DNA of 64,000 nt, from NCBI GenBank assembly GCA_014239155.1, contig JAAZZQ010000085.1, positions 124,001 through 188,000 of the forward strand. The letters are read 5' to 3'. Both the position numbers and the translations under genes were made by a program. The notes below the pieces were generated by a model. It was not told the DNA's origin and made no database searches. It saw only the letters and a list, made by a program, of their open reading frames with translations. This DNA comes from Lachnospiraceae bacterium (GTDB taxonomy: Bacteria > Bacillota > Clostridia > Lachnospirales > Lachnospiraceae). Of this stretch, positions 1 through 64,000 are shown piece after piece (positions within the stretch are counted from its first letter, which is position 1; each line of letters starts with the position of its first letter).

Positions 1-630
1 CCATCGCTTAACATGTGTGGTTTCCTGTATACAGGGGCGGACCTTGGCGGTTTTGGTTCTAACACGACGCGGGATTTATTGCTGCGGTGGCTGGCGCTTG
101 GTGTGTTCACTCCGCTGATGCGCAATCATACTGCGTTGGGTACAAGAGAGCAAGAATGTTATCAGTTTGAGCAGATAGAAGATTTCCGTCATGTGATTGG
201 CGTGCGATATCGGTTGATACCATATCTGTACAGCACATATATAAAAGCTGTGAATCAGAACGAGATGTATTTTAGACCGCTTGGATTTGATTTTCCAGAG
301 GATAGGCGTGCAATAGAGACAGAGGATCAATTGCTACTTGGTGATGAGGCAATGATTGCGCCAGTCTACACGCAGAATGCGAGCGGCAGAACGGTATATT
401 TGCCAGAGGAAATGCAGTTTGTCAAATTTTTGCCTGACGGGACGATTTACAAGGAAACTTTGACAAAGGGAACGCATTATGTGGAGGTTGCACTGAACGA
501 GGTGCCACTGTTTATCAGAAACGAAAAGTGTATTCCAGTAGTGGACATAGCGCAGAGCGTAGATGCAATAGATAAGAACACAGTGAAATACCTTGGCTAT
601 GACAATGCGGTGTATACAATCGAGGAATAA
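1..630 (+). CDS. GH31 family alpha-glucosidase, C-terminal part (cut by window start)
   Basis: This frame is open from base 1 and ends with TAA at 628-630, so the N-terminal part lies outside the window. The first ATG (13) is internal. The visible 209 residues carry the late catalytic-barrel motif TGADLGGF, then MRNHTALGTREQE and the IPYLYSTYIKA helix typical of glycoside hydrolase family 31, followed by the beta-sandwich domain. The family hydrolyses terminal alpha-linked glucose or xylose. The nucleophile region (WxDMNE) would be upstream, so the exact substrate cannot be judged. No signal or membrane segment is visible in this part. The next gene starts 27 bases downstream, so they may be co-transcribed. 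Confidence 0.85.
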   Translation, partial: PSLNMCGFLYTGADLGGFGSNTTRDLLLRWLALGVFTPLMRNHTALGTREQECYQFEQIEDFRHVIGVRYRLIPYLYSTYIKAVNQNEMYFRPLGFDFPEDRRAIETEDQLLLGDEAMIAPVYTQNASGRTVYLPEEMQFVKFLPDGTIYKETLTKGTHYVEVALNEVPLFIRNEKCIPVVDIAQSVDAIDKNTVKYLGYDNAVYTIEE

Positions 631-657
631 GAAATTGCTTTCCTGAGGGATGATATT

Positions 658-2463
658 ATGAAAAATTTTGAAAAAAAGATAGCGCCGCGCCGCGGCATTG
701 ATGCAGAAAGTTGGTTCATTGAATGCTATCGCAGGTATCAAGGCGACCCAATGAAGATACTGCTCTCTTTATATAAAGGAAACTATCATAAATTTGTGTT
801 AGCGATCGTTAGCTTTTTTATCAAGCATGCTTGTGTGTGGGTGCTGCCAATCTTGACCGCAAATATTATTAATGATGTGACAACAGGCAATCCAAACACT
901 GTGCGAAATATTTTATTTTACACAGTGTTTGAGGGAGTCCTTATTGCTATTAATGTTCCAATGAATTATCTGTACACGTCCTATAAAAGTTTGGCTACCC
1001 GCTATGTGGAAACGGGACTGCGCAAAGCATTAGTGCGAAAATTACAGCAGTTATCAATCTCGTATCATGTGGAAACGCAGTCAGGAAGGCTGCAATCCAA
1101 AATTATGCGGGATGTGGAGGCAGTGGAGACCCTTTCCACACAGATGTTTTTAAATATATTAAATATTGCTCTAAATATTGGAATTGCACTGATTGTCACC
1201 GGTTCCAAAAGCAAGACGGTTCTTGTATTCTTTATCTTTGCAGCACCAGTGGCAGCGATTACTATGGTGTCTTTTCGGAATATAATGAAGAATAAAAACC
1301 GCGAGTTCAGAAAGGAAATGGAAGAGACTTCCGCTCGCGTTATGGAGATGGTGGAATTGGTCCCAGTCACAAGAGCACATGCTCTTGAAGATGAGGAAGT
1401 GCGCAAGATTAGCAGCCAGCTTTTTGCAGTTGCGGAAAAAGGATATCAGTTAGATGTAGTGCAAGCGTTGTTTGGCTCTGTAGGTTGGGCAATTTTTCAA
1501 ATTTTTCAAGTAATCTGCCTTGGGTTTACCGGATATTTGGCAATACGGGGAAGCATACAAGTTGGAGATATCACGTTGTATCAAAGTTATTTTTCTACAG
1601 TGGTCAATCAGGTATCGGCGATTGTCACATTGCTTCCGATTATTACAAAGGGGGTAGAATCTGTAAATTCTATTGGAGAGGTTCTTTTGTCGGAGGATGT
1701 GGAGAACAATGAGGGCAAGGAAAAACTGTCTGATGTGGATGGTGTGTTTGATTTTCAGCAAGTGGGTTTTCACTACAATAACAATGAAAACAAAGTATTA
1801 AGTCAGTTCAATCTGCATGTAGAACAGGGGCAGACTATTGCTTTTGTCGGAGAGTCTGGCGCTGGAAAGTCCACAATCTTAAACATGGTAATAGGTTTTC
1901 ACATGCCAAGTGAAGGCAAGGTTTCACTAGATGGTCATGATATGAGTCAGATAGATTTGCGCACTTATAGAAAGCATTTGGCGGTTGTGCCACAGACCTC
2001 TATTTTATTTTCAGGAACCATTCGAGAAAATATTACTTATGGCTGTGAGCAAGTTTCAGAGGGGGCACTTGCTGAGGTGGTACGCGCAGCAAATCTGACA
2101 GACTTGGTGGAAAATCTACCAAAGGGACTAGATACACAGGTTGGCGAGCATGGTGGCAAACTGTCTGGCGGGCAGCGTCAACGCATTGCGATTGCGCGGG
2201 CATTGATACGCAATCCAAAGATTATTGTGCTAGATGAGGCAACTTCTGCCCTTGACAGCATTTCAGAAAAAATGATTCAGGAGGCAGTGAATAATCTGGT
2301 TCGCGGCAGAACAACATTTATTGTGGCGCATCGTCTATCAACAATTCGTAATGCTGATAAAATTGCTGTGATTGCTGGGGGAAAATGTGTAGAGTATGGT
2401 ACTTTTGAGGAGTTGATGGATTTGAAGGGTGAATTTTATCGCATGAAGGTGATACAGAGCTGA
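658..2463 (+). CDS. ABC transporter, fused permease/ATP-binding (exporter type)
   Basis: A 601-residue protein of the one-polypeptide ABC exporter (ABCB/MdlB) type. The N-terminal half (about 35-330) has six hydrophobic segments of the ABC transmembrane type-1 fold. The C-terminal half is the nucleotide-binding domain: Walker A GESGAGKST (398-406), signature LSGGQRQRIAIARAL, Walker B IIVLDEATSALD and the H-loop AHRLST are all intact. It should work as a homodimer or heterodimer exporting a lipid, peptide or drug; the substrate cannot be read from sequence. The stop overlaps the start of the next gene (ATGA at 2461-2465), so translation is probably coupled with the M15 peptidase. Confidence 0.9.
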   Translation: MKNFEKKIAPRRGIDAESWFIECYRRYQGDPMKILLSLYKGNYHKFVLAIVSFFIKHACVWVLPILTANIINDVTTGNPNTVRNILFYTVFEGVLIAINVPMNYLYTSYKSLATRYVETGLRKALVRKLQQLSISYHVETQSGRLQSKIMRDVEAVETLSTQMFLNILNIALNIGIALIVTGSKSKTVLVFFIFAAPVAAITMVSFRNIMKNKNREFRKEMEETSARVMEMVELVPVTRAHALEDEEVRKISSQLFAVAEKGYQLDVVQALFGSVGWAIFQIFQVICLGFTGYLAIRGSIQVGDITLYQSYFSTVVNQVSAIVTLLPIITKGVESVNSIGEVLLSEDVENNEGKEKLSDVDGVFDFQQVGFHYNNNENKVLSQFNLHVEQGQTIAFVGESGAGKSTILNMVIGFHMPSEGKVSLDGHDMSQIDLRTYRKHLAVVPQTSILFSGTIRENITYGCEQVSEGALAEVVRAANLTDLVENLPKGLDTQVGEHGGKLSGGQRQRIAIARALIRNPKIIVLDEATSALDSISEKMIQEAVNNLVRGRTTFIVAHRLSTIRNADKIAVIAGGKCVEYGTFEELMDLKGEFYRMKVIQS

Positions 2464-3431
2464 TGAAAAAAAAGGGATATTTTTGCATTTTATGCTTATC
2501 AGGAGTAATTTTTCTTGGGTGTATTTTTGCCTTTTTAAAAAATAGGCATTATCAGAATTTATCGGAGCAAGAGATAACAACGATAGATTTTATTGCGTCC
2601 GAAGCCTTTTATTCCGCTGATGCGCTTTCCCAGCAAGAGATAACAACGATAGATTTTATTGAGCAGGAAAAACAGAGTATGCCAGAGCTTGTGGACAATT
2701 TTACAGAAGTGGAAGAAGGCACAAAGCCAATTGTTTCAGAACAGATGGAAGCCGAAATGGATAGCCTTACAGGAGAAAATATAGACTTAAGTATTTCGGA
2801 GTCGGCAGAAAGTGAAACAGTGGTTGAAAATGTACAAAAAGCGTTTTACAGTACCCCGCTAACGGAAGAATTGAAAGCATATATTACTGGAAAATCTTAT
2901 CCGGATACAACTGAGCCCATTCAGATTTCTTATGATGCGTTAGCCTATGTACATATTCTTCATTATGATTTTGAGGGACAGGTGCAGGAGGGGGAATTAA
3001 TCTGTAATCAGGCGATTGCACAGGATTTAGTGGATATTTTTCGCACGCTTTATGAACAGCAATATGCGATTGAGAAAGTGCGATTGATTGATGAATATGG
3101 TGCAGATGACGAGCTATCTATGGCAGATAACAATACTTCCTGCTTTAATTATAGAACGGTGCCCGGCAAATCAAAACTGTCAAATCATTCCTATGGATAT
3201 GCGATAGATATCAATCCTTTATATAATCCCTATGTGCGTACTAGGAATGGAACAGAACTGATTTCGCCGGAGAATGGCGCTGATTATGCAGACCGCAGTG
3301 TGGATTTTTTGCATAAAATTGACCGGAAAGATTTATGTTACCAATTATTTATTGAACATGGTTTTGAGTGGGGCGGCGCATGGAACAGTAGTAAGGATTA
3401 CCAACACTTTGAAAAAACGAAAGATCATTGA
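2463..3431 (+). CDS. M15 family D-Ala-D-Ala carboxypeptidase-like protein, membrane-anchored
   Basis: A 322-residue protein. Residues 5-25 form an uncleaved signal/anchor helix. An acidic linker of about 100 residues follows, then a C-terminal peptidase M15_4 domain with the zinc-site motif SNHSYGYAIDINPLYNP and a terminal EWGGAWNSSKDYQHFE segment carrying the last histidine. The family trims cell-wall peptides outside the membrane. The linker contains a 66-base in-frame duplication (QEITTIDFI twice). Start at 2463 overlaps the ABC exporter stop. The domain call is firm; the exact bond cleaved is inferred. Confidence 0.85.
   Translation: MKKKGYFCILCLSGVIFLGCIFAFLKNRHYQNLSEQEITTIDFIASEAFYSADALSQQEITTIDFIEQEKQSMPELVDNFTEVEEGTKPIVSEQMEAEMDSLTGENIDLSISESAESETVVENVQKAFYSTPLTEELKAYITGKSYPDTTEPIQISYDALAYVHILHYDFEGQVQEGELICNQAIAQDLVDIFRTLYEQQYAIEKVRLIDEYGADDELSMADNNTSCFNYRTVPGKSKLSNHSYGYAIDINPLYNPYVRTRNGTELISPENGADYADRSVDFLHKIDRKDLCYQLFIEHGFEWGGAWNSSKDYQHFEKTKDH
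2566..2661 (+). repeat. 30-bp direct repeat, 66-bp period, inside the M15 gene
   Basis: The 30 bases at 2566-2595 recur without change at 2632-2661. The distance is 66 bases, exactly 22 codons, so the linker gains a second QEITTIDFI block without a frameshift. The perfect identity points to a recent tandem duplication. Confidence 0.85.
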
Positions 3432-3525
3432 GTTTGTGGTGGATTTACAGTATAATGGGGCTTGTGACAAAGCCATTGCATATCAAAGCGTTTTATAATA
3501 ATTATGTGAAATTGGGGAGTAAATG

Positions 3526-4509
3526 ATGAGAAAATTAATGAAATTAGCCGTGATATTGATGTTGGGTGCAACGTTGCTAACAGGCTGTAATGCAGATAAA
3601 AAGGCGTCAGCAACATCTGTGACCGTTCATGTCACAGCTTTAAAAGGACCAACAGCTATGGGGATGGTGGACTTTATGGATAAGTCCGAAAAAGGTGAAA
3701 TAACAGACAATGACTATCAATTTGAGATTGTCGCAGCAGTGGATGAAGTGACACCGAAACTTGTTCAGGGGAAGACAGACATTGCGGCAGTTCCGGCAAA
3801 TCTTGCATCAGTGCTGTACAACAATACTGATGCGGGAATTCAGGTACTTGCCATCAATACGCTAGGTGTTCTCTATATTGTGGAGAGTGGAGATACCATA
3901 TCAGACATTAGTGACTTAAAGGGCAGGACAATTTATGCCAGTGGGAAAGGAGCAACACCGGAGTATGCACTAAATTATATTCTTACACAAAATGGTATTG
4001 ACCCAGAAAAAGAGTTGACGATTGAGTGGAAGAGTGAACATGCAGAATGCCTGTCGGCACTGATGGCGGATGAAAATGCGATTGCAATGCTGCCGCAGCC
4101 TTTTGTGACAACAGCACAGACAAAAAGTGAGAAGATTCGGGTTGCACTGGATCTCACTGAGGAGTGGGACAAACTTGAATCGGATTCTGCACTTTTGACA
4201 GGCGTGGTTGTGGCGCGAAAAGAGTTTGTCGAACAGAGTCCCGCTGCGGTGCAGGCATTTTTGGATTACTATAAAAATTCTGTAAACAATGTCAATCAAA
4301 ATATAAAGGATGCTGCAACTCTGATAGAAAAATATGATATTGTACCAGCGCCAGTTGCGGTGAAGGCAGTTCCAAATTGCAATATTGTTTTTATTACAGG
4401 GGAGGAAATGAAAGAGAAGCTCTCCGGATATCTCAAGGTGTTATTTGAGCAAAATCCAAAGGCAATAGGTGGGACGGTTCCAGCAGATGATTTTTATTAT
4501 GGATTATGA
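3526..4509 (+). CDS. ABC transporter substrate-binding lipoprotein (NMT1/SsuA-like)
   Basis: About 327 residues with a lipoprotein signal peptide ending in LLTGC, so the mature protein is lipid-anchored outside the membrane. The rest resembles the NMT1/THI5/SsuA periplasmic-binding fold used for small organic solutes such as sulfonates or pyrimidine precursors. Two ATGs are adjacent (3523 and 3526). GGGGAG at 3514-3519 is better spaced for 3526, but 3523 is possible. The stop overlaps the permease start at 4506. No thiamine or other riboswitch is visible in the short upstream gap, so the ligand stays open. Confidence 0.85.
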   Translation: MRKLMKLAVILMLGATLLTGCNADKKASATSVTVHVTALKGPTAMGMVDFMDKSEKGEITDNDYQFEIVAAVDEVTPKLVQGKTDIAAVPANLASVLYNNTDAGIQVLAINTLGVLYIVESGDTISDISDLKGRTIYASGKGATPEYALNYILTQNGIDPEKELTIEWKSEHAECLSALMADENAIAMLPQPFVTTAQTKSEKIRVALDLTEEWDKLESDSALLTGVVVARKEFVEQSPAAVQAFLDYYKNSVNNVNQNIKDAATLIEKYDIVPAPVAVKAVPNCNIVFITGEEMKEKLSGYLKVLFEQNPKAIGGTVPADDFYYGL

Positions 4510-5279
4510 GACAAAGCATAGAAAAGCGTGAAATTCGTCTTTGGGCAGTATTGTTCTGGCTGATTATATGGCAGCTTGCAAGTATGTGGATAGATCGTGA
4601 TATTCTGCTTGTGTCACCGATAAAGGTACTTTTTCGGCTTTGCCAGTTGGTGTGTGCAGCGGCATTTTGGAAGACCATATTTTTTACGCTGTCACGGATT
4701 GCGTTAGGATTTTTGCTGGCTGTGCTGGTGGGGAGTGTTTTGGCGGGATTATCATCGCGCTATCGCCTCATTTATGAGCTAACGGCGCCGCTTATGCTGA
4801 CAGTGAAGTCCGTGCCAGTCGCCTCGTTTATTATATTGGCGCTGATCTGGTTCTCCTCAAGGAATTTGTCCATACTGATATCTTTTCTAATGGTGCTGCC
4901 AATTATTTACACCAATGTGTTTGGCGGCATTAGAAGTGTGGATAAGGCACTTTTGGAGATGGCAGAGGTTTTTCGGATTCCGTGGCGGCGCGTGGTGAGA
5001 TTTATTTATTTGCCACAGATAATGCCTTTTTTTAATTCTGCGTGCAGTGTTTCCCTTGGTCTTGCATGGAAAGCGGGGGTTGCTGCGGAGGTGATTGGCA
5101 TTCCCAAAGGGTCGATTGGAGAGCGATTACAACAGGCAAAGGTTTATTTGGACACCCCTGATTTGTTTGCATGGACGCTTGTAATTGTGGTGATGAGCCT
5201 TGTTTTTGAAAAGTTAATATTAGTACTTGTGAGAATATGCGCAACATGGTGTGTTAGTGTTGGTGGAAAAAGGACATAG
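4506..5279 (+). CDS. ABC transporter permease (SsuC/ThiX-like)
   Basis: A 257-residue integral membrane protein with about six hydrophobic segments. The cytoplasmic EAA-type loop (ALLEMAEVFRIPWRRVVRF) contacts the ATPase in BPD_transp_1 permeases. ATG 4506 overlaps the TGA of the binding protein, with no separate ribosome binding site, consistent with translational coupling. The order binding protein, permease, ATPase defines a complete importer of the nitrate/sulfonate/NMT1 class. Confidence 0.88.
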   Translation: MRQSIEKREIRLWAVLFWLIIWQLASMWIDRDILLVSPIKVLFRLCQLVCAAAFWKTIFFTLSRIALGFLLAVLVGSVLAGLSSRYRLIYELTAPLMLTVKSVPVASFIILALIWFSSRNLSILISFLMVLPIIYTNVFGGIRSVDKALLEMAEVFRIPWRRVVRFIYLPQIMPFFNSACSVSLGLAWKAGVAAEVIGIPKGSIGERLQQAKVYLDTPDLFAWTLVIVVMSLVFEKLILVLVRICATWCVSVGGKRT

Positions 5280-5287
5280 TATAGGCG

Positions 5288-5893
5288 ATGGAGAAAATTT
5301 GTGTCAAAGATATATCAAAATCATTTGGAAACAAAACGGTATTTTACCATTTGAATCTGACAATAAACAGTGGGGAGATTCGTTGTATTATGGCACCCTC
5401 TGGTGCAGGCAAAACAACACTGTTACGCATTTTAATGGGATTGGAAGACATTGACAGTGGAAGTATTAGCGGACAGAAAGGGAAACGGTTTAGTGCGGTA
5501 TTTCAAGAGGAACGTTTGTGCGAATATATGACAGCAATAGAGAATATTCGCTTAGTCACCCCTTGTCTTTCTGTCAAAACGGTCTGGCAAGAACTGGACA
5601 GACTGGGATTAAAAGACTGTGCCAACCAGATTGTGTCTGAGCTTTCTGGCGGGATGCGCAGACGCGTGAGTATTCTTAGGGCATTGCTTGCAGAATATGA
5701 TATTCTTTGTCTTGACGAACCCTTTAAGGGGCTGGACAATACATGCAAAGAACAGGTTTTAGAGTATGTGAAACAAAGGACAACTGGGAAGACGGTGCTT
5801 TTTGTTACCCATGATGAGGAGGAAGTACTACAGTTGGGAGCAAAAAAAATTATGCTTTCTGATATGGACACGGGCGTTTGTCAGCTTTGCTGA
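5288..5893 (+). CDS. ABC transporter ATP-binding protein (SsuB-like)
   Basis: A 201-residue ATPase. Walker A APSGAGKTT, signature LSGGMRRRVSILRALL, Walker B DILCLDEPFKGLD and the switch VTHDEEE are all present. It is shorter than the usual 240-260 residues for this family, mainly because the protein stops soon after the H-loop. It begins 8 bases after the permease stop and should energise the importer formed with the two preceding genes. A hairpin follows the stop. Confidence 0.88.
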   Translation: MEKICVKDISKSFGNKTVFYHLNLTINSGEIRCIMAPSGAGKTTLLRILMGLEDIDSGSISGQKGKRFSAVFQEERLCEYMTAIENIRLVTPCLSVKTVWQELDRLGLKDCANQIVSELSGGMRRRVSILRALLAEYDILCLDEPFKGLDNTCKEQVLEYVKQRTTGKTVLFVTHDEEEVLQLGAKKIMLSDMDTGVCQLC

Positions 5894-5908
5894 TGCCTGC
5901 CCGTGTGG

Positions 5909-5938
5909 CAAGTAGGAGAAGATAAGTTTTTCTACTTG
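5909..5938 (+). terminator. Hairpin after the SsuABC-like operon
   Basis: CAAGTAG pairs with CTACTTG, extended by GAGAA opposite TTTTT across a 6-base loop. It lies 15 bases after the ATPase stop and between convergent genes, so it may terminate both strands. The stem resembles the GAGTAGGGGAA palindromes seen after other genes in this window. Confidence 0.5.
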
Positions 5939-5954
5939 TATAATACTATACAAA

Positions 5955-6305
5955 CTATACAATCGACAACGCAATCACATAAAGAATGATAATAAAAATA
6001 GAAATTAAAAGTGCAATAATTGATGCGACAAGACCGCCAATTGCCATGCCAGATTTTTGTTTGTGAGAAAGCCCAATTGCAGAACAGACAATGCCCGCAA
6101 TAGAGAGAAGCAGGTTCCAAAAAGGAACCCAGCACAATAAGAGCGAAAAGATGCCGACAACAAGCCCAGCGATTGCCATATTGTTATTTTTCATGGGCAT
6201 AGTGTCATACACAACAGCTCTTGCAGGCTGTGAAGGGTATTGCTGTTGGCTGGGTTGTCCTTGGGCATAACTTTGATTTTGGCTGTTTAAGTCTTTATTT
6301 TCCAT
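5955..6305 (-). CDS. Small DUF4190-like membrane protein
   Basis: A 116-residue protein read on the minus strand. A polar Gln/Ser/Pro-rich N-terminus (about 35 residues) precedes two long hydrophobic stretches (roughly 43-80 and 87-116) rich in Gly/Ala/Ile with an IGLSHKQKSGMAIGG turn. This is the architecture of DUF4190-type proteins. A longer frame is open upstream, but ATG at 6305 with GGAGG about 11 bases before it is the more natural start. It lies 19 bases after the next minus-strand gene and is probably co-transcribed. Function is unknown. Confidence 0.7.
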   Translation of the reverse strand: MENKDLNSQNQSYAQGQPSQQQYPSQPARAVVYDTMPMKNNNMAIAGLVVGIFSLLLCWVPFWNLLLSIAGIVCSAIGLSHKQKSGMAIGGLVASIIALLISIFIIILYVIALSIV

Positions 6306-6324
6306 AATGCTGGCTGCCTCCAAA

Positions 6325-6813
6325 TTATACTTGTATTTCCTTAAATAATGGTGCGACAAACAACATAATGCAAACTGTAATCGCAATGGATAATACAAAA
6401 AGACCAACCGCAAGTCCTGCTTTTTTGTCCAGAACAGCTTTTATTGCAAACATACTACATACCGCGCCAATACACATACCAAGGATACCTGCAAATAAAA
6501 AGCCCCCAATACAACTGACAGCCACCAAAATCCAAGTCCATACAGGAACATTGCTCACAGGCTCATAGGGCTTGCCATCATCCAAAAATACACCATTTAC
6601 AGCAAGTCGAATATTGTTTCCAATAATTACAAGATTGCATACTGCGCCGGGCAGATTAATTTGATAATCAACTACGACAATAAACCAGTTGCTTGACTTT
6701 AGCTTGTAGCTATCATTGTCAATAATCACCTTGTTTCCGCCAAAACCGCCCATTTTACATTGCACTTTATGGACATTTCCCGCACTGTCGGTTACATTCC
6801 ATTCTTTTTTCAT
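6325..6813 (-). CDS. Membrane protein with N-terminal beta domain, unknown function
   Basis: A 162-residue protein. Residues 1-85 are predicted beta-rich and polar, with repeated Gly/Asn turns and a RLAVNGVFLDDGKPY segment. Residues about 90-160 hold two to three membrane segments. The N-terminal pattern is reminiscent of FAIM-like beta domains, but that is only an impression. GGGGG lies 7 bases before the ATG. It is the first gene of a two-gene minus-strand unit with the DUF4190-like protein. I do not recognise a function. Confidence 0.65.
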   Translation of the reverse strand: MKKEWNVTDSAGNVHKVQCKMGGFGGNKVIIDNDSYKLKSSNWFIVVVDYQINLPGAVCNLVIIGNNIRLAVNGVFLDDGKPYEPVSNVPVWTWILVAVSCIGGFLFAGILGMCIGAVCSMFAIKAVLDKKAGLAVGLFVLSIAITVCIMLFVAPLFKEIQV

Positions 6814-7173
6814 TTGGTACCCCCTTTATACAATCACTTGCTTACAGAACATAATATTGATACAATGTGTTGAGAAAAATATAAATATTAATTTTATAAG
6901 GGATTGTATTCTGTATGTACAAATAGAATTGTTAAGTTTTACTTCCTTATATCATTTTAAAACTTAAACAATTGTTGATGGTTACGGTAATATCATAATA
7001 TAAAATAAAGAATATTGCAAGCATTTGTTCGATTTTTTTATAAAATAGTTCTGTTATGTCTATTTATAAGTTGTCAGTTTTTAAATTTTTACAATCTGTT
7101 TTGTATGACTGAACTGATATATAATTTTTTAGATTTATTATTTATTTTGTTGTTGGGTAATTTGACCATTGCA

Positions 7174-7185
7174 TTCCTATAGGAA
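7174..7185. promoter_or_regulatory. Palindrome TTCCTATAGGAA upstream of the hydratase
   Basis: A perfect 12-base palindrome just before a TATAGT/TATATT region, 108 bases before the aconitase-like gene. Its half sites TTCCTA and TAGGAA match those of the palindrome over the iscR promoter at 51134-51154, there with a 9-base spacer. It could be an operator for an iron-sulfur regulator; this is inference. Confidence 0.4.
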
Positions 7186-7234
7186 AGTATAGTATATTAT
7201 ACATGGCGATAGAAATGAAAATTTGTTTTCTGTT

Positions 7235-7253
7235 ATCTGCTCTATAAGCAGAT
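7235..7253. promoter_or_regulatory. Inverted repeat ATCTGCT-N5-AGCAGAT
   Basis: A perfect 7-base inverted repeat with a 5-base spacer, 41 bases before the hydratase start and within its likely 5' leader. It could be an operator or a small leader hairpin; nothing in the sequence decides between them. Confidence 0.4.
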
Positions 7254-7293
7254 ACAGTATTGATAATGAAAAATAGAAAGGATTGGTACAAAA

Positions 7294-9594
7294 ATGATTC
7301 AATTATTGGAGACTGGTGTATATCTTGTGAACGGTTCTGAGCTAATCGCGGACAACGCAGAGGCGATAACTGCCATCAAGGCAAAGACTGGCAAAGAAGT
7401 GTGTAAGGAAGACGCAGCAAAAGAGACTATTGCTTATAGTATTCTGAAAGAACATAATACATCTGACAATATGGACAAGCTTAAGATTAAGTTTGACAAG
7501 CTGACATCACATGATATTACCTTTGTAGGAATTATACAGACGGCACGCGCGTCAGGACTGACAAAGTTTCCTGTGCCATATGTGCTGACAAATTGCCACA
7601 ATTCGCTCTGTGCAGTGGGGGGGACGATTAATGAAGATGACCATATGTTTGGATTGACTTGTGCCAAAAAATATGGTGGAGTCTATGTGCCACCACATCA
7701 GGCAGTGATTCATCAGTATGCGCGGGAAATGCTTGCAGGAGGCGGCAAGATGATTCTTGGTTCCGATTCACACACACGCTATGGTGCACTCGGTACAATG
7801 GCGATGGGCGAGGGCGGACCAGAGTTGGTAAAGCAGCTTTTAAATCAAACTTACGATATTAATATGCCAGACGTTGTGGCAGTGTACTTAGAGGGGGCGC
7901 CGATTAAAGGTGTGGGACCTCAGGATGTAGCGCTTGCTATTATTGGTGCGGTATTTAAGAATGGTTATGTGAAAAATAAAGTGATGGAATTTGTGGGTCC
8001 TGGCGTTGATTCGCTCTCCGCTGATTTTAGAATTGGCATTGACGTGATGACAACGGAGACGACATGTCTGTCTTCCATCTGGAAAACAGATAGTGCGATT
8101 AAGGATTTTTATGAGATTCATGACAGAAGTGCAGATTTTGTGGAGTTAAATCCGGGTGAGGTTGCTTATTACAATGGCTGTATTAAGGTGGATTTAAGTG
8201 AAATAAAGCCAATGATTGCAATGCCTTTTCACCCGAGTAATACATATACAATTGAAGAGTTAAATGCAAATTTGATGGATATTTTAGAGGATTGCGAAAA
8301 GAAAGCGCTTGTCAGTTTAGACGGCGCGGTGAATTTCACCCTCAAAGATAAAGTGCGCAATGGCAGATTATATGTGGAACAAGGAATTATTGCAGGCTGT
8401 GCGGGCGGCGGATTTGAGAATATCTGCGCGGCTGCGGATATTCTTGAGAATGCAAGCATTGGACCAGATGCGTTTACATTGAGCGTCTATCCAGCTTCTA
8501 TGCCGATTTATATGGAGTTGGTGAAAAATGGCTGTGCTGCCAAACTCATGCAGACGGGTGCGGTGCTGAAGACAGCTTTTTGTGGTCCATGCTTTGGCGC
8601 AGGAGACACGCCAGCAAACAATGCGTTTTCCATTCGCCACTCGACTAGAAATTTCCCGAATCGTGAGGGCTCAAAACTTCAGAGTGGGCAGATTGCATCG
8701 GTGGCACTGATGGATGCGCGCTCGATTGCAGCGACAGCGGCAAATAAAGGTTATCTCACACCTGCCACGGATTTTGATGGTAATTTTGCAAAGTATCAAT
8801 ATTTCTTTGACAAAAAGATTTACGAGAATCGAGTATTTGATTCCAAAGGTATTGCGGATGAGTCTGTTGAAATTCAGTTTGGACCAAATATTAAGGACTG
8901 GCCTGCAATGGTGGAGTTGACAGATAATTTGATGCTTAAGGTGGTCTCAGAGATTCACGATCCTGTCACAACTACAGATGAACTGATTCCATCTGGGGAG
9001 ACTTCTTCTTATCGCTCAAACCCACTCGGTCTTGCAGAGTTTACACTTTCTCGAAAAGATCCAAATTATGTACGTCTTGCAAAGGAGGTTCAATTGGCAG
9101 AGAAGGCGCGTCAGGAGAAGGCTTGTCCAGTACGAAAGTTTTCTGAGCTGGAGGCAGCATGGGCTGTGATGAAGACAATTACACCCGATGCGGACCGCAG
9201 CAATACTGGTATTGGCAGCACAATTTTTGCTGTGAAGCCGGGTGATGGTTCTGCGCGCGAGCAGGCGGCAAGCTGTCAGAAAGTGCTTGGCGGCTGGGCA
9301 AATATTGCAAATGAGTACGCGACCAAACGATATCGTTCTAATCTGATTAACTGGGGAATGCTGCCATTTCTTATTAAGGAGGGCGAGCTGCCATTTAAGA
9401 ATCTCGACTATATTTATATTCCGGGTATTCGCAAAGCAATAGAGGAAAAAGCGGAAGTGATTCAGGCTTATGTTGTAGGCAGTGCTTCCGGTGAGCGCAA
9501 ACACACGGCGTTTGAAATGACGCTCGGTGAGCTTACCGACGAGGAGAGGCAAATTATTCTGAAAGGATGTTTAATTAATTATAATAGAGTATAG
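7294..9594 (+). CDS. Aconitase-family hydratase (YbhJ/AcnA-like)
   Basis: A 766-residue protein with the aconitase/3-isopropylmalate dehydratase fold throughout. Seen: the substrate/cluster segment [20 protein letters not shown], two cysteine regions around the 4Fe-4S site ([18 protein letters not shown] and [13 protein letters not shown]) and the [10 protein letters not shown] arginine motif. The C-terminal swivel domain ends with a [15 protein letters not shown] segment. Members interconvert citrate/isocitrate or related 2-hydroxy acids; the YbhJ-like branch has no firmly known substrate. It stands alone, with its own upstream region and a strong hairpin after it. Ribosome site AAAGGA lies 13 bases before the ATG. 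Confidence 0.88.
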
Positions 9595-9607
9595 AATATG
9601 AAAGTAA

Positions 9608-9641
9608 GGCGAGCAGGGAAGATTTATCTTCCCTGCTCGCC
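9608..9641 (+). terminator. 15-bp perfect hairpin after the hydratase
   Basis: GGCGAGCAGGGAAGA pairs perfectly with its complement across TTTA. It begins 14 bases after the hydratase stop. There is no immediate U run, so it may stabilise the 3' end rather than terminate. It belongs to the GAGTAGGGGAA-like palindrome family. Confidence 0.6.
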
Positions 9642-9970
9642 TGCGCAATATGACATTTTTCTGTCTGATAGGACAGGAACACAAAGTAGAACGATTAGAT
9701 AAAAAGTGACAAATAGAAAGAAAAAGTCAGAAAATAAAATGGCAAAATTAATAGAATGCGTTTTTTTGTGCATATTTTTTAGAATAAAATAAACAAAACA
9801 CTACCATTTTTTTCAATATTATAGTATAATTGTAACTATTCAGGGCGGGATTGTAAATTATCATAAAATGATACTTTATATCTTGTTTAGAAAACGTAAA
9901 TTGAGCAGACAATTTTTATAAATATTAAAGGAAACATTGCACATGCTCAAAATAGGAATGGAGGTATTTT
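9642..9970 (+). promoter_or_regulatory. glgC upstream region with -10 box
   Basis: AT-rich, no ORF. TATAAT at 9825-9830 is a good -10 box; no clear -35 is seen 17 bases upstream. If used, it gives a leader of about 135 bases before glgC. A short hairpin CTGTC/GACAG lies near 9662-9680. GGAGG at 9960 serves the glgC start. Confidence 0.45.
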
Positions 9971-11176
9971 ATGGCAAAAGAAATGATTGCAATGCTACTT
10001 GCTGGCGGTCAGGGGTCACGTCTTTATACATTGACACAGAAGCTGGCAAAACCTGCAGTTCCGTTTGGTGGAAAATACAGGATTATTGATTTTCCACTTT
10101 CAAACTGCGTAAATTCAGGGATTGATACAGTAGGTATTCTCACCCAGTATCAGCCGCTTGTACTGAATGAGTACATAGGAAATGGTCAGCCGTGGGATTT
10201 GGACAGGCTGCATGGAGGTGTTCATGTACTGCCGCCTTATCAGAAAGCGACTGGTTCAGATTGGTATAAGGGCACAGCCAACGCGATTTATCAGAACATT
10301 AACTTTATTGAGCGATATGACCCAGAGTATGTGATTATTTTGTCCGGCGATCAGATTTGCAAGCAGGATTATAGCGATTTTCTTAGATTCCATAAGGAAA
10401 AAGGCGCAGAATTTAGCGTGGCTGTTATGGAGGTTCCGTGGGAAGAGGCAAGCCGCTTTGGATTGATGGTTACAGATGACAATGACAAGATTACAGAGTT
10501 TCAGGAGAAGCCAAAGGAGCCAAAGTCAAATCTGGCGTCGATGGGTATCTATATTTTTAACTGGGAAATTCTGAAAAAATATCTGATTGAAGATGAGAAT
10601 GATCCTGAGTCTGAGAACGATTTTGGAAAAAATATTATTCCAAGTTTGTTGCGGGATAAACGGGAAATGTACGCGTATCGCTTTGCAGGTTACTGGAAAG
10701 ATGTCGGAACCATTTCTTCTCTATGGGAGGCAAACATGGAGGTATTGAATCCGGAAAATAGTGGTATCAATCTGTTTGATGATGACTGGCGTGTCTACAG
10801 TAGAAACAGTGGTATGACAGGGCACCGTATCGGTGAGGAGGCAGTGCTTGAAAACTGTATGATTACTGACGGGTGCAGCATTGACGGTAAAGTAAAGCAC
10901 TCTGTACTTTTTGCAGGTGTTAAGGTGGAGAAAGGCGCTGTGATAGAAGACGCTGTAATTATGGGAGGCAGTACCATAAAAGAAGGCGCACAGATTAAGC
11001 ATTGTATTATTGCGGAGAATGTAGTGATTGAGAAGAATGCTGTCGTAGGAGAAATGCCAGAGGGAGACAGAAAGGGTGTTGCGACAGTGGGATCTAATGT
11101 GACAATTGGCGAGGGTGCAATTGTGGGACCTGACGCGATGGTGTCAGCAGATGTAAAAGGAGGTGACAAGGCATGA
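9971..11176 (+). CDS. glgC: Glucose-1-phosphate adenylyltransferase GlgC
   Basis: A 401-residue ADP-glucose pyrophosphorylase catalytic subunit, the committed step of glycogen synthesis (glucose-1-phosphate + ATP to ADP-glucose). The N-terminal nucleotidyltransferase domain shows [31 protein letters not shown] and the GTANAIYQN and [10 protein letters not shown] motifs. Residues about 290-390 form a left-handed beta-helix of hexapeptide repeats. GGAGG precedes the ATG by about 7 bases. Its stop overlaps the start of glgD at 11173, the usual Firmicutes GlgCD arrangement, so the enzyme is probably a GlgC/GlgD heterotetramer. Confidence 0.95.
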
Positions 11177-12321
11177 TCAATTCCAATGCAGATTCAGCAA
11201 TGGGTATTTTGTTCCCAAACAGCTATGATTCATTAGTACCAGAGCTTGTTACTGAGAGACTGATGGCATCTATACCATTTGCAAGCCGTTACAGACTGGT
11301 AGATTTCATGCTTTCAAGTATGGTGAATTGTGGTATCGACAATATATCGTTGATTGTAAAGAGAAATTATCATTCTCTGATGGACCATCTCGGTTCAGGC
11401 AGAGAGTGGGATTTGACACGCAAAAAAGGTGGTCTGAACATTATTCCTCCATTTGCACAGAAGACAGTCAATATTTACAATGGCAGAGTGGAAGCGATTG
11501 CAAGCATTATTGATTATCTAAAACGCCAGAAGGAAAAATATGTCATTATGGCAGACACAAATATTGCAGTGAATTTTAATTTTAGTAAATTGCTTCAAGA
11601 GCATATTGACAGTGGTGCAGATGTGACAATCGCATACACAAAGGAAGAGATTCCAAAGGCGCTGCGCGACATTGATATGACCAAAAAAGATTTGTATTAT
11701 ACACTTGACATTGATGCGGACGGCAGAGTACAAAAGATTGTGGTCAATGATAAGGAAAATGGCGAGCACAATGTTTCTATGAATATCTATGTTATTGAGC
11801 GGCAGTTATTAATTGACCAGATTCGTGAGGCGTATGTCAACGGTTTGACTTATTTTGAGCGTGATATTATTGCACCACAACTTGACAAGTTAAATGTAAA
11901 AGCATATCAGCATGACGGTTATTATGCGCGCATTATGGATATTAATTCTTATTTTGCAGAGAATATGAAGATGCTCAAAGAAGAGAATATCAATGCGTTG
12001 TTCTCACCGAATCCTGTGTATACAAAGATTCGTGATGACAATCCAACAAGATATGCAACAGGATCTCACGCAAAAAATGTGATGGCAGCAGACGGTTGTG
12101 TGATTGAGGGGGAAGTGGAGAACAGTATTCTGTTTCGTGGCGTTAAAGTTGGCAAGGGCGCAAAGGTTAGAAATTGCGTGCTGATGCAGGATACAGTTAT
12201 TGAGACAGGAGCAACTGTGGAATATGCGATTACAGACAAGAATGTGACTATTTCTTCCTATAAGGAATTAAAGGGAACGGAGTCTTTCCCAGTATTTGTC
12301 GAAAAACGCAAAAAAGTTTGA
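11173..12321 (+). CDS. glgD: Glucose-1-phosphate adenylyltransferase subunit GlgD
   Basis: A 382-residue paralogue of GlgC. It keeps the nucleotidyltransferase fold ([19 protein letters not shown]) and the C-terminal beta-helix, but lacks the Gly-rich GGxGxRL loop at the N-terminus (it reads [11 protein letters not shown]). This loss is typical of the regulatory, catalytically weak GlgD of Firmicutes. The start overlaps the glgC stop. Spacing AGGAGG to ATG is 7 bases. A GC-rich hairpin follows 6 bases after the stop. Confidence 0.93.
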
Positions 12322-12327
12322 TTTGGA

Positions 12328-12349
12328 CAGGAGGGGAAATCCCCTCCTG
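12328..12349 (+). terminator. Terminator after glgCD
   Basis: CAGGAGGGG pairs with CCCCTCCTG across a 4-base loop, followed by a T-rich stretch (ATTTCGTTGTT). It sits immediately after glgD and closes the glycogen operon. Confidence 0.75.
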
Positions 12350-12371
12350 ATTTCGTTGTTGCATAATGTTA

Positions 12372-12679
12372 GGGAACTGTAGAAGATTGACATAGAACAA
12401 TGACCTGCCAGTTCTGAAAATAGTTGTTAATTTGATAAATGGGGTTAAGCGTTTTGAGATTTTGACCGATAATTATATCAAAGTAAATATGGTCTGGTGA
12501 TACAGAGCAAGCGGAACAAAGTTTCTGCTGGCAGGCTGATTTTATGAACAGTCGGCTGGTATGAAAGGGAAGTAACTCAGGAGATATCAGACAGGAAAGG
12601 AAACACATGTAACAATGCAATTTCATAACTGCAAATAAAATAGCATCATTTCAGGTGGAGATGATGCTATTTTGTTGTG
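12372..12679 (+). ncRNA. Candidate structured small RNA (about 300 nt), unrecognised family
   Basis: The region has no convincing ORF but nested pairing. CCTGCCAG (12404-12411) pairs with CTGGCAGG (12528-12535). Inside it lie a TTTGATA/TATCAAA stem (12431-12437 with 12476-12482) and a hairpin AGCGGAAC/GTTTCTGCT (about 12509-12530). The stretch ends in a 13-bp stem plus T run at 12637-12679. The pattern of a multibranch junction closed by an 8-bp helix with its own terminator suggests a stable RNA. I could not match it to tmRNA, RNase P, SRP, 6S or a riboswitch from memory. It could alternatively be a long leader of the CarD-like gene. Confidence 0.5.
12637..12679 (+). terminator. 13-bp intrinsic terminator
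   Basis: AAAATAGCATCAT pairs perfectly with ATGATGCTATTTT across an 11-base loop, followed by GTTGTGTT. The flanking A and T runs make it work on both strands. It separates the candidate RNA from the CarD-like gene. Confidence 0.75.
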
Positions 12680-12763
12680 TTGGATACAGATACTTCTCGG
12701 AATCTTGCAATATTAGATACAAAAGACTTCGAGGGTTTATACAGACATTTTGGAGGGATAAAG

Positions 12764-13060
12764 TTGTTTCAGAAAAAAGACATTATCTATAGTGAGACAA
12801 TTGGTGTATGTATTGTAGAGGACATTGTAAAGCTTGCAGATAACAAAAGAGACATTTATCAATATTATTTGCTATCCCCTATTTCTGACCGAAAGAAACG
12901 GGCATACATACCAGTAGAGAATCATACAGTACTACTTAGAAATTTGATTTCACTACAAGAAGCACTAGCATTGCGAGAGACAAATGATTATGAGAAAAAG
13001 AGTGTACCTATAAAAGAGGAAGTTCTATACGTGATTGAAAATAGTAAAATGAAAGAATAA
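12764..13060 (+). CDS. Small CarD-like (CarD/TRCF RID domain) regulator
   Basis: A 98-residue protein starting MFQKKDIIYS. The CarD pattern is visible: F..KDIIY...GVCIVEDI, YYLLSPI, RAYIPVEN and LLRNLISLQEAL. In CarD/CdnL this beta domain binds the RNA polymerase beta subunit and stabilises open complexes. Only the RID domain and one helix are present, against about 160 residues in full CarD proteins, so the DNA-binding helical domain is missing or very short. I chose TTG 12764 because GGAGGG lies 6 bases before it and family proteins begin there. A longer GTG start at 12677 would sit on the terminator. Confidence 0.65.
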   Translation: MFQKKDIIYSETIGVCIVEDIVKLADNKRDIYQYYLLSPISDRKKRAYIPVENHTVLLRNLISLQEALALRETNDYEKKSVPIKEEVLYVIENSKMKE

Positions 13061-13712
13061 TTGTCAGAAAATTCAGAAAATATTATACAAAATAACTGAA
13101 AGAATATAGTAATTTCGACAGTATTTGACATTTTTCATAAAAGCTATTGCAATTATAGCAAATTAGTGTTACTATACAATTACACAAAGGAAGAAGAGAA
13201 AAAAAGGTACAGAAGATAGTTGCAGAGGATAACTATAGTAGAAGCGTACCAAAGATGGTGACGAATTAGAATTACAAAAGATAAATTGTTGATATACCAA
13301 AGATAAAAGTATAAAAAGGCAAAAAACTTTTGTAAAGCATTTGCGAAGTATTTATTTATAGAACAAATGCAATATTCGGGAACCTGTAGACAATCGAAAT
13401 AAGCGGTAGAGATGGAGAGGAGATGAGTCCCTTGGCAACAGTAGAAACCTAGATGTTGACTGGAAGAAATCCCTTAATAGAGAGACCATAAAAGATGCAG
13501 CTATCAAGATAGCCAAGCATAGAGAATTAAGAAGTGTATTTCTGAAGCGAAGTCAGCAGATAGACAGAGAATAGGAAAGAGACAGAGGAAACATAAAAAA
13601 AGAATAGGAACGGATGAAAGGGTCCGAGAAAGAGGAAAAAATTGAATATTGAAGCGCAATGAAGCGGTCGTTATATCAATCAGGTAAGAGGATATGGCGA
13701 CCGCTTTTATTT
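13061..13712 (+). ncRNA. Candidate large structured non-coding RNA (about 550-600 nt)
   Basis: No ORF of note on either strand across 13061-13901. The sequence is purine-rich with many local helices: GGTAC/GTACC (13206-13210, 13246-13250) enclosing ATAGTT/AACTAT (13216-13221, 13231-13236); TATAC/GTATA (13293-13297, 13309-13313); GCATTTG/CAAATGC (13337-13343, 13364-13370); GCTATC/GATAGC near 13502-13515. It ends with a 9-bp terminator at 13662-13712. TTGACA at 13125 could be a -35 box, though no clean -10 follows. Size and purine-rich loops recall large ornate RNAs such as ROOL or OLE, but I cannot confirm a family. Confidence 0.5.
13662..13712 (+). terminator. Terminator of the candidate large RNA
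   Basis: AAGCGGTCG (13662-13670) pairs with CGACCGCTT (13698-13706), with an inner ATATC/GATAT helix, followed by TTATTTATAT. No coding gene ends within 600 bases upstream, so it must end a non-coding transcript or a very long 3' tail. Confidence 0.75.
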
Positions 13713-13788
13713 ATATACAGATTTGTGCAGAAGAAATATGCCTTAACATGGCGCATGGGTTGCTATGCCCCGCTCTATGGTATTTATC

Positions 13789-13817
13789 TTGAAATGCCAA
13801 AGTGCTTGTGATATACT
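13789..13817 (+). promoter_or_regulatory. Sigma-A promoter of the PTS-IIC-like gene
   Basis: TTGAAA (13789-13794), 17-base spacer, TATACT (13812-13817). The expected start near 13824 leaves a leader of about 78 bases. Confidence 0.7.
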
Positions 13818-13901
13818 ACCATAGAATTTGAGATACACTACAGCAAGAATGTTAGTGACAATCTTAAACACGAAGGGGCTGTAGAAAAATGGAGGAATCT
13901 T

Positions 13902-14963
13902 ATGAAAAAGATACAACAGTTTTTAAAAAGAAAAGATATTGTGTTTTCTGGGAAGCGTTATGGGATTGATGCGCTGGGGGCAATGGCACAAGGATTATTT
14001 GCATCTCTTTTGATTGGAACAATCCTTTCTACAATTGGTGAGAGGATTGGCATGGAACTTTTGGTAACGATTGGGGGATACGCCAAGGCAGTGACTGGGG
14101 AGGCTATGGCTGTTGCAATTGGATATTCGTTGCACTGTCCTGCGTTAGTGTTATTTTCGCTGGCGGCGGTAGGACATGCTGCCAATATGCTGGGCGGAGC
14201 TGGCGGACCGCTGGCAGTACTGCTGATTACAATTGTCGCGGCAGAACTGGGAAAGGCAGTCTCAAAGGAAACAAAAGTGGATATTATTGTGACGCCGCTT
14301 GTGACAATTATAAGTGGCGCACTACTTGCATCTTTTTGTGCGCCAGCCATTGGCAGTGCGGCGAGTGCTGTTGGGAAAGCGATTATGTGGGCAACGGAAT
14401 TGCAGCCATTTTTAATGGGGGTGATTATCTCCGTGATTGTGGGAATTGCACTTACCCTTCCAATTAGCAGTGCTGCAATCTGCGCGGCACTTAGTCTTAC
14501 TGGACTCGCGGGAGGTGCTGCGCTTGCAGGATGTTGTGCGCAGATGGTTGGCTTTGCGGTGATGAGTTTCCGAGAAAATGGAATTGGGGGATTGTTTGCA
14601 CAGGGAATTGGAACTTCCATGCTTCAGATGGGGAATATTGTAAGAAAGCCAAAGATTTGGCTTCCACCCATTATTGTATCAGCCATCACAGGACCAATTG
14701 CAACTTGTATTTTTCAATTACAGATGAATGGCGCAGCGGTAGCATCAGGAATGGGAACATGTGGATTGGTTGGGCAGATTGGCGTGTATACAGGTTGGCT
14801 AAATGATATCGCAGCAGGGACTAAGATGGCCGTTACCATGTGGGATTGGGTGGGGTTAATCAGTGTTAGTTTCTTGCTTCCAGCAATTCTTACTTATATT
14901 ATCGGTAATCTATTTCGGAAAATTGGTTGGATTTTGGAAAATGATTTAAAATTGGATTTGTAA
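13902..14963 (+). CDS. PTS_EIIC_2-type membrane transporter
   Basis: A 353-residue, Gly/Ala-rich protein with about 9-10 membrane segments. It opens with FSGKRYGIDALGAMAQGLFASLLIGTI and has the conserved internal LPISSAAI and SMLQMGNI segments of the PTS_EIIC_2 family, which PTS-type annotation labels a sugar IIC component. No IIA or IIB partner or phosphorylation domain is nearby, so it may not be part of a real phosphotransferase system. GGAGG is 8 bases before the ATG and a good promoter is upstream. A hairpin of the recurring palindrome family follows. Confidence 0.75.
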   Translation: MKKIQQFLKRKDIVFSGKRYGIDALGAMAQGLFASLLIGTILSTIGERIGMELLVTIGGYAKAVTGEAMAVAIGYSLHCPALVLFSLAAVGHAANMLGGAGGPLAVLLITIVAAELGKAVSKETKVDIIVTPLVTIISGALLASFCAPAIGSAASAVGKAIMWATELQPFLMGVIISVIVGIALTLPISSAAICAALSLTGLAGGAALAGCCAQMVGFAVMSFRENGIGGLFAQGIGTSMLQMGNIVRKPKIWLPPIIVSAITGPIATCIFQLQMNGAAVASGMGTCGLVGQIGVYTGWLNDIAAGTKMAVTMWDWVGLISVSFLLPAILTYIIGNLFRKIGWILENDLKLDL

Positions 14964-15004
14964 ATTAGAAATTGTAGAAAAATAATGGATAATGAATGTA
15001 TTAT

Positions 15005-15034
15005 CGAGTAGGGAAGAGTTATCTTCCCCACTCG
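15005..15034 (+). terminator. Hairpin between convergent genes
   Basis: CGAGTAGGGAAGA pairs with TCTTCCCCACTCG (one A-C mismatch) across GTTA, 42 bases after the PTS-IIC-like gene and facing a minus-strand gene. Same sequence family as the palindromes at 18371, 36727 and 53366. Confidence 0.6.
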
Positions 15035-15077
15035 TGTGTCGGAAAATATCACTTGTTGACTGACTTTCTCTGAAAGT

Positions 15078-15548
15078 TTACTTTAGTGGTTTGGCACCAG
15101 CCTTCTCCTGCATTTTTTCAACCCAACTGCGGAATTTTCCCTTTTTCTTGGGGGGGACAGTGTTGAGCTTTCCACGAATCCCTTTTACATCTGTGATATA
15201 AATTCCGCTGACAGTTGCTTTTACTTCCTTTTTGACTGGGATAATATCAAAGATAGAAGCGTCACAGATTAAGGACATAATCTGTGGTCCCACTTTTGCT
15301 TTGACAATCGGAAATTTTGCACGGCGCATATATTTAGGCGTCTGCTCTAACACTGCGGTAGGAAATCCGGCGTCTTTTAGTTTGAGTTTTTTCTTGTCAA
15401 TAATAAGCATTGTGACAGTTTGTTTGGCAGCTTCAATTTGTGCTTGCTGTTCTGCCTGTTTTTTTTGTAATTTTTTGCCGACGAAATACAATACTACCAA
15501 AAGGACTACAAGAATAATTAAAATTGTGATTATAATTTTTACTGCCAT
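15078..15548 (-). CDS. Single-pass membrane protein of unknown function
   Basis: A 156-residue protein. Residues 4-24 form a strongly hydrophobic N-terminal anchor (IIITILIILVVLLVVLYF). A short charged helix follows (KKLQKKQAEQQAQIEAAKQ) and then a mixed alpha/beta domain to residue 156 ending in a basic tail. Most of the protein probably faces the cytosol. It is not recognised. It stands alone on the minus strand, convergent with the PTS-IIC-like gene and divergent from the FKBP lipoprotein. Confidence 0.65.
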   Translation of the reverse strand: MAVKIIITILIILVVLLVVLYFVGKKLQKKQAEQQAQIEAAKQTVTMLIIDKKKLKLKDAGFPTAVLEQTPKYMRRAKFPIVKAKVGPQIMSLICDASIFDIIPVKKEVKATVSGIYITDVKGIRGKLNTVPPKKKGKFRSWVEKMQEKAGAKPLK

Positions 15549-15801
15549 CTGAATCCATTACCTTTCTGTTTTGCTGTGGAATATTATGCAACGTCTACAT
15601 GATTGCAGGCTGCATAACCATCTTTGCTTTCCGAGAGCATATATGATGGGAATAGTAATATTTTAACATTAAATGTCAGAAAGTGCAAGAAAGTCCGTTG
15701 ATTTCCTTTTTGTTTTTGATTGTGTTTTTGATGTGATAATGTTATGATAGAGTTCATGAGGGTGGAAGGAATGTATTTTAAATAAGGAAGGATTATGAAT
15801 T

Positions 15802-16992
15802 ATGAAAAAGAGATTGGTATTGATATGTATGACAGGCATGATGATTGCAAGTATAAGTGCTTGCGGGGGGAAGAAAACAGATAAAGAGGCAGAGGTCGTT
15901 GAGACAAGTTCTGCCATAGAGCAAAAAGAGACAACCACCACTACAGAAGAAGAAAGTTCAGACAGCGCGCAGACAGAGATGGATAGAGTGAGTGATAGAG
16001 AGGACTATGTGGGATTTCAGGATCTTGACATTGACACGTATGTCACACTTGCTGACTATACGAAAATGAAAGTGACGGCAACCCGCCCTAAAGTAGATGA
16101 GGAAGGAATAGAGGACTATATTAACAGTAGGTTGTTGGTGGGAACGATCACAAGTAGACCAGTCAAGAAGGGCGATATTGCAGATATTGATTATGTGGGC
16201 AAAAAAGATGGTGTGGCATTTGAGGGAGGCACTGCATCAGGATATAAATTGTCAATTGGCTCAGGCGGATTTATTCCGGGATTTGAGGATGGGTTGATTG
16301 GTGTAAAAGCAGGTGAGACTGTGGAGTTAAATCTGACATTTCCAGAAAATTATCGCAATGCAGCTTTTGCAGGAGAGGAAGTTGTGTTTACGGTTACAGT
16401 CAACAGCATAGAAGGATCTGCGGAGTATGCGACAGTGACACCAGAGGAGATGGCAGAGATGGGACTTTCTTATAAGACAAAAGAGGAAGTGTGGGAAGCA
16501 GGAAAGCGTGCGATGGAAGAAAACGCGCAGGAGACTTACACAGCAAATGCAAAGAGTGCTGTTGTGCGCAAAATTGTTGAGGAAAGCACAGTGCAGTCCA
16601 TTCCGGAATATCTTATTGAGGAGGAGGCTCAGAATTATAACCGTTATATTGAGTCGCTTGCAAAGTCTATGTATAATATGGACTTAGAAACTTTTGTGGA
16701 AAGTGCATATGGTGTCACAATGGAACAGTACAATGCTCAGATGAATGAGATGTTCACAGATACAGTAAAACAATACTTAGTGATGGAAGCAGTGGCGCGT
16801 GCAGAAAAAATGGAAATTACTGAGGAAATGATTACAGAAAATGCAAACGAAGAAGCAACAGAGTATGGGTATGCTTCCGGGGAGGAATTAATCAATGATG
16901 TAGGATTTGCCACATATAGAATGTCTATGGTACAAAACATGGTAATTGAGCGATTGATGGAACTTGTTACTGTTGAGGAGGAAGAGGAGTAA
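15802..16992 (+). CDS. Trigger-factor-like FKBP peptidyl-prolyl isomerase lipoprotein
   Basis: A 396-residue protein. The signal peptide ends in ISAC, giving lipidated Cys21, followed by an acidic Thr/Ser/Glu-rich linker. Residues about 115-200 are an FKBP domain (GDIADIDYVGKKDGVAFEGG, then IPGFEDGLIGVKAGE). Residues 200-390 resemble the trigger factor C-terminal helical chaperone domain (SIPEYLIEEEAQNY, ITENANEEATEYG). Unlike ribosome-bound trigger factor it lacks the N-terminal ribosome-binding domain and is exported, so it probably folds secreted proteins outside the membrane, as PrsA does in Bacillus. AAGGAAGGA serves as the ribosome site. The cell-wall hydrolase follows 38 bases later. 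Confidence 0.85.
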   Translation: MKKRLVLICMTGMMIASISACGGKKTDKEAEVVETSSAIEQKETTTTTEEESSDSAQTEMDRVSDREDYVGFQDLDIDTYVTLADYTKMKVTATRPKVDEEGIEDYINSRLLVGTITSRPVKKGDIADIDYVGKKDGVAFEGGTASGYKLSIGSGGFIPGFEDGLIGVKAGETVELNLTFPENYRNAAFAGEEVVFTVTVNSIEGSAEYATVTPEEMAEMGLSYKTKEEVWEAGKRAMEENAQETYTANAKSAVVRKIVEESTVQSIPEYLIEEEAQNYNRYIESLAKSMYNMDLETFVESAYGVTMEQYNAQMNEMFTDTVKQYLVMEAVARAEKMEITEEMITENANEEATEYGYASGEELINDVGFATYRMSMVQNMVIERLMELVTVEEEEE

Positions 16993-17030
16993 GCTGGCGG
17001 AATCAGAGCAAAAAGGGGTAGAAGATACAC

Positions 17031-18359
17031 ATGAAAAAAGGGTACAGACGACTGTTGATAATAGGATTGTGTGTGGCGATATTTTGTGTAACATGTGATT
17101 TTAACACTTTTTTAAGTCCTTGTCAGGTACAGGCGGCGAAAAAGGATGAATTGAAACAACAGAACAAAGAAGATGAGGGGAAGCTAGAAGACCTTGATGA
17201 CCAAGTGAATGAACTGGAAGGGGAACAGGAGGGCATTGACGCAGAGATACAAGTGCTCAGCAATGAAATTGCGGAGATTATGGCGAGTATCAGTCTTCTC
17301 GAGGAAGAGATTGAGGCAAAAAAGGCACAGATTGAGCAGGCAAAAATTGATTTGGAAGAGGCACAGAAAGTAGAGCGCCAGCAGTATGAAGCGATGAAGG
17401 TTCGTGTGAAAGCGGTGTATGAGAGCGGAAAGACTTCTTTTCTAGATATTCTTTTTAGTGCTTCTTCCATGCAAGATATGCTCAACAAGGCAGACTATGT
17501 GGAGAGGATGCATGAGTACGACAAAAAGATGTTTACAAACTATAAAATTGCTAGACAGAATGTAGAAGATTTAAAGGAAACACTTGAAATAGAGGAATCT
17601 GAACTGGAAGCGACACAGGAGGGGCTTGAGGAGGAGCAAGGAAGTGTCGAGGAGGCAAGAGCGGAGCTTCAGGCAATCAGTGCAGATTATGCAATTCAGA
17701 TTAGCAAGGCAAGGCAGCAGGCAGAAGTTTATAAACAGCAAATTAAACAGAGAAATGCACAGATTAAACAGATTGAGGCAGAAGAGGAGCGAAAGAGAAA
17801 GGAAGAGGAGGAGCGAAAAAGAAAGGAAGAGGAGGAGCGAAAGAAAAAAGAGGAGGAAGAACGAAAGAAAAAAGAGGAAGAAGCAAAGAAAAATAGCAGC
17901 AATAACAATAACAGTAACAACAGTGATAACAGCACTGCAAGTGACAGCGCGCCGGCGAAAGAGGTGTCTGCAAAATCGACTGCTGGCAAAGAGACAGTCG
18001 CGTCAGCAAAGGGAAGTGCAAAAGGAAAAGAAGTGGCGAATTACGCCTGTGGATTTGTAGGGAATCCTTATGTGGCGGGCGGAACAAGTCTGACAAAAGG
18101 AGCAGACTGTTCTGGTTTTACACAGTCTGTATACAAGGCATTTGGATACAGCCTTCCTAGGAACTCAACTTCCCAGCGAAGTGTTGGCAGGGAAGTGAGC
18201 TATGCAGAGGCGGAGCCAGGGGATATTATATGTTATCCGGGACATGTGGCGATATATATAGGAAATGGAAAGATTGTCCATGCAAGTTCCGCCAAGACGG
18301 GAATTAAGATTAGTAATGCGCTGTATCGAGATATTTTATGTGTGCGAAGAGTTGTTTGA
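17031..18359 (+). CDS. NlpC/P60 peptidoglycan hydrolase with N-terminal coiled coil
   Basis: A 442-residue secreted protein. A signal peptide (about 1-36) is followed by long coiled coil (about 38-250) like that of PcsB/CwlO-type hydrolases, which use it for regulation by FtsEX. Then come four near-identical charged repeats, a Ser/Asn-rich linker and a C-terminal NlpC/P60 domain. Catalytic Cys360 (GADCSGF), His405 (PGHVAIY) and His417 (IVHASS) are in place, so it should cleave peptidoglycan stem peptides. A strong hairpin follows 11 bases after the stop, shared with convergent spoIIID. Confidence 0.9.
   Translation: MKKGYRRLLIIGLCVAIFCVTCDFNTFLSPCQVQAAKKDELKQQNKEDEGKLEDLDDQVNELEGEQEGIDAEIQVLSNEIAEIMASISLLEEEIEAKKAQIEQAKIDLEEAQKVERQQYEAMKVRVKAVYESGKTSFLDILFSASSMQDMLNKADYVERMHEYDKKMFTNYKIARQNVEDLKETLEIEESELEATQEGLEEEQGSVEEARAELQAISADYAIQISKARQQAEVYKQQIKQRNAQIKQIEAEEERKRKEEEERKRKEEEERKKKEEEERKKKEEEAKKNSSNNNNSNNSDNSTASDSAPAKEVSAKSTAGKETVASAKGSAKGKEVANYACGFVGNPYVAGGTSLTKGADCSGFTQSVYKAFGYSLPRNSTSQRSVGREVSYAEAEPGDIICYPGHVAIYIGNGKIVHASSAKTGIKISNALYRDILCVRRVV
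17781..17876 (+). repeat. Four tandem 24-base repeats in the hydrolase gene
   Basis: Four 24-base units (17781, 17805, 17829, 17853) each encode an EEERKRKE/EEERKKKE octapeptide, with slight drift and a partial fifth unit. The charged helix lies between the coiled coil and the catalytic domain and is likely to vary in length between strains. Confidence 0.85.
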
Positions 18360-18370
18360 CAAAAATATAT

Positions 18371-18400
18371 GAGTAGGGGGAGTTTCCTCCTACTCTTCTT
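18371..18400. terminator. Bidirectional terminator between NlpC/P60 gene and spoIIID
   Basis: GAGTAGGGGGA pairs with TCCTCCTACTC across GTT, followed by TTCTTTTT. The right arm overlaps the stop codon of the minus-strand spoIIID (18390-18392). Member of the recurring GAGTAGGGGAA family. Confidence 0.7.
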
Positions 18401-18647
18401 TTTGGTGTGCGTATTTTTCGCGCGTGGCAAGTCCTCCCCTGATATGCCGCTCGGACTTATTCACATCTAAAACAGTCCGTGCCTGTCTTGCGAGGGCAGG
18501 ATTTACCTGCATTAGTCTTGAGGTAACGTCTTTATGTACTGTGGACTTACTCACCCCAAATGCCTTGGCAGTCTGACGCACAGTAGCGTTATTGTCGATA
18601 ATATAGACAGCAATATTAATCGCTCTTTCTTCAATATAATCTTTCAT
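18390..18647 (-). CDS. spoIIID: Sporulation transcriptional regulator SpoIIID
   Basis: An 85-residue protein. It has the SpoIIID signature from start (MKDYIEERA) to the helix-turn-helix FGVSKSTVHKDVTSRL, the NPALARQ segment and the basic C-terminal RHIRGGLATREKY region, which also contacts DNA. SpoIIID acts in the mother cell during endospore formation, adjusting sigma-E and sigma-K regulons. Length equals the usual 80-95 residues. Its presence argues for an endospore-forming lineage, although the gene is kept in some non-sporulating Lachnospiraceae. It is monocistronic on the minus strand. Confidence 0.95.
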   Translation of the reverse strand: MKDYIEERAINIAVYIIDNNATVRQTAKAFGVSKSTVHKDVTSRLMQVNPALARQARTVLDVNKSERHIRGGLATREKYAHQKEE

Positions 18648-18810
18648 AATCTTGAAAAGGGGTCTCCTTCTGAATCATTTGTACATTCTATGAGAAGTTC
18701 CAAGAGATTATGATTAGGCATAACAGAATGAGGAGAAATAAAATTGCTTTTTTTTATTTGCGGTGGTACAATGAGGGATAGAGCGCATTTTATGAATGGA
18801 GGAAAGAGGA

Positions 18811-20004
18811 ATGATTTCACAAAATTATAAAAAAATGCTGGACGCAAAGTCTGTGATCCGACAGATGTCAGAGTGGGCAACTGGGCGAGCAAAAGAAATT
18901 GGCAACGAAAATGTATTTGATTTTAGTTTAGGAAATCCTTCTGTGGCAGTACCAGAGGCATTTACAAATAAAATGATTGCGCTTTTACAGGAGCGCGATA
19001 CAATGGAGCTGCATGGCTATAGCCAGTCGCAGGGGATTCCATCTGTGCGATTAAAATTTGCAGAATTTTTAAATAAGACATATGGAATGAATTATACGGC
19101 AGAACATATTTTTATGACAACGGGCGCTGCGGGCGCTGTGGCGCATGCGGTGCGGGCAGTCACACAACCCGGGGACGAGGTGATTACATTTGCTCCATAT
19201 TTTCCAGAATATAATCACTATGTCAATCAGACAGGCGCAGTGTTAAAAGTGGTGCCTGCTGACACAAAACAGTTCCAGATTCATTTTGAAGAGCTAGAAA
19301 AGCTGTTTACCGCAAAGACAATGGCATTGCTTATCAACACGCCAAACAATCCGTCAGGTATTGTCTACTCGACAGACACAATCAAGAAACTTGCGCAGTT
19401 TCTTGAGGCGAAACAGAAAGAATATGGGCATGATATTTTCTTGATTTCAGATGAGCCATACCGTGATATTATTTTTGAGGGAGTGGAGGCGCCGTATATC
19501 TCAAAGTACTACGACAATTCGCTTTCTTGCTACTCTTTTGCAAAGTCGCTTTCCATACCAGGGGAACGTCTTGGATACATTGCGGCAAATCCAAAATGTA
19601 CTGATAGCACATTGATTTCGCCAATGTGTGCACAGATTTCTCGGGGAATTGGACATAACTGTCCACCATCTATTATACAGATTGCGGTGGCGGAAGTTCT
19701 AGGATTGACATCGGAATTGTCAGTCTATGAGACAAATATGAATATTATTTATGAGGAGCTTGTGCGTCTTGGATTTGAGGTTGTGAAGCCAGGCGGAACA
19801 TTTTATATTTTCCCGCGTGCACTTGAGGAGGATTCCGTTGCATTTTGCAAAAAAGCGATGAATTATGACTTGGTGCTGGTGCCTGGCGACACGTTTGGGT
19901 GCCCGGGATATTTTCGGATGGCATACTGCATTGAGACGGAGAAGGTTCGCCGCGCAATGCCAGCGCTGCGCAGATTTGTTGAAGAGGAATATGGTGTGAG
20001 GTAG
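18811..20004 (+). CDS. PLP-dependent class I/II aminotransferase
   Basis: A 397-residue fold-type I aminotransferase. Seen: SLGNPSVAVPEAF near the N-terminus, TTGAAGAVAHAVRAV (cofactor phosphate), NTPNNPSGIVYS, the ISDEPYRDI aspartate, and the Schiff-base lysine in SFAKSLSIPGERLGY. It is close to aspartate/aromatic aminotransferases of subgroup I-gamma; the substrate is not fixed by sequence. ATG 18811 is chosen because GGAGG ends 8 bases before it; an ATG at 18796 lies before that site. The patatin gene starts 4 bases after its stop, so the two form an operon. Confidence 0.9.
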   Translation: MISQNYKKMLDAKSVIRQMSEWATGRAKEIGNENVFDFSLGNPSVAVPEAFTNKMIALLQERDTMELHGYSQSQGIPSVRLKFAEFLNKTYGMNYTAEHIFMTTGAAGAVAHAVRAVTQPGDEVITFAPYFPEYNHYVNQTGAVLKVVPADTKQFQIHFEELEKLFTAKTMALLINTPNNPSGIVYSTDTIKKLAQFLEAKQKEYGHDIFLISDEPYRDIIFEGVEAPYISKYYDNSLSCYSFAKSLSIPGERLGYIAANPKCTDSTLISPMCAQISRGIGHNCPPSIIQIAVAEVLGLTSELSVYETNMNIIYEELVRLGFEVVKPGGTFYIFPRALEEDSVAFCKKAMNYDLVLVPGDTFGCPGYFRMAYCIETEKVRRAMPALRRFVEEEYGVR

Positions 20005-20008
20005 GTAT

Positions 20009-20863
20009 ATGGTTAACTGTGGTTTGGTGCTTGAGGGTGGCGGCATGAAGGGGATGTATACCGCTGGTGTGCTCGAGTATTTTATGGAAAAAGATTTATA
20101 TTTTCAGAATTGCTATGGTGTCTCGGCAGGGGCGTGTCATTTGTGTAGTTATATCTCGAAACAGAAAAAGCGCGCTTACAGAGTTGCACTAGATTACCTG
20201 AATGATAAAAATTATTGTAGTATGCACAGTCTTTTGACAACAGGAGATTTGTTTAATGCAGATATGTGCTACAATCAAATTCCAAATAAGCTTGACCCTT
20301 ACGACTATAAGGCTGCTGCAAAATATGAGGGAAATGCTTATGCAGTGGTGACAAATCTTCAGACAGGGGATCCGGAGTACAAGCCAATGCGTGAGATGCA
20401 TAGAGATACGCTTGCTGTGAGAGCATCTGCCTCCCTGCCATTCGTGTCCAGAGCTGTAAAAATTGGAGGGTCATATTATCTTGATGGCGGGATTGCAGAT
20501 GCGATCCCAATCCGAAAAGCGATTGCAGATGGAAATCAGAAAAATGTGGTGGTTCTCACAAAGGAAGTGGGATATATCCGAAAGCAGGTTTCTCCTGTAA
20601 TGCTGAATCTGATTAAACTAAAGTATGCAAAATTTCCTAAAGTTTATGAGCTGACAGCAAACCGTTATGTGCGCTATAATGAGACAATGCGCTTTTTGGA
20701 GGCGGAGGAAAAGGCGGGAAGGATATTTGTTATCCGACCACAGAAGGCAAATGATATTGGCAGGATAGAAAAAGATAGGAAAAAGTTGGAGGCATTATAT
20801 CAACTTGGGTATCAGGATACCAAAAAGCGCTGGGAAGAATTAATGAATTATTTGCGGATGTGA
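20009..20863 (+). CDS. Patatin-like phospholipase (RssA/YchK type)
   Basis: A 284-residue patatin-family protein. The oxyanion loop LEGGGMKGMYTAGVL, nucleophile GVSAG and the catalytic Asp in LDGGIADAIPI complete the Ser-Asp dyad. No signal peptide, so it should act on lipids from the cytosolic side. It starts 4 bases after the aminotransferase and is likely co-translated. Family members in Firmicutes are annotated as lysophospholipases without a defined role. Confidence 0.88.
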   Translation: MVNCGLVLEGGGMKGMYTAGVLEYFMEKDLYFQNCYGVSAGACHLCSYISKQKKRAYRVALDYLNDKNYCSMHSLLTTGDLFNADMCYNQIPNKLDPYDYKAAAKYEGNAYAVVTNLQTGDPEYKPMREMHRDTLAVRASASLPFVSRAVKIGGSYYLDGGIADAIPIRKAIADGNQKNVVVLTKEVGYIRKQVSPVMLNLIKLKYAKFPKVYELTANRYVRYNETMRFLEAEEKAGRIFVIRPQKANDIGRIEKDRKKLEALYQLGYQDTKKRWEELMNYLRM

Positions 20864-20914
20864 ATTATATGATAGTAGAGGAGAATTAGAAAGGACTGCA
20901 TCTGAAAACGCAGC

Positions 20915-21040
20915 GTAACAGTTTAGCCGGAACTTTGCACTGTGCTGCAAAGTCCGTGGAAAAGCGTAGTGGTTGAGATGCATCAAGCCACAGTACGTGG
21001 CTTGATGCTTGTAATAGGAAGCCGAAGGCTGAACTGTTAC
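20915..21040 (-). mobile_element. MITE-like element, type C
   Basis: 126 bases with terminal inverted repeats: GTAACAGTTTAGCC inward at the left and GTAACAGTTCAGCC inward at the right (13 of 14 match). Flanks AACGCAGC and AACGCAAT agree in 6 of 8 bases, like a decayed 8-base target duplication. Inside is a hairpin ACTTTGCAC/GTGCTGCAAAGT and a second one GCATCAAGCCAC/GTGGCTTGATGC. It is the reverse complement, with divergence, of the element at 50960-51110. It lies 28 bases before uppP and may carry or alter its promoter. Confidence 0.75.
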
Positions 21041-21068
21041 AACGCAATACAGATGCGATGGATTGGCT

Positions 21069-21905
21069 ATGTTAGAACTATTGAAGGCAGTATTGTTTGG
21101 CATTGTGGAGGGAATTACAGAGTGGCTTCCAGTCAGCAGTACGGGGCATATGATTATACTAGATGAGTTTATCAAACTTGACTGCACACCAGAATTTTTA
21201 GAGATGTTTCTGGTGGTCATTCAGCTTGGGGCAATTATGGCTGTCGTGATTCTGTTCTGGAACAAGATTTTTCCATTTCAGTTTAAGGACAAATCAAAAC
21301 CTGTGATTGAGATGGACAAAATTATGTTGTGGCTAAAAATTGTGGTGGCATGTATTCCAGCGGCGATTGTTGGTCTGTTGTTTGATGATGTGTTCGAGGC
21401 ATTGTTTTATCATGCAATGCCAGTGGCGTTAGCGTTAATTGTATTTGGTGTGGCGTTTATTGTGGTGGAGCGCAGAAATAAGACAAAGCGGGCGAGAGTT
21501 GGACGACTTGACGACATAACATTTCAGACAGCGTTTATTATTGGTATTTTTCAGTTAATCGCGGCAGTGTTTCCGGGAACTTCCCGCTCAGGGGCTACCA
21601 TTGTGGGTGCATTGCTTATTGGTGTTTCAAGAAGTGTGGCGGCGGAGTTTACTTTTTTTCTTGCCATTCCAGTTATGTTTGGCGCAAGCTTTCTAAAATT
21701 AGTGAAATTCGGTTTGACTTTTACAACACTTGAGGCAGGAGTGCTTATCATTGGAATGCTGGTTTCATTTTTTGTTTCTATTTTTGTGATTCAATTTTTA
21801 ATGGATTATATTAAAAAGCACGATTTTCAAGTATTTGGCTGGTATCGTATTGCACTTGGGGCAGTTGTAATTGCACTTGGAGCATGCGGAGTGATAACAG
21901 TATAA
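21069..21905 (+). CDS. uppP: Undecaprenyl-diphosphatase UppP (BacA)
   Basis: A 278-residue integral membrane protein with about eight membrane segments. It carries the two family motifs, EGITEWLPVSSTGH near the N-terminus and FPGTSRSGATIVGAL in the middle. It dephosphorylates undecaprenyl pyrophosphate to recycle the lipid carrier of wall synthesis and confers bacitracin tolerance. The start is ATG 21069; an upstream TTG (21063) has no support. No good ribosome site is visible, and the mobile element ends only 28 bases upstream, so expression may have been rewired. A strong terminator follows at once. Confidence 0.93.
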   Translation: MLELLKAVLFGIVEGITEWLPVSSTGHMIILDEFIKLDCTPEFLEMFLVVIQLGAIMAVVILFWNKIFPFQFKDKSKPVIEMDKIMLWLKIVVACIPAAIVGLLFDDVFEALFYHAMPVALALIVFGVAFIVVERRNKTKRARVGRLDDITFQTAFIIGIFQLIAAVFPGTSRSGATIVGALLIGVSRSVAAEFTFFLAIPVMFGASFLKLVKFGLTFTTLEAGVLIIGMLVSFFVSIFVIQFLMDYIKKHDFQVFGWYRIALGAVVIALGACGVITV

Positions 21906-21906
21906 T

Positions 21907-21942
21907 AAAAATTAAAAGAGGCAAAACGCCTCTTTTAATTTT
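21907..21942. terminator. Bidirectional terminator between uppP and the ArsR-like gene
   Basis: AAAATTAAAAGAGGC pairs perfectly over 15 bases with GCCTCTTTTAATTTT across AAAAC, giving a U run on either strand. It overlaps the stop codon of the convergent regulator gene. Confidence 0.9.
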
Positions 21943-22864
21943 CGCTATTTTCTTCGTCATAGTATGCTTTAATGCGGATTGCTTGATTGTGGTCGCCAAA
22001 ATCCTCTCCAAACAGCGTACAGCCGCCGCAGTTGGCAGTATCTTTTGGAACTTCAAGCTTAAAGGTAATATAACTGTTGTAGTCAATATTAAGTTCCTGT
22101 ATTGTCACGTCAGAAAGTCTGTTGGTGCCATCCATAAAACAGCCTTCACTATTGACGATGAGGGTTTTTAGCAATCCATACTGATTTAAGGTCTCAGGCC
22201 ACCATGCCGGTGAGACATAACCGCTGCGCGCGCCATAATCGCCGGGGCTAATCCACATACCGAGTGGAATTCCATTGATAGAAAAATAGATATCGGAAGG
22301 ATAGTCCTCGTTGGTGTTTGGGCATTCTGACGAGATTTCAAAGGAGATTTGAAGTTCTGTCAGTGTCTGTCCTGCTTGTAGATGGTTTGGCAGGTTATAC
22401 TCCACATAACCGCTGGCAAACCAGAGAATCCCTGCCTGAAAGCGTTCAGGAAAAGAAAATACCTTTGGGTCGTCGAAGGAGCCAATAATTTCCTTGCTGG
22501 TGGCAAGACCACAAGTTGGTGTGCCGTGGCAGGCAGTATAATATCCCACACGAATATCGTCTATATAGCAACGTCTTGACTCTTTTGTCGGGGCAAGGTC
22601 AATCATCAACCTATCATAACGAGGGCGGATAATCTTCATAGTGCCACGTTTGCCGGAGGTGATTTTGATTCGCACAAGCCCTGCTTCCTCCAGTTTCCCT
22701 ACATGCATGGATATCGCGCCGTTGGTAAGTCCTAGTGCTTCGGCAAGGTCATTCATGCTGAGGGAGTCATCTTCATAAATCATTTCCATAATTTTTACGC
22801 GCATAGGCGTGCTAAGTGCTTTAAAGACATTCTCGGCTTCACCGACAGAACGAAAGTACAGCAT
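21935..22864 (-). CDS. ArsR-type winged-helix regulator with large C-terminal ligand domain
   Basis: A 309-residue protein. Residues 8-90 are an ArsR-like winged helix (FKALSTPMRVKIMEMI, LTNGAISMHVGKLEEAGLV). The remaining 215 residues are beta-rich and Cys/Trp/Tyr-rich, far larger than a classical ArsR (about 100 residues). The usual metal-binding ELCVC motif is absent. The gene faces the carbohydrate ABC locus, so the C-terminal part may sense the sugar. AAGGGAG lies 12 bases before the ATG. The regulatory target is inferred from divergent orientation. Confidence 0.75.
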   Translation of the reverse strand: MLYFRSVGEAENVFKALSTPMRVKIMEMIYEDDSLSMNDLAEALGLTNGAISMHVGKLEEAGLVRIKITSGKRGTMKIIRPRYDRLMIDLAPTKESRRCYIDDIRVGYYTACHGTPTCGLATSKEIIGSFDDPKVFSFPERFQAGILWFASGYVEYNLPNHLQAGQTLTELQISFEISSECPNTNEDYPSDIYFSINGIPLGMWISPGDYGARSGYVSPAWWPETLNQYGLLKTLIVNSEGCFMDGTNRLSDVTIQELNIDYNSYITFKLEVPKDTANCGGCTLFGEDFGDHNQAIRIKAYYDEENSEN

Positions 22865-23063
22865 AATCTAATTTTCTCCCTTCTTTATGATTTGACAAAA
22901 GTTAAACTTATTGGGTGTTGTTCCTTCAGGGATTGGTAAGATAGTATATTTTATCTACATAAACTAATTCTATTTCTTTTAATGAGTATTAACTCTATTA
23001 TAGTGAATACTAAAATAAGTGTCAAGGACGAAATTTTTTAACAATTTCGGTAAGGTATTGTTA

Positions 23064-23196
23064 GTTACTGTTCACACAGGACTTAGCATTTACTGATAAG
23101 TCTGTACAAAAACATGCATATAGCAAGTAAAAATTCATTTGTGAAGTAAATTTTGTATAGATTTTTATCTGTTATTGGAACAGAATAAACAGTAAT
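23064..23196 (-). mobile_element. MITE-like element, type A (reverse orientation)
   Basis: 133 bases, the reverse complement of the copy at 44860-44989 with scattered changes. Ends are GTTACTGTTCA at the left and ATTACTGTTTA inward at the right. Flanks TATTGTTA (23056-23063) and TATTGTTG (23197-23204) agree in 7 of 8 bases, consistent with an 8-base target duplication. Confidence 0.75.
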
Positions 23197-23204
23197 TATT
23201 GTTG

Positions 23205-23323
23205 TTTTTATGGATTAGGAATGTGCATAACTGCGCATTTTGTAAGAATATGATTGAGAAATGAGGGGCGATATTTGAAGTTTTGTAATGTTGCTGTGCA
23301 AGCATTCAGGCAAAGTGGTTACT
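23205..23323 (-). repeat. Repeat element, type B (reverse orientation)
   Basis: About 120 bases whose first 80 are the reverse complement of 63440-63525, including ATGATTGAGAARTGAGG and the GGAAT...ATTCC hairpin. The right end is GTTACT. It abuts the type A element. The two copies have drifted more than type A or C copies. Confidence 0.55.
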
Positions 23324-23571
23324 AAAGATAATAATATTGCTGAAATATAGTAACAATTTTTAAAACAAAATATTATTTGTTAAAATATTTAGTGTTTGCT
23401 AAATTCATTTTGTCTATAATAAAATAAGAACATATGCTTGCAAAAAATCTGTTTTGGTAATAATGCATAAAAACACAAGTAAAAATTTGTTATATAGCAT
23501 AAAAGTTATTAAAGTTATGTAAATTCAATGATTATGAGTACCAATAGTGTCAATGTATATTAGATTTTATA

Positions 23572-23587
23572 TTGACATTTTTGTCAA
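23572..23587. promoter_or_regulatory. Operator-like palindrome TTGACA-TTTT-TGTCAA
   Basis: A perfect 6+4+6 inverted repeat whose right arm covers the -35 box of the transporter promoter. The position suits repression by the divergently encoded ArsR-type regulator. The similar TTGACAAAAGTTAA near 22893, next to the regulator start, could be a second half-conserved site. Confidence 0.5.
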
Positions 23588-23609
23588 AATAGCGTAAGGT
23601 TATTATATA
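23581..23609 (+). promoter_or_regulatory. Promoter of the carbohydrate ABC locus
   Basis: TTGTCA (23581-23586), a 17-base spacer and TATATA (23604-23609). The predicted transcript start near 23616 leaves a leader of about 97 bases. The -35 box lies inside the palindrome at 23572-23587. Confidence 0.55.
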
Positions 23610-23712
23610 AAGAAAAACTAAAACATTTAACTCATGAATAAAACAAATAAATCAGAGCTGAAATTGACTGATTGGCGAATGGTTTGTTTGTGATCAGAAA
23701 GGTCGGATCATC

Positions 23713-26697
23713 ATGAAAAGAGGAATTGCAAAGAAAGTCACGGCACTTGGCATGGCAGTCTGCATGGCTGCGGCTTCGGCTGTGACAGCATTTCCGGCAG
23801 TGCAGCTTCGCGCGCAGGAGCCGGAACGGACAGCACAGGGAACAGTGACAGAAAGTTATTCAAATGAGAGACTGGACAATGGTTACACTAGAGTAAGCGC
23901 TGGATACACACAGGCTGCCTACACTGGTGAGCCAATTCTGTACAAGATGAGCAGTGTGTACAAATCGGGAGATGCCAGTCTAACCAATGTGGACGGATAC
24001 GAAGGAGACGGTGATGCGCTTTCTATTCCAGCGAAGGGAACAGTGGAATTGGAAATTGATGTGCCGCAGTCAGCAGTTTACTACATGAGCTTTGACTATA
24101 TAGGAAACAGCGACTCAATTTTACCGGTCGAGGCGGGAATTATGATAAATGATGCGTATCCGTTTTATGAGATGCGACAGCAAAAGCTTGAGAGCCAATG
24201 GGCAGCGAAAGCGGACAAAGTATATGACAGCTATGGGAACGAAGTTGTCAGTATGCCAGACAAAGTGTATGACTGGCAGAACAAGTATGTGCAAGATTCC
24301 ACATACCGTTATACACAACCCCTTGGTATTGAGTTGGAGCAAGGAAAAAATAAGATTTCTATCGCATTAAACGAAGGCACCCTTTTGCTGGGGAACCTTT
24401 TCTTGACAGCAAAGCCACAGGTGCCACAGTATGCGGGCGGTGAGACGGCAGCAGGTGGCGGGTTTATTGAGATACAGGCGGAGGATTTCCTCTATAGAAA
24501 TGACTCAGCCATTCACGCAACCTGTGAGTTTGACCCAGATTTGTTTCCCTATCAGGCAGGAAACAGGGTTATGAACACAGTGGATGCGACTTCTTTTGGA
24601 AAAGGAGGGCAGGAGGTTACATACGGTTTTAACGTGCAGCAGGCAGGAAATTATTATATCGCATTTCACTATAGTCAGGGTGATAAGGCAGATTTTCCAG
24701 TGTTTATGAATGTAAAGATTGACGGGAAACTGCCAAACACAGCATTTCAAAATCATGCGTTTGCATATGAAAAGAAGTATGAAATGTACACGATGGTGGA
24801 TAGTGACAAGAAGAAAATCAGTGTGCCGCTTGAGGCGGGGCAACACACTATTTCAATGCAGATTAGCATGGAACCTATCCGGCAATCTTTGGAAATTATT
24901 GAGAAAATTATGGGACAGGTAAATGACTTGTCACTGGAAGTTACAAAGGTTGCAGGTACAAACAAAGATAAGTACAGAGACTTTTCTCTTGAGACATACA
25001 TTCCGGGAATTGGCGATACTATGCGGGGCTGGGCGGATGAACTCAACCAAGTGATGGAAGATGCGCGGGTTTACAATCCAAAGAAAAATAAAATTGCGGC
25101 GTACTCTTCTGTAAAGATTGCAGAAAATCAGCTTAGAAGTCTTGCAAAGAAGCCAGATGAACTGATTTACAGAATTGACGAGCTTGCGACAAGCACTTCC
25201 TCCGTCAATCAGCATCTGGCAAATTTAATTGACAGTCTTAACGGAAATGATTTTGCGCTGGATAGTATTTATTTATATCAGGAGGATGCAACAAAACAAC
25301 TCCCAAAGAACAAAAATATTTTTACCAAGATATGGCTTGGTATTGTGCGATTTTTTACCTCATTTGGCGATCAGGCATACTCCTCGACCAACACGAATCC
25401 AGAGCACTTGCAAGTGTCTGTAAATCGTTCCAGACAGCACCTTGAAATTATGCAACTTCTGATTAACGAGCAATTTACGCCGCAGACAGGTATTGAGGTA
25501 GACCTTTCGTTAATGCCAGACCAGACAAAACTTGTGCTTGCAAATGCGTCAGGGGACTCGCCAGATGTGGCGACAGGGGTAAACTATTCTATTCCGTTTG
25601 AGCTTGGTATTCGAGGCGCGCTAAAGGATTTGACGGAGTTTTCTGATTTTGCGGACGTGGCAGAGCGCTATAATGCGGGTTTAATTATGCCATATGTCAT
25701 TGGGGATAAAATTTTTGCATTGCCTGAGACAATGAATTTTCAGGTGATGTTCTATAGAAAAGATATCCTTGACAAGCTAGGGTTAGAGATTCCACAGACA
25801 CTTGAGGATGTTCAAGCAATGTTGCCTGACTTACAGATGAGAGGATTAAATTTCTATTACCCAACGGCGCGAACGGTTGGTATGAAGACGTTTCTCGACA
25901 CAACACCTATTTTGTTTCAAAGTGGCGGAAACCTGTACGACGGCGCAATTGACAAGGCAATATTGACGAGCGAGGAGAATGTTGAAGGCTTTACAACGTT
26001 GACCAATCTGTTTACCATCTACAATCTGCCAAAGGACGTGCCAAACTTTTACCAGCATTTTCGGAATGGGGATTACCCAATTGGTATTTCTGATTTTGGA
26101 AACTATAATATGATTTCCAATGCGGCGCCTGAGATTGATGGTTCGTGGGGGGTAGCGTTAATTCCGGGTGTGAAAAATGCGGACGGTAAGGTGATGCGCT
26201 ACTCGTCTGCGGGCGCGGAGGCGACATTTTTGTTTGAGTCCACGCCAGAGCGCGAGCAGAAGGCATGGGAGTTTGTGAAATGGTGGTCAAGCGCAGAGGT
26301 GCAGGCAGAGTTTGGACAGCGGCTTCAGATTACATATGGTGATGAGTATTACTGGAATACAGCAAATGCAGAGGCATTCGCACAGCTTCCCTGGGACAGT
26401 GACGATAAAGAGGTTATCTTAGAACAGCTTGAGTGGACATTGGAGGCGCCTAGAGCACTTGCAAGTTACATGGTGGAGCGTGAACTTTCTGATGCCTATA
26501 ATCTTGTAGTGCTTGGCGCAAAGAGTGCGTCTGTGCGAGAGTCACTCGACGATGCACAAAAGAGTGTAAAGCGAGAAACACAGCGCAAGCTCGAAGAGTT
26601 TGGCTACATGGAGAACGGCGAGATGGTGAAAGAGTACGAGGTACCAACTGTCGAGAAGGTACGTGAGATTATAGCAAAATCGAAGGAGGCGAAGTAA
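23713..26697 (+). CDS. Giant carbohydrate ABC binding protein with N-terminal sugar-binding-like domains
   Basis: A 994-residue exported protein, about twice the normal size. Residues 1-34 are a signal peptide without a lipobox. Two beta-sandwich regions follow (about 45-235 and 240-390); the second begins FIEIQAEDFLYRND and resembles CBM6/CBM35 modules. A helical linker (about 395-565) leads to a family 1 extracellular solute-binding domain (about 570-990). That domain shows QTGIEVDLSLMPDQ, YVIGDKIFALPETMNFQVM and a late WEFVKWWSSAEVQAEFG motif. Without a lipid anchor it may be held by the linker or by its permeases. It is the first gene of the locus and ends directly against the first permease. 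Confidence 0.82.
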   Translation: MKRGIAKKVTALGMAVCMAAASAVTAFPAVQLRAQEPERTAQGTVTESYSNERLDNGYTRVSAGYTQAAYTGEPILYKMSSVYKSGDASLTNVDGYEGDGDALSIPAKGTVELEIDVPQSAVYYMSFDYIGNSDSILPVEAGIMINDAYPFYEMRQQKLESQWAAKADKVYDSYGNEVVSMPDKVYDWQNKYVQDSTYRYTQPLGIELEQGKNKISIALNEGTLLLGNLFLTAKPQVPQYAGGETAAGGGFIEIQAEDFLYRNDSAIHATCEFDPDLFPYQAGNRVMNTVDATSFGKGGQEVTYGFNVQQAGNYYIAFHYSQGDKADFPVFMNVKIDGKLPNTAFQNHAFAYEKKYEMYTMVDSDKKKISVPLEAGQHTISMQISMEPIRQSLEIIEKIMGQVNDLSLEVTKVAGTNKDKYRDFSLETYIPGIGDTMRGWADELNQVMEDARVYNPKKNKIAAYSSVKIAENQLRSLAKKPDELIYRIDELATSTSSVNQHLANLIDSLNGNDFALDSIYLYQEDATKQLPKNKNIFTKIWLGIVRFFTSFGDQAYSSTNTNPEHLQVSVNRSRQHLEIMQLLINEQFTPQTGIEVDLSLMPDQTKLVLANASGDSPDVATGVNYSIPFELGIRGALKDLTEFSDFADVAERYNAGLIMPYVIGDKIFALPETMNFQVMFYRKDILDKLGLEIPQTLEDVQAMLPDLQMRGLNFYYPTARTVGMKTFLDTTPILFQSGGNLYDGAIDKAILTSEENVEGFTTLTNLFTIYNLPKDVPNFYQHFRNGDYPIGISDFGNYNMISNAAPEIDGSWGVALIPGVKNADGKVMRYSSAGAEATFLFESTPEREQKAWEFVKWWSSAEVQAEFGQRLQITYGDEYYWNTANAEAFAQLPWDSDDKEVILEQLEWTLEAPRALASYMVERELSDAYNLVVLGAKSASVRESLDDAQKSVKRETQRKLEEFGYMENGEMVKEYEVPTVEKVREIIAKSKEAK

Positions 26698-27615
26698 ATG
26701 GCTGCGAAAACAAAAAAGACCAAGGCAGCGCAAAGGGAACATGCAAACAAGGCTGCGTATGCATTCCTCGCGCCGTATGTGATTTTATTTACCATCTTTA
26801 TCATCATTCCGATGGTGGTGGCAATCGCGCTCTCCTTCACAAGCTATGACACAATACAGGCGCCTACATTCAAGGGCTTTTTAAACTATATTAATCTGTT
26901 GACTGCGGATGATATTTTTATGCAGAAGGTTTTGCCAAACACTATTATTTATGCGGTGATTGTGGGACCGGGCGGTTATGTTTTATCCTTTTTGGTTGCA
27001 TGGTGTTTGGCACAGCTTAGTTCTGTGCCACGGACAATACTGACTGTTATCTTTTACTCACCAAGTATGACTGGTGCAGTGTCCATGACAGTCCTGTGGA
27101 AAATTATTTTTTCCGGTGATCAGATGGGATATCTCAACAGTTTCCTAATGCGGCTTGGCGTTATTGACGCGCCGATTATCTGGCTGGTAGATGCGCGCTA
27201 TCTCTTGCCGATTATCATTATTGTCGCGTTGTGGTCCAGTATGGGCGTAGGATTTCTTGCAATGCTTGCTGGTATATTAAACGCGGATGAGGAAATCTAT
27301 GAGGCGGCGGCAATTGACGGTGTAAAGAATCGTTTTCAGGAGATGATTTATATCACAATTCCAACGATGAAACCGCAGATGCTGTTCGGTGCGGTTATGG
27401 CAATTGTAGGTGCTTTCCAGAATGGTGCGATTGGAGTACAGCTTTCTGGAACGAATCCAACGCCAAATTACGCAGGTCAGTTGATTGTAAACCATATTGA
27501 AGATTATGGTTTCTTAAGGTACGAGATGGGTTATGCCGCGGCGGTTTCTGTTGTGTTACTCTTGATGGTATTTGTATTCTCGAAATTCTTTGGACGACTG
27601 TTTAAAGAGGACTAA
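26698..27615 (+). CDS. Sugar ABC transporter permease (MalF/UgpA-like)
   Basis: A 305-residue BPD_transp_1 permease. A basic N-terminus precedes six membrane segments. The EAA loop reads [20 protein letters not shown], and [14 protein letters not shown] is typical of MalF-type subunits. It starts immediately after the TAA of the binding protein and pairs with the next permease. No ATPase gene is present in the locus, so a shared MsmX-type ATPase encoded elsewhere is expected. Confidence 0.9.
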
Positions 27616-27635
27616 AGAAGGAGGGGTATAAAAAG

Positions 27636-28508
27636 ATGGCTGGATATAAAGGATGTAATATCAATCCCAAAAAATTTGAGATTGGTCAATTAAAGATTAT
27701 ATTGATATTGATACCGCTTGCGGTTTTTATGGGAATTCCCATTGTGTTTATTGTCTGCCATGCGTTTAAGCCGATGGATGAACTTTTCGCCTTCCCTCCG
27801 CAGATTATTGTACACAAACCCACGCTGGATAATTTTGTAAAATTGTTTAAGGCGTCGGCAAACAGTAATATTCCTATGAGTCGTTATGTGTTTAACAGTC
27901 TGATTGTGACAGGTTCTGTGGTGCTATTGTCTATTCTGTTTTCCACAATGGCAGGCTTTGCACTGTCAAAGCTTCGCTTTAAGGGTAAGTATGCACTGTT
28001 AGAGATCAACAATACCGCACTTATGTTTGTGTCTGTGGCGGTTATGATTCCGCGTTATCTTGTGATTGATGCACTTGGCATGAAAGATACTTACTTTGCA
28101 CATATTTTACCACTCCTTGCGCTGCCGGTTGGACTCTTTTTGGTGAAGCAGTTTATTGATCAGATACCAGATGCGTTGTTAGATGCAGCGTACATGGATG
28201 GAGCATCGGATTTTAAGATATACCGCTCTATTATATTGCCGCTGGTGAAGCCAGCGATTGCGACGACAGCGATTCTGTCCTTCCAGCAAGTATGGGTGAA
28301 TGTGGAGAGCTCAAACTTCTATATTAATGATGAGAGCATGAAGACCTTGGCATTTTATCTAAATACGCTGGCAAATCAAAACAGCAATGTAGCTGGACAG
28401 GGAATTCAGGCAGCGGGTATTCTGATACAGTTTATTCCGAACCTTGCGATATTCTTAATCCTTCGGAAGAGCTTTATGAACACAATGGCTCATTCAGGCA
28501 TTAAATAG
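27636..28508 (+). CDS. Sugar ABC transporter permease (MalG/UgpE-like)
   Basis: A 290-residue partner permease with six membrane segments and the EAA loop DALLDAAYMDGASDFKIYR. GGAGGGG lies about 11 bases before the ATG. It ends 17 bases before the NHL-repeat gene. With the preceding permease it forms the membrane channel for the 994-residue binding protein. Confidence 0.9.
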   Translation: MAGYKGCNINPKKFEIGQLKIILILIPLAVFMGIPIVFIVCHAFKPMDELFAFPPQIIVHKPTLDNFVKLFKASANSNIPMSRYVFNSLIVTGSVVLLSILFSTMAGFALSKLRFKGKYALLEINNTALMFVSVAVMIPRYLVIDALGMKDTYFAHILPLLALPVGLFLVKQFIDQIPDALLDAAYMDGASDFKIYRSIILPLVKPAIATTAILSFQQVWVNVESSNFYINDESMKTLAFYLNTLANQNSNVAGQGIQAAGILIQFIPNLAIFLILRKSFMNTMAHSGIK

Positions 28509-28525
28509 CGGAATGGAGGATAACT

Positions 28526-30559
28526 ATGAGAAAAAAAGCAAAACTGGTGGTTTTGTTGGCGCTGTGCCTGAGTTTGATTCTCAGCTCCACAGTGATTGCA
28601 GAAACACCATATAGAACCTATACAGTGGATGGCTATGGGTATGTGCTGGAAACACAGTCCGCGTACAATCCTGCCTCCGCTATCACAAAAGTTGGAGAGA
28701 CTTCTTTTGTGACACCAATGGATATGGCAATTGGGAATGATGGCAATTTGTACATTGCAGATGCGGGCGCTCATGTGGTCATGGTTAGTACAATTGAAGG
28801 GCACGAAGTTCGCATGATTGGGGAAGGCACCTTGCAGACACCGATGGGGGTATTTGTATCTGATGATAATAAGGTGTATGTTGCAGACAGAGATGCGAAG
28901 AAGGTATTTGTCTTTGATTTGGAAGGAAAGCTTCTAAACGAGTATGGTAAACCAGACTCGCCAATCTATGGAACAAGTATGGATTTTAAACCCATTAAGG
29001 TTGTGGCAAATGGTACAGGAACAATGTATGTAATCTGTGAGGGAAATATGAATGGTATTGTTCAGATTAGCCCGGTGGATGACGGTTCATTCCTTGGGTA
29101 TTTTGGAACAAACTATACGTCGTTAAGTCCATTCCAGATTTTGCAAAGACTGATTTTGACGGATGCACAGCGCGCGCAGATGTTGAGTAATATTCCGTCA
29201 ACGCCGACCAACCTTCACATTGATGAAGACGGGCTAATCTATACAGTCACACAAGGCGATAGGGATATGGCGCTCAAAAAGCTGAATATTGCCGGCAAAA
29301 ACATGCTAGATTCTGACCCGTATTGGGCAGATCTTCCAGCTGCAGTGACAACAGGCCAATATCACAATATGCTGGTGGCGGATTCTGACGGATATATCTA
29401 TGAGTATAATGAAGAGGGCGAATTATTGTTTATGTTTGGCGGACGTGATGACGGACGCCAGCGAATTGGTCTCTGCAACAAAGTGGAAGCGATTGCAGTG
29501 GACAATTCTGACCGGATTTATCTGCTCGATTCGGATAAAAAGCAGGTACATATTTTTACGCCGACGGAATTTACAGATCTTCTGCACGAAGCATTATATC
29601 TGTTCTCAAAAGGAAGATATACAGAAAGCAAGGAACCGCTCGAAAAAGTTTTGCAGATGAATAGTATGTTTGACTATGCGAATCAGGCAATGGGGCATGC
29701 GTATCTGCAAGAAGAAAATTACACAGAGGCATTACGATATTTTCGCCTTGCAAAATCTGCAGATGGTTACTCAGATGCATTCTGGGAAGTTAGAAATATC
29801 TGGATTCGCAATTATTTGGTGATGGCAGTTGTAATCATTGTAGTTTTTGGGGTGGTACTTAATCTGTATAAAAGGCGGATACGCATTAAATATGGTCAGG
29901 ATGGAGCACCTGCGTATCTCTCACAGAAAATACCATTGCTTGGAAATCTTAAATACAGTTTGTATTTTATGCGACATCCATTTGATGGCTGTTATGGTGT
30001 GAAGCGGGAGGGGCATGCAAGTCTTGCCTGTGCCAATATCTTGCTTGGAGCATATATTTTGGTTTCCATTATAGAGAAGTATTTTAATGGTTTTCTTGTA
30101 AAAACAGTTCGGGAAGGGCGTTATGATATTATTTCAGATATTGGTACTGTGCTGGTTATCTTTATCGGTCTGACACTCTGTAACTATCTAGTGGTTACAA
30201 TCAATGAGGGCGAGGCATTTTTGCGGGAGCTGTACTGTGCATATGCGTACTGCTTGACACCATTTATTCTTATCAAGCCATTTGTCGTATTATTGTCAAA
30301 TGTATTGACCTACAACGAAGTGTTCCTGATTTCGTTTGCAAATATTATTATTTTGGTGTGGATGGTAGTGCTCCTTTTGATATCTGTGAAAGAGATGAAT
30401 AACTTCTCAGTGAAGGAGACAGTGAAGGCGTTGGCGCTCACGGCATTTACTGTGCTGATACTCACACTGCTGATTTGTATCATATATGTATTGTTCTCAC
30501 AGGTAATCGACTTTATAAGTGCTGTATTACGAGAGGTGGTGTATAGAATTGGAAGCTAA
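28526..30559 (+). CDS. NHL-repeat, TPR and YIP1-domain membrane protein
   Basis: A 677-residue protein. After a signal peptide (1-24), residues about 40-350 form an NHL-type beta-propeller (DGNLYIADAGAHVVMV, NKVYVADRDAKKVFVFD, SDRIYLLDSDKKQVHIF). Residues about 355-425 contain two TPR helix pairs (FSKGRYTESKEPLEKVL, QEENYTEALRYFRLAK). One membrane segment (about 432-452) and a C-terminal YIP1-type domain of four to five segments follow. The propeller and TPR would face outside. I know no defined function; location inside the transporter operon suggests a scaffold or sensor for uptake. The next gene starts 7 bases later. Confidence 0.78.
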   Translation: MRKKAKLVVLLALCLSLILSSTVIAETPYRTYTVDGYGYVLETQSAYNPASAITKVGETSFVTPMDMAIGNDGNLYIADAGAHVVMVSTIEGHEVRMIGEGTLQTPMGVFVSDDNKVYVADRDAKKVFVFDLEGKLLNEYGKPDSPIYGTSMDFKPIKVVANGTGTMYVICEGNMNGIVQISPVDDGSFLGYFGTNYTSLSPFQILQRLILTDAQRAQMLSNIPSTPTNLHIDEDGLIYTVTQGDRDMALKKLNIAGKNMLDSDPYWADLPAAVTTGQYHNMLVADSDGYIYEYNEEGELLFMFGGRDDGRQRIGLCNKVEAIAVDNSDRIYLLDSDKKQVHIFTPTEFTDLLHEALYLFSKGRYTESKEPLEKVLQMNSMFDYANQAMGHAYLQEENYTEALRYFRLAKSADGYSDAFWEVRNIWIRNYLVMAVVIIVVFGVVLNLYKRRIRIKYGQDGAPAYLSQKIPLLGNLKYSLYFMRHPFDGCYGVKREGHASLACANILLGAYILVSIIEKYFNGFLVKTVREGRYDIISDIGTVLVIFIGLTLCNYLVVTINEGEAFLRELYCAYAYCLTPFILIKPFVVLLSNVLTYNEVFLISFANIIILVWMVVLLLISVKEMNNFSVKETVKALALTAFTVLILTLLICIIYVLFSQVIDFISAVLREVVYRIGS

Positions 30560-30566
30560 GTTGAAC

Positions 30567-32840
30567 ATGAAAAAGATGGGCAAGGGCTTTATAAAAATTA
30601 TCATTGCTGTCGTGGTTATTGTTGTGATTATCGCAGTTGCAGTGATGGCTTCCAAGTCGGGAGGAAAGGACAGTCTAAATGTCAGCGATTTGCAACCAAC
30701 AGTGAGTGCGCCAGTTGCAGCGCTGAGTGATGGAGTTGTCGATACATCGAAGCAGCTTGATGGGCATCACTTAGTTGCGGCTAACGAGAATTATGAGCTC
30801 TATTTGTATGAGCCAGCGCTTTCTATTATTGTAAAGAACACAAAGACTGGTGCAGTGATGGAGTCTACAGTGCGCAATGAAGAACGACTTGGAAATGTCA
30901 ATGAGACGTGGAAGGGATTTCTGCAATCTGGCATTGTAGTGGAGTTGCAGGAAGAGACAAACACAATGCAGAAAAAGCTTGGTATTGAAGGAAGCGGTGC
31001 ACAGGTGAATGTCGAACTGATACCTGGCGGATTTCGCGCAAAACTTGATTATCCTACACAGGAGCTTGGTTTTGAGGCGGAGGTGAAGCTCTACGATGAC
31101 GGAAGTATTACTGCAAGTATTCCAGAGAGTTCCATCTATGAAAATGCGGATAACAAAAAAATTGGTAATATTTATCTGTTCCCGCTTCTTGGCAACTCAA
31201 GGTTAGACGAGAAGGATGGATATATGTTTGTGCCGGATGGAAATGGCGCGCTGATTTACTTAGACGACAAGGATGGACGTTTTGATTCTGGCTATGTGCA
31301 GAAGGTGTATGGTTCTGATATTGGTGTTGGTGAGTCTTATGTACTTTCTTTGCTGTGGGGTAGTTATGAGACGCACAATGATGCGGAGATGATTTTGGCA
31401 CCAGTGTATGGTATGGTACACACTGGCGATGAGATGGGGTATCTGGCGATTATTGAGAGTGGTGACGAGGAAGCTTCTATCTACGCGACACCAAATGGAG
31501 CGTACTCAGATTATAACTGGATTACGGCAGCATTTCGCAAGTGTACGACCTATATTCAGCCAACATCAAATTCTGGTGGTTCTGTGACAAAGGTCACAGA
31601 CCGCATAAAATATGACATTCATGTCAGATATATGTTTGTAGATGGTGCAGACGCAAACTATACAGGTCTTGCAAAACGTTATCGTGACTATTTAATTGAG
31701 AAGGATGAACTTGTCAAGGTGGAGGACACATTCAAGGTAAGACTGGATTTCCTTGGAATGGATGTGGAGAACTGGATGCTGTGGAAGAAAGATGTGCCAG
31801 TGACAACAGTTGACAACATTAGGGAAATTTACACTGATTTGGAAAAGGAAGGTGTGACAGATATCCTTTCAATTTATAAAGGCTGGCAGGACGGCGGTAT
31901 CTTTGATTTGCCAGTAACTTCCTACAATGTGGCAAGCAGCATCGGCGGGGCGAGAGACTTGTCAAAGTTGATGGATGAGTGCGCGGCGAAAAATATTGAT
32001 TTTTATCTGTTTACAGATGGTGTGCGCGCTAATACTGAGACAGGAAACACAACATTTGATACCGTTAAAAAGATGGATAAACGTCTGTACACACAGAATA
32101 CCTATCAGAATGTCTACCGTGAGTTTGTGTATTGGACACCGCAGAAGACCCTTGAGAATTTAAAGACTTTACAGAAGAATTTTGCAAAAAAAGGTGTGAA
32201 TAAACTAGCATTGTCAGAGATTGGAAACACAATGTTTACTTATACAATGGGTGATACAATGCAGACACGCCGTGTTTCCAAGTATCTATATGAACAGGCA
32301 TTGCAGCAGACAAGTGCATCAATGGATCTTATGTTGGAGGCGCCAGTCCAGTGCTATTGGCAGTATGCGAAGGCAATTGTCGACATGCCAATCTCAGATT
32401 CAGACTATATTTATACGGACCAGAGTGTTCCATTTTTATCCATTGCATTAAAGGGAATCCTGCCAATGTATGGAGACTATGTAAACTTTGAGGCAAATGA
32501 GCGAGAGTATTTCTTAAAATTAGTAGAAACAGGAATTTATCCTTCTTTCTATCTGACTTATGAGAATCCCTCCGAACTGATTTATACAAACTCAAGTGAT
32601 GTGTACACGTCACAGTATTCTGTTTATCGACAGCAGATTCTAAGCTATTACGACGAGCTAAGACAGATTAACGAACGCACGAAAAACAGCATAATTGTCA
32701 ATCATGAAATAACTGACACAGGTGTCACAATTGTAACCTATGACAATGGTGTGAAGCTGTATATCAATTATTCTGCAAAAGAGCAAAAGGCAGATAATGT
32801 GACAGTTCCTGCACTTTCGTATGTAGTGGGAGGTGTATGA
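30567..32840 (+). CDS. DUF5696-type membrane-anchored protein
   Basis: About 757 residues. An N-terminal anchor (IIIAVVVIVVIIAVAVMAS) is followed by a long extracytoplasmic region. The middle has beta-rich segments (FLFPLLGNS-like, YMFVPDGNGALIYLDD) and the C-terminal half looks like an alpha/beta barrel (TDILSIYKGWQDGGIFDLP, FYLFTDGVRANTE, ALSEIGNTMFTY). This matches the DUF5696 pattern found in sugar ABC loci and may be a divergent glycosidase-like fold; no catalytic pair can be assigned. ATG 30567 is chosen; TTG 30549 with GAGGTGG 9 bases before it is an alternative that overlaps the previous stop. It overlaps the next permease by ATGA. Confidence 0.75.
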   Translation: MKKMGKGFIKIIIAVVVIVVIIAVAVMASKSGGKDSLNVSDLQPTVSAPVAALSDGVVDTSKQLDGHHLVAANENYELYLYEPALSIIVKNTKTGAVMESTVRNEERLGNVNETWKGFLQSGIVVELQEETNTMQKKLGIEGSGAQVNVELIPGGFRAKLDYPTQELGFEAEVKLYDDGSITASIPESSIYENADNKKIGNIYLFPLLGNSRLDEKDGYMFVPDGNGALIYLDDKDGRFDSGYVQKVYGSDIGVGESYVLSLLWGSYETHNDAEMILAPVYGMVHTGDEMGYLAIIESGDEEASIYATPNGAYSDYNWITAAFRKCTTYIQPTSNSGGSVTKVTDRIKYDIHVRYMFVDGADANYTGLAKRYRDYLIEKDELVKVEDTFKVRLDFLGMDVENWMLWKKDVPVTTVDNIREIYTDLEKEGVTDILSIYKGWQDGGIFDLPVTSYNVASSIGGARDLSKLMDECAAKNIDFYLFTDGVRANTETGNTTFDTVKKMDKRLYTQNTYQNVYREFVYWTPQKTLENLKTLQKNFAKKGVNKLALSEIGNTMFTYTMGDTMQTRRVSKYLYEQALQQTSASMDLMLEAPVQCYWQYAKAIVDMPISDSDYIYTDQSVPFLSIALKGILPMYGDYVNFEANEREYFLKLVETGIYPSFYLTYENPSELIYTNSSDVYTSQYSVYRQQILSYYDELRQINERTKNSIIVNHEITDTGVTIVTYDNGVKLYINYSAKEQKADNVTVPALSYVVGGV

Positions 32841-33865
32841 TGAAGAACGGCAGAAAAACAAAACCCGGGCAGTTGGAGCGCCGGGAAAATGCAATTGGGT
32901 ATCTTTTCATATTGCCCTGGCTCATTGGAATTTTGGTGTTGGTGCTGTGGCCTATGGTACAGTCATTTGGATATTCGCTGAACAAGATTCGACTTTTGCC
33001 ACAAGGTATGGCAAAACTATATGTTGGCTTTGAGAACTACAGTCAGATTTTCTTAAAAGACCCAGATTTCATTATGGGACTAGAGTCCTACTTGTTGGAA
33101 ACGCTAATTGCAGTTCCGGTTATTGTGGCATTTTCGCTGATTATTGCAATGCTTTTAAATCAGAAAATTTCTTGTAGGGGAATCTTCCGCATGATCTTCT
33201 TCCTTCCGATTATTATTGCCAGTGGACCTGTAATGCAGCAGTTGGCAGATCAGGAGGCGGCAAGTATTCCAATGATGAATGTGACTATGATTGAACAGCT
33301 TTTGGATGAATATTTACCGCATGTGTTGGCAGTTAGCATTACAAGCGTGTTTAGTAATATGATTACATTGTTGTGGTACTCCGGCGTACAGATTCTGATT
33401 TTCCTCGCTGCACTGCAAAAAATTGACACATCGCTCTACGAGGCGGCAAAGATGGATGGCGGTTCCAAGTGGGAGTGCTTCTGGAAGATTACACTTCCAA
33501 CAGTGAAACCTATGATTCTTCTGAATGTTGTGTACACAGTTATTTTTATGTCAAACAACGAGCAGAATGCATTGATTGTGCTGATTTACGACACAATGTT
33601 GTCCGCAACAGGCGGCTACGGGTACGCGTCCGCAATGGCTTGGTTGTACTCGGTGATTGAATCCGCAATTGTTATCTTCTTTGCAGTTCTAATTATGGGC
33701 CGCAAGGATGTATATGAGAGACGTGCTCGGAAGTATCAGCGTGAGTTAAAGAGAGAGAAACGTCTGGAAAAGAAGATTAGAAAGAGGGGTGAGCGGAATG
33801 AGCGCAACTACGCAAAGCAAAAAGCAAAGCAGCAGCGGAAAGGAGCGAATAAAAAGAGTGCTTAG
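32837..33865 (+). CDS. Sugar ABC transporter permease (MalF-like), second transporter
   Basis: A 342-residue permease with six membrane segments and the EAA loop SLYEAAKMDGGSKWECFWK. Its C-terminal tail of about 50 residues is extremely basic (many Lys/Arg) and cytoplasmic. The tail extends into the next gene by 68 bases. It starts within the stop of the DUF5696 gene, so the two are coupled. Confidence 0.88.
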   Translation: MMKNGRKTKPGQLERRENAIGYLFILPWLIGILVLVLWPMVQSFGYSLNKIRLLPQGMAKLYVGFENYSQIFLKDPDFIMGLESYLLETLIAVPVIVAFSLIIAMLLNQKISCRGIFRMIFFLPIIIASGPVMQQLADQEAASIPMMNVTMIEQLLDEYLPHVLAVSITSVFSNMITLLWYSGVQILIFLAALQKIDTSLYEAAKMDGGSKWECFWKITLPTVKPMILLNVVYTVIFMSNNEQNALIVLIYDTMLSATGGYGYASAMAWLYSVIESAIVIFFAVLIMGRKDVYERRARKYQRELKREKRLEKKIRKRGERNERNYAKQKAKQQRKGANKKSA

Positions 33866-34826
33866 TCCAGAAGGAAGGGAGCAGATTAAGTACAAGGCTA
33901 GAAAGTTTATTTTTGGCTCCAAGGATACAGAAGGTGTAGGAAAGCTTGCCGCAGTGTATTTGTTGCTTATCAGTATTGGATTTGTGTATCTTTATCCGGT
34001 GCTGTATATGATTAGCAAGAGCTTTATGAATCTCAATGACTTGCTTGACACCTCAATTAACTGGATACCAAGCCAGATGTATCTTGAAAATTACAAACAG
34101 GCATTTCAGTCTATGGATTATTGGAAAACTTTTCGCGATTCTGTTGTAATTGCGGGGATTCCAACTTTAATTAACGTTGTCATTTGCGCTATTGTTGGGT
34201 ATGGTTTTGCACGTTATGATTTCAAGGGAAAGAAACTCTGTATTGGATTGCTTCTGTTCTCTTTCATTCTGCCGCCGCAGGCAACAATGATGCCAACCTA
34301 TGTATTTTATACAGATATTGGGCTTATCAACTCTATCAAGGCGTTTATAGTGCCAGCGATACTGGGGCAGGGATTAAAATCACAGATTTTTATATTGATA
34401 TTTTTTAATTTCTTCCGCCAAATACCAAAGGTATTAATTGAGGCGGCAAAGATTGACGGGGCAGGGCATTTTAAAATTTTTAGAAGGATTGCGCTTCCCT
34501 CAGCAGCTCCGGCAATATTGGTTGTATTCCTATTTTCGATTGTGTGGTATTGGAATGAGTCCTACTTGACACAGCTTTATGTGGTTGGTGCGTTCACAAG
34601 CAATGCGGGCGGTTATCATTGGAGTTCGCTGATTGTATCACTCAAGAATTTTGAGAACAGTTATAATACTGCGCGCAGTGTGGCGGGAAGTGGTATGGTT
34701 GATATTAACGAGTCTATTGAGATGGCTGGAACAATGCTTAGTATTTTACCACTGTTAATTATGTATCTTGTGCTCCAGAAACAATTTGTTGAGAGTGTAG
34801 ATAGAACTGGTATCACTGGAGAATAA
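33798..34826 (+). CDS. Sugar ABC transporter permease (MalG-like), second transporter
   Basis: A 342-residue permease. A long polar N-terminus (about 50 residues) precedes six membrane segments; the EAA loop reads VLIEAAKIDGAGHFKIFR. ATG 33798 follows AGAGGGG; a GTG at 33789 is possible. The first 68 bases overlap the 3' end of the previous permease in another frame, an unusually long overlap. It completes the channel of the second transporter. Confidence 0.88.
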   Translation: MSATTQSKKQSSSGKERIKRVLSPEGREQIKYKARKFIFGSKDTEGVGKLAAVYLLLISIGFVYLYPVLYMISKSFMNLNDLLDTSINWIPSQMYLENYKQAFQSMDYWKTFRDSVVIAGIPTLINVVICAIVGYGFARYDFKGKKLCIGLLLFSFILPPQATMMPTYVFYTDIGLINSIKAFIVPAILGQGLKSQIFILIFFNFFRQIPKVLIEAAKIDGAGHFKIFRRIALPSAAPAILVVFLFSIVWYWNESYLTQLYVVGAFTSNAGGYHWSSLIVSLKNFENSYNTARSVAGSGMVDINESIEMAGTMLSILPLLIMYLVLQKQFVESVDRTGITGE

Positions 34827-34929
34827 AAATTGATTGTTATAGAGAATGCCAAGAGTAGGTATTCCCTATATAAAAAGGCAAAGTTATTGAACTAAATATA
34901 ACCATTAACAACAAAAAGGAGGAAAATGA

Positions 34930-36546
34930 ATGAAAAAGAAAATGGTAAGTCTTATGATGGCGACAACACTGGTGGCTGGATTGCTGAGTGGGTGTAGTGG
35001 AAATTCTGCCCCGGCAGATACAAGCACAAACACAAATGCAGGTACAAACACAGATTCTAATGCAAGTGCAAGTGATACAGCGGGAACAGACGCAAACACA
35101 AAAGATGCATCAAGTGCGGTAGCACTGCCAGAGATGACAACCGACGAGATTACACTGACCTATATGCACTTTGACAGTGAGCAATTGGTGAACAGGGTGG
35201 CGGAAGCTTTTATGGCAAAGTATCCCAATATTAAGGTGGAGGCGCAGGCTTTTTCTACAGATGGATACAATGACACACTGTTGAATCTGGTTCAGTCTGG
35301 ACAGACCCCTGATTGTTTTATGATTCTTGGAAACTGTGACTTTGCACTGTCCAATGCGCTGCTTGGTGATATGACACCATACTGGGAGGCGGATCCTGAG
35401 AACCAGAACATCCTTCCATCTATTAACAGCGCAAAACTTGGCTACTATGGCACTGACAAAAAGCTTGCAACACCGATTAAGTTCTTCCCGGACGCAATCT
35501 ATTGTGACCTTAATGTGTTTGAGACATTGAATGTAGATGTGCCTTCTACAAATTGGACATGGGACGAAATGATCAATGCGTTTAAGGCTGCGACCAACAC
35601 AGACGCGGGTACTTATGGATTTAACCAATTTCATTCTCTTGTTACTTACTATCCAATTTCTAATGGAAATAATTTAATTGGAGAGTTTGGCTGGGACGGC
35701 AAGAACTATCATATGGATCAGTGGGCGGCAGGTGTAAATCAGTGGGCGGAACTTGTAAATGGTAAGTATCATGCGCCATACGGTGATACAGATGAGATGG
35801 AAGCATGGACTGGCGACAGAACAATGTGGGCGGCTTATACCGGAAAGCTTGGATTTCAGATCGATGCATGGTGGACGTATCTGAATTTGTTTGACACACC
35901 AGACTACAGAAATCGTGGTATGGAATGGGTACCTTACACAACACCGGCAAGCGACAGCGGCTATGTGTTTGGCGTGCTCGACTTTGGTGGTATCTCCTCT
36001 GCGACACAGCATCCAAGAGAAGCTTATGAACTTCTGAAATGGATGGGATGGGGGGCAGAAGGCTGGCAGACAAAACTTGATGCGCTGCAAGATGTGGAGA
36101 CCTATGCGGACCTGCCACTCTACAGACAGGCAATGCCTTGCCCAATCACAACAGATGCAGAAATTTGGAAAGAGTTTCAGGAGTCTTTTTATCCGACGGC
36201 AGCTACAAGAACATACCAGTCTGTGTTTGATCCTGTCAACAATGAGGATCTTGTGACAGCAGACGAAGATGCAAAATACGGCAAATACTTTGATGATTTC
36301 TTTGCAAACTGCAAGAATCCAATTCCATTTGGTGACTGCCAGATTCCGGGATTTGCAGACTTCCTTGACACATCTTATCGCGCAGTAGGCGACACACTGG
36401 GCGTTGAGGATCAAGTCCGTCTGGAAGGCAAGAATGCAAACGATTTTGCAGCAGAACTTGAGCAGAAGGCTTACGATGCAAATCAGGCAGCGCTTGCAGC
36501 AGCAAAGGAAGCTTATCAGATGGTTGGTATTGAGTTGAATTACTAA
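34930..36546 (+). CDS. Carbohydrate ABC binding lipoprotein, second transporter
   Basis: A 538-residue family 1 solute-binding lipoprotein. Signal peptide with lipobox LLSGC is followed by a Thr/Asn/Ser-rich linker of about 45 residues and a domain with TYMHFDSEQLVNRVAEAF, FPNIK-like and QSGQTPDCFMI segments. The preceding 103-base gap and a strong AGGAGG suggest it is translated in excess over the permeases, as usual for binding proteins. A perfect terminator follows 57 bases after the stop. Confidence 0.88.
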   Translation: MKKKMVSLMMATTLVAGLLSGCSGNSAPADTSTNTNAGTNTDSNASASDTAGTDANTKDASSAVALPEMTTDEITLTYMHFDSEQLVNRVAEAFMAKYPNIKVEAQAFSTDGYNDTLLNLVQSGQTPDCFMILGNCDFALSNALLGDMTPYWEADPENQNILPSINSAKLGYYGTDKKLATPIKFFPDAIYCDLNVFETLNVDVPSTNWTWDEMINAFKAATNTDAGTYGFNQFHSLVTYYPISNGNNLIGEFGWDGKNYHMDQWAAGVNQWAELVNGKYHAPYGDTDEMEAWTGDRTMWAAYTGKLGFQIDAWWTYLNLFDTPDYRNRGMEWVPYTTPASDSGYVFGVLDFGGISSATQHPREAYELLKWMGWGAEGWQTKLDALQDVETYADLPLYRQAMPCPITTDAEIWKEFQESFYPTAATRTYQSVFDPVNNEDLVTADEDAKYGKYFDDFFANCKNPIPFGDCQIPGFADFLDTSYRAVGDTLGVEDQVRLEGKNANDFAAELEQKAYDANQAALAAAKEAYQMVGIELNY

Positions 36547-36602
36547 AAGCTAGATGATTGGTATATGGTATGACAGAATGCATTATCAGTGGATAATGTG
36601 GC

Positions 36603-36640
36603 AAAAGGAGGGCGTTGCATTAAATGCCCTCCTTTTAAAA
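36603..36640 (+). terminator. Terminator after the second binding protein
   Basis: AAAAGGAGGGC pairs perfectly with GCCCTCCTTTT across a 12-base loop. Partial read-through to the GH43 gene is possible. Confidence 0.8.
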
Positions 36641-36726
36641 ACCGTCAATAACTAATACTTTGAAAGTTTTATGTGTAGACCTATGCAGAGGAAATATGCT
36701 GCTAACATGGTGCACAAGTCGCGCGG

Positions 36727-36755
36727 CGAGTAGGGGAAAAGTCTTTCCCGACTTG
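36727..36755 (+). repeat. GAGTAGGGGAA palindrome before the GH43 gene
   Basis: CGAGTAGGGGAAAAG faces CTTTCCCGACTTG with mismatches. The flank at 36693-36716 (GAAATATGC...TAACATGGTGCA) also recurs at 13735-13758. The stem matches the hairpins at 15005, 18371 and 53366. Confidence 0.5.
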
Positions 36756-36783
36756 ATTTTGATAAAAAGGAATGGTGGAAAGA

Positions 36784-38466
36784 ATGAACAAAAGAGGAAT
36801 GGCAAGGCTGTTGGCAATTACAATTTTGGCAGCAGCCTTAGGCGGATGTGGGGAGCAGAAAGCAGATTCTGCAAGTGATAAGACATCAGCACAGCAGGGG
36901 AGTGCTGCGGCAAAGATTCACATAGAGGAAAAGAATGCTGTGGCAGCCAGTCAGATACAAAGTGAAATTTCAAAGGAAATACAGCTGGAAGAAACGGTAG
37001 AAAAGGAGGAGGCAGAAATGACAGAAGTGTCATATAACCGTGTGAGTGTGCATGATCCTTCGGTCGCTTACGACAATGGTACATATTATATATTTGGTTC
37101 TCATATGGCATGGGCAAAGAGTACGGATTTAAGAAATTGGGAATCTTTTCAAATGAATATTAATGCAGAGTATGCAGATTTGTTTAAAGGGGAGTGGGAA
37201 GAATATTGCAAGACAACAACAAATCCTAATTTAAATGGAAATTTATGGGCGCCAGATGTGATTTATAATCCCAATATGAACAAATATTGTTTTTATATGA
37301 GTGTGAATGGAAATGATTGGAACTCAGTAATTGTATTGCTCACTGCAGACAGCATTGAAGGACCATACGAGTATGTTGGTCCTGTGGTGTATTCTGGTTT
37401 CAATACTAATTCCCATGATGTAACGCTTACAGATGTGTATCAAGTGCTTGGTGAGGGAACGAATTTGACGCGGTATCAAAATATTAAAAATACAAAGCTA
37501 AATGCGATTGATCCCTGCGTAATTTTTGATAAGGACGATTCACTCTGGATGGTGTTTGGTTCTTGGTTTGGCGGTTTATATATGCTTAAACTTGATAAGA
37601 ATACAGGATTGCGGGATTACACAACAACTTATGAGACAATACCAAATGAGCAGGATGGCTATTATGGATATAAAGTGCACGGCGGATTTGGCGTGTCAGG
37701 AGAGGGTCCTTATATTATTGAAAAAGATGGATATTATTATCTGTTTGTATCATATGGCGGACTTGTGGCTGATGGCGGATATCAGATGAGAGTGTTTCGG
37801 TCTGAAAATATTACAGGTCCCTATGTGGACGAGGCGGGAAACAGTGCAGTCTATACCAAGGAGTGCAATGACTTATTTGAAAAAGTAGGGGTGCGTATTA
37901 TGGGGTCCTATGATTGGACAGGAAATCGTGAAATTCGTGTGGCACAGGGACATAATTCCGCCTATGTGACAGAGGAGGGTGAAATTTTCCTAATTTATCA
38001 TTCGCGGTTTGCAGGCGGGAAAAATGGTGTTGCCGAGGCGCATGAAGTGCGCGTGCAGCAACTTTTTGTAAATGAGGATGGCTGGTTGGTCGCAGCGCCC
38101 TATGAATATGCAGGGGAAAAAATTAGTGCCACAGGATACTCTGTTGCGGAACTGTGCGGTGACTATGAATTTATTGTGCACACACCGACCACTTATTATC
38201 AGACAGTGGGAAGCAAGACATTGGGTATTATGCAGCCATCAAAGATTACGCTAAATGCAGATGGTACAGTCTCAGGTGAATTGACTGGAACGTGGGCATA
38301 TGTGGATGGTACACCCAATATGGCAATCACAATTGACGATGTGACATATAAAGGAGTTTTTTTGAAAATGCCAAGCGAACAACTTTATTTTAATCCCAAT
38401 GAACGGAAAGTAGTTATGACTTTTACAGCGCTTGGCAACAATGTGGCAGTGTGGGGAAGTAAGTAA
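36784..38466 (+). CDS. GH43 family arabinanase-like lipoprotein
   Basis: A 560-residue lipoprotein. Lipobox ALGGC is followed by an Ala/Glu-rich linker. From about residue 87 a five-bladed GH43 propeller is seen: VHDPSVAYDNGTYY with the catalytic base Asp91, LWAPDVIYNPN, NAIDPCVIFD and SGEGPYIIEKDGYYY carrying the likely acid Glu, and later VAQGHNSAYVTEEG. The last 110 residues form a beta-rich domain common in endo-arabinanases. The family cuts alpha-1,5-arabinan or related arabinoxylan chains; arabinan is the best guess. ATG 36784 follows GGTGGAAAG. It closes the carbohydrate locus, linking the two transporters to plant-wall glycans. Confidence 0.83.
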   Translation: MNKRGMARLLAITILAAALGGCGEQKADSASDKTSAQQGSAAAKIHIEEKNAVAASQIQSEISKEIQLEETVEKEEAEMTEVSYNRVSVHDPSVAYDNGTYYIFGSHMAWAKSTDLRNWESFQMNINAEYADLFKGEWEEYCKTTTNPNLNGNLWAPDVIYNPNMNKYCFYMSVNGNDWNSVIVLLTADSIEGPYEYVGPVVYSGFNTNSHDVTLTDVYQVLGEGTNLTRYQNIKNTKLNAIDPCVIFDKDDSLWMVFGSWFGGLYMLKLDKNTGLRDYTTTYETIPNEQDGYYGYKVHGGFGVSGEGPYIIEKDGYYYLFVSYGGLVADGGYQMRVFRSENITGPYVDEAGNSAVYTKECNDLFEKVGVRIMGSYDWTGNREIRVAQGHNSAYVTEEGEIFLIYHSRFAGGKNGVAEAHEVRVQQLFVNEDGWLVAAPYEYAGEKISATGYSVAELCGDYEFIVHTPTTYYQTVGSKTLGIMQPSKITLNADGTVSGELTGTWAYVDGTPNMAITIDDVTYKGVFLKMPSEQLYFNPNERKVVMTFTALGNNVAVWGSK

Positions 38467-38618
38467 AAAGCAATACAAGAAAAAACTTTGTGGAGCCTAT
38501 ATCTTGCCGTCTGCGAACCCAAACCAGCATTCGGCGAAACTTTCATCTATATGGCAGTATCCTATGATATATTAATTTCAACAAGTCACAAATACACATT
38601 AGAAAAGGAGAAAATATT

Positions 38619-38948
38619 ATGGATACTACAAAAATAATTGATTTCTGGATCTTTATAACCGCATTGGTGATCACTAGCAACATCTTAAAAAAAGAGCCTG
38701 AGCGCTTCCAAAAACTCATGGCAAACACTTTATGCTACGTGATGGGCATTGGGCTCGTACTTGGCTTTATCGAATTTCTTGCCTTGTGTGGCATTGAAAT
38801 CCTCAAAGTATCATGGAGTCTCAGCCCGCTAAATGTTATGTCAGCGATTTCCTGTCTGTTTTTCTTTTCGCTTGTTTCAGAGAAGTGGACAGTGCCAACA
38901 CATTATGGCACCGCTGAAAAAAAGTCTGGTATTTCAAAAAAACACTAA
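38619..38948 (+). CDS. Small three-helix membrane protein
   Basis: A 109-residue protein with AAAAGGAG about 10 bases before its ATG. Hydrophobic segments lie at about 4-22, 38-62 and 70-90; the C-terminus is basic (EKKSGISKKH). It converges on the LytTR regulator gene with only 26 bases between stops. I do not recognise it. It is too long and unstructured for an AgrD-type peptide and lacks the AgrB protease pattern. Confidence 0.6.
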   Translation: MDTTKIIDFWIFITALVITSNILKKEPERFQKLMANTLCYVMGIGLVLGFIEFLALCGIEILKVSWSLSPLNVMSAISCLFFFSLVSEKWTVPTHYGTAEKKSGISKKH

Positions 38949-38974
38949 AATAGCGAAACTGCTGATAACAAGTC

Positions 38975-39715
38975 TCAGACCCGCCGTAGAGCGGAGGCAT
39001 ACTCCGCTTTCGCTTTGCGGGATAAAAGACAGGTTTCTCCATTGTCAAGCTCCACCATATTTTCTTTCAATTGCACACTCCTGATCCTAGAGCGGTTGAC
39101 CAGAAAACTCCGGTGACATCTCCAAAATCCCGCACCCAATTTGTCCTCAAAATGATTCAGGCTGCTGTTAAATTCCAGTATTTCATTATCCATATGAAGT
39201 ACTAATGTATGGCGGCTTCCCATCGCCTCAAAATATAGGATTTCTTGTAGCGGAATGTGTCGCACGGAGTCAAACAGTTTTAAAGAACAGTAGGCACTTT
39301 TTCCATCAGGCTCACGCATAAGACGTTCACAGATGCTCTCTAGGCACGCGTTCACACGCTCTGCCATCACAGAAGGTTCGCCTTTCACAATGTAGTCCAA
39401 CGCCTCCAGCCGATACCGAAATGTTTCAAACATCATATCGCCATGCGCGGTAATAAACACAATAAATCCCCTCGGATCATACTGCCTTAGTTTTACTGCC
39501 AGCTCCAGACCGCTCATATACCCCGGAAAATCAATATCAAGAAAGTACACTGCTGGAATCTCTGCATTCTTTTGCAGCTCTAGCAGTGAAACCGGATTGT
39601 CCACTACCTGTAATGGTCCCATATCGCGCTCTGCTATCATAATTTGGTCACCAATCAGTTTTTTCAACAGTACACTCACCGCTGGTTCGTCATCACATAT
39701 ATACACTGGAATCAT
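38975..39715 (-). CDS. LytTR-family response regulator (AgrA-like)
   Basis: A 246-residue regulator. The receiver domain has the acidic pair DD (8-9) and phosphoacceptor Asp60 in YFLDIDFPG. The C-terminal LytTR DNA-binding domain spans about 140-246 (YFEAMGSRHTLVLH, FWRCHRSFLVNRSRI). It lies 44 bases downstream of the kinase gene and is transcribed with it. LytTR regulators bind direct repeats and often control peptides, adhesion or wall genes. Confidence 0.9.
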   Translation of the reverse strand: MIPVYICDDEPAVSVLLKKLIGDQIMIAERDMGPLQVVDNPVSLLELQKNAEIPAVYFLDIDFPGYMSGLELAVKLRQYDPRGFIVFITAHGDMMFETFRYRLEALDYIVKGEPSVMAERVNACLESICERLMREPDGKSAYCSLKLFDSVRHIPLQEILYFEAMGSRHTLVLHMDNEILEFNSSLNHFEDKLGAGFWRCHRSFLVNRSRIRSVQLKENMVELDNGETCLLSRKAKAEYASALRRV

Positions 39716-39759
39716 TGATATTCTCCTCTATTATTTCTAAACGCATCCCACATAAAATA

Positions 39760-41103
39760 CTATACAGGGATTCGCAGTTCTTGCACCAAATATTCATTCT
39801 TAATATAAGTGCGCGTTATGCAGTTTGGACAGCGGGACACCATCCTTCGATAGCTCGATAACCCTGTTCCACGACCTTTTCCCTTTGTAGTATAACCGTT
39901 TCTTGTGAGTGCCCCCAGATTTGGCTGTTTGTCATAATTGTTAGCGACTGCTATGTATAATTCTCTCGCATCCTGTAAAAGAACGACTCGGATTTTCCCT
40001 TCTTCCCTTGATGCCGCCTCAATAGCGTTGTCTAGTAAAATCCCCTGACAACGCAGTAGATCCTCTGTTGGCATTCTGACACCTGTCACTGGATTCATAA
40101 TTTCTAGTGCAACCTGAATATGACGCTGGCGCATCAGGTTTAGTTTCGCGGAGATTAGGCTGCGCACTGGATAGAGCTGAATATTGGACAATCCCTCCAT
40201 CTGCCGAATCTCACTGCCCAGCTTTTCATCAAAATATCCGCTGGTACGCCGCATAAATTCCTGAATCGCCTCTATGTCTCCCTCCTGCGCAGAGAGTGCC
40301 ATGCCAGACAAAAGATTGGTAAAATCATGACGGAACGCACGAATCTCACCCTGCAGTTCTTCCAGCAACGCCATATATGCCTGCTGCTGCGTGATCGTCT
40401 CTTCCTGTGCCTTGACCTTGTCCCTGCTCGCTGCGTACATGGCGCCAAACTGGATGCAAAACAGCGCAAACACAATCAGGACAAAACAGAGTAGTCCGTA
40501 GGAAAAATTCGTGGTCACATTTGGGAAAAATTGATCCAACAGCAATTTTAAGTGCATCAGCAGGAAAACGATCACCAGCGTGACTGTGGTTCGCGCGCGT
40601 CCTTGGAACAAATAAGAAAAATATTGTGAAAAATCTGTTCTGTTCAGCACAAACACAATCCCGCCGGAAAATATTAGCGTCAGAACATACGGCAGCACTA
40701 GCGATGTTGCCACATAGAGATATTTTCCGTCAAAGACAGGGGAATAGAAAGCCGCTGCCTCCGTTAGAAAATCAAATATCGTATAGATTAGAAAATGTCC
40801 CAGCCCCGCAGCCCCTAGTGCATTTGCCAGCGGTACATGGAACTTAATTTTGAGGATTGCGCTAAAGATCAGCGTCACAAGCAGAAGCCCCAGCGGCTCA
40901 CACCACCAGAATGCTTCTTCCGTGTCGAACTGTCCCATATACAATAGTATTCCCCACATCACCACACAGTACTCTGCATAAAATGCAATATACCACCGCC
41001 ACCGCGGCTTTTCCCCTATCAACGCCATTGTCGTCAGAAAAACGGCAAGTGCATGTACTGCAAATAATATAAAAACCACAGATATTCTAAAACTAAAAGC
41101 CAT
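39760..41103 (-). CDS. GHKL-domain sensor histidine kinase (AgrC-like)
   Basis: A 447-residue kinase. Residues 1-220 hold six to seven membrane segments. The phosphoacceptor region reads EIRAFRHDFTNLLSGMAL. The ATPase domain (about 330-447) shows QGILLDNAIEAA (N box) and KGKGRGTGLSSYRRM (G box). This is the AgrC/BlpH class with GHKL ATPase, which usually senses peptides. The ATG follows AGAGGGGGAAG. A clean minus-strand promoter precedes it. No AgrB/AgrD-like pair is seen nearby. Confidence 0.9.
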   Translation of the reverse strand: MAFSFRISVVFILFAVHALAVFLTTMALIGEKPRWRWYIAFYAEYCVVMWGILLYMGQFDTEEAFWWCEPLGLLLVTLIFSAILKIKFHVPLANALGAAGLGHFLIYTIFDFLTEAAAFYSPVFDGKYLYVATSLVLPYVLTLIFSGGIVFVLNRTDFSQYFSYLFQGRARTTVTLVIVFLLMHLKLLLDQFFPNVTTNFSYGLLCFVLIVFALFCIQFGAMYAASRDKVKAQEETITQQQAYMALLEELQGEIRAFRHDFTNLLSGMALSAQEGDIEAIQEFMRRTSGYFDEKLGSEIRQMEGLSNIQLYPVRSLISAKLNLMRQRHIQVALEIMNPVTGVRMPTEDLLRCQGILLDNAIEAASREEGKIRVVLLQDARELYIAVANNYDKQPNLGALTRNGYTTKGKGRGTGLSSYRRMVSRCPNCITRTYIKNEYLVQELRIPV

Positions 41104-41140
41104 CTGTAACGCTTCCCCCTCTCACACCTGTTACAATATC

Positions 41141-41169
41141 ATTATAGAAACTGACACAAAGTCTGTCAA
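41141..41169 (-). promoter_or_regulatory. Sigma-A promoter of the kinase/regulator pair
   Basis: On the minus strand TTGACA (41169-41164), a 17-base spacer and TATAAT (41146-41141), all consensus. The start would lie near 41134, about 30 bases before the kinase ATG. Confidence 0.8.
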
Positions 41170-41243
41170 CGCAGCTAGGCAGAATCATAAAAAATGCAAC
41201 AGTAACGAGAAATCAAAAAACATTGAAGAAACTCTCAAAAAAT

Positions 41244-41274
41244 TTGAACATACTTTATTTTTTTGTGCTATAAT
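41244..41274 (+). promoter_or_regulatory. Likely promoter of the moxR operon
   Basis: Extended -10 TGCTATAAT (ending 41274) with TTGAAC at 41244-41249; the 19-base spacer is long but the TG extension compensates. Confidence 0.5.
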
Positions 41275-41532
41275 ATTTTATATCATTTTGCTCTTTTTAT
41301 TTTTGTTATCACAGTTTGTAACGTTTTTTGGAGGCTTTACTTTCGGCAGTTTGTTTGTAAGAACATAGAGGATATAAAATAATAGGTTATGGAATTTATG
41401 AATTAGAAAACGATGTTAAACTGGTTTATGAAATTATGGAGAGGAAATTAAAAGCAAATTAAATTTGTAGGGTATACCTAAATTTAAGAAGTGTAGAGAG
41501 AACAATAGGGAGGCAGGAAAGGGAACATACAT

Positions 41533-42465
41533 ATGGATGAACACAATATACTATCAAAAATTGAAGAGAATGTCGCAAAAGTAATGATTGGCAAAAAGGA
41601 AGTGACAAGATTGCTTTTGGCGGCGTTGGCAGCCGGAGGGCACATTCTTTTGGAGGATGTGCCGGGGACGGGCAAGACAGTGCTTGCGCGAGCGTTGGCA
41701 AAGTCAATAGGCTGTAAGTTCGACCGTGTACAGTTTACGCCTGATTTACTGCCGAGTGATGTGACCGGACTGTCTTTTTTCCATCAAGAGAAAGGGACAT
41801 TTGTTTTTAAGGAAGGACCTGTGTTCACAAATATATTGTTGGCGGATGAGATTAACCGCGCAACACCGCGCACGCAATCTAGTCTTTTGGAGTGTATGGC
41901 AGAACGACAAGTGACAGTCGATGGAAAAACAAGGACTCTGGAACCACCATTTTTTGTGATTGCAACGCAAAATCCAGTAGAGACAATCGGGTGTTTTCCA
42001 TTGCCGGAGGCGCAGCTAGACCGCTTTATTATGAAGATATCTATGGGAAGCCTTAGTGCGTCGGAGGAGCGACAGATGCTGGACCGCTTTATCAATGCGG
42101 AACCGCTTGCAAATCTTGATGCTGTGTGCAGTATACAGCAAATTTGTCAACTGCAAAAAAGATGTTGCGAAGTTTTTGTACATGAGGACTTGCGGGGATA
42201 TCTTGTGGCGTTGGTACAGGCGACAAGACAAAATCAGACCGGAGTCAGTCCGCGGGGAACACTTGCGCTACTGCGTGCATCGCAGGGATATGCGCTAGTA
42301 CAAGGACGGGATTTTGTCGTTCCGGAAGATATTAAGGAAGTAGCACATTCTGTATTGTGCCATCGTTTGATTGGCGAGTTTGATGACACACAGAAAAGTT
42401 CTGTGGTCACAGGGATTTTAAATCAAATTGAATTGCCAACAGAGGATTGGAAGGCGAAAAGATGA
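41533..42465 (+). CDS. MoxR-family AAA+ ATPase
   Basis: A 310-residue AAA+ protein. Walker A EDVPGTGKTVLARAL, Walker B LLADEINRATPRTQSSLLE, sensor 1 VIATQNPVE and the PLPEAQLDRF motif are intact. MoxR ATPases act as chaperones that activate partner proteins, typically with DUF58 and DUF4129/transglutaminase proteins. Those partners follow here with ATGA and GTGA overlaps. Confidence 0.92.
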   Translation: MDEHNILSKIEENVAKVMIGKKEVTRLLLAALAAGGHILLEDVPGTGKTVLARALAKSIGCKFDRVQFTPDLLPSDVTGLSFFHQEKGTFVFKEGPVFTNILLADEINRATPRTQSSLLECMAERQVTVDGKTRTLEPPFFVIATQNPVETIGCFPLPEAQLDRFIMKISMGSLSASEERQMLDRFINAEPLANLDAVCSIQQICQLQKRCCEVFVHEDLRGYLVALVQATRQNQTGVSPRGTLALLRASQGYALVQGRDFVVPEDIKEVAHSVLCHRLIGEFDDTQKSSVVTGILNQIELPTEDWKAKR

Positions 42466-43613
42466 TTGTTGTTTTTTTGCTTGGAGTGTTGGCAGTTGGT
42501 GCTCTGTGGGAGATTTTTTATCGACTTTGGTGGGCGAAGGATATCTCAGTGAAGTTGTGGTTTGATACAGATGCGGTGTATTCAGGGCAGGAGACAAAGC
42601 TTTATGAGATGATTGAGAACCGCAAACGGTTACCGGTTCCGGTTCTTGAAGTAGGATTTCACACAAGAAAAGAGCTTGATTTCATTGATGTTGAAAATAC
42701 CAATATTAGCGATTATCTCTATAAAAGAGATGTGTTTGCGGTGCTTGGCAGGCAGAAAATCACAAGGGAGATTCCTGTAAAGTGCACAAAGCGCGGCAAA
42801 TACACAGCGAGCGACGCAGATATCACGACATATACATTGTTATATCGAAAGCGTTACAGCAAAGGGATTCAGACCACAGCGGAGATTTATGTATATCCCA
42901 AAATGACAGATGTGTCGCAAATTGTAACGATGTGTGAGCGGATGCTAGGGACACAACAATGTGCTAGGCGGCTTTATGAGGACCCATTTGCATTTCGAAC
43001 AATTCGGGAATACACAACAGATGACTCTATGAAGACCATTAATTGGAAGGCGAGTGCAAAGACAGGGATGCTTATGGTCAACACGTTTGATTCTGTACAA
43101 TCGCAGAAAGTGATGATTTTTCTGGATGTCGAGGATACAGGAATTTTAAAATATGAGGAGTTGGTGGAGGAGAGTATTGCGCTTGCGGCATCTGTTATTA
43201 GAAAACTGTTAAGGCAGAATACAGAGGTTGGTTTTGCATATAATGGAAAGAATGGAGAAATTTTTGCGCCGTCAAATAAGAAAGCAAATTGCATTGTTTT
43301 TGAGCGCCTTCTGGCAGAGTTTGACAAAGAGGAAACAGAATCGTTTGAACGGCTTATTAAAAAGTGTTTTGAACAGACTTTTTCAAAGAAACCACTTGCG
43401 GAGGATGTTCTTTTGCTTTTTATTACCAAAAATCTGGATAGCGCGCTATATAACTGTATTAGTCAATACATAGTAGAACGGCAAGTTTTGTTTACAGTGC
43501 CTGTTTATAGAGGAGAAAAAGAAGCACGGGAGCATATTATAAAGGACTTTGCTGCCAAAGATGCAAAAAATAAGGGAAATATTTGTATCTTGGTGAAGGA
43601 GGTGGAGCGGTGA
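42462..43613 (+). CDS. DUF58 domain protein
   Basis: A 383-residue protein. One membrane segment at the N-terminus (IVVFLLGVLAVGALWEIFY), a beta-rich middle, and the DUF58 signature DPFAFRTIREYTTDDSMKTINWKASAKTG. The vWA-like C-terminal part follows (KVMIFLDVEDTG). It is the standard partner of MoxR ATPases. ATG 42462 overlaps the moxR stop; the upstream TTG has no advantage. Confidence 0.88.
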   Translation: MIVVFLLGVLAVGALWEIFYRLWWAKDISVKLWFDTDAVYSGQETKLYEMIENRKRLPVPVLEVGFHTRKELDFIDVENTNISDYLYKRDVFAVLGRQKITREIPVKCTKRGKYTASDADITTYTLLYRKRYSKGIQTTAEIYVYPKMTDVSQIVTMCERMLGTQQCARRLYEDPFAFRTIREYTTDDSMKTINWKASAKTGMLMVNTFDSVQSQKVMIFLDVEDTGILKYEELVEESIALAASVIRKLLRQNTEVGFAYNGKNGEIFAPSNKKANCIVFERLLAEFDKEETESFERLIKKCFEQTFSKKPLAEDVLLLFITKNLDSALYNCISQYIVERQVLFTVPVYRGEKEAREHIIKDFAAKDAKNKGNICILVKEVER

Positions 43614-44857
43614 ATTTGTTAAGACGGTGCATAAAGGGGATAGAATACTTTCATGCCACATTGATTTTTGCCGTTTTAATTCCGCTTGTCTGCGCAGTAT
43701 GCTATACTTCAGACCCAGCAGGAACAATCATTTTTTATTTAAAGTGCCTGCTGATTGCAATTCCAATTTTGCTGACTGATTACGCTATCAGACATATCCG
43801 CAGCCTTTTGCTGTATGTTTTCTTTTGCATGGTTGTGTTTGCTGTGATGGGGGGCATTGCCTTTGGCGTTTGGTATGTGATAGAAAGAAACGGTGGAGGC
43901 GGCTTGTATGCAATGTGTTATTGTGTGGGGATTTTGGCGGAAACAATTATTGTCTGCGCGATGCGTTTCTGTGATAGGGTGAAGGCTGCAAAGCGCAAGA
44001 GAGAGGACCCCTTAGCGCCGGAAGAACCCGGTTTTTTGAATTTTCCAGCACTTTCACGAGTATGGTTTTTTGTGGTGCTCTATCTGATTGGAATTTGCGT
44101 GATGGCAAAAGCGCTGTGTGACATTACATTTTTCAGTGCGGTTCTTTATACTTTTTTGGCGTTAGTGTATGAGTATACAGGTGCCGCAGAGGATTATTTA
44201 AGCCTGAACAAGCGCACAAAGGGAATAGCAAGGCGCCGTATTTATGGAATTGGGTTTTCTATGCTCTTTGTATTTTTGCTGCTTCTTTTTGTGGGGATGC
44301 TTCCAGCGATTTTATTGGCTGGGCAGCGGCAGTACACTGATGTTCGAGAATGGTTTTCGGGAGTGGAACGCATTCCTTATGAGTACGAATATATCATGGA
44401 TTTTCAAACGCCAGTTCCGGGTGACGCAGATATAATGGAGCGGCTCGATGGCAATGCACCACCGCCGGAATCTTCAATATTTGCAAATATTATATTGTAT
44501 GCGATTGGATTTGCATGTATGATAGCATTTGCATACGGAGCTTTTTTGGTGATTCGGCAGACATTTCAGGATTTTCGCAACAGTCATGATGAGAACGGGG
44601 ATATTATTGAAGAGTTAAAGCCAGAAAATATGTTTGCCAAAGAAGAATTTCTTCGTAAAATGAGTCAACGCGGCGCGGAAAGCGAAGCGCAGCGCATTCG
44701 GCGCAAATATAGAAAAACAATACGAAAACATAGAAAAGACAAGCCAGCATTGTATGAATCACCTACAGAGATTGAGACGTTGGCTGGATTGGGGCAGGAT
44801 GAGCAAATGCAAAAACTTCATGTGCAGTATGAGACAGTGCGTTATGGCAGACAATAG
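43610..44857 (+). CDS. Multi-pass membrane protein with DUF4129-like C-terminus
   Basis: A 415-residue protein starting at GTG 43610, with AAGGAGG 6 bases before it and overlap with the DUF58 stop. About five N-terminal membrane segments, two or three more in the middle (GFSMLFVFLLLLFVGML, IILYAIGFACMIAFAYGAF) and a cytoplasmic tail with IRRKYRKTIRKHRKDK and SPTEIETLAGL resembling DUF4129. It completes a MoxR-DUF58-DUF4129 operon, but no transglutaminase domain is present. A MITE-like element starts 3 bases after the stop. Confidence 0.75.
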   Translation: MNLLRRCIKGIEYFHATLIFAVLIPLVCAVCYTSDPAGTIIFYLKCLLIAIPILLTDYAIRHIRSLLLYVFFCMVVFAVMGGIAFGVWYVIERNGGGGLYAMCYCVGILAETIIVCAMRFCDRVKAAKRKREDPLAPEEPGFLNFPALSRVWFFVVLYLIGICVMAKALCDITFFSAVLYTFLALVYEYTGAAEDYLSLNKRTKGIARRRIYGIGFSMLFVFLLLLFVGMLPAILLAGQRQYTDVREWFSGVERIPYEYEYIMDFQTPVPGDADIMERLDGNAPPPESSIFANIILYAIGFACMIAFAYGAFLVIRQTFQDFRNSHDENGDIIEELKPENMFAKEEFLRKMSQRGAESEAQRIRRKYRKTIRKHRKDKPALYESPTEIETLAGLGQDEQMQKLHVQYETVRYGRQ

Positions 44858-44859
44858 TT

Positions 44860-44989
44860 GTTACTGGCTTTGTTCCAGCAACAGATAAAAATCCATGTAA
44901 AATTTGCTTTGCATATGAATTTTTACTTGCTATATGCATGTTTTGGTATGGACTTAGGAGTAAGTGCTAAGTCCTGTGTGAACAGTAAC
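44860..44989 (+). mobile_element. MITE-like element, type A
   Basis: 130 bases from GTTACTGG to AACAGTAAC. Internal hairpins: AAAAATCCAT/ATGAATTTTT-like and GGACTTAG/CTAAGTCC. It starts 3 bases after a stop codon. No target duplication is visible at this copy. Confidence 0.7.
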
Positions 44990-45104
44990 TGTTTTATAGA
45001 AAATAATATAATCGTCTTGCGCAAATGTTGAAATTGGATTATTATTAAGTTTATACGAAAAGTGGCAACTAGATGCCGGAAACGGCTGCGAAAGAGGTTA
45101 TTGA

Positions 45105-46193
45105 ATGAATCGTAAGAAAAAGAGAGGTGGGACTGAGGTGGCATTTCGACCACAGACCATTATTGAAGCAAGGTACGATCTTGACAGAAGACAAAATGAT
45201 ATTCTTGACATACTGCTTGGGATCGTCGGTGAAGGTGATGATACAGAAGAGAATACGCGCTATGAGATTAATATTGGTGATGTGAAACATCTCTATAATC
45301 TGCATGATGAGTCCAATGCGTACAGCTATCTGCAAAAAGCAGTGAAAAAGTTTGAGGGGCTTGGATTTCGATTGAAAGAGGATGAGGGAACGGATATTTA
45401 TTATCCGTGGTTTAGTAAGATTAAATATCAGAAAAAGCGCGGTGACGAGAATCGAAGTAAGATTGTGCTAGATTTGCACCCAGAAGTAAAAGAGATGATT
45501 ATGTCCGCAAAGCAGGGAGCATACTACCGGATAGAATATCCGTTAAATCTTACCAAAAAGTATTCCAAGAGGCTTTATTATTTGTTGAAGGATAAGGAAA
45601 CCTTTAATGGCGGTGTCTTTGTTATTTCCTTTGATGAGCTTCGCAGAATGATGAAGATACCAGAGTCTTACGCCAACGGCAATGTCAAGCGTGAGATTCT
45701 TGACAAACCTTATCAGGAGATCAACGGAAATACGGATATTTCATTTGAGTATGAGTTGATTAATGAAAAGCTGCCGAGTGGGCAACACAGTATTAGCGCG
45801 GTTCGGTTTAAAGTGAAACGAATCCGGCGAAATACCACAGTAATTGAATATGAGACAATTGATAAGAATGGTGAGGCGATTCCCACAACTGCGGAGGAGC
45901 AGGAAGTTATTGACCTGCTTGACTGTAGTCCCAAGGAGGCAAAGGACATTTTGCGCACAGCAAAAGCAAATGGTCGTTCCCATGAGCAGATGATTGAGAT
46001 TCTGTCCTACACGCTAAAAAAGAAGGTTGATAACAAAGTTGGATATGCGCTCACAATTCTTAAGAATGGGTACAACGAGCCGTCGAAGCTCAGCAGTGAG
46101 AAAAAAAGTTCTTCATGGAGCAATGCAGAGCTTGACACTGCATATTCTCAAATGAATTTTGAAGATTTAGAAAGGCAGCTTTTGTCCAATTAA
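45105..46193 (+). CDS. Rep_3 (RepB/RepM)-type replication initiator
   Basis: A 362-residue protein of the plasmid initiator superfamily with two winged-helix domains. WH1 is about 18-130 (FRPQTIIEARYDLDRRQNDILDIL split, then SYLQKAVKKFEGLGFRL), WH2 about 135-235 (YPLNLTKKYSKRLYYLLKD, FVISFDELRRMMKIPESY). The C-terminal 110 residues are polar and unassigned. Such proteins bind iterons and start replication of theta plasmids. Here it lies among chromosomal genes without parA, partition genes or iteron repeats, so it is either a plasmid relic or a chromosomal paralogue with another role. AGAGG precedes the ATG by 7 bases. Confidence 0.8.
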   Translation: MNRKKKRGGTEVAFRPQTIIEARYDLDRRQNDILDILLGIVGEGDDTEENTRYEINIGDVKHLYNLHDESNAYSYLQKAVKKFEGLGFRLKEDEGTDIYYPWFSKIKYQKKRGDENRSKIVLDLHPEVKEMIMSAKQGAYYRIEYPLNLTKKYSKRLYYLLKDKETFNGGVFVISFDELRRMMKIPESYANGNVKREILDKPYQEINGNTDISFEYELINEKLPSGQHSISAVRFKVKRIRRNTTVIEYETIDKNGEAIPTTAEEQEVIDLLDCSPKEAKDILRTAKANGRSHEQMIEILSYTLKKKVDNKVGYALTILKNGYNEPSKLSSEKKSSSWSNAELDTAYSQMNFEDLERQLLSN

Positions 46194-46223
46194 AAGCTGT
46201 TAGGTTTGTGTTTGGAGGGGTTA

Positions 46224-46901
46224 GTGGAGCGTTTACAGGCAGTAAAGATTAAAGGGTCTTATGGAAAGAAAAAAGTGCTCTGCGGGGTGGACATCAGCGC
46301 GGAAGCGGGCCAGTGTGTCGGCATTGTCGGGACAAATGGCTGTGGAAAATCAACATTGTTAAATATCCTCGCCGGCATGAGAAAAGCGGACGGTGGGGAT
46401 ATTTATTTTGATGGGACTGTTGTGCGAAAACGACAGGATTTTATTCGGTTTGTGGGATATGTTCCACAAGAAAATCATCTGATACCAGAGTTGAGTGTGC
46501 TGGACAATCTGCGTTTGTGGTATCGGGATGCAGGCGCTTTGCGACAATCGTTGGAACAGGGATTTTTAAAGGCGCTCGGTGTGGATGAAATGTGTCGGAC
46601 AAAGGCGGGAAAGCTTTCAGGAGGTATGAAAAAGCGTGTCAGTATTGGGTGTGCGCTGGCGGGAAATCCGCCGATATTAATATTGGATGAGCCAGACGCA
46701 GCGCTTGATTTGCCGGGGAAAGCGGATATCCGAAAATATTTAAGTCTGTATCGGCAGATGGGAGGGACAATTCTTCTTGCCACACATGATGAACCTGACT
46801 TAGATTTGTGCGACAGGGTGTATGCCCTTAGCGAAGGAGTGAGCAGAGAAATCAGTAAAACTTTGCGTGGAGAAGCGTTACTGAAACAGATAAAGGAGTA
46901 A
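46224..46901 (+). CDS. ABC transporter ATP-binding protein
   Basis: A 225-residue ATPase. Walker A GTNGCGKST, signature LSGGMKKRVSIGCAL, Walker B ILILDEPDAALD and the H-loop ATHDEP are present. GTG 46224 with GGAGG 5 bases before it is the best start; an upstream TTG (46206) precedes that site. The anchored protein and ABC-2 permease follow, suggesting an exporter. Confidence 0.87.
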   Translation: MERLQAVKIKGSYGKKKVLCGVDISAEAGQCVGIVGTNGCGKSTLLNILAGMRKADGGDIYFDGTVVRKRQDFIRFVGYVPQENHLIPELSVLDNLRLWYRDAGALRQSLEQGFLKALGVDEMCRTKAGKLSGGMKKRVSIGCALAGNPPILILDEPDAALDLPGKADIRKYLSLYRQMGGTILLATHDEPDLDLCDRVYALSEGVSREISKTLRGEALLKQIKE

Positions 46902-46905
46902 AAAA

Positions 46906-48885
46906 GTGGAAGAAAACAACAAATATGAAACAAAAGAAAACGGTTCTGGCAGTGCACTTTATGGCACAGAACCACAGCCGCAGGAAGATAAGAACACATA
47001 TTCGTCTGTATATGGCACAAAGTTGGAGCCGCAGGAAACAGAGACCCCTGTACAACAGACAAAACCAGAAATAACACAGGAAATAGAGCCATTGTCACCG
47101 CCTGAATCAGTGACAGAATCAACAAAAACACAAGCGATACAGGAAATGGAACCATCTTTGGCGACTGTGTCGTTGACAAAGCCTATAGAGTCAGAAACTG
47201 TGCAGGAGCCTGTGTCATCGCAGCCTGTACAGTTGACAAAGCCTATGGAATCCGGATCTGTGCAAGAATCTGTACAGCCACAACAGCAAACATTTCAGCA
47301 ACAAGGTTTTACGGGAGGCGATGCAATGGGGTTTGGTCCAATGCAAGCCCCGCCACCAGTACAAGGAGCGCCGGCGTCAAAACCAAAGAAAAAGAAAACT
47401 GGACTGATAGCAGGTATTTTGTGTGCTGCCGCGGTAGTTATTGTAATTGGAGTTGGCGTGCTGCTTGCGAAGTCTCTTTTTGGGGATAATGCCAAGAATC
47501 AGTTGGCAAAAGGTCTTGCAAATATGGCCAAAGAGATGGCTGCCTATCAAAATTCGGTTGCTGAGGATATTGGACTTGTTGCGTTAAACAAACAAAAAAA
47601 GGAAAGACCAATGCACACCAATGTTGATTTGTCCTTTACGGACCCAGAGTCGTCAGGAACGTTCAGCAATATTAGTATGGAGATTGATGCAGTTATCGAC
47701 TATGGCAAGAAAATGGCAGAGTACGATTTAAGTCTTGGCACATATGGAATTGAAATGAGCATTGGAAAGATGATCGCAGCCGACAACACATTATATTTGA
47801 GTGCGCCATTCGCTCTTCAAGATCAGGTGTACAGTCTTAATTTGACTAATTTAGGCAAAGATTTTAATCAGTCTGCATGGTCGGAAATTGTGAATGAAAA
47901 GCTTCCCGAAGACTATTCTTTAACATTGTTTGAAGGTACAGATGTGACAGAAAGCATTAAAAAGGCTGGGGAGATGGGAGAGCTTTACGAGCTTTTTCAG
48001 AAACAAGACAAAGTGATTGCAGACGCCACAAAGATTGAGACATTAAAAGAAAAGAGAGAGTTTTCTTTTGATGGAGATTTTGCAGAGTATGGCGGTGTGC
48101 AGGTGACAGTGGACAAAGATGCATATAATCAAGCGATGGAAACGCTGTGTGATGATATTTTAAACAGCAATTATTACACAGAGTTTATGCAGGGATATGA
48201 GACGACATTCCGCGGGGATTTTGACGAGATAAAAGAGGAAATGGATCATATAATAGAACATATGTTTGGATTCCGCTTTGAGCAGGATATTGTGCTTGAC
48301 TTTTATCTGGATAAAAAAGGAAGAATTATTAATATTTCTACGCCGGAAGACATTGCAGTCTCAAGTGCGTATACCGATCTGGATTACCTTGCAGTTGACA
48401 TTGAGTTTTCTGGCACAGAACGCGCACTTGACTGTATTGAGGGCGGTGTATATTTGCAGGCAGGAGAGGAAATTCGGTATTTTGGAATTTCAAGAATGGC
48501 TGAGATAACAGAGGAAAGCTATGAAGAGGACCTAATGTTTATACTTCAAGATGATCGCAGCAATGATGAAATTACGTTTTGGTATACTGGCAGTTGGGGG
48601 TATGAAGACCAATCTTATGAAATGCAGATAGAGATGGAGGCGCCGGATAGCAGTTTAGGATTGACCGCAGAGGGTGCGTACACAGATATTGAAAAAGGTG
48701 AGCGCTACACCATTGAGATTGACAATGCTGCAATTACAGTTGACGGAGAAGACCTTCTGCTAATGACTGGGTCTGTAACTACAGAACCTGCAGAAAATGA
48801 AATTAAAGTGCCAGAAAATGCGACGAACATTTTAGAAATGAGTGAGGGAGACATTACCAATCTATTATATGGTATATTGTATTAA
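46906..48885 (+). CDS. Single-pass protein with repetitive cytosolic tail and large extracellular domain
   Basis: A 659-residue protein starting at GTG with AAAGGAG before it. Residues 1-165 are Gln/Pro/Glu-rich with imperfect repeats (TKPIESETVQEP, TKPMESGSVQES). One membrane segment is at about 166-190 (LIAGILCAAAVVIVIGVGVL). The rest is a beta-rich extracellular domain of about 460 residues. It resembles exported DUF6583-like proteins but I cannot name a function. It lies between the ATPase and the permease, so it may be a partner of that transporter. Confidence 0.65.
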   Translation: MEENNKYETKENGSGSALYGTEPQPQEDKNTYSSVYGTKLEPQETETPVQQTKPEITQEIEPLSPPESVTESTKTQAIQEMEPSLATVSLTKPIESETVQEPVSSQPVQLTKPMESGSVQESVQPQQQTFQQQGFTGGDAMGFGPMQAPPPVQGAPASKPKKKKTGLIAGILCAAAVVIVIGVGVLLAKSLFGDNAKNQLAKGLANMAKEMAAYQNSVAEDIGLVALNKQKKERPMHTNVDLSFTDPESSGTFSNISMEIDAVIDYGKKMAEYDLSLGTYGIEMSIGKMIAADNTLYLSAPFALQDQVYSLNLTNLGKDFNQSAWSEIVNEKLPEDYSLTLFEGTDVTESIKKAGEMGELYELFQKQDKVIADATKIETLKEKREFSFDGDFAEYGGVQVTVDKDAYNQAMETLCDDILNSNYYTEFMQGYETTFRGDFDEIKEEMDHIIEHMFGFRFEQDIVLDFYLDKKGRIINISTPEDIAVSSAYTDLDYLAVDIEFSGTERALDCIEGGVYLQAGEEIRYFGISRMAEITEESYEEDLMFILQDDRSNDEITFWYTGSWGYEDQSYEMQIEMEAPDSSLGLTAEGAYTDIEKGERYTIEIDNAAITVDGEDLLLMTGSVTTEPAENEIKVPENATNILEMSEGDITNLLYGILY

Positions 48886-48890
48886 AGTCT

Positions 48891-50987
48891 ATGAATGAGA
48901 ACAAAACAATTGTTTGGTTACAAATGGAGTATAAAAGGGCGGCTGCTATGCTGCCCTTAATTTTAAGGCGGGCAATGATACTGATGGCTGTATGTGTGAT
49001 AGCTGCTGGTATGATTGCTTTTTGCGTGAAACGAATATGGGCAAAAGATGATGACAGTCCAAAATTAAGAATTGGCTATACTGCGGAAGAAAATATGGTG
49101 ACAAATTTGGCAGTTTCCTATGTGCAGAATATAGAGTCTATTCAGAGCATTTGCCGTTTGGAAGCAGTCACTGAGCAGGAAGGAAAACAACTTTTGGAAA
49201 GCGGAGAGTTGTCGGCACTAATAGTTTTGCCACCAGATGTTATCAATGAAATTTTGTCTGGAAGCAATACACCTGCTACACTGTATCTTCCACAAAAAAG
49301 CGCTGGTGCATTATCGGACGGTGGATTGCGCGCGGTGGCAGAATTGTTGTTTGAAGAGCTTGTCACTGCTGAAATGGGGATACTTGGCACTGCACAGGCT
49401 GAGATTTATGCGGCGGAAGCAGTTTTTCAAGAGCTTTCCGCAGATGCTTTGCAATCGCTGTATGATGACATCAATCAATTTAATCTCGAAACAGTCACAG
49501 AACGGGAAAAACTGTTTCAGACAAAAATGCTTTCTCTTACAGAGAATGATACGTATGTAGTTTATTATGGGAGTGCATTTTTAACAGTATATGGATTGCT
49601 TGCCGGCTTATTTTTTGGTGTGTTTTGCAAGCGCAGTAGTTTGCAACAGACAATGGCAGCCAAGCGAATTGGCGTAGGATATGCGGTGCAGTTTGCGGCT
49701 AGGTGTCAGGCAGGGCTTTGGTTAATGTTTTTGACCTTACTGCTGCCATTTGGCTTGCTAATTGTTATTTTGCCAAGACTGGACAAGTTGCTAACAATTC
49801 ACCTGACTTTTTCTGGAATCATTGCACTATTTTTTATTCTGCTTTTTCTGACAGTGTATTTTATGATGATTTATCAGCTTGTGGAAAAGCGGGAGTCAGC
49901 GTTGGTGGTGATTGGGGTTTTGGCGGTGTTGCAGGCGTATTTATCAGGATGTTTTATCCCGTCTGTATTGTTGCCGCAGACAGTGGCATCAATTGGAAAA
50001 CTGCTTCCGGCTGCCATGCTCAAAAAGGGATTTACAATAATGCTGGCTAGTGAGACGCAAGGCTTTGGATATATTGTGATAGGACTTTTTAGCTGGGGAC
50101 TGTTGCTATTTTTAATAGCGCTTTGGTCTATGCAAAACGACGAGAAAAGAAGCGCCTGTGCATGTCAAAAAGTGATGGCAAGAAAAATTTCGGTGCCATC
50201 ACTGGGAATCGTGCTATTTCGGCGCTTTTTGCACAGAAAAAGTATTTGGCTTAGCTTGCTTTGCATTTTGGTGCTGTCTGTGTCCATTACAAAGATGGAA
50301 CAAAATGCACAGACACAGATTCGGGCAGCGGTTTATGACGCGTCAGGAGCGTTTGCTGAACGAATCTGTGCCTATAATGGTTTGGTGCAGTTTGAATTGT
50401 ATGAGAGTGATGAGAAAGTGCAGGAGGCGGTGCGAAAAGGCAAAGTGGAGTGCGGTTATATTCTTCCAATGACACTGACAGATAAGATGATAGCACAAAA
50501 GGCAAAAAGAGAGATTATTGTCTATCAAGATGCAGATGCAGTCGCAGTACCTGTTGTGAATGAGATTTTATTTGAACGAATTTTTGGACAAGTTTCATTT
50601 GCATGGTTTCTGGAATATGTCGCACAAAAAAATGCTGTCGAACAGACAAAAATGGATACAGAACATATGAAAGCTATTGTAACAGAGTGCTTTCATAAGG
50701 AACTCCAAGATGGAACAACTTTTCGATTTGAGGTGCAACGGCTGAATATGGAAAGTCGCGTGTCAGAAAACCAAGAGACAAAACGCACAATATATCCTTC
50801 TTATCTGGTGGCAGTGATTGCAGTGGTGTTGTGTACATTACAAGGCATTTTGCAGGTGATAATGGATTTTAAAGAACAAAATTTTTACAGGCAAAATCGG
50901 CTTGTAGTTTCGGCATTTACGCTGTTTTATCCAATATTGTTAGGGATTCTCTGCGCCTTGTTACAGTTCAGCCTTGCCGAACTGTAA
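48891..50987 (+). CDS. ABC-2-type permease, duplicated architecture, 3' end altered by an insertion
   Basis: A 698-residue protein with two ABC-2-like halves. Each has an N-terminal membrane helix (about 27-47, 425-440), an extracellular stretch and then helices. The first half has about six helices (225-415). The second has only about two (638-698) and stops at LLQFSLAEL. Those last nine codons lie inside a MITE-like element that begins at 50960. Removing the element and one 8-base flank copy gives a reading frame ending FFILINSY before TGA at 51141. Start ATG 48891 has no clear ribosome site and lies 5 bases after the previous stop. Confidence 0.75.
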   Translation: MNENKTIVWLQMEYKRAAAMLPLILRRAMILMAVCVIAAGMIAFCVKRIWAKDDDSPKLRIGYTAEENMVTNLAVSYVQNIESIQSICRLEAVTEQEGKQLLESGELSALIVLPPDVINEILSGSNTPATLYLPQKSAGALSDGGLRAVAELLFEELVTAEMGILGTAQAEIYAAEAVFQELSADALQSLYDDINQFNLETVTEREKLFQTKMLSLTENDTYVVYYGSAFLTVYGLLAGLFFGVFCKRSSLQQTMAAKRIGVGYAVQFAARCQAGLWLMFLTLLLPFGLLIVILPRLDKLLTIHLTFSGIIALFFILLFLTVYFMMIYQLVEKRESALVVIGVLAVLQAYLSGCFIPSVLLPQTVASIGKLLPAAMLKKGFTIMLASETQGFGYIVIGLFSWGLLLFLIALWSMQNDEKRSACACQKVMARKISVPSLGIVLFRRFLHRKSIWLSLLCILVLSVSITKMEQNAQTQIRAAVYDASGAFAERICAYNGLVQFELYESDEKVQEAVRKGKVECGYILPMTLTDKMIAQKAKREIIVYQDADAVAVPVVNEILFERIFGQVSFAWFLEYVAQKNAVEQTKMDTEHMKAIVTECFHKELQDGTTFRFEVQRLNMESRVSENQETKRTIYPSYLVAVIAVVLCTLQGILQVIMDFKEQNFYRQNRLVVSAFTLFYPILLGILCALLQFSLAEL

Positions 50988-51110
50988 CGCATCAAGCCAT
51001 GCAAAATCGTTTCGCGATGGCTTGATGCATCTCAACCACTACGTTTTCTTACGTGGCTAATATAAGCCATAATTTGCAGCGCAGTGCAAAGTCCTAGGCT
51101 GGACTGTAAC
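50960..51110 (+). mobile_element. MITE-like element, type C, in the permease 3' end
   Basis: 151 bases bounded by GTTACAGTTCAGCC and, inward from the right, GTTACAGTCCAGCC (13 of 14 match). Flanks TGCGCCTT (50952-50959) and TGCACCTT (51111-51118) match in 7 of 8 bases: a target-site duplication. Internal stems include GCATCAAGCCAT/ATGGCTTGATGC and TTTGCAGCGCAGTGCAAA. It supplies a new stop codon to the permease and lies 30 bases before the iscR -35 box. Confidence 0.85.
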
Positions 51111-51133
51111 TGCACCTTTTTCATTTTAATTAA

Positions 51134-51154
51134 TTCCTATTGACTTACTAGGAA
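51134..51154. promoter_or_regulatory. IscR-type operator candidate TTCCTA-N9-TAGGAA
   Basis: A 6-base inverted repeat overlapping the -35 box of iscR. Rrf2-family regulators bind such dyads and IscR represses its own operon, so autoregulation is likely. Confidence 0.55.
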
Positions 51155-51168
51155 ATAGATGCTATAAT
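51140..51168 (+). promoter_or_regulatory. Sigma-A promoter of the isc operon
   Basis: TTGACT (51140-51145), a 17-base spacer and TATAAT (51163-51168). The start near 51175 leaves a leader of about 50 bases. Confidence 0.85.
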
Positions 51169-51225
51169 GCAAGAATATTGATTGCTTGGTATAAGAGAGA
51201 TTTATAAGCGCAGGAGGAAAGTTTT

Positions 51226-51651
51226 ATGATTATATCAACCAAAGGGCGGTATGCACTGCGAATTATGCTGGATTTGGCAAATCATTCTGGGGAGAAGGTA
51301 AAACTGAAAGACATTGCTTCTAGGCAGGAGATATCTGAAAAATATATGGAGCAGATTATTGCTGTTTTAAACAAGGCAGGCTATGTGCGTAGCACGCGCG
51401 GCGCGCGGGGAGGCTATCAGTTGGTAAAGGCGCCCAAAGAGTATGCGGTTGGAATGATTTTGCGGCTGACAGAGGGTTCACTTGCGCCAGTGGAATGTCT
51501 TTCTGAAAATGCGCTTTCCTGCGCGCGCGAAAAGAAATGTGCGGCGGTTGAGTTGTACCAGCGCATTTATGATGCTGTGAATGATGTGATTGACACAACA
51601 ACATTGCAGGATTTGCTTGATATTGAACAGGAGAAAACAAAGCGTGAATAA
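51226..51651 (+). CDS. iscR: Rrf2-family iron-sulfur regulator IscR
   Basis: A 141-residue Rrf2 protein. The winged helix (about 1-60) contains YALRIMLDLA and IASRQEISEKYMEQII, followed by the STRGARGGYQL wing. Cys91, Cys99 and Cys105 (spacing C-x7-C-x5-C) match the 2Fe-2S ligands of IscR. It senses iron-sulfur status and represses isc genes. AGGAGG precedes the ATG. It is followed by iscS after 20 bases. Confidence 0.92.
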   Translation: MIISTKGRYALRIMLDLANHSGEKVKLKDIASRQEISEKYMEQIIAVLNKAGYVRSTRGARGGYQLVKAPKEYAVGMILRLTEGSLAPVECLSENALSCAREKKCAAVELYQRIYDAVNDVIDTTTLQDLLDIEQEKTKRE

Positions 51652-51671
51652 CGTCAAGGAGGAAAAAAGTA

Positions 51672-52856
51672 ATGATATATCTTGATAATGCAGCGACGAC
51701 AAAAATGTCTGAGGAAGTATTTGATGCGATGAAGCCATATTTTTGTGAACAGTATGCAAATCCGTCAGCGATTTATAGTTTTGCAGGCAGCGCTGCAAAG
51801 GCTGTAGATGAGGCGCGAAAGAAGACAGCAGCGCTTATTGGAGCACGGTCAGAGGAAATTTATTTTACTGCCGGGGGCAGTGAGTCTGACAACTGGGCAG
51901 TTAGAGCTGCGGCAGCGTTTGGCAAGGCAAAAGGGAAACACATTATCACTTCCACAATAGAACATCATGCGGTGTTGCATACTTGCCAATACCTTGAGAA
52001 ACAAGGCTATGAAGTGACGTATGTCAATGTGGATGCACATGGAAAAATAAAATTGGATGCGCTGGAAGCGGCGATTAGACCAGACACAATTCTTATTACT
52101 GTTATGGCGGCAAACAATGAGATTGGCACCATACAACCTCTAAAAGAAATTGGTGCGATTGCAAAGAAGAATCATATCCTTTTTCACACAGACGCAGTGC
52201 AGGCATATGGGCATATTCCACTCAATGTGGATGAGATGGGAATTGACTTGCTAAGTGCCAGCGGACATAAATTCAATGGACCTAAGGGAACAGGATTTCT
52301 ATATATCCGAAGAGGGGTGCGCATTGGCGCGTTAATACATGGCGGTGCGCAGGAACGTTCGCGGCGCGCAGGAACGCTGAACACGCCAAATATAGTAGGA
52401 ATGGGAGTTGCTGCGGAACTTGCAGCAAGGAGTCTTGACGAGCGCATGAAAAAAGAGGCGGCATTGCGAGATTATCTAATTGATAGGATATTAAAGGAAG
52501 TGCCATACAGCAGGTTGAATGGACATTTGACGGACAGGCTTCCCAACAATGCGAACTTTTGTTTTGAATTTATTGAAGGAGAGTCCTTATTGATATTGCT
52601 CGACCAGCAGGGAATTTGCGCGTCATCTGGTTCTGCCTGTACTTCTGGCTCGTTGGACCCGTCGCATGTTCTGTTGGCAATTGGGTTGCCACATGAGATT
52701 GCGCATGGCTCTTTAAGATTGACGCTCTCTGGGGAGACAACAAAAGAGGAAATTGATTTTACGGTGGAGGCAATCAAACAGATTGTGGAGAGACTTCGCG
52801 CAATGTCTCCATTGTATGAAGACAGCATAAAGAGAGGTGACATTAATGTACAGTGA
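51672..52856 (+). CDS. iscS: Cysteine desulfurase IscS/NifS
   Basis: A 394-residue fold-type I PLP enzyme. Seen: IYLDNAATTKM, SGGSE-like AGGSESDNWA, the HHAVLHTC region, the lysine in SASGHKFNGPKGTGFLY, and the mobile catalytic Cys in SSGSACTSGSLDPSHVL. It takes sulfur from cysteine for cluster assembly on IscU. AAGGAGGAAAA precedes the ATG. It overlaps iscU by 11 bases. Confidence 0.95.
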   Translation: MIYLDNAATTKMSEEVFDAMKPYFCEQYANPSAIYSFAGSAAKAVDEARKKTAALIGARSEEIYFTAGGSESDNWAVRAAAAFGKAKGKHIITSTIEHHAVLHTCQYLEKQGYEVTYVNVDAHGKIKLDALEAAIRPDTILITVMAANNEIGTIQPLKEIGAIAKKNHILFHTDAVQAYGHIPLNVDEMGIDLLSASGHKFNGPKGTGFLYIRRGVRIGALIHGGAQERSRRAGTLNTPNIVGMGVAAELAARSLDERMKKEAALRDYLIDRILKEVPYSRLNGHLTDRLPNNANFCFEFIEGESLLILLDQQGICASSGSACTSGSLDPSHVLLAIGLPHEIAHGSLRLTLSGETTKEEIDFTVEAIKQIVERLRAMSPLYEDSIKRGDINVQ

Positions 52857-53277
52857 AAAAGTAATGGACCATTTTAATAATCCGCGCAATGTGGGAACAA
52901 TTGAGAATGCAAGTGGCGTGGGAACTGTGGGAAATGCAAAGTGCGGCGATATTATGCGCATATATCTTGATATTGGTGATGATGGCGTAATACAGGAGGC
53001 AAAATTTAAGACATTTGGCTGTGGCGCCGCGGTGGCGACAAGCAGCATGGCGACAGAACTTGTGAAAGGCAAGACAGTACAACAGGCGTTAGAAGTCACT
53101 AACAAGGCAGTTATGGAGGCGCTTGACGGATTGCCGCCTGTGAAAGTACATTGCTCGCTTCTTGCGGAGGAGGCGATTCACGCAGCGCTCTGGGATTATG
53201 CGCAGAAAAATAATCTCACAATTGAAGGTTTAAAGAAGCCAGTTGATGATATAGAAGAAAAAGTGAAAGAGGAATAG
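52846..53277 (+). CDS. iscU: Iron-sulfur cluster scaffold IscU
   Basis: A 143-residue scaffold. The three cluster cysteines are in VGNAKCGDIM, TFGCGAAVATSS and VKVHCSLLAEEA. It starts MYSEKVMDHFNNPRNVG, as usual for NifU-like proteins. ATG 52846 follows AGAGAGGTGA; an upstream in-frame start would lie before that site. It ends the isc operon, with a terminator 8 bases after the stop. No hscA/hscB or ferredoxin follows, as is usual in Clostridia. Confidence 0.95.
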   Translation: MYSEKVMDHFNNPRNVGTIENASGVGTVGNAKCGDIMRIYLDIGDDGVIQEAKFKTFGCGAAVATSSMATELVKGKTVQQALEVTNKAVMEALDGLPPVKVHCSLLAEEAIHAALWDYAQKNNLTIEGLKKPVDDIEEKVKEE

Positions 53278-53284
53278 CCAAACA

Positions 53285-53314
53285 AAAAATCCGGTTTTTA
53301 CAGACCGGATTTTT
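53285..53314 (+). terminator. Terminator after iscU
   Basis: AAAAATCCGGT pairs perfectly with ACCGGATTTTT across an 8-base loop, ending in a T run. Confidence 0.88.
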
Positions 53315-53365
53315 ATGCGCATGGGCACCCAAAAGAATATTGTCAGCAGACGGTTGCCCAGCGCG

Positions 53366-53394
53366 CGAGTAGGGGAAAAATTTTCCCCTACCCG
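53366..53394. repeat. GAGTAGGGGAA palindrome after the isc operon
   Basis: CGAGTAGGGGAAAA pairs with TTTTCCCCTACCCG (one mismatch) over a single-base centre. It is the most symmetric member of the family also found at 15005, 18371 and 36727. A second stop signal here would be redundant with the terminator at 53285. Confidence 0.6.
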
Positions 53395-53405
53395 ATTCAT
53401 AATAA

Positions 53406-53538
53406 GTTACTGATCACTGCGTTCCAGTAACAGATAAAAATCCATGCAAAATCACCTTCGGTGATGGATTTTTACTTGAACGCGACACATTTTCGCACGG
53501 AATTAGCAGTGAATGCTAATTCCTGTCTGAACAGTAAC
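53406..53538 (+). mobile_element. MITE-like element, type A, tandem copy 1
   Basis: 133 bases from GTTACTG to CAGTAAC. CATAATAA stands on both sides (53398-53405 and 53539-53546), an exact 8-base flanking repeat. Internal hairpins ATCACC-TTCG-GGTGAT-like (in AAAAATCCAT...ATGGATTTTT) and GGAATTAGCA/TGCTAATTCC. Confidence 0.8.
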
Positions 53539-53546
53539 CATAATAA

Positions 53547-53679
53547 GTTACTGTTCACTGCGTTCCAGTAACAGATAAAAATCCATGCAAAATCACCTTC
53601 GGTGATGGATTTTTACTCGAACGCGACACGTTTTCGCACGGAATTAGCAGTGAATGCTAATTCCTGTCTGAACAATAAT
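53547..53679 (+). mobile_element. MITE-like element, type A, tandem copy 2
   Basis: Nearly identical to copy 1, starting exactly 141 bases after it, so the unit is the 133-base element plus the 8-base flank. It is followed by TATAATAA, one change from the flank. Either a repeat insertion at the same target or later duplication. Confidence 0.8.
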
Positions 53680-53718
53680 TATAATAACCTATTTTTCACA
53701 AAAATTGCATAAAATTTA

Positions 53719-53747
53719 TTGATAATAAAGACAATTTGCACTATACT
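53719..53747 (+). promoter_or_regulatory. Sigma-A promoter of the fused oxidoreductase
   Basis: TTGATA (53719-53724), a 17-base spacer and TATACT (53742-53747). It starts transcription near 53754 and rules out translation starts upstream of that point. Confidence 0.8.
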
Positions 53748-53805
53748 ATTAATACATGGTGCTGATTATAAAATCAATTGTGCTTGGAGAATAGGAGGAG
53801 AAACA

Positions 53806-56376
53806 ATGAAGTATGTGATCTTAGGCGGTGTTGCGGCTGGAACAAAAGCAGCGGCAAAACTCAAACGTCTTGATCGGCAGGCTGAAGTGAAAATTTTTAC
53901 AAAGAGTTCTGATATTTCCTACGCTGGCTGTGGGCTTCCATACTATATTGGAGGGGACATTGCCACAAGGGAGGAACTGATTGTAAATTCACCAGCAAAA
54001 TATATGGGATTGACAGGTGCGCAGGTGGAAACTGGATGCGAGGCGATTCGAGTAGATAGCGCCAATCAACAAGTTTGCTTTCGCCGCGCAAACGGAAGCG
54101 AATTTTTGGAAAGTTATGATAAGCTAATAATAGCCACAGGGGCGGCACCCTTTGTTCCTCCTGTGGAGGGGGTAGCACTTGCAGGCGTATTTTGTGTGCG
54201 CACGCCAGATGATGCGGAGGCAGTTCGCGCGTATGTAAAGACCAATCAATGCCATAAGGCAGTTGTGTGCGGAGCTGGTTTTATAGGACTTGAAGTGGCA
54301 GAGAATCTCGCTGCATTGCAGATGGAAGTGACAGTGATTGACGCTGCGCCGCAGATAATGCCAAATGCATTTGATGCAGATATGGCAGGATACGCCAAAC
54401 GCAAATTAAAAGCAAGTGGAATGCGTGTGTTTACATCTGTGAGCCTTCAGGGAATAAACGGAACGCAAAAGGTTGAAAGTGTGCGCACAGACAATGGTGT
54501 TTTATCGGCAGACATTGTAATCTTGGCAATTGGTGTGCGGCCCGCCACAAAGTTTTTGAATGATTCAGGAATAGAGATGGTGCGGGGAACAATTCTTGTG
54601 GATGAGACGATGCAAACAAACTTGCCCAATATCTATGCGACTGGTGACTGTGCAATAGTTAAAAATGCGCTGACAGATAAGCCGCAGTGGTCAGCGATGG
54701 GCTCGACGGCAAATCTCGCTGCGCGTGCGATGGCAAAAAAATTGTATGGACAGGGAAATGGATATAGTGGATGTTTGGGGACAGGTGTTGTTCGTTTGCT
54801 TTCGGATTTCAATGGTGGCAGGACTGGCTTAACACAGGAACAAGCAAGGTTAGCCGGCTTTGATGCAGAATCCGTGGTTTGTGTTCTGGATGACAAGGCA
54901 CATTATTATCCGGGTGCATCCTCCTTTATTGTAAAACTGATAGCGGATAAGAAAACGCGCAGGCTTCTTGGGATTCAGGTGCTTGGTGCAGGCGCTGTGG
55001 ATAAAATGGTAGATATTGCTGTGACGGGGCTTTATCAAGGAATGAAACTGGATGATTTTGACACGATGGATTTTGCCTATGCACCACCTTTTTCTACTGC
55101 GATTCATCCGTTTGTCACAGCCTGCTACATATTAGAAAATAAGATAGATGGAGTATTTGACAGTATGAGCCCATCGGAATATGCCGCTGGTGCTGCAAAA
55201 GGGTATACTGTTTTGGATGTGCAGCCAGCGCCTGCAATTCCAAATGCGCGCTGGGTAGAACTTTCTAAGGTGACAGAGCCATTGGAAGGTTTAGAGAAGG
55301 ACGCAAAACTTTTGCTTGTGTGCGCAAAGGGTAAGCGAGGGTACTTTTTACAAAATCGGTTAAAGGCGCTGGGATATACCAATACACTTGTTCTGGAAGG
55401 CGGTGTCACTTTCAATGAAGTGAAAGTACCGCGCAATGGAAGCAAGTTGTCGCCGGAGGATATTAAGCGCGTAAAAGGGCTTGGCTGCCTACAAGATAAG
55501 CGCTATGAGGATATTTTTAATGTTCGTGTAATTACAAGAAATGGAAAGATTACAGCGGAAGAACAGAAAAAGATTGCGGAGGCAGCACAGCGGTTTGGAA
55601 CAGGCGAGGTGACAATGACCACGCGTCTGACCTTGGAAATACAGGGAGTTCCATATGACAACATTGACGCCATACGGGAATTTTTGGCGGAAGCAGGGCT
55701 TGAAACTGGCGGAACAGGTTCCAAAGTACGCCCTGTTGTATCCTGCAAAGGAACCACCTGTCAGTATGGTTTGATTGATACGTTTGCGCTCTCACAGAAG
55801 TTGCATGAGCTTTATTATAAGGGGTATCATGACGTAGCACTGCCACACAAGTTTAAGATTGCAGTTGGTGGGTGCCCAAACAACTGTGTAAAACCAGATT
55901 TAAATGACCTTGGAATTATCGGTCAACGTGTGCCAGAAATTGACTTGTCAAAATGCCGTGGTTGCAAAGTGTGTCAGGTGGAGAAGGGTTGTCCAATTCA
56001 TGTGGCACAGATGGAAGACGGAAAGATTCGGATTGCATCAGACGCATGCAATCATTGTGGGCGCTGTATTGGCAAATGCCCATTTGGCGCAATCAATGAG
56101 TCTGCGGCGGGCTATCGCATCTATATTGGTGGGCGTTGGGGAAAGAAAGTGGCGCAGGGCCATATGCTAGAGAAAATCTTTACATCTGAGGAAGAAGTGA
56201 TTGCAATGACAGAACGTGCGATTTTATTCTTCCGCGATGAAGGACTTTCTGGAGAACGTTTTGCAGATACAATTGACCGACTTGGATTTGACTACGTGCA
56301 GGAAAAGCTGTTGAACAATACAATTGACCGCGAACAGATTTTAAAGAAAACAGTAGTGGGCGGAGCGACATGTTAA
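53806..56376 (+). CDS. Fused CoA-disulfide-reductase / rhodanese / sulfite-reductase-like / ferredoxin protein
   Basis: An 856-residue multidomain protein. Residues 1-310: FAD/NAD disulfide reductase (VILGGVAAGTKAAAKLKR, YAGCGLPYYIGG with the CoADR cysteine, VCGAGFIGLEVAENL, NIYATGDCA). About 330-445: dimerisation domain. About 455-535: rhodanese-like with CAKGKRGY. About 560-700: siroheme/4Fe-4S half domain of nitrite/sulfite reductases (CKGTTCQYG, GGCPNNCVKP). About 700-770: two ferredoxin clusters (CRGCKVCQVEKGCP, CNHCGRCIGKCP). The set suggests electron flow from NAD(P)H to a sulfur species. AGGAGG lies 7 bases before ATG 53806. It has its own promoter. Confidence 0.85.
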   Translation: MKYVILGGVAAGTKAAAKLKRLDRQAEVKIFTKSSDISYAGCGLPYYIGGDIATREELIVNSPAKYMGLTGAQVETGCEAIRVDSANQQVCFRRANGSEFLESYDKLIIATGAAPFVPPVEGVALAGVFCVRTPDDAEAVRAYVKTNQCHKAVVCGAGFIGLEVAENLAALQMEVTVIDAAPQIMPNAFDADMAGYAKRKLKASGMRVFTSVSLQGINGTQKVESVRTDNGVLSADIVILAIGVRPATKFLNDSGIEMVRGTILVDETMQTNLPNIYATGDCAIVKNALTDKPQWSAMGSTANLAARAMAKKLYGQGNGYSGCLGTGVVRLLSDFNGGRTGLTQEQARLAGFDAESVVCVLDDKAHYYPGASSFIVKLIADKKTRRLLGIQVLGAGAVDKMVDIAVTGLYQGMKLDDFDTMDFAYAPPFSTAIHPFVTACYILENKIDGVFDSMSPSEYAAGAAKGYTVLDVQPAPAIPNARWVELSKVTEPLEGLEKDAKLLLVCAKGKRGYFLQNRLKALGYTNTLVLEGGVTFNEVKVPRNGSKLSPEDIKRVKGLGCLQDKRYEDIFNVRVITRNGKITAEEQKKIAEAAQRFGTGEVTMTTRLTLEIQGVPYDNIDAIREFLAEAGLETGGTGSKVRPVVSCKGTTCQYGLIDTFALSQKLHELYYKGYHDVALPHKFKIAVGGCPNNCVKPDLNDLGIIGQRVPEIDLSKCRGCKVCQVEKGCPIHVAQMEDGKIRIASDACNHCGRCIGKCPFGAINESAAGYRIYIGGRWGKKVAQGHMLEKIFTSEEEVIAMTERAILFFRDEGLSGERFADTIDRLGFDYVQEKLLNNTIDREQILKKTVVGGATC

Positions 56377-56457
56377 TTTAGTGCACGAATGAAATGTAAT
56401 AGAAATTCTGTTCTGCAAGAGTAATGCAGGCAGGTTTAAAATAAGGAGGAAAATAAA

Positions 56458-57699
56458 ATGGAGAAAAAAAGAAACATTATTGTAGGTCAGTCTGGCGGTC
56501 CAACATCTGTGATTAATTCCAGTCTGGCGGGAGTGTACAAGACTGCAAAAGAAAGAGGATTCCACAAAGTATATGGTATGCTGCACGGAGTACAGGGATT
56601 TTTAGATGAACAGTATGTGGATTTGTCCACACAAATTCATTCTGATATGGATATTGAACTCTTAAAGAGAACACCGTCGGCTTTCTTGGGTTCCTGCCGT
56701 TATAAATTGCCAGAAATCCATGAGAATCCTGATGTCTACGATAGGATTTTTACTATTCTCGACAAGCTGGACATTGAGACCTTTATCTATATTGGTGGAA
56801 ATGATTCTATGGATACCATTAAAAAACTGTCCGATTATGCAATCTTAAAGGGCTATTCTCAGAAGTTCTTAGGAGTGCCAAAGACAATTGACAATGACTT
56901 GGCATTGACTGATCACACACCGGGATTTGGAAGTGCAGCAAAATATATTGCAGCTTCCACAAAGGAGGTTATCCGTGATGCGCTGGGACTTACTTATCAT
57001 AAGACTATGATTACAATTATTGAAGTTATGGGGCGCAATGCAGGCTGGCTTACTGGTGCGACAGCGCTTGCAAAAACAGAGGAATGTGACGGTCCAGATT
57101 TAATTTATTTGCCAGAGGTTCCATTTGATATAGATAAATTCTTGAAAAAAGTACAGGAATTAATCAAAAAGAAAGAATCGATTATTATTGCAGTTTCAGA
57201 AGGGATTAAACTTTCTGATGGCAGATATGTCTGTGAACTTTCTGGCGGAGCAGATTATGTGGACGCGTTTGGACACAAACAGCTTCAGGGAACTGCTGCT
57301 TATCTAGCTGGATTCTTGGGAGCGGAGATTGGTTGCAAGACACGCAGTATTGAGTTCTCTACCCTGCAAAGAAGTGCGTCGCATATGGCTTCCCGCGTCG
57401 ATGTGAATGAGGCGTTTATGGTTGGTGGTGCCGCAGTAAAGGCAGCAGACGAGGGAGACACTGGCAAGATGGTTGTAATTGACCGTGTTTCTGATGATCC
57501 ATATATGAGCGCCGCTGGTATTTATGATGTACATCGCATTGCGAACAATGAGAAAGTAGTTCCTAGAAATTGGGTAAACAGAGAAGGAAACTATGTGACA
57601 GAGGAATTTATCAATTATATAGAGCCATTAATTCAGGGCGATTATCAGCCATTTATGGTCAATGGTCTGCCACAGCATCTGGTTCTTAAGAAAAAATAA
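56458..57699 (+). CDS. pfp: Pyrophosphate-dependent 6-phosphofructokinase
   Basis: A 413-residue phosphofructokinase of the PPi class. It phosphorylates fructose-6-phosphate, reversibly if PPi is used. Seen: VGQSGGPTSVINSSLAG, IYIGGNDSMDTIKKL, VPKTIDNDLALTDHTPGFG and EVMGRNAGWL. The Lys in PKTIDND and Asp after GGN are marks of PPi use, against GTIDND and Gly in ATP enzymes. AAGGAGG precedes the ATG. It stands alone and ends with a terminator. Confidence 0.9.
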   Translation: MEKKRNIIVGQSGGPTSVINSSLAGVYKTAKERGFHKVYGMLHGVQGFLDEQYVDLSTQIHSDMDIELLKRTPSAFLGSCRYKLPEIHENPDVYDRIFTILDKLDIETFIYIGGNDSMDTIKKLSDYAILKGYSQKFLGVPKTIDNDLALTDHTPGFGSAAKYIAASTKEVIRDALGLTYHKTMITIIEVMGRNAGWLTGATALAKTEECDGPDLIYLPEVPFDIDKFLKKVQELIKKKESIIIAVSEGIKLSDGRYVCELSGGADYVDAFGHKQLQGTAAYLAGFLGAEIGCKTRSIEFSTLQRSASHMASRVDVNEAFMVGGAAVKAADEGDTGKMVVIDRVSDDPYMSAAGIYDVHRIANNEKVVPRNWVNREGNYVTEEFINYIEPLIQGDYQPFMVNGLPQHLVLKKK

Positions 57700-57709
57700 A
57701 AACTGGCAG

Positions 57710-57746
57710 GGCGTATGAGGCATAATTGTTTCATGCGCTCTTTTTA
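57710..57746 (+). terminator. Terminator after the phosphofructokinase gene
   Basis: GGCGTATGA pairs with TCATGCGCT (one wobble) across a 12-base loop, followed by CTTTTTAT. Confidence 0.65.
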
Positions 57747-57806
57747 TCGGATTATATGTTGTTATGAGCAACCTTCTAGACCATGAATAGCAACGATTAT
57801 ACTACA

Positions 57807-57835
57807 TTGACGCATGAAAACAGTGGTAGTATAAT
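57807..57835 (+). promoter_or_regulatory. Sigma-A promoter of the hybrid kinase
   Basis: TTGACG (57807-57812), a 17-base spacer and TATAAT (57830-57835). The start codon lies 39 bases after the -10 box. Confidence 0.85.
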
Positions 57836-57873
57836 ATTAAAAAAGGTCAGGATGGACGCAAGGGAGAATATAT

Positions 57874-60800
57874 ATGAAAAGAAGGAAGTTGTTGCAGGAT
57901 ATCATAATCGTTATTTTTTTATTGGTGGCTGTGGTCATCTTATTCTGTTGGTATACAACACAGAACAGTGTGCGTATGGAACGGCAGAACAAGAACTATG
58001 CGGCGGATTCAGCTCGGCAGACCATGACACGAATTAATGAAACAATGAACAATGCACGGGCATTGATTACGACTTATGCGTACTTTGTCAGTGAAGGGCT
58101 TGATAAACCTGTTATTGACAAACAGCTTTTAAAAGAAATTGAGCATAACGCACTGTTTGATGCGATACTTTTTACAGACTCAGCAGGTATCAACCATACC
58201 TCTGATGGGCGGACTTCTGATGCGTCAGATCGAGATTATTATCAGAAAGGAATGAGAGGCGAGAGCGGCATTGCAGTTATATTTGACTCCTATTTTTTTA
58301 ATGAGACAATGGTGAGTTTCTATGCGCCAGTGCGGTATCAAGGTGAGATTATAGGCGTGCTAAGAGGATCTTATCTTGCAGAAGAATATCTAAAGGATAT
58401 GTTGACAACAAGTTATTTTGGCGAGACAGCAAATGTATATCTATGCACGTCAAGCGGCAGAGCGATTGCAAGTTCTGGGGGTAATATCTATAAGGAAGAC
58501 TTAATTGATGCTCTTGTGGAAAATCATGTGATTGACAGTCAAGTGGCAAAAGATGCAAGGGGAATTTTTGCGCATGGTGGAGAAGGGTCTTTTATTTGTG
58601 CACAAGGTTATAAGACGGACAATCTCTGTGCGACCCACCTTAAAGATAACGATTTTGTCCTAGTGCAAACGTTTCCAAAGAGTGTTACACAGCGCATGAT
58701 TCGAGATGAGAATATTGTGGGAATTCAACTGGAAGTAATGTTGATTATACTCTTTGTACTCTATATCATTACTCTTATTATCCGGGCAGGCCGCGAGAGA
58801 AGATTGTTACAAAACGAAAACAGGGAAATGGGATACATTATCAATGGTATTACTACATTATTTTCACGTTTTGCATTGGTTAATCTTGAGACAGGAACCT
58901 ATCAGTACCTTGCGGGAACAAGGGCAGAGGACAGTGCAGTGAATATTTTTGGTCAATATGATAAATTAATGGAACATTTGTGTTCTATTATGATTGATGA
59001 GGAGGAGCGGGCAGAGTTTACGAAAATGATTGACCGAGAGTCGCTTGTTCAAGTGCTGACAGAACAGAGTGATATACGATTTGAGCGTCATGTGTTGCGC
59101 AATGGTCAGCCAGAGTGGGAACATATGAATATTATCTGTTTGGAGAGAAAAGATGGCACAGCAGTGAAAGCGCTTATTACCCGCCAGAATATTACAGAGG
59201 TAAAGGAAAAAGAACTGGAAATTCAAGAACAAATGTTTCTTGCAAACCGCAAAGAACGCCAATATCAGCTTGCTATTATGTCAAATTCTATTTACACTTT
59301 TGAGTTTAATTTGACAAAAGATTTGATAGAGCACGATATTTTACGTACGGTGGGCGAACAACAAGTGTCTATGTTGGAGATGGCAGGACTTAAGGCGCCT
59401 TGTCGGGCTTCTGAGTGGTTTGAGCGGCGCAGAGCATACGTTTCAAAAGAATCTCTTGAAGATTATGATGCTGTTATAAACTTTGCTCACTTAAAGAAAT
59501 GTTTTGAGATAGGTGAAGCGGAAGTAAGCGTTGAGTACTGGGGAAAAGATATTGATGAGCATGAGATTTGTGTGCGACAGTCATTCCTTATGACGCAGGA
59601 TGACAGGACAGATGATATTATTGTGATGGTAGTAAAAAAAGAGATTACAGAGAGTGTCAAGAAGCAGCGAGAACAAACGCAGGCTTTACAGGATGCACTG
59701 ATGCAGGCACAGCATGCAAACAGGGCAAAGACAACGTTTCTCTCCAATATGTCGCATGATATTCGCACGCCGATGAACGCAATTATCGGTTTTACAACGA
59801 TTGCAGTAAGCCATATTAATAATAAAGAGCAGGTTCGAGACTGCTTGCAGAAGGTGCTTTCTTCCAGTAATCATCTACTAAGTTTAATCAATGACATTCT
59901 GGATATGAGCAGAATTGAAAGCGGAAAGGTACAAATTAAGGAGCAAGACTGTAATATTTCTGAGTTAATGCACAACTTGGTTAATATTATTCAACCGCAA
60001 GTTAAGGCAAAGCAGTTGGAACTGTTTATTGATACATTTGAGATTGTTAACGAGGATGTCATTGCAGATGCTTTGAAACTGAACCAAGTGTTTATTAATC
60101 TTTTGAGTAATGCTGTGAAATATACGCCGGCAGGTGGAAGCATTGCCTTCCGCATCATGCAAAAGACAACCTTTCGTCATGGATATGGTGATTATGTATT
60201 TATTATTAAGGATAATGGTATTGGCATGTCACCAGAGTTTGTCGATCATATCTTTGAGCCATTTGAGCGAGAGTCCACAGTAACACAGTCTGGCATTCAA
60301 GGAACAGGTTTAGGCATGGCAATTACAAGGAATATTGTGGAAATGATGGGAGGGGAAATCCATGTCGAAAGTGAGGTTGGAAAAGGAAGTACTTTTACGG
60401 TTGAGATTTCTTTAAAACTACAGGATATAGAAAAAAATGCAGCGCAGATTAAGGAGTTAAGTGGTCTGCGTGCACTGGTGGTTGACGATGATTTCCATGT
60501 CTGTGATAGTGTAAGTAAGATGCTAAAACAGATTGGTATGCGGGCTGAATGGACGACTTCTGGCAGGGAAGCTGCATATCGTGCGCAGATGGCATATGAG
60601 GAAGGCGATGCCTTTCACACATATATTATTGATTGGCAAATGCCAGAGACAAGCGGAGTAGAGACTGCCAGACGTATCCGCAGTGTGGCGGGAAGTGATG
60701 TGCCAATTATTATTCTGACCGCATACGACTGGTCCGACATTGAGGAGGAAGCCAAGGCAGCAGGTGTGACTGCATTCTGTGCAAAGCCGCTCTTTATGTC

Positions 60801-61263
60801 AGATTTGAAATCAGCATTGCTCGCTGCAAATAATCTGATTGAAAATGAAGAGGAAGTTGCAGTATGGACTCTTGCTGATTTTAGTGGCAAACGTGTTTTG
60901 TTAGTTGAGGATATTGAGCTGAACCGTGAAATAGCGGAGGTGATTTTGGAAGAGGCTGGATTTGTTGTGGAATCGGCGCCTGATGGAACCGATGCTGTCT
61001 CAATGGTGGAAAAATCGGAAGAGTATTATTATGATGTGGTATTAATGGATGTGCAGATGCCAATTATGAATGGATATGAAGCGACACGCACAATTCGTAA
61101 CATGCCAAGAAAGGATGTCAAGAGCTTGCCAATTATTGCGATGACAGCCAATGCACTTGAGGAAGATAAGGAGGCGGCATTGAAAAATGGAATGAATGCC
61201 CATATCTCCAAACCGCTTAATATGGATGTTTTTATCTCTGTGCTTAAGCAGTTTGTGCGGTGA
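57874..61263 (+). CDS. Hybrid sensor histidine kinase with two receiver domains
   Basis: A 1129-residue membrane kinase. Membrane segments at about 8-28 and 288-308 enclose an extracellular Cache-like sensor. A PAS-like stretch (about 330-590) leads to HisKA with His628 (NMSHDIRTPMNAIIGF). The ATPase domain follows (LLSNAVKYTPAGG, DNGIGMSPEF, GTGLGMAITRNIVEMMGG). Two receivers end the protein: Asp920 (YIIDWQMPETSG) and Asp1059 (VVLMDVQMPIMNGYEA). No DNA-binding domain or cognate regulator is adjacent, so output may be through a phosphorelay or a distant regulator. Confidence 0.9.
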   Translation: MKRRKLLQDIIIVIFLLVAVVILFCWYTTQNSVRMERQNKNYAADSARQTMTRINETMNNARALITTYAYFVSEGLDKPVIDKQLLKEIEHNALFDAILFTDSAGINHTSDGRTSDASDRDYYQKGMRGESGIAVIFDSYFFNETMVSFYAPVRYQGEIIGVLRGSYLAEEYLKDMLTTSYFGETANVYLCTSSGRAIASSGGNIYKEDLIDALVENHVIDSQVAKDARGIFAHGGEGSFICAQGYKTDNLCATHLKDNDFVLVQTFPKSVTQRMIRDENIVGIQLEVMLIILFVLYIITLIIRAGRERRLLQNENREMGYIINGITTLFSRFALVNLETGTYQYLAGTRAEDSAVNIFGQYDKLMEHLCSIMIDEEERAEFTKMIDRESLVQVLTEQSDIRFERHVLRNGQPEWEHMNIICLERKDGTAVKALITRQNITEVKEKELEIQEQMFLANRKERQYQLAIMSNSIYTFEFNLTKDLIEHDILRTVGEQQVSMLEMAGLKAPCRASEWFERRRAYVSKESLEDYDAVINFAHLKKCFEIGEAEVSVEYWGKDIDEHEICVRQSFLMTQDDRTDDIIVMVVKKEITESVKKQREQTQALQDALMQAQHANRAKTTFLSNMSHDIRTPMNAIIGFTTIAVSHINNKEQVRDCLQKVLSSSNHLLSLINDILDMSRIESGKVQIKEQDCNISELMHNLVNIIQPQVKAKQLELFIDTFEIVNEDVIADALKLNQVFINLLSNAVKYTPAGGSIAFRIMQKTTFRHGYGDYVFIIKDNGIGMSPEFVDHIFEPFERESTVTQSGIQGTGLGMAITRNIVEMMGGEIHVESEVGKGSTFTVEISLKLQDIEKNAAQIKELSGLRALVVDDDFHVCDSVSKMLKQIGMRAEWTTSGREAAYRAQMAYEEGDAFHTYIIDWQMPETSGVETARRIRSVAGSDVPIIILTAYDWSDIEEEAKAAGVTAFCAKPLFMSDLKSALLAANNLIENEEEVAVWTLADFSGKRVLLVEDIELNREIAEVILEEAGFVVESAPDGTDAVSMVEKSEEYYYDVVLMDVQMPIMNGYEATRTIRNMPRKDVKSLPIIAMTANALEEDKEAALKNGMNAHISKPLNMDVFISVLKQFVR

Positions 61264-61433
61264 GAGCGTTTACATAGCAAATGTGTGTTGTCTTATATCT
61301 TTGTATATGAGCTACCAGTAAATATGCAAAGGGATTAAAGTTAGATAATGCGTATAAGATCAAGCATTAAAATTAATTGTTATACACAAACACAAAAATG
61401 GATAAATTTTTATAACTTTATACCACAAGTATA

Positions 61434-61462
61434 ATGACATTTCGCCCAAAATATGATATAGT
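61434..61462 (+). promoter_or_regulatory. Promoter of the small 50-aa gene
   Basis: ATGACA (61434-61439), a 17-base spacer and TATAGT (61457-61462). The 170 bases before it, after the hybrid kinase, show nothing recognisable. Confidence 0.55.
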
Positions 61463-61513
61463 AGAGAAAAGATAAAAATGGTACACAGATGTGTTGCCAG
61501 AAAGGAAACAACA

Positions 61514-61666
61514 ATGAGCTGGACATTATCAATTAACGGAATGAGTTACCCAAATAGTAGAGCATTTGAACAGGCGCTGGATTCCAAACAGAGTCTATCT
61601 TTTGCATGTCCATATAAGATGGGAAAAAGTTGGTTGAGTCGTGCCGGTATCAGGCTAGAAGATTAA
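61514..61666 (+). CDS. Small protein of 50 residues, unknown function
   Basis: It starts MSWTLSINGMSYPNS, preceded by AAAGGAAA, and ends GKSWLSRAGIRLED. There is no membrane segment. One Cys and several Trp/Tyr suggest a small fold. It has its own promoter and a strong terminator, so it is a separate transcript rather than a chance frame. A longer frame from 61478 lacks a ribosome site. I do not recognise the family. Confidence 0.6.
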   Translation: MSWTLSINGMSYPNSRAFEQALDSKQSLSFACPYKMGKSWLSRAGIRLED

Positions 61667-61709
61667 AGTGTACATCGAAAAGGCATGAAATATCATATTT
61701 ATGATTATC

Positions 61710-61760
61710 ACCGCTTATCTTGTATGGAGAAAGTCTTACAAGGTAGGCGGTTTTCTTTTT
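61710..61760 (+). terminator. Strong terminator after the small gene
   Basis: A 15-bp stem (61710-61724 with 61737-61751) with two G-U pairs across a 12-base loop, followed by TTTCTTTTT. Confidence 0.85.
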
Positions 61761-61852
61761 GCTTGTAGGCAGTTGTGTGAAATACGCAGCGAAGATTTTG
61801 CTAGTTGATTATATAGGATAACATGAAACAATCATTATAGAAGGGAGAAAAA

Positions 61853-63070
61853 ATGTTGGAGAAAGATATTTTGGAAATTAAGGGAAAAGTAAACACTGCG
61901 CTTTGTTACGCAAAGGTTGTGGAGGATGAAGCGGTTGAACAGATTCGCAGAATGTGTGATTATGAGTTTACACAAGGCAGCAGAATTCGCATTATGCCCG
62001 ATGTCCACGCAGGAAAAGGCTGCACCATTGGGACGACTATGACAATTACAGACAAGGCGGTGCCCAATATCGTTGGCGTGGATATTGGCTGTGGCATGTA
62101 TACAGTAAATCTTGGAAAAGAGGAAATTGATTTTGAGAAAATAGATGCCGCCGCACACTTTATTCCGTCAGGCATGAATGTGTGGGAGGGTAGGCAAGAA
62201 CGGTTTGATTTATTACAGTTACGCTGTTATCGAAATTTAAGAGACACAAGGCGTTTAGAGCGAAGCCTTGGGACCTTGGGTGGCGGAAATCATTTTATTG
62301 AGGTGGATATGGCACAGGATGGAACAAAATATCTTGTGATACATTCTGGCAGCAGAAATCTTGGTAAACAGGTAGCGGAGTTCTATCAACAGTTGGCAAT
62401 TGAACTGCACACAGGCAAAGAGGAATATTTCAAAAAGAGAGATGCACTGATTATAGAATACAAGGCAGCAGGGCGTAGGAAGGAGATACAAAATGCGTTG
62501 AAGGGGCTTAAATGGGAGCACCGAGATTGCCTAATACCAGAAGATTTGCGTTATTTGTATGGAACATTTCTCGAAGATTATTTGCATGATGTGGAGATTT
62601 GTCAGCAGTTTGCCAGACGAAATCGTGAGAAAATGGCGGAGGTTATTTTAGAAAGAACAGGAATGACAGGAACAGAGGCGTTCCATACAATTCACAACTA
62701 TATTGACACCAATGAAATGATATTGCGCAAAGGTGCAATTGCCGCCCACAAGGGCGAAAAAGTGTTAATTCCAATCAATATGCGAGATGGAAGTGTGCTT
62801 GCCATCGGAAAAGGAAATCTAGAATGGAATTATTCCGCACCGCATGGGGCTGGACGACTGATGTCACGCACCAAAGCAAAAGAAAATCTGTCTATGGAGG
62901 ATTATCGCAAAATGATGGAGGGTATCTACACAACCTCTGTCAACGAGGCGACACTCGACGAAGCACCAATGGCATATAAGTCCCTTGAGGATATTATTGA
63001 TGTTATTAGAGAGTCCGTGGACGTTATTGATATTATGAAACCAATCTATAATTTTAAGGCATCTGACTAG
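61853..63070 (+). CDS. rtcB: RtcB-family RNA ligase
   Basis: A 405-residue RtcB protein. Metal and guanylate motifs are present: MPDVHAGKGCTIGTT, VGVDIGCGMYTV, LGGGNHFIEVD, HSGSRNLGK, and SAPHGAGRLMSR with the histidine that carries GMP. It joins 2',3'-cyclic phosphate or 3'-phosphate ends to 5'-OH ends with GTP and Mn2+. It belongs to the shorter bacterial branch. No archease or RtcA/RtcR partner is nearby, so the substrate is unknown. GAAGGGAG precedes the ATG. Confidence 0.92.
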   Translation: MLEKDILEIKGKVNTALCYAKVVEDEAVEQIRRMCDYEFTQGSRIRIMPDVHAGKGCTIGTTMTITDKAVPNIVGVDIGCGMYTVNLGKEEIDFEKIDAAAHFIPSGMNVWEGRQERFDLLQLRCYRNLRDTRRLERSLGTLGGGNHFIEVDMAQDGTKYLVIHSGSRNLGKQVAEFYQQLAIELHTGKEEYFKKRDALIIEYKAAGRRKEIQNALKGLKWEHRDCLIPEDLRYLYGTFLEDYLHDVEICQQFARRNREKMAEVILERTGMTGTEAFHTIHNYIDTNEMILRKGAIAAHKGEKVLIPINMRDGSVLAIGKGNLEWNYSAPHGAGRLMSRTKAKENLSMEDYRKMMEGIYTTSVNEATLDEAPMAYKSLEDIIDVIRESVDVIDIMKPIYNFKASD

Positions 63071-63129
63071 AGCACTGGAAAAGTAATGTTCTTTTGTTCT
63101 GGCAGAAGCCGGAACAGGAGGGACAGAGA

Positions 63130-63381
63130 ATGGTTACGATACCAACGATAGATATGGTAAAGACAGGGCAGCACATCACGGAGCTGCGGGTTCAGGCGGG
63201 GTTGTCTGTGCGGCAACTGCAGGAAATTTTCGGATTTTCCACGCCACAAGCGCTATACAAATGGCAACATGGAACCGCGCTTCCTACAATTGATAATCTT
63301 GTTGTGCTGGCAGCAGTACTTGGCGTGAAGATTGATGACATTCTGATTACTACGGATAGTTCAATACCAGTCAGTGCATAG
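63130..63381 (+). CDS. Small XRE-type helix-turn-helix regulator
   Basis: An 83-residue protein that is almost entirely an HTH_3 domain: ITELRVQAGLSVRQLQEIF, FSTPQALYKWQHG, LPTIDNLVVLAAVLGVKIDDIL. ATG 63130 is chosen because AGGAGG lies 7 bases before it; an ATG at 63094 lies before that site. It starts 59 bases after rtcB and may be co-transcribed. Its target is unknown. Confidence 0.82.
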   Translation: MVTIPTIDMVKTGQHITELRVQAGLSVRQLQEIFGFSTPQALYKWQHGTALPTIDNLVVLAAVLGVKIDDILITTDSSIPVSA

Positions 63382-63415
63382 AGAACGCTATCTATAAGTA
63401 TAGAAGTTGTTTATA

Positions 63416-63530
63416 GTAACGATTCGGGACCATAATTGAAGTTTTGCTTCGCAAAAATCATTCCTCACTTCTCAATCATGTTTTTACGGAATGCACAGTT
63501 TATGCGCATTCCTGACCCATAAAAAATAAC
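63416..63530 (+). repeat. Repeat element, type B
   Basis: About 115 bases between the HTH gene and the hydrolase gene. Hairpins TTTTGC-TTC-GCAAAA and GGAATGC/GCATTCC are visible. Its reverse complement recurs at 23205-23323. The end CGGAAT...ATTCCTG resembles the 3' hairpin of type A elements. The remaining 130 bases up to the next gene hold its promoter region, with nothing else recognised. Confidence 0.6.
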
Positions 63531-63662
63531 TAGAGAATTTGTAATACACAAAAAGATATTACTCCATGATTGATATTATTGCGAAAAGTAAGTATAATAG
63601 GAATCGATAGAACGTATTATAAAAGTCAACGCAAGTATCAATTGGTGAATGGAGAGATTTGT

Positions 63663-64000
63663 ATGTGCACAGCAGCTACTTATAAGACAGCAGATTTTTA
63701 TTTTGGACGTACACTGGATAATGATTTTTCCTATGGAGATGAGGTGACAATTACCCCCAGAAATTATCCGTTTCATTTTCGGAAGCTGGGAGATATTGAC
63801 ACACATTATGCAATGATTGGCATGGCGTATATAGCACAGGATTATCCGCTATATTATGATGCAGTCAATGAAAAAGGACTGGCGGTGGCAGGACTCAATT
63901 TTGTGGGGAACGCTGTTTACAGAGAGTGTGTAAATGATAAAGACAATCTTGCGCAGTTTGAGTTCATTCCGTGGATTCTTAGTCAGTGTGCTACAGTGAA
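63663..64000 (+). CDS. Choloylglycine hydrolase family (bile salt hydrolase-like), N-terminal part
   Basis: The frame runs open to the window end, giving 112 residues. It begins MCTAATYKTADFYFGRTLD. Cys2, exposed after removal of Met, is the N-terminal nucleophile of this family, and the Arg and Asp in FGRTLDND match active-site residues. TITPRNYPFHFRKLGD and THYAMIGMA are typical of bile salt hydrolases from gut Firmicutes rather than penicillin V acylases. It would release taurine or glycine from conjugated bile acids in the cytosol. The C-terminal two thirds, with the remaining catalytic residues, are outside the window. Confidence 0.85.
   Translation, partial: MCTAATYKTADFYFGRTLDNDFSYGDEVTITPRNYPFHFRKLGDIDTHYAMIGMAYIAQDYPLYYDAVNEKGLAVAGLNFVGNAVYRECVNDKDNLAQFEFIPWILSQCATV

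Follow-up and report, generated by a model that had tools for sequence, protein, structure and literature searches.

Short inverted-repeat elements of a Lachnospiraceae gut bacterium form a MITE superfamily most likely moved in trans by an IS66-family transposase

Introduction

What are the short repeats with GTWACWGTTYA-type ends that occur six times within a 64-kb stretch (the window) of the genome of a Lachnospiraceae gut bacterium, and what moves them? A sequence-only reading of the window had taken them for one superfamily of MITE-like elements with 8-bp target duplications, of a family that it did not recognise. We conclude that the elements are a superfamily of non-autonomous MITEs, most likely moved in trans by a transposase of the IS66 family (probability about 0.87). 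The family is new, of an already known general kind; its tendency towards one orientation relative to replication is unexpected and is the aspect most worth attention.

Six elements and a dispersed family

All six elements were found where the sequence-only reading had placed them (Table 1), each with GTWACWGTTYA-type ends and, as it had described, two hairpins, the GGAMTTxGCA hairpin close to one terminus and another of larger size; the flanks it quoted for four of them (53406, 23064, 50960 and 20915) were also correct. The last codons and stop of an ABC-2-type ORF (48891-50987) lie inside copy 50960.

Table 1. MITE copies in the window and their flanking 8-bp target copies. Coordinates of all six copies are calls by covariance model R1; strand is given with the hairpin-1 end first.
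Feature	Position	Length (bp)	Strand	Left flank	Right flank	Flank identity	Empty site
MITE copy	20915..21040	126	+	AACGCAGC (20907..20914)	AACGCAAT (21041-21048)	6/8	L287
MITE copy	23064..23196	133	+	TATTGTTA (23056..23063)	TATTGTTG (23197-23204)	7/8	
MITE copy	44860..44989	130	-	CAATAGTT	TGTTTTAT	2/8, no recognisable target repeat	
MITE copy	50960..51110	151	-	TGCGCCTT (50952..50959)	TGCACCTT (51111-51118)	7/8	L144
MITE copy, tandem pair no. 1	53406..53538	133	-	CATAATAA (53398..53405)	CATAATAA (53539-53546)	8/8	
MITE copy, tandem pair no. 2	53547..53679	133	-	CATAATAA (53539-53546)	TATAATAA (53680-53687)	7/8	

Model R1 returned 138 copies in the 4.57-Mb genome; as scoring covered only 150 of the 3341 first-look candidates, this count is possibly a floor. 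The density of at least one per 10 kb seen by the sequence-only reading holds locally (six in 64 kb) but not genome-wide, where it is about one per 33 kb on that possibly minimal count; the window's density is a local excess. Membership of one superfamily was borne out, 68 of the 71 elements extracted from fetched own-genome DNA joining a single similarity cluster. Most elements are 125-170 bp long (commonest lengths in the window's own genome 137, 136 and 133 bp), geneless by size and too short for a transposase, and their inverted ends span 11-12 bp (GTWACWGTTCAS). Chance does not account for the abundance of the motif GTWACWGTTCA: the genome has 202 occurrences, as against 26 of the reversed control. 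The genus has approximately 357 copies in five of its genomes (138, 51, 107, 41 and 20), and a search of 36 genus genomes found family A MITEs in 23. By a rough ORF call, 133 of the 138 own-genome copies are intergenic, while about 83% of the fetched DNA was called coding.

Target duplications and empty sites

With boundaries set blind to the flanking sequence, exact 8-bp repeats were found around 44 of the 138 copies, and flanks alike at 6 or more of the 8 positions around 89, compared with 0.05% and 1.8% in a shuffled-partner control; in the other 49 the flanks are alike at 5 or fewer. An exact match at 7 bp was seen in one copy and at 9 bp in two, and the duplication length is 8 bp. Boundaries called from the terminal inverted repeats (TIRs) only gave exact 8-bp repeats in 27 of 56. 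Elsewhere, flanks alike at 6 or more positions accompany 35 of the 51 copies found in genome G010, 46 of 59 in G031, 28 of 33 in G033 and 7 of the 11 examined in G007.

Empty orthologous sites were detected in relatives for two window elements. At locus L144 the target of 50960 is present once, with 7 of 8 bases alike, the same insertion also being present in L115 of genome G016; at L287 the empty site for 20915 has the spacing of one 8-bp unit, with 4 of 8 bases alike. Element 44860 and the 53406 pair are missing from orthologous L144, though without a clean 8-bp unit, and L143 has a single copy where the window has the tandem pair 53406/53547. Genome-wide copies with flanking repeats and empty sites in relatives are what the sequence-only reading had proposed to look for, and the 8-bp duplications, the empty sites and the multi-copy spread together support its MITE interpretation.

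Hairpins and covariation

Folded as single strands, three of five window copies (all except 53547) are far better than shuffles (z −7.6, −6.4 and −6.9), while folding is weak for 23064 (z −2.6) and 44860 (z −1.3). The interior has a covarying inverted-repeat build, with four helices in all; helix 1 of alignment/model A3, formed by the terminal inverted repeats, is 93.1% paired. Imperfect palindromes can be corrected by template switching, and it is a serious alternative, somewhat short of even odds, that this correction and not selection for structure produced the compensatory changes seen in the inner hairpins: the terminal repeats too change on both arms together (columns 3/141 and 6/138). 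Selection is favoured, though not decisively, by the 25 copies whose flanks are alike at 5 or fewer positions, which keep 85% Watson-Crick pairs in the inner hairpins versus 69% in the terminal repeats, a difference that truncated ends could also explain. The count of pairs changed on both sides lies weakly above shuffles (17 versus 14.4, reached by 26 of 500 shuffles).

The asymmetry between G-U and A-C, which bears on a structured-RNA interpretation, was tried as a sign of RNA-level selection and set aside. Among 78 distinct own-genome elements of 128-140 bp the ratio is 80:44 for the inner hairpins, compared with 51:48 for the terminal helix; among rare mismatches it is 18:18 in the own genome, with no excess, and 11:1 in G010. 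The criterion set beforehand for G010 was an excess confined to the inner hairpins; these gave 17:4, but the terminal-helix control was also skewed, 26:8. Because this control failed and the own-genome rare mismatches stand at 18:18, the asymmetry is not relied on.

Orientation relative to replication

In five species taken together, the hairpin-1 end comes first along the leading strand in 198 copies and last in 78 (about 72%), the leading strand being read from GC skew, without a mapped origin. G007 alone has no bias (6:5), and the majority orientation is followed by only two of the six window copies. Co-orientation with transcription (59:33 in the own genome; 24:5 in G010, where the test had been stated beforehand) was rejected as the source, a split by gene context having pointed to replication.

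The preference appears to arise because insertion is coupled to replication, with selection perhaps contributing afterwards. Selection against one orientation, and not insertion itself, is a plausible though less probable origin: the bias is weaker in the exact-repeat copies (68:37), which are presumably the younger ones, than in the remainder (130:41; p 0.06), yet it is already there in them (p 0.003) and persists at divergent or convergent gene sites (52:25). A more specific form of replication-coupled insertion, which we offer as speculative and on balance unlikely, is that IS66-type transposition is coupled to the fork. To the transposase, the element or its target would be DNA of the replication fork, perhaps in single-stranded form; the conserved hairpin beside one end would distinguish the two ends, so that insertions would preferentially take the majority orientation; and the hairpins would be parts of the transposition substrate maintained by selection.

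Candidate autonomous elements

IS66 elements are widespread, and three with ends of the MITE type were found in sister species (loci L231, L245 and L275). They are 2.25-2.32 kb long, end in GTTACTGTTCAC or GTTACTTTTCAC, and are flanked by the exact 8-bp repeats GCTGCTTT, TATCAATA and AAGAATAG. Thirty IS66 loci were scanned, without an end motif, for 8-bp flanks that are identical and inverted ends that match at 10 or more of 14 positions and lie at least 700 bp apart. This returned L231 (12/14) and L245 (14/14), whose ends both read GTTACT.TTCAC, as well as weaker, chance-like pairs at L224 and L234 (10/14). L275 was added by a motif-guided scan (2304 bp, with a 20-bp perfect repeat), and a scan of 22 loci on GT...AC ends only returned the same three and none among the other 19. 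DDE_Tnp_IS66 (PF03050) scores above its cut-off in all three (3.9e-25, 2.5e-22 and 3.1e-13), whose transposase ORFs are of 571, 580 and 573 aa; the scores of the three proteins against NCBIfam NF033517 (IS66), 167.8, 150.7 and 130.0, lie below the cut-off of 180. L231 and L245 have an extra ORF of 89 or 96 aa without a family match, and in L275, leaving aside frames within the large ORF, its strand has no other ORF of at least 80 aa. Homology between the MITEs and these elements was detected only over about 12 terminal bases. A beta-clamp-like QxxLF motif, present in three of six aligned transposases, is too weak to use.

The full transposase with GTTACTGTTCA-like ends that the sequence-only reading had proposed to look for occurs in sister species but not in the window's own genome, where no IS66 transposase or remnant was detected; its loss, or its omission from the draft assembly as a repeat, may explain this. 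An IS66-like protein turned up in 13 of the 38 genus genomes, frequently as fragments, a narrower spread than that of the family A MITEs (23 of 36). The transposase was found in 3 of an order-wide sample of 344 at E 1e-60, none of the three with ends plus matching flanks. The L283 element has both ends with flanks that do not match, and classical IS66 loci of the genus (e.g. L223-L226) have no pair of GTTAC-type ends with matching flanks. Over 1.78 Mb of fetched DNA, a motif-guided scan allowing at most two mismatches per end and demanding flanking repeats alike at 7 or more of 8 positions returned four end pairs more than 300 bp apart: L105 and L048 (314 and 319 bp), and two in L185 that were taken for chance, with two mismatches at each end. 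G000:C11:52480-54070 was rejected as an autonomous element, being only a gene with chance matches on either side, together with a 42-bp mini-palindrome.

Judged by ends, repeat length and transposase, the family left unnamed by the sequence-only reading is probably IS66. As the own assembly has no detectable IS66 transposase, we infer movement in trans. A transposase of this family, supplied in trans, would bind the MITE ends and join the element to target DNA, AT-rich and for the most part intergenic, that has been cut with a stagger; repair of the resulting gaps would yield the 8-bp duplication. The MITEs might instead have been moved by a transposase unrelated to IS66 that uses similar ends and likewise cuts with an 8-bp stagger, such as one of the IS256, IS6, ISL3 or IS1595 type, given that other IS families also make 8-bp repeats, that the own genome lacks an IS66 protein and that the transposase search covered the IS66 family only. 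We consider this improbable: the three IS66-type elements of the genus carry both the ends and exact repeats, and the ends of ISDge4 (IS66) are similar (excerpt of PMC12898284). That the elements represent a structured, conserved RNA or a regulatory repeat and not insertions, as the compensatory changes and intergenic placement might suggest, is scarcely credible, since the exact repeats and empty sites refute it as sole explanation and the 64-kb window has zero Rfam matches at the gathering threshold, a match to a known conserved RNA having been among the refuting outcomes named by the sequence-only reading.

Significance

The mechanisms of IS66 transposition "remain insufficiently characterized" according to a 2026 paper (excerpt of PMC12898284). 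The approximately 357 copies, with target repeats in every state of decay, are a natural record of insertion site and orientation, and their replication-linked orientation, also at genes that are not co-oriented, makes the fork-coupling hypothesis testable with a minimal element some 130 bp long. In genome annotation, the family accounts for many of the repeats between genes in these bacteria of the gut; it may also account for some assembly breaks.

Comparison with known systems

IS66 elements typically have two ORFs, and one in the ISBst12 group; ISDge4 has ends GTGACTACTCAGCA/GTAACTGCTCAGCA, an 8-bp repeat and one 449-aa ORF (excerpt of PMC12898284). Features in common with such ISBst12-type elements are the GTAACTGCTCAGCA-like ends (likeness of the sister-species elements judged by eye, against ISDge4 alone), the 8-bp target repeat and the IS66 transposase. 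In contrast to ISDge4 with its 449-aa ORF, the window elements are geneless, and the sister-species elements encode a transposase of 571-580 aa with, in two of three, the extra ORF of 89 or 96 aa.

QMITE2 (excerpt of PMC10969869) and MITEPsy1 (excerpt of PMC3189936) are likewise short, geneless and TIR-bounded, but both have other ends, with repeats of 7-9 bp in QMITE2 and 4 bp in MITEPsy1. A review on bacterial MITEs describes AT-rich targets between genes, transcripts able to form hairpins, and direct repeats that decay over time. Replication-oriented transposons include Tn7 (via TnsE), IS200/IS605 and several IS families that contact the beta clamp (excerpt of PMC5371812). Their orientation tracks replication direction, as does that of the MITEs described here; whereas transposase or targeting proteins are known for those transposons (same excerpt), the carriers here are geneless and the enzyme is presumed to be of the IS66 family.

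Insertion sites and target duplications

Flanking repeats and empty sites in relatives establish that the elements are insertions. IscS of the window shares 100% identity with its counterpart in a metagenome-assembled genome (MAG) of a Lachnospiraceae bacterium (L143) and 90% with the one in Lachnospiraceae bacterium IMSAGC_011 (L144). At the place of element 50960, L144 carries TGCGCTTT once, while the window reads TGCGCCTT-element-TGCACCTT. At the place of element 20915, the spacing in locus L287 of genome G022 corresponds to a single 8-bp unit, only 4 of whose 8 bases match, within flanks 84-85% identical to those of the window. Orthologous empty sites were found for both copies. L144 also lacks element 44860 and the 53406 pair, with no clean 8-bp unit at either place, and the 50960 insertion is common to the window and genome G016 (L115).

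The host, a Lachnospiraceae bacterium by its IscS and probably a gut inhabitant, has a genome (G000) of 4.57 Mb in 89 contigs, of which the window is C8:124001-188000. Used as BLAST queries against this genome, three stretches of the window yielded 43, 46, and 26 hits in overlapping sets. A model, R1, built from 29 elements, set the element boundaries irrespective of the flanks and matched at least 138 copies (150 of 3341 first-look candidates were scored). The sequence-only reading had proposed 8-base target duplications, and these proved to be genome-wide: the flanking 8 bases are identical in 44 of the 138 copies and alike at six or more positions in 89, far above shuffled partners (0.05% and 1.8%, respectively). 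Since exact matches of 7 bases (one copy) and 9 bases (two) are rare, the duplication length is 8 bp. A+T makes up 75% of the targets with exact repeats and 60% of the fetched DNA.

Further features and element arrangements are listed in the Table. The orthologue of the ABC-2-type transporter ORF in L144 has another tail, at the empty site of 50960. Contig CASJPF010000007.1 (L143) starts at or within the site of this element; such repeats may cause breaks in draft assemblies. The neighborhood of the plasmid-type replication initiator is alignable in L144-L149.

Table. Coordinates of individual features and element arrangements
Feature	Location	Observation
Rep3-type replication initiator protein	window 45105-46193	PF01051, PF21205
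ABC-2-type transporter ORF	window 48891-50987	enters element 50960, which supplies last codons and stop (50960-50987)
Three consecutive elements	G010:C1:890586-891009	8-bp spacers, single orientation; resembles window tandem pair
Two abutting elements	G000:C73:3296-3568	insertion into sister element; 8-bp repeat ACTGTTAC of one is terminal repeat of other
187-bp element	G000:C8:276906-277092	unrelated interior, exact repeats ACCAATAT, GTWACAGTTCA ends
42-bp mini-palindrome	G000:C11:54029-54070	7/8 repeats, GTWACAGTTCA ends

Internal structure

One similarity cluster takes in 68 of the 71 elements extracted up to that stage. Starting at the hairpin-1 end, a terminal repeat is followed by hairpin 1, in which GGACTTTGCA, GGAATTAGCA, or GGTATTTGCA pairs with its complement; next come a spacer and hairpin 2, which is larger and contains an inner stem, and the second terminal repeat closes the element. 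An alignment of 29 of the 36 elements of 124-138 bp (longer elements, ~150-170 bp, fall outside it) contains 37 pairs in four helices, with 95.3% standard pairing. The covariation score, calculated on the same alignment from which the structure was derived, is 0.371, versus 0.158 (sd 0.010) after shuffling and 0.004-0.060 when partners are slid; pairs altered on both sides show a weak excess (17 versus a shuffled mean of 14.4). Covariation above controls indicates that the build is preserved despite letter changes, and either selection or palindrome-correcting mutation could be the cause.

L143 carries a single copy at the site of the window tandem pair 53406/53547. The two sequences, 99.3-99.9% identical around it, differ by 141 bp, corresponding to an element plus 8 bp; a tandem duplication would account for this, as would recombination between copies. 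The 187-bp element and the mini-palindrome may be further passengers of this system.

Orientation and replication

Between same-direction genes, elements lie with the genes at 59 sites and against them at 33 in the window's own genome, and at 24 and 5 sites in genome G010. When split by context, element direction was found to track GC skew, not transcription. Across five species, with array neighbors counted once and no other removal within a genome, 198 elements are oriented with the hairpin-1 end first on the leading strand, as judged by skew within 3 kb (a measure to which genes contribute too), versus 78 opposite (p 3e-13). By genome, the counts are 88:42 (G000, the window's own), 37:10 (G010), 42:14 (G031), 25:7 (G033), and 6:5 (G007); species added once the bias was noted gave 73:26. 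Divergent and convergent sites gave 52:25 (p 0.003; added species alone, 16:7, p 0.09), lagging-strand tandem genes 7:4, too small a sample, and wider skew regions in the own genome and G010, arrays still included, 42:18 at non-co-oriented sites. The bias holds in every length class (30:10, 49:23, 70:27, 49:18). Of 274 elements whose flanks could be used, only three pairs from different genomes have both flanks in common, so insertions of different genomes are nearly all independent. Two observations count against a replication-linked reading. In the window, four of the six copies are in the minority orientation; in addition, exact-repeat copies are less biased (65%, versus 76% in the rest, p 0.06), so selection may contribute.

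IS66-family elements and relation to known systems

A transposase-bearing element with such ends, whose existence the sequence-only reading had left to be sought, was found in sister species; the search of the own genome for IS66-like proteins found none, and the link is therefore drawn from ends and repeat length. The sister-species proteins are IS66 by Pfam, scoring under the NCBIfam threshold. A scan of 30 IS66 loci free of any end motif detected elements at L231 (2251 bp, GCTGCTTT) and L245 (2323 bp, TATCAATA), plus two weaker pairs, L224 and L234. A motif-guided scan recovered the first two (as L254 and L253) and added L275 (2304 bp, AAGAATAG, a 20-bp perfect repeat). A third scan, over 22 loci, again gave the three elements and none in the other 19. 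Further loci, including L283, which comes from a different genus within the family, have the ends with unmatched flanks. IS66-like protein remnants, also with unmatched flanks, lie between GTTAC-type ends ~0.44 kb (L240/L260, G034:C260) and 0.98 kb (L261, G016:C58) apart, a spacing that would be expected of internally deleted elements.

ISDge4, an IS66 element whose transposition in Deinococcus has been observed, carries an 8-bp repeat and the ends GTGACTACTCAGCA and GTAACTGCTCAGCA (PMC12898284). Replication-linked transposon orientation is already known (review PMC5371812). In the literature searched on IS66 and MITEs, Lachnospiraceae MITEs, and transposon or MITE orientation relative to replication, no title or abstract describes this element family, most subscription papers lying outside that scope. 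We therefore regard them as a new family within an already known kind of element.
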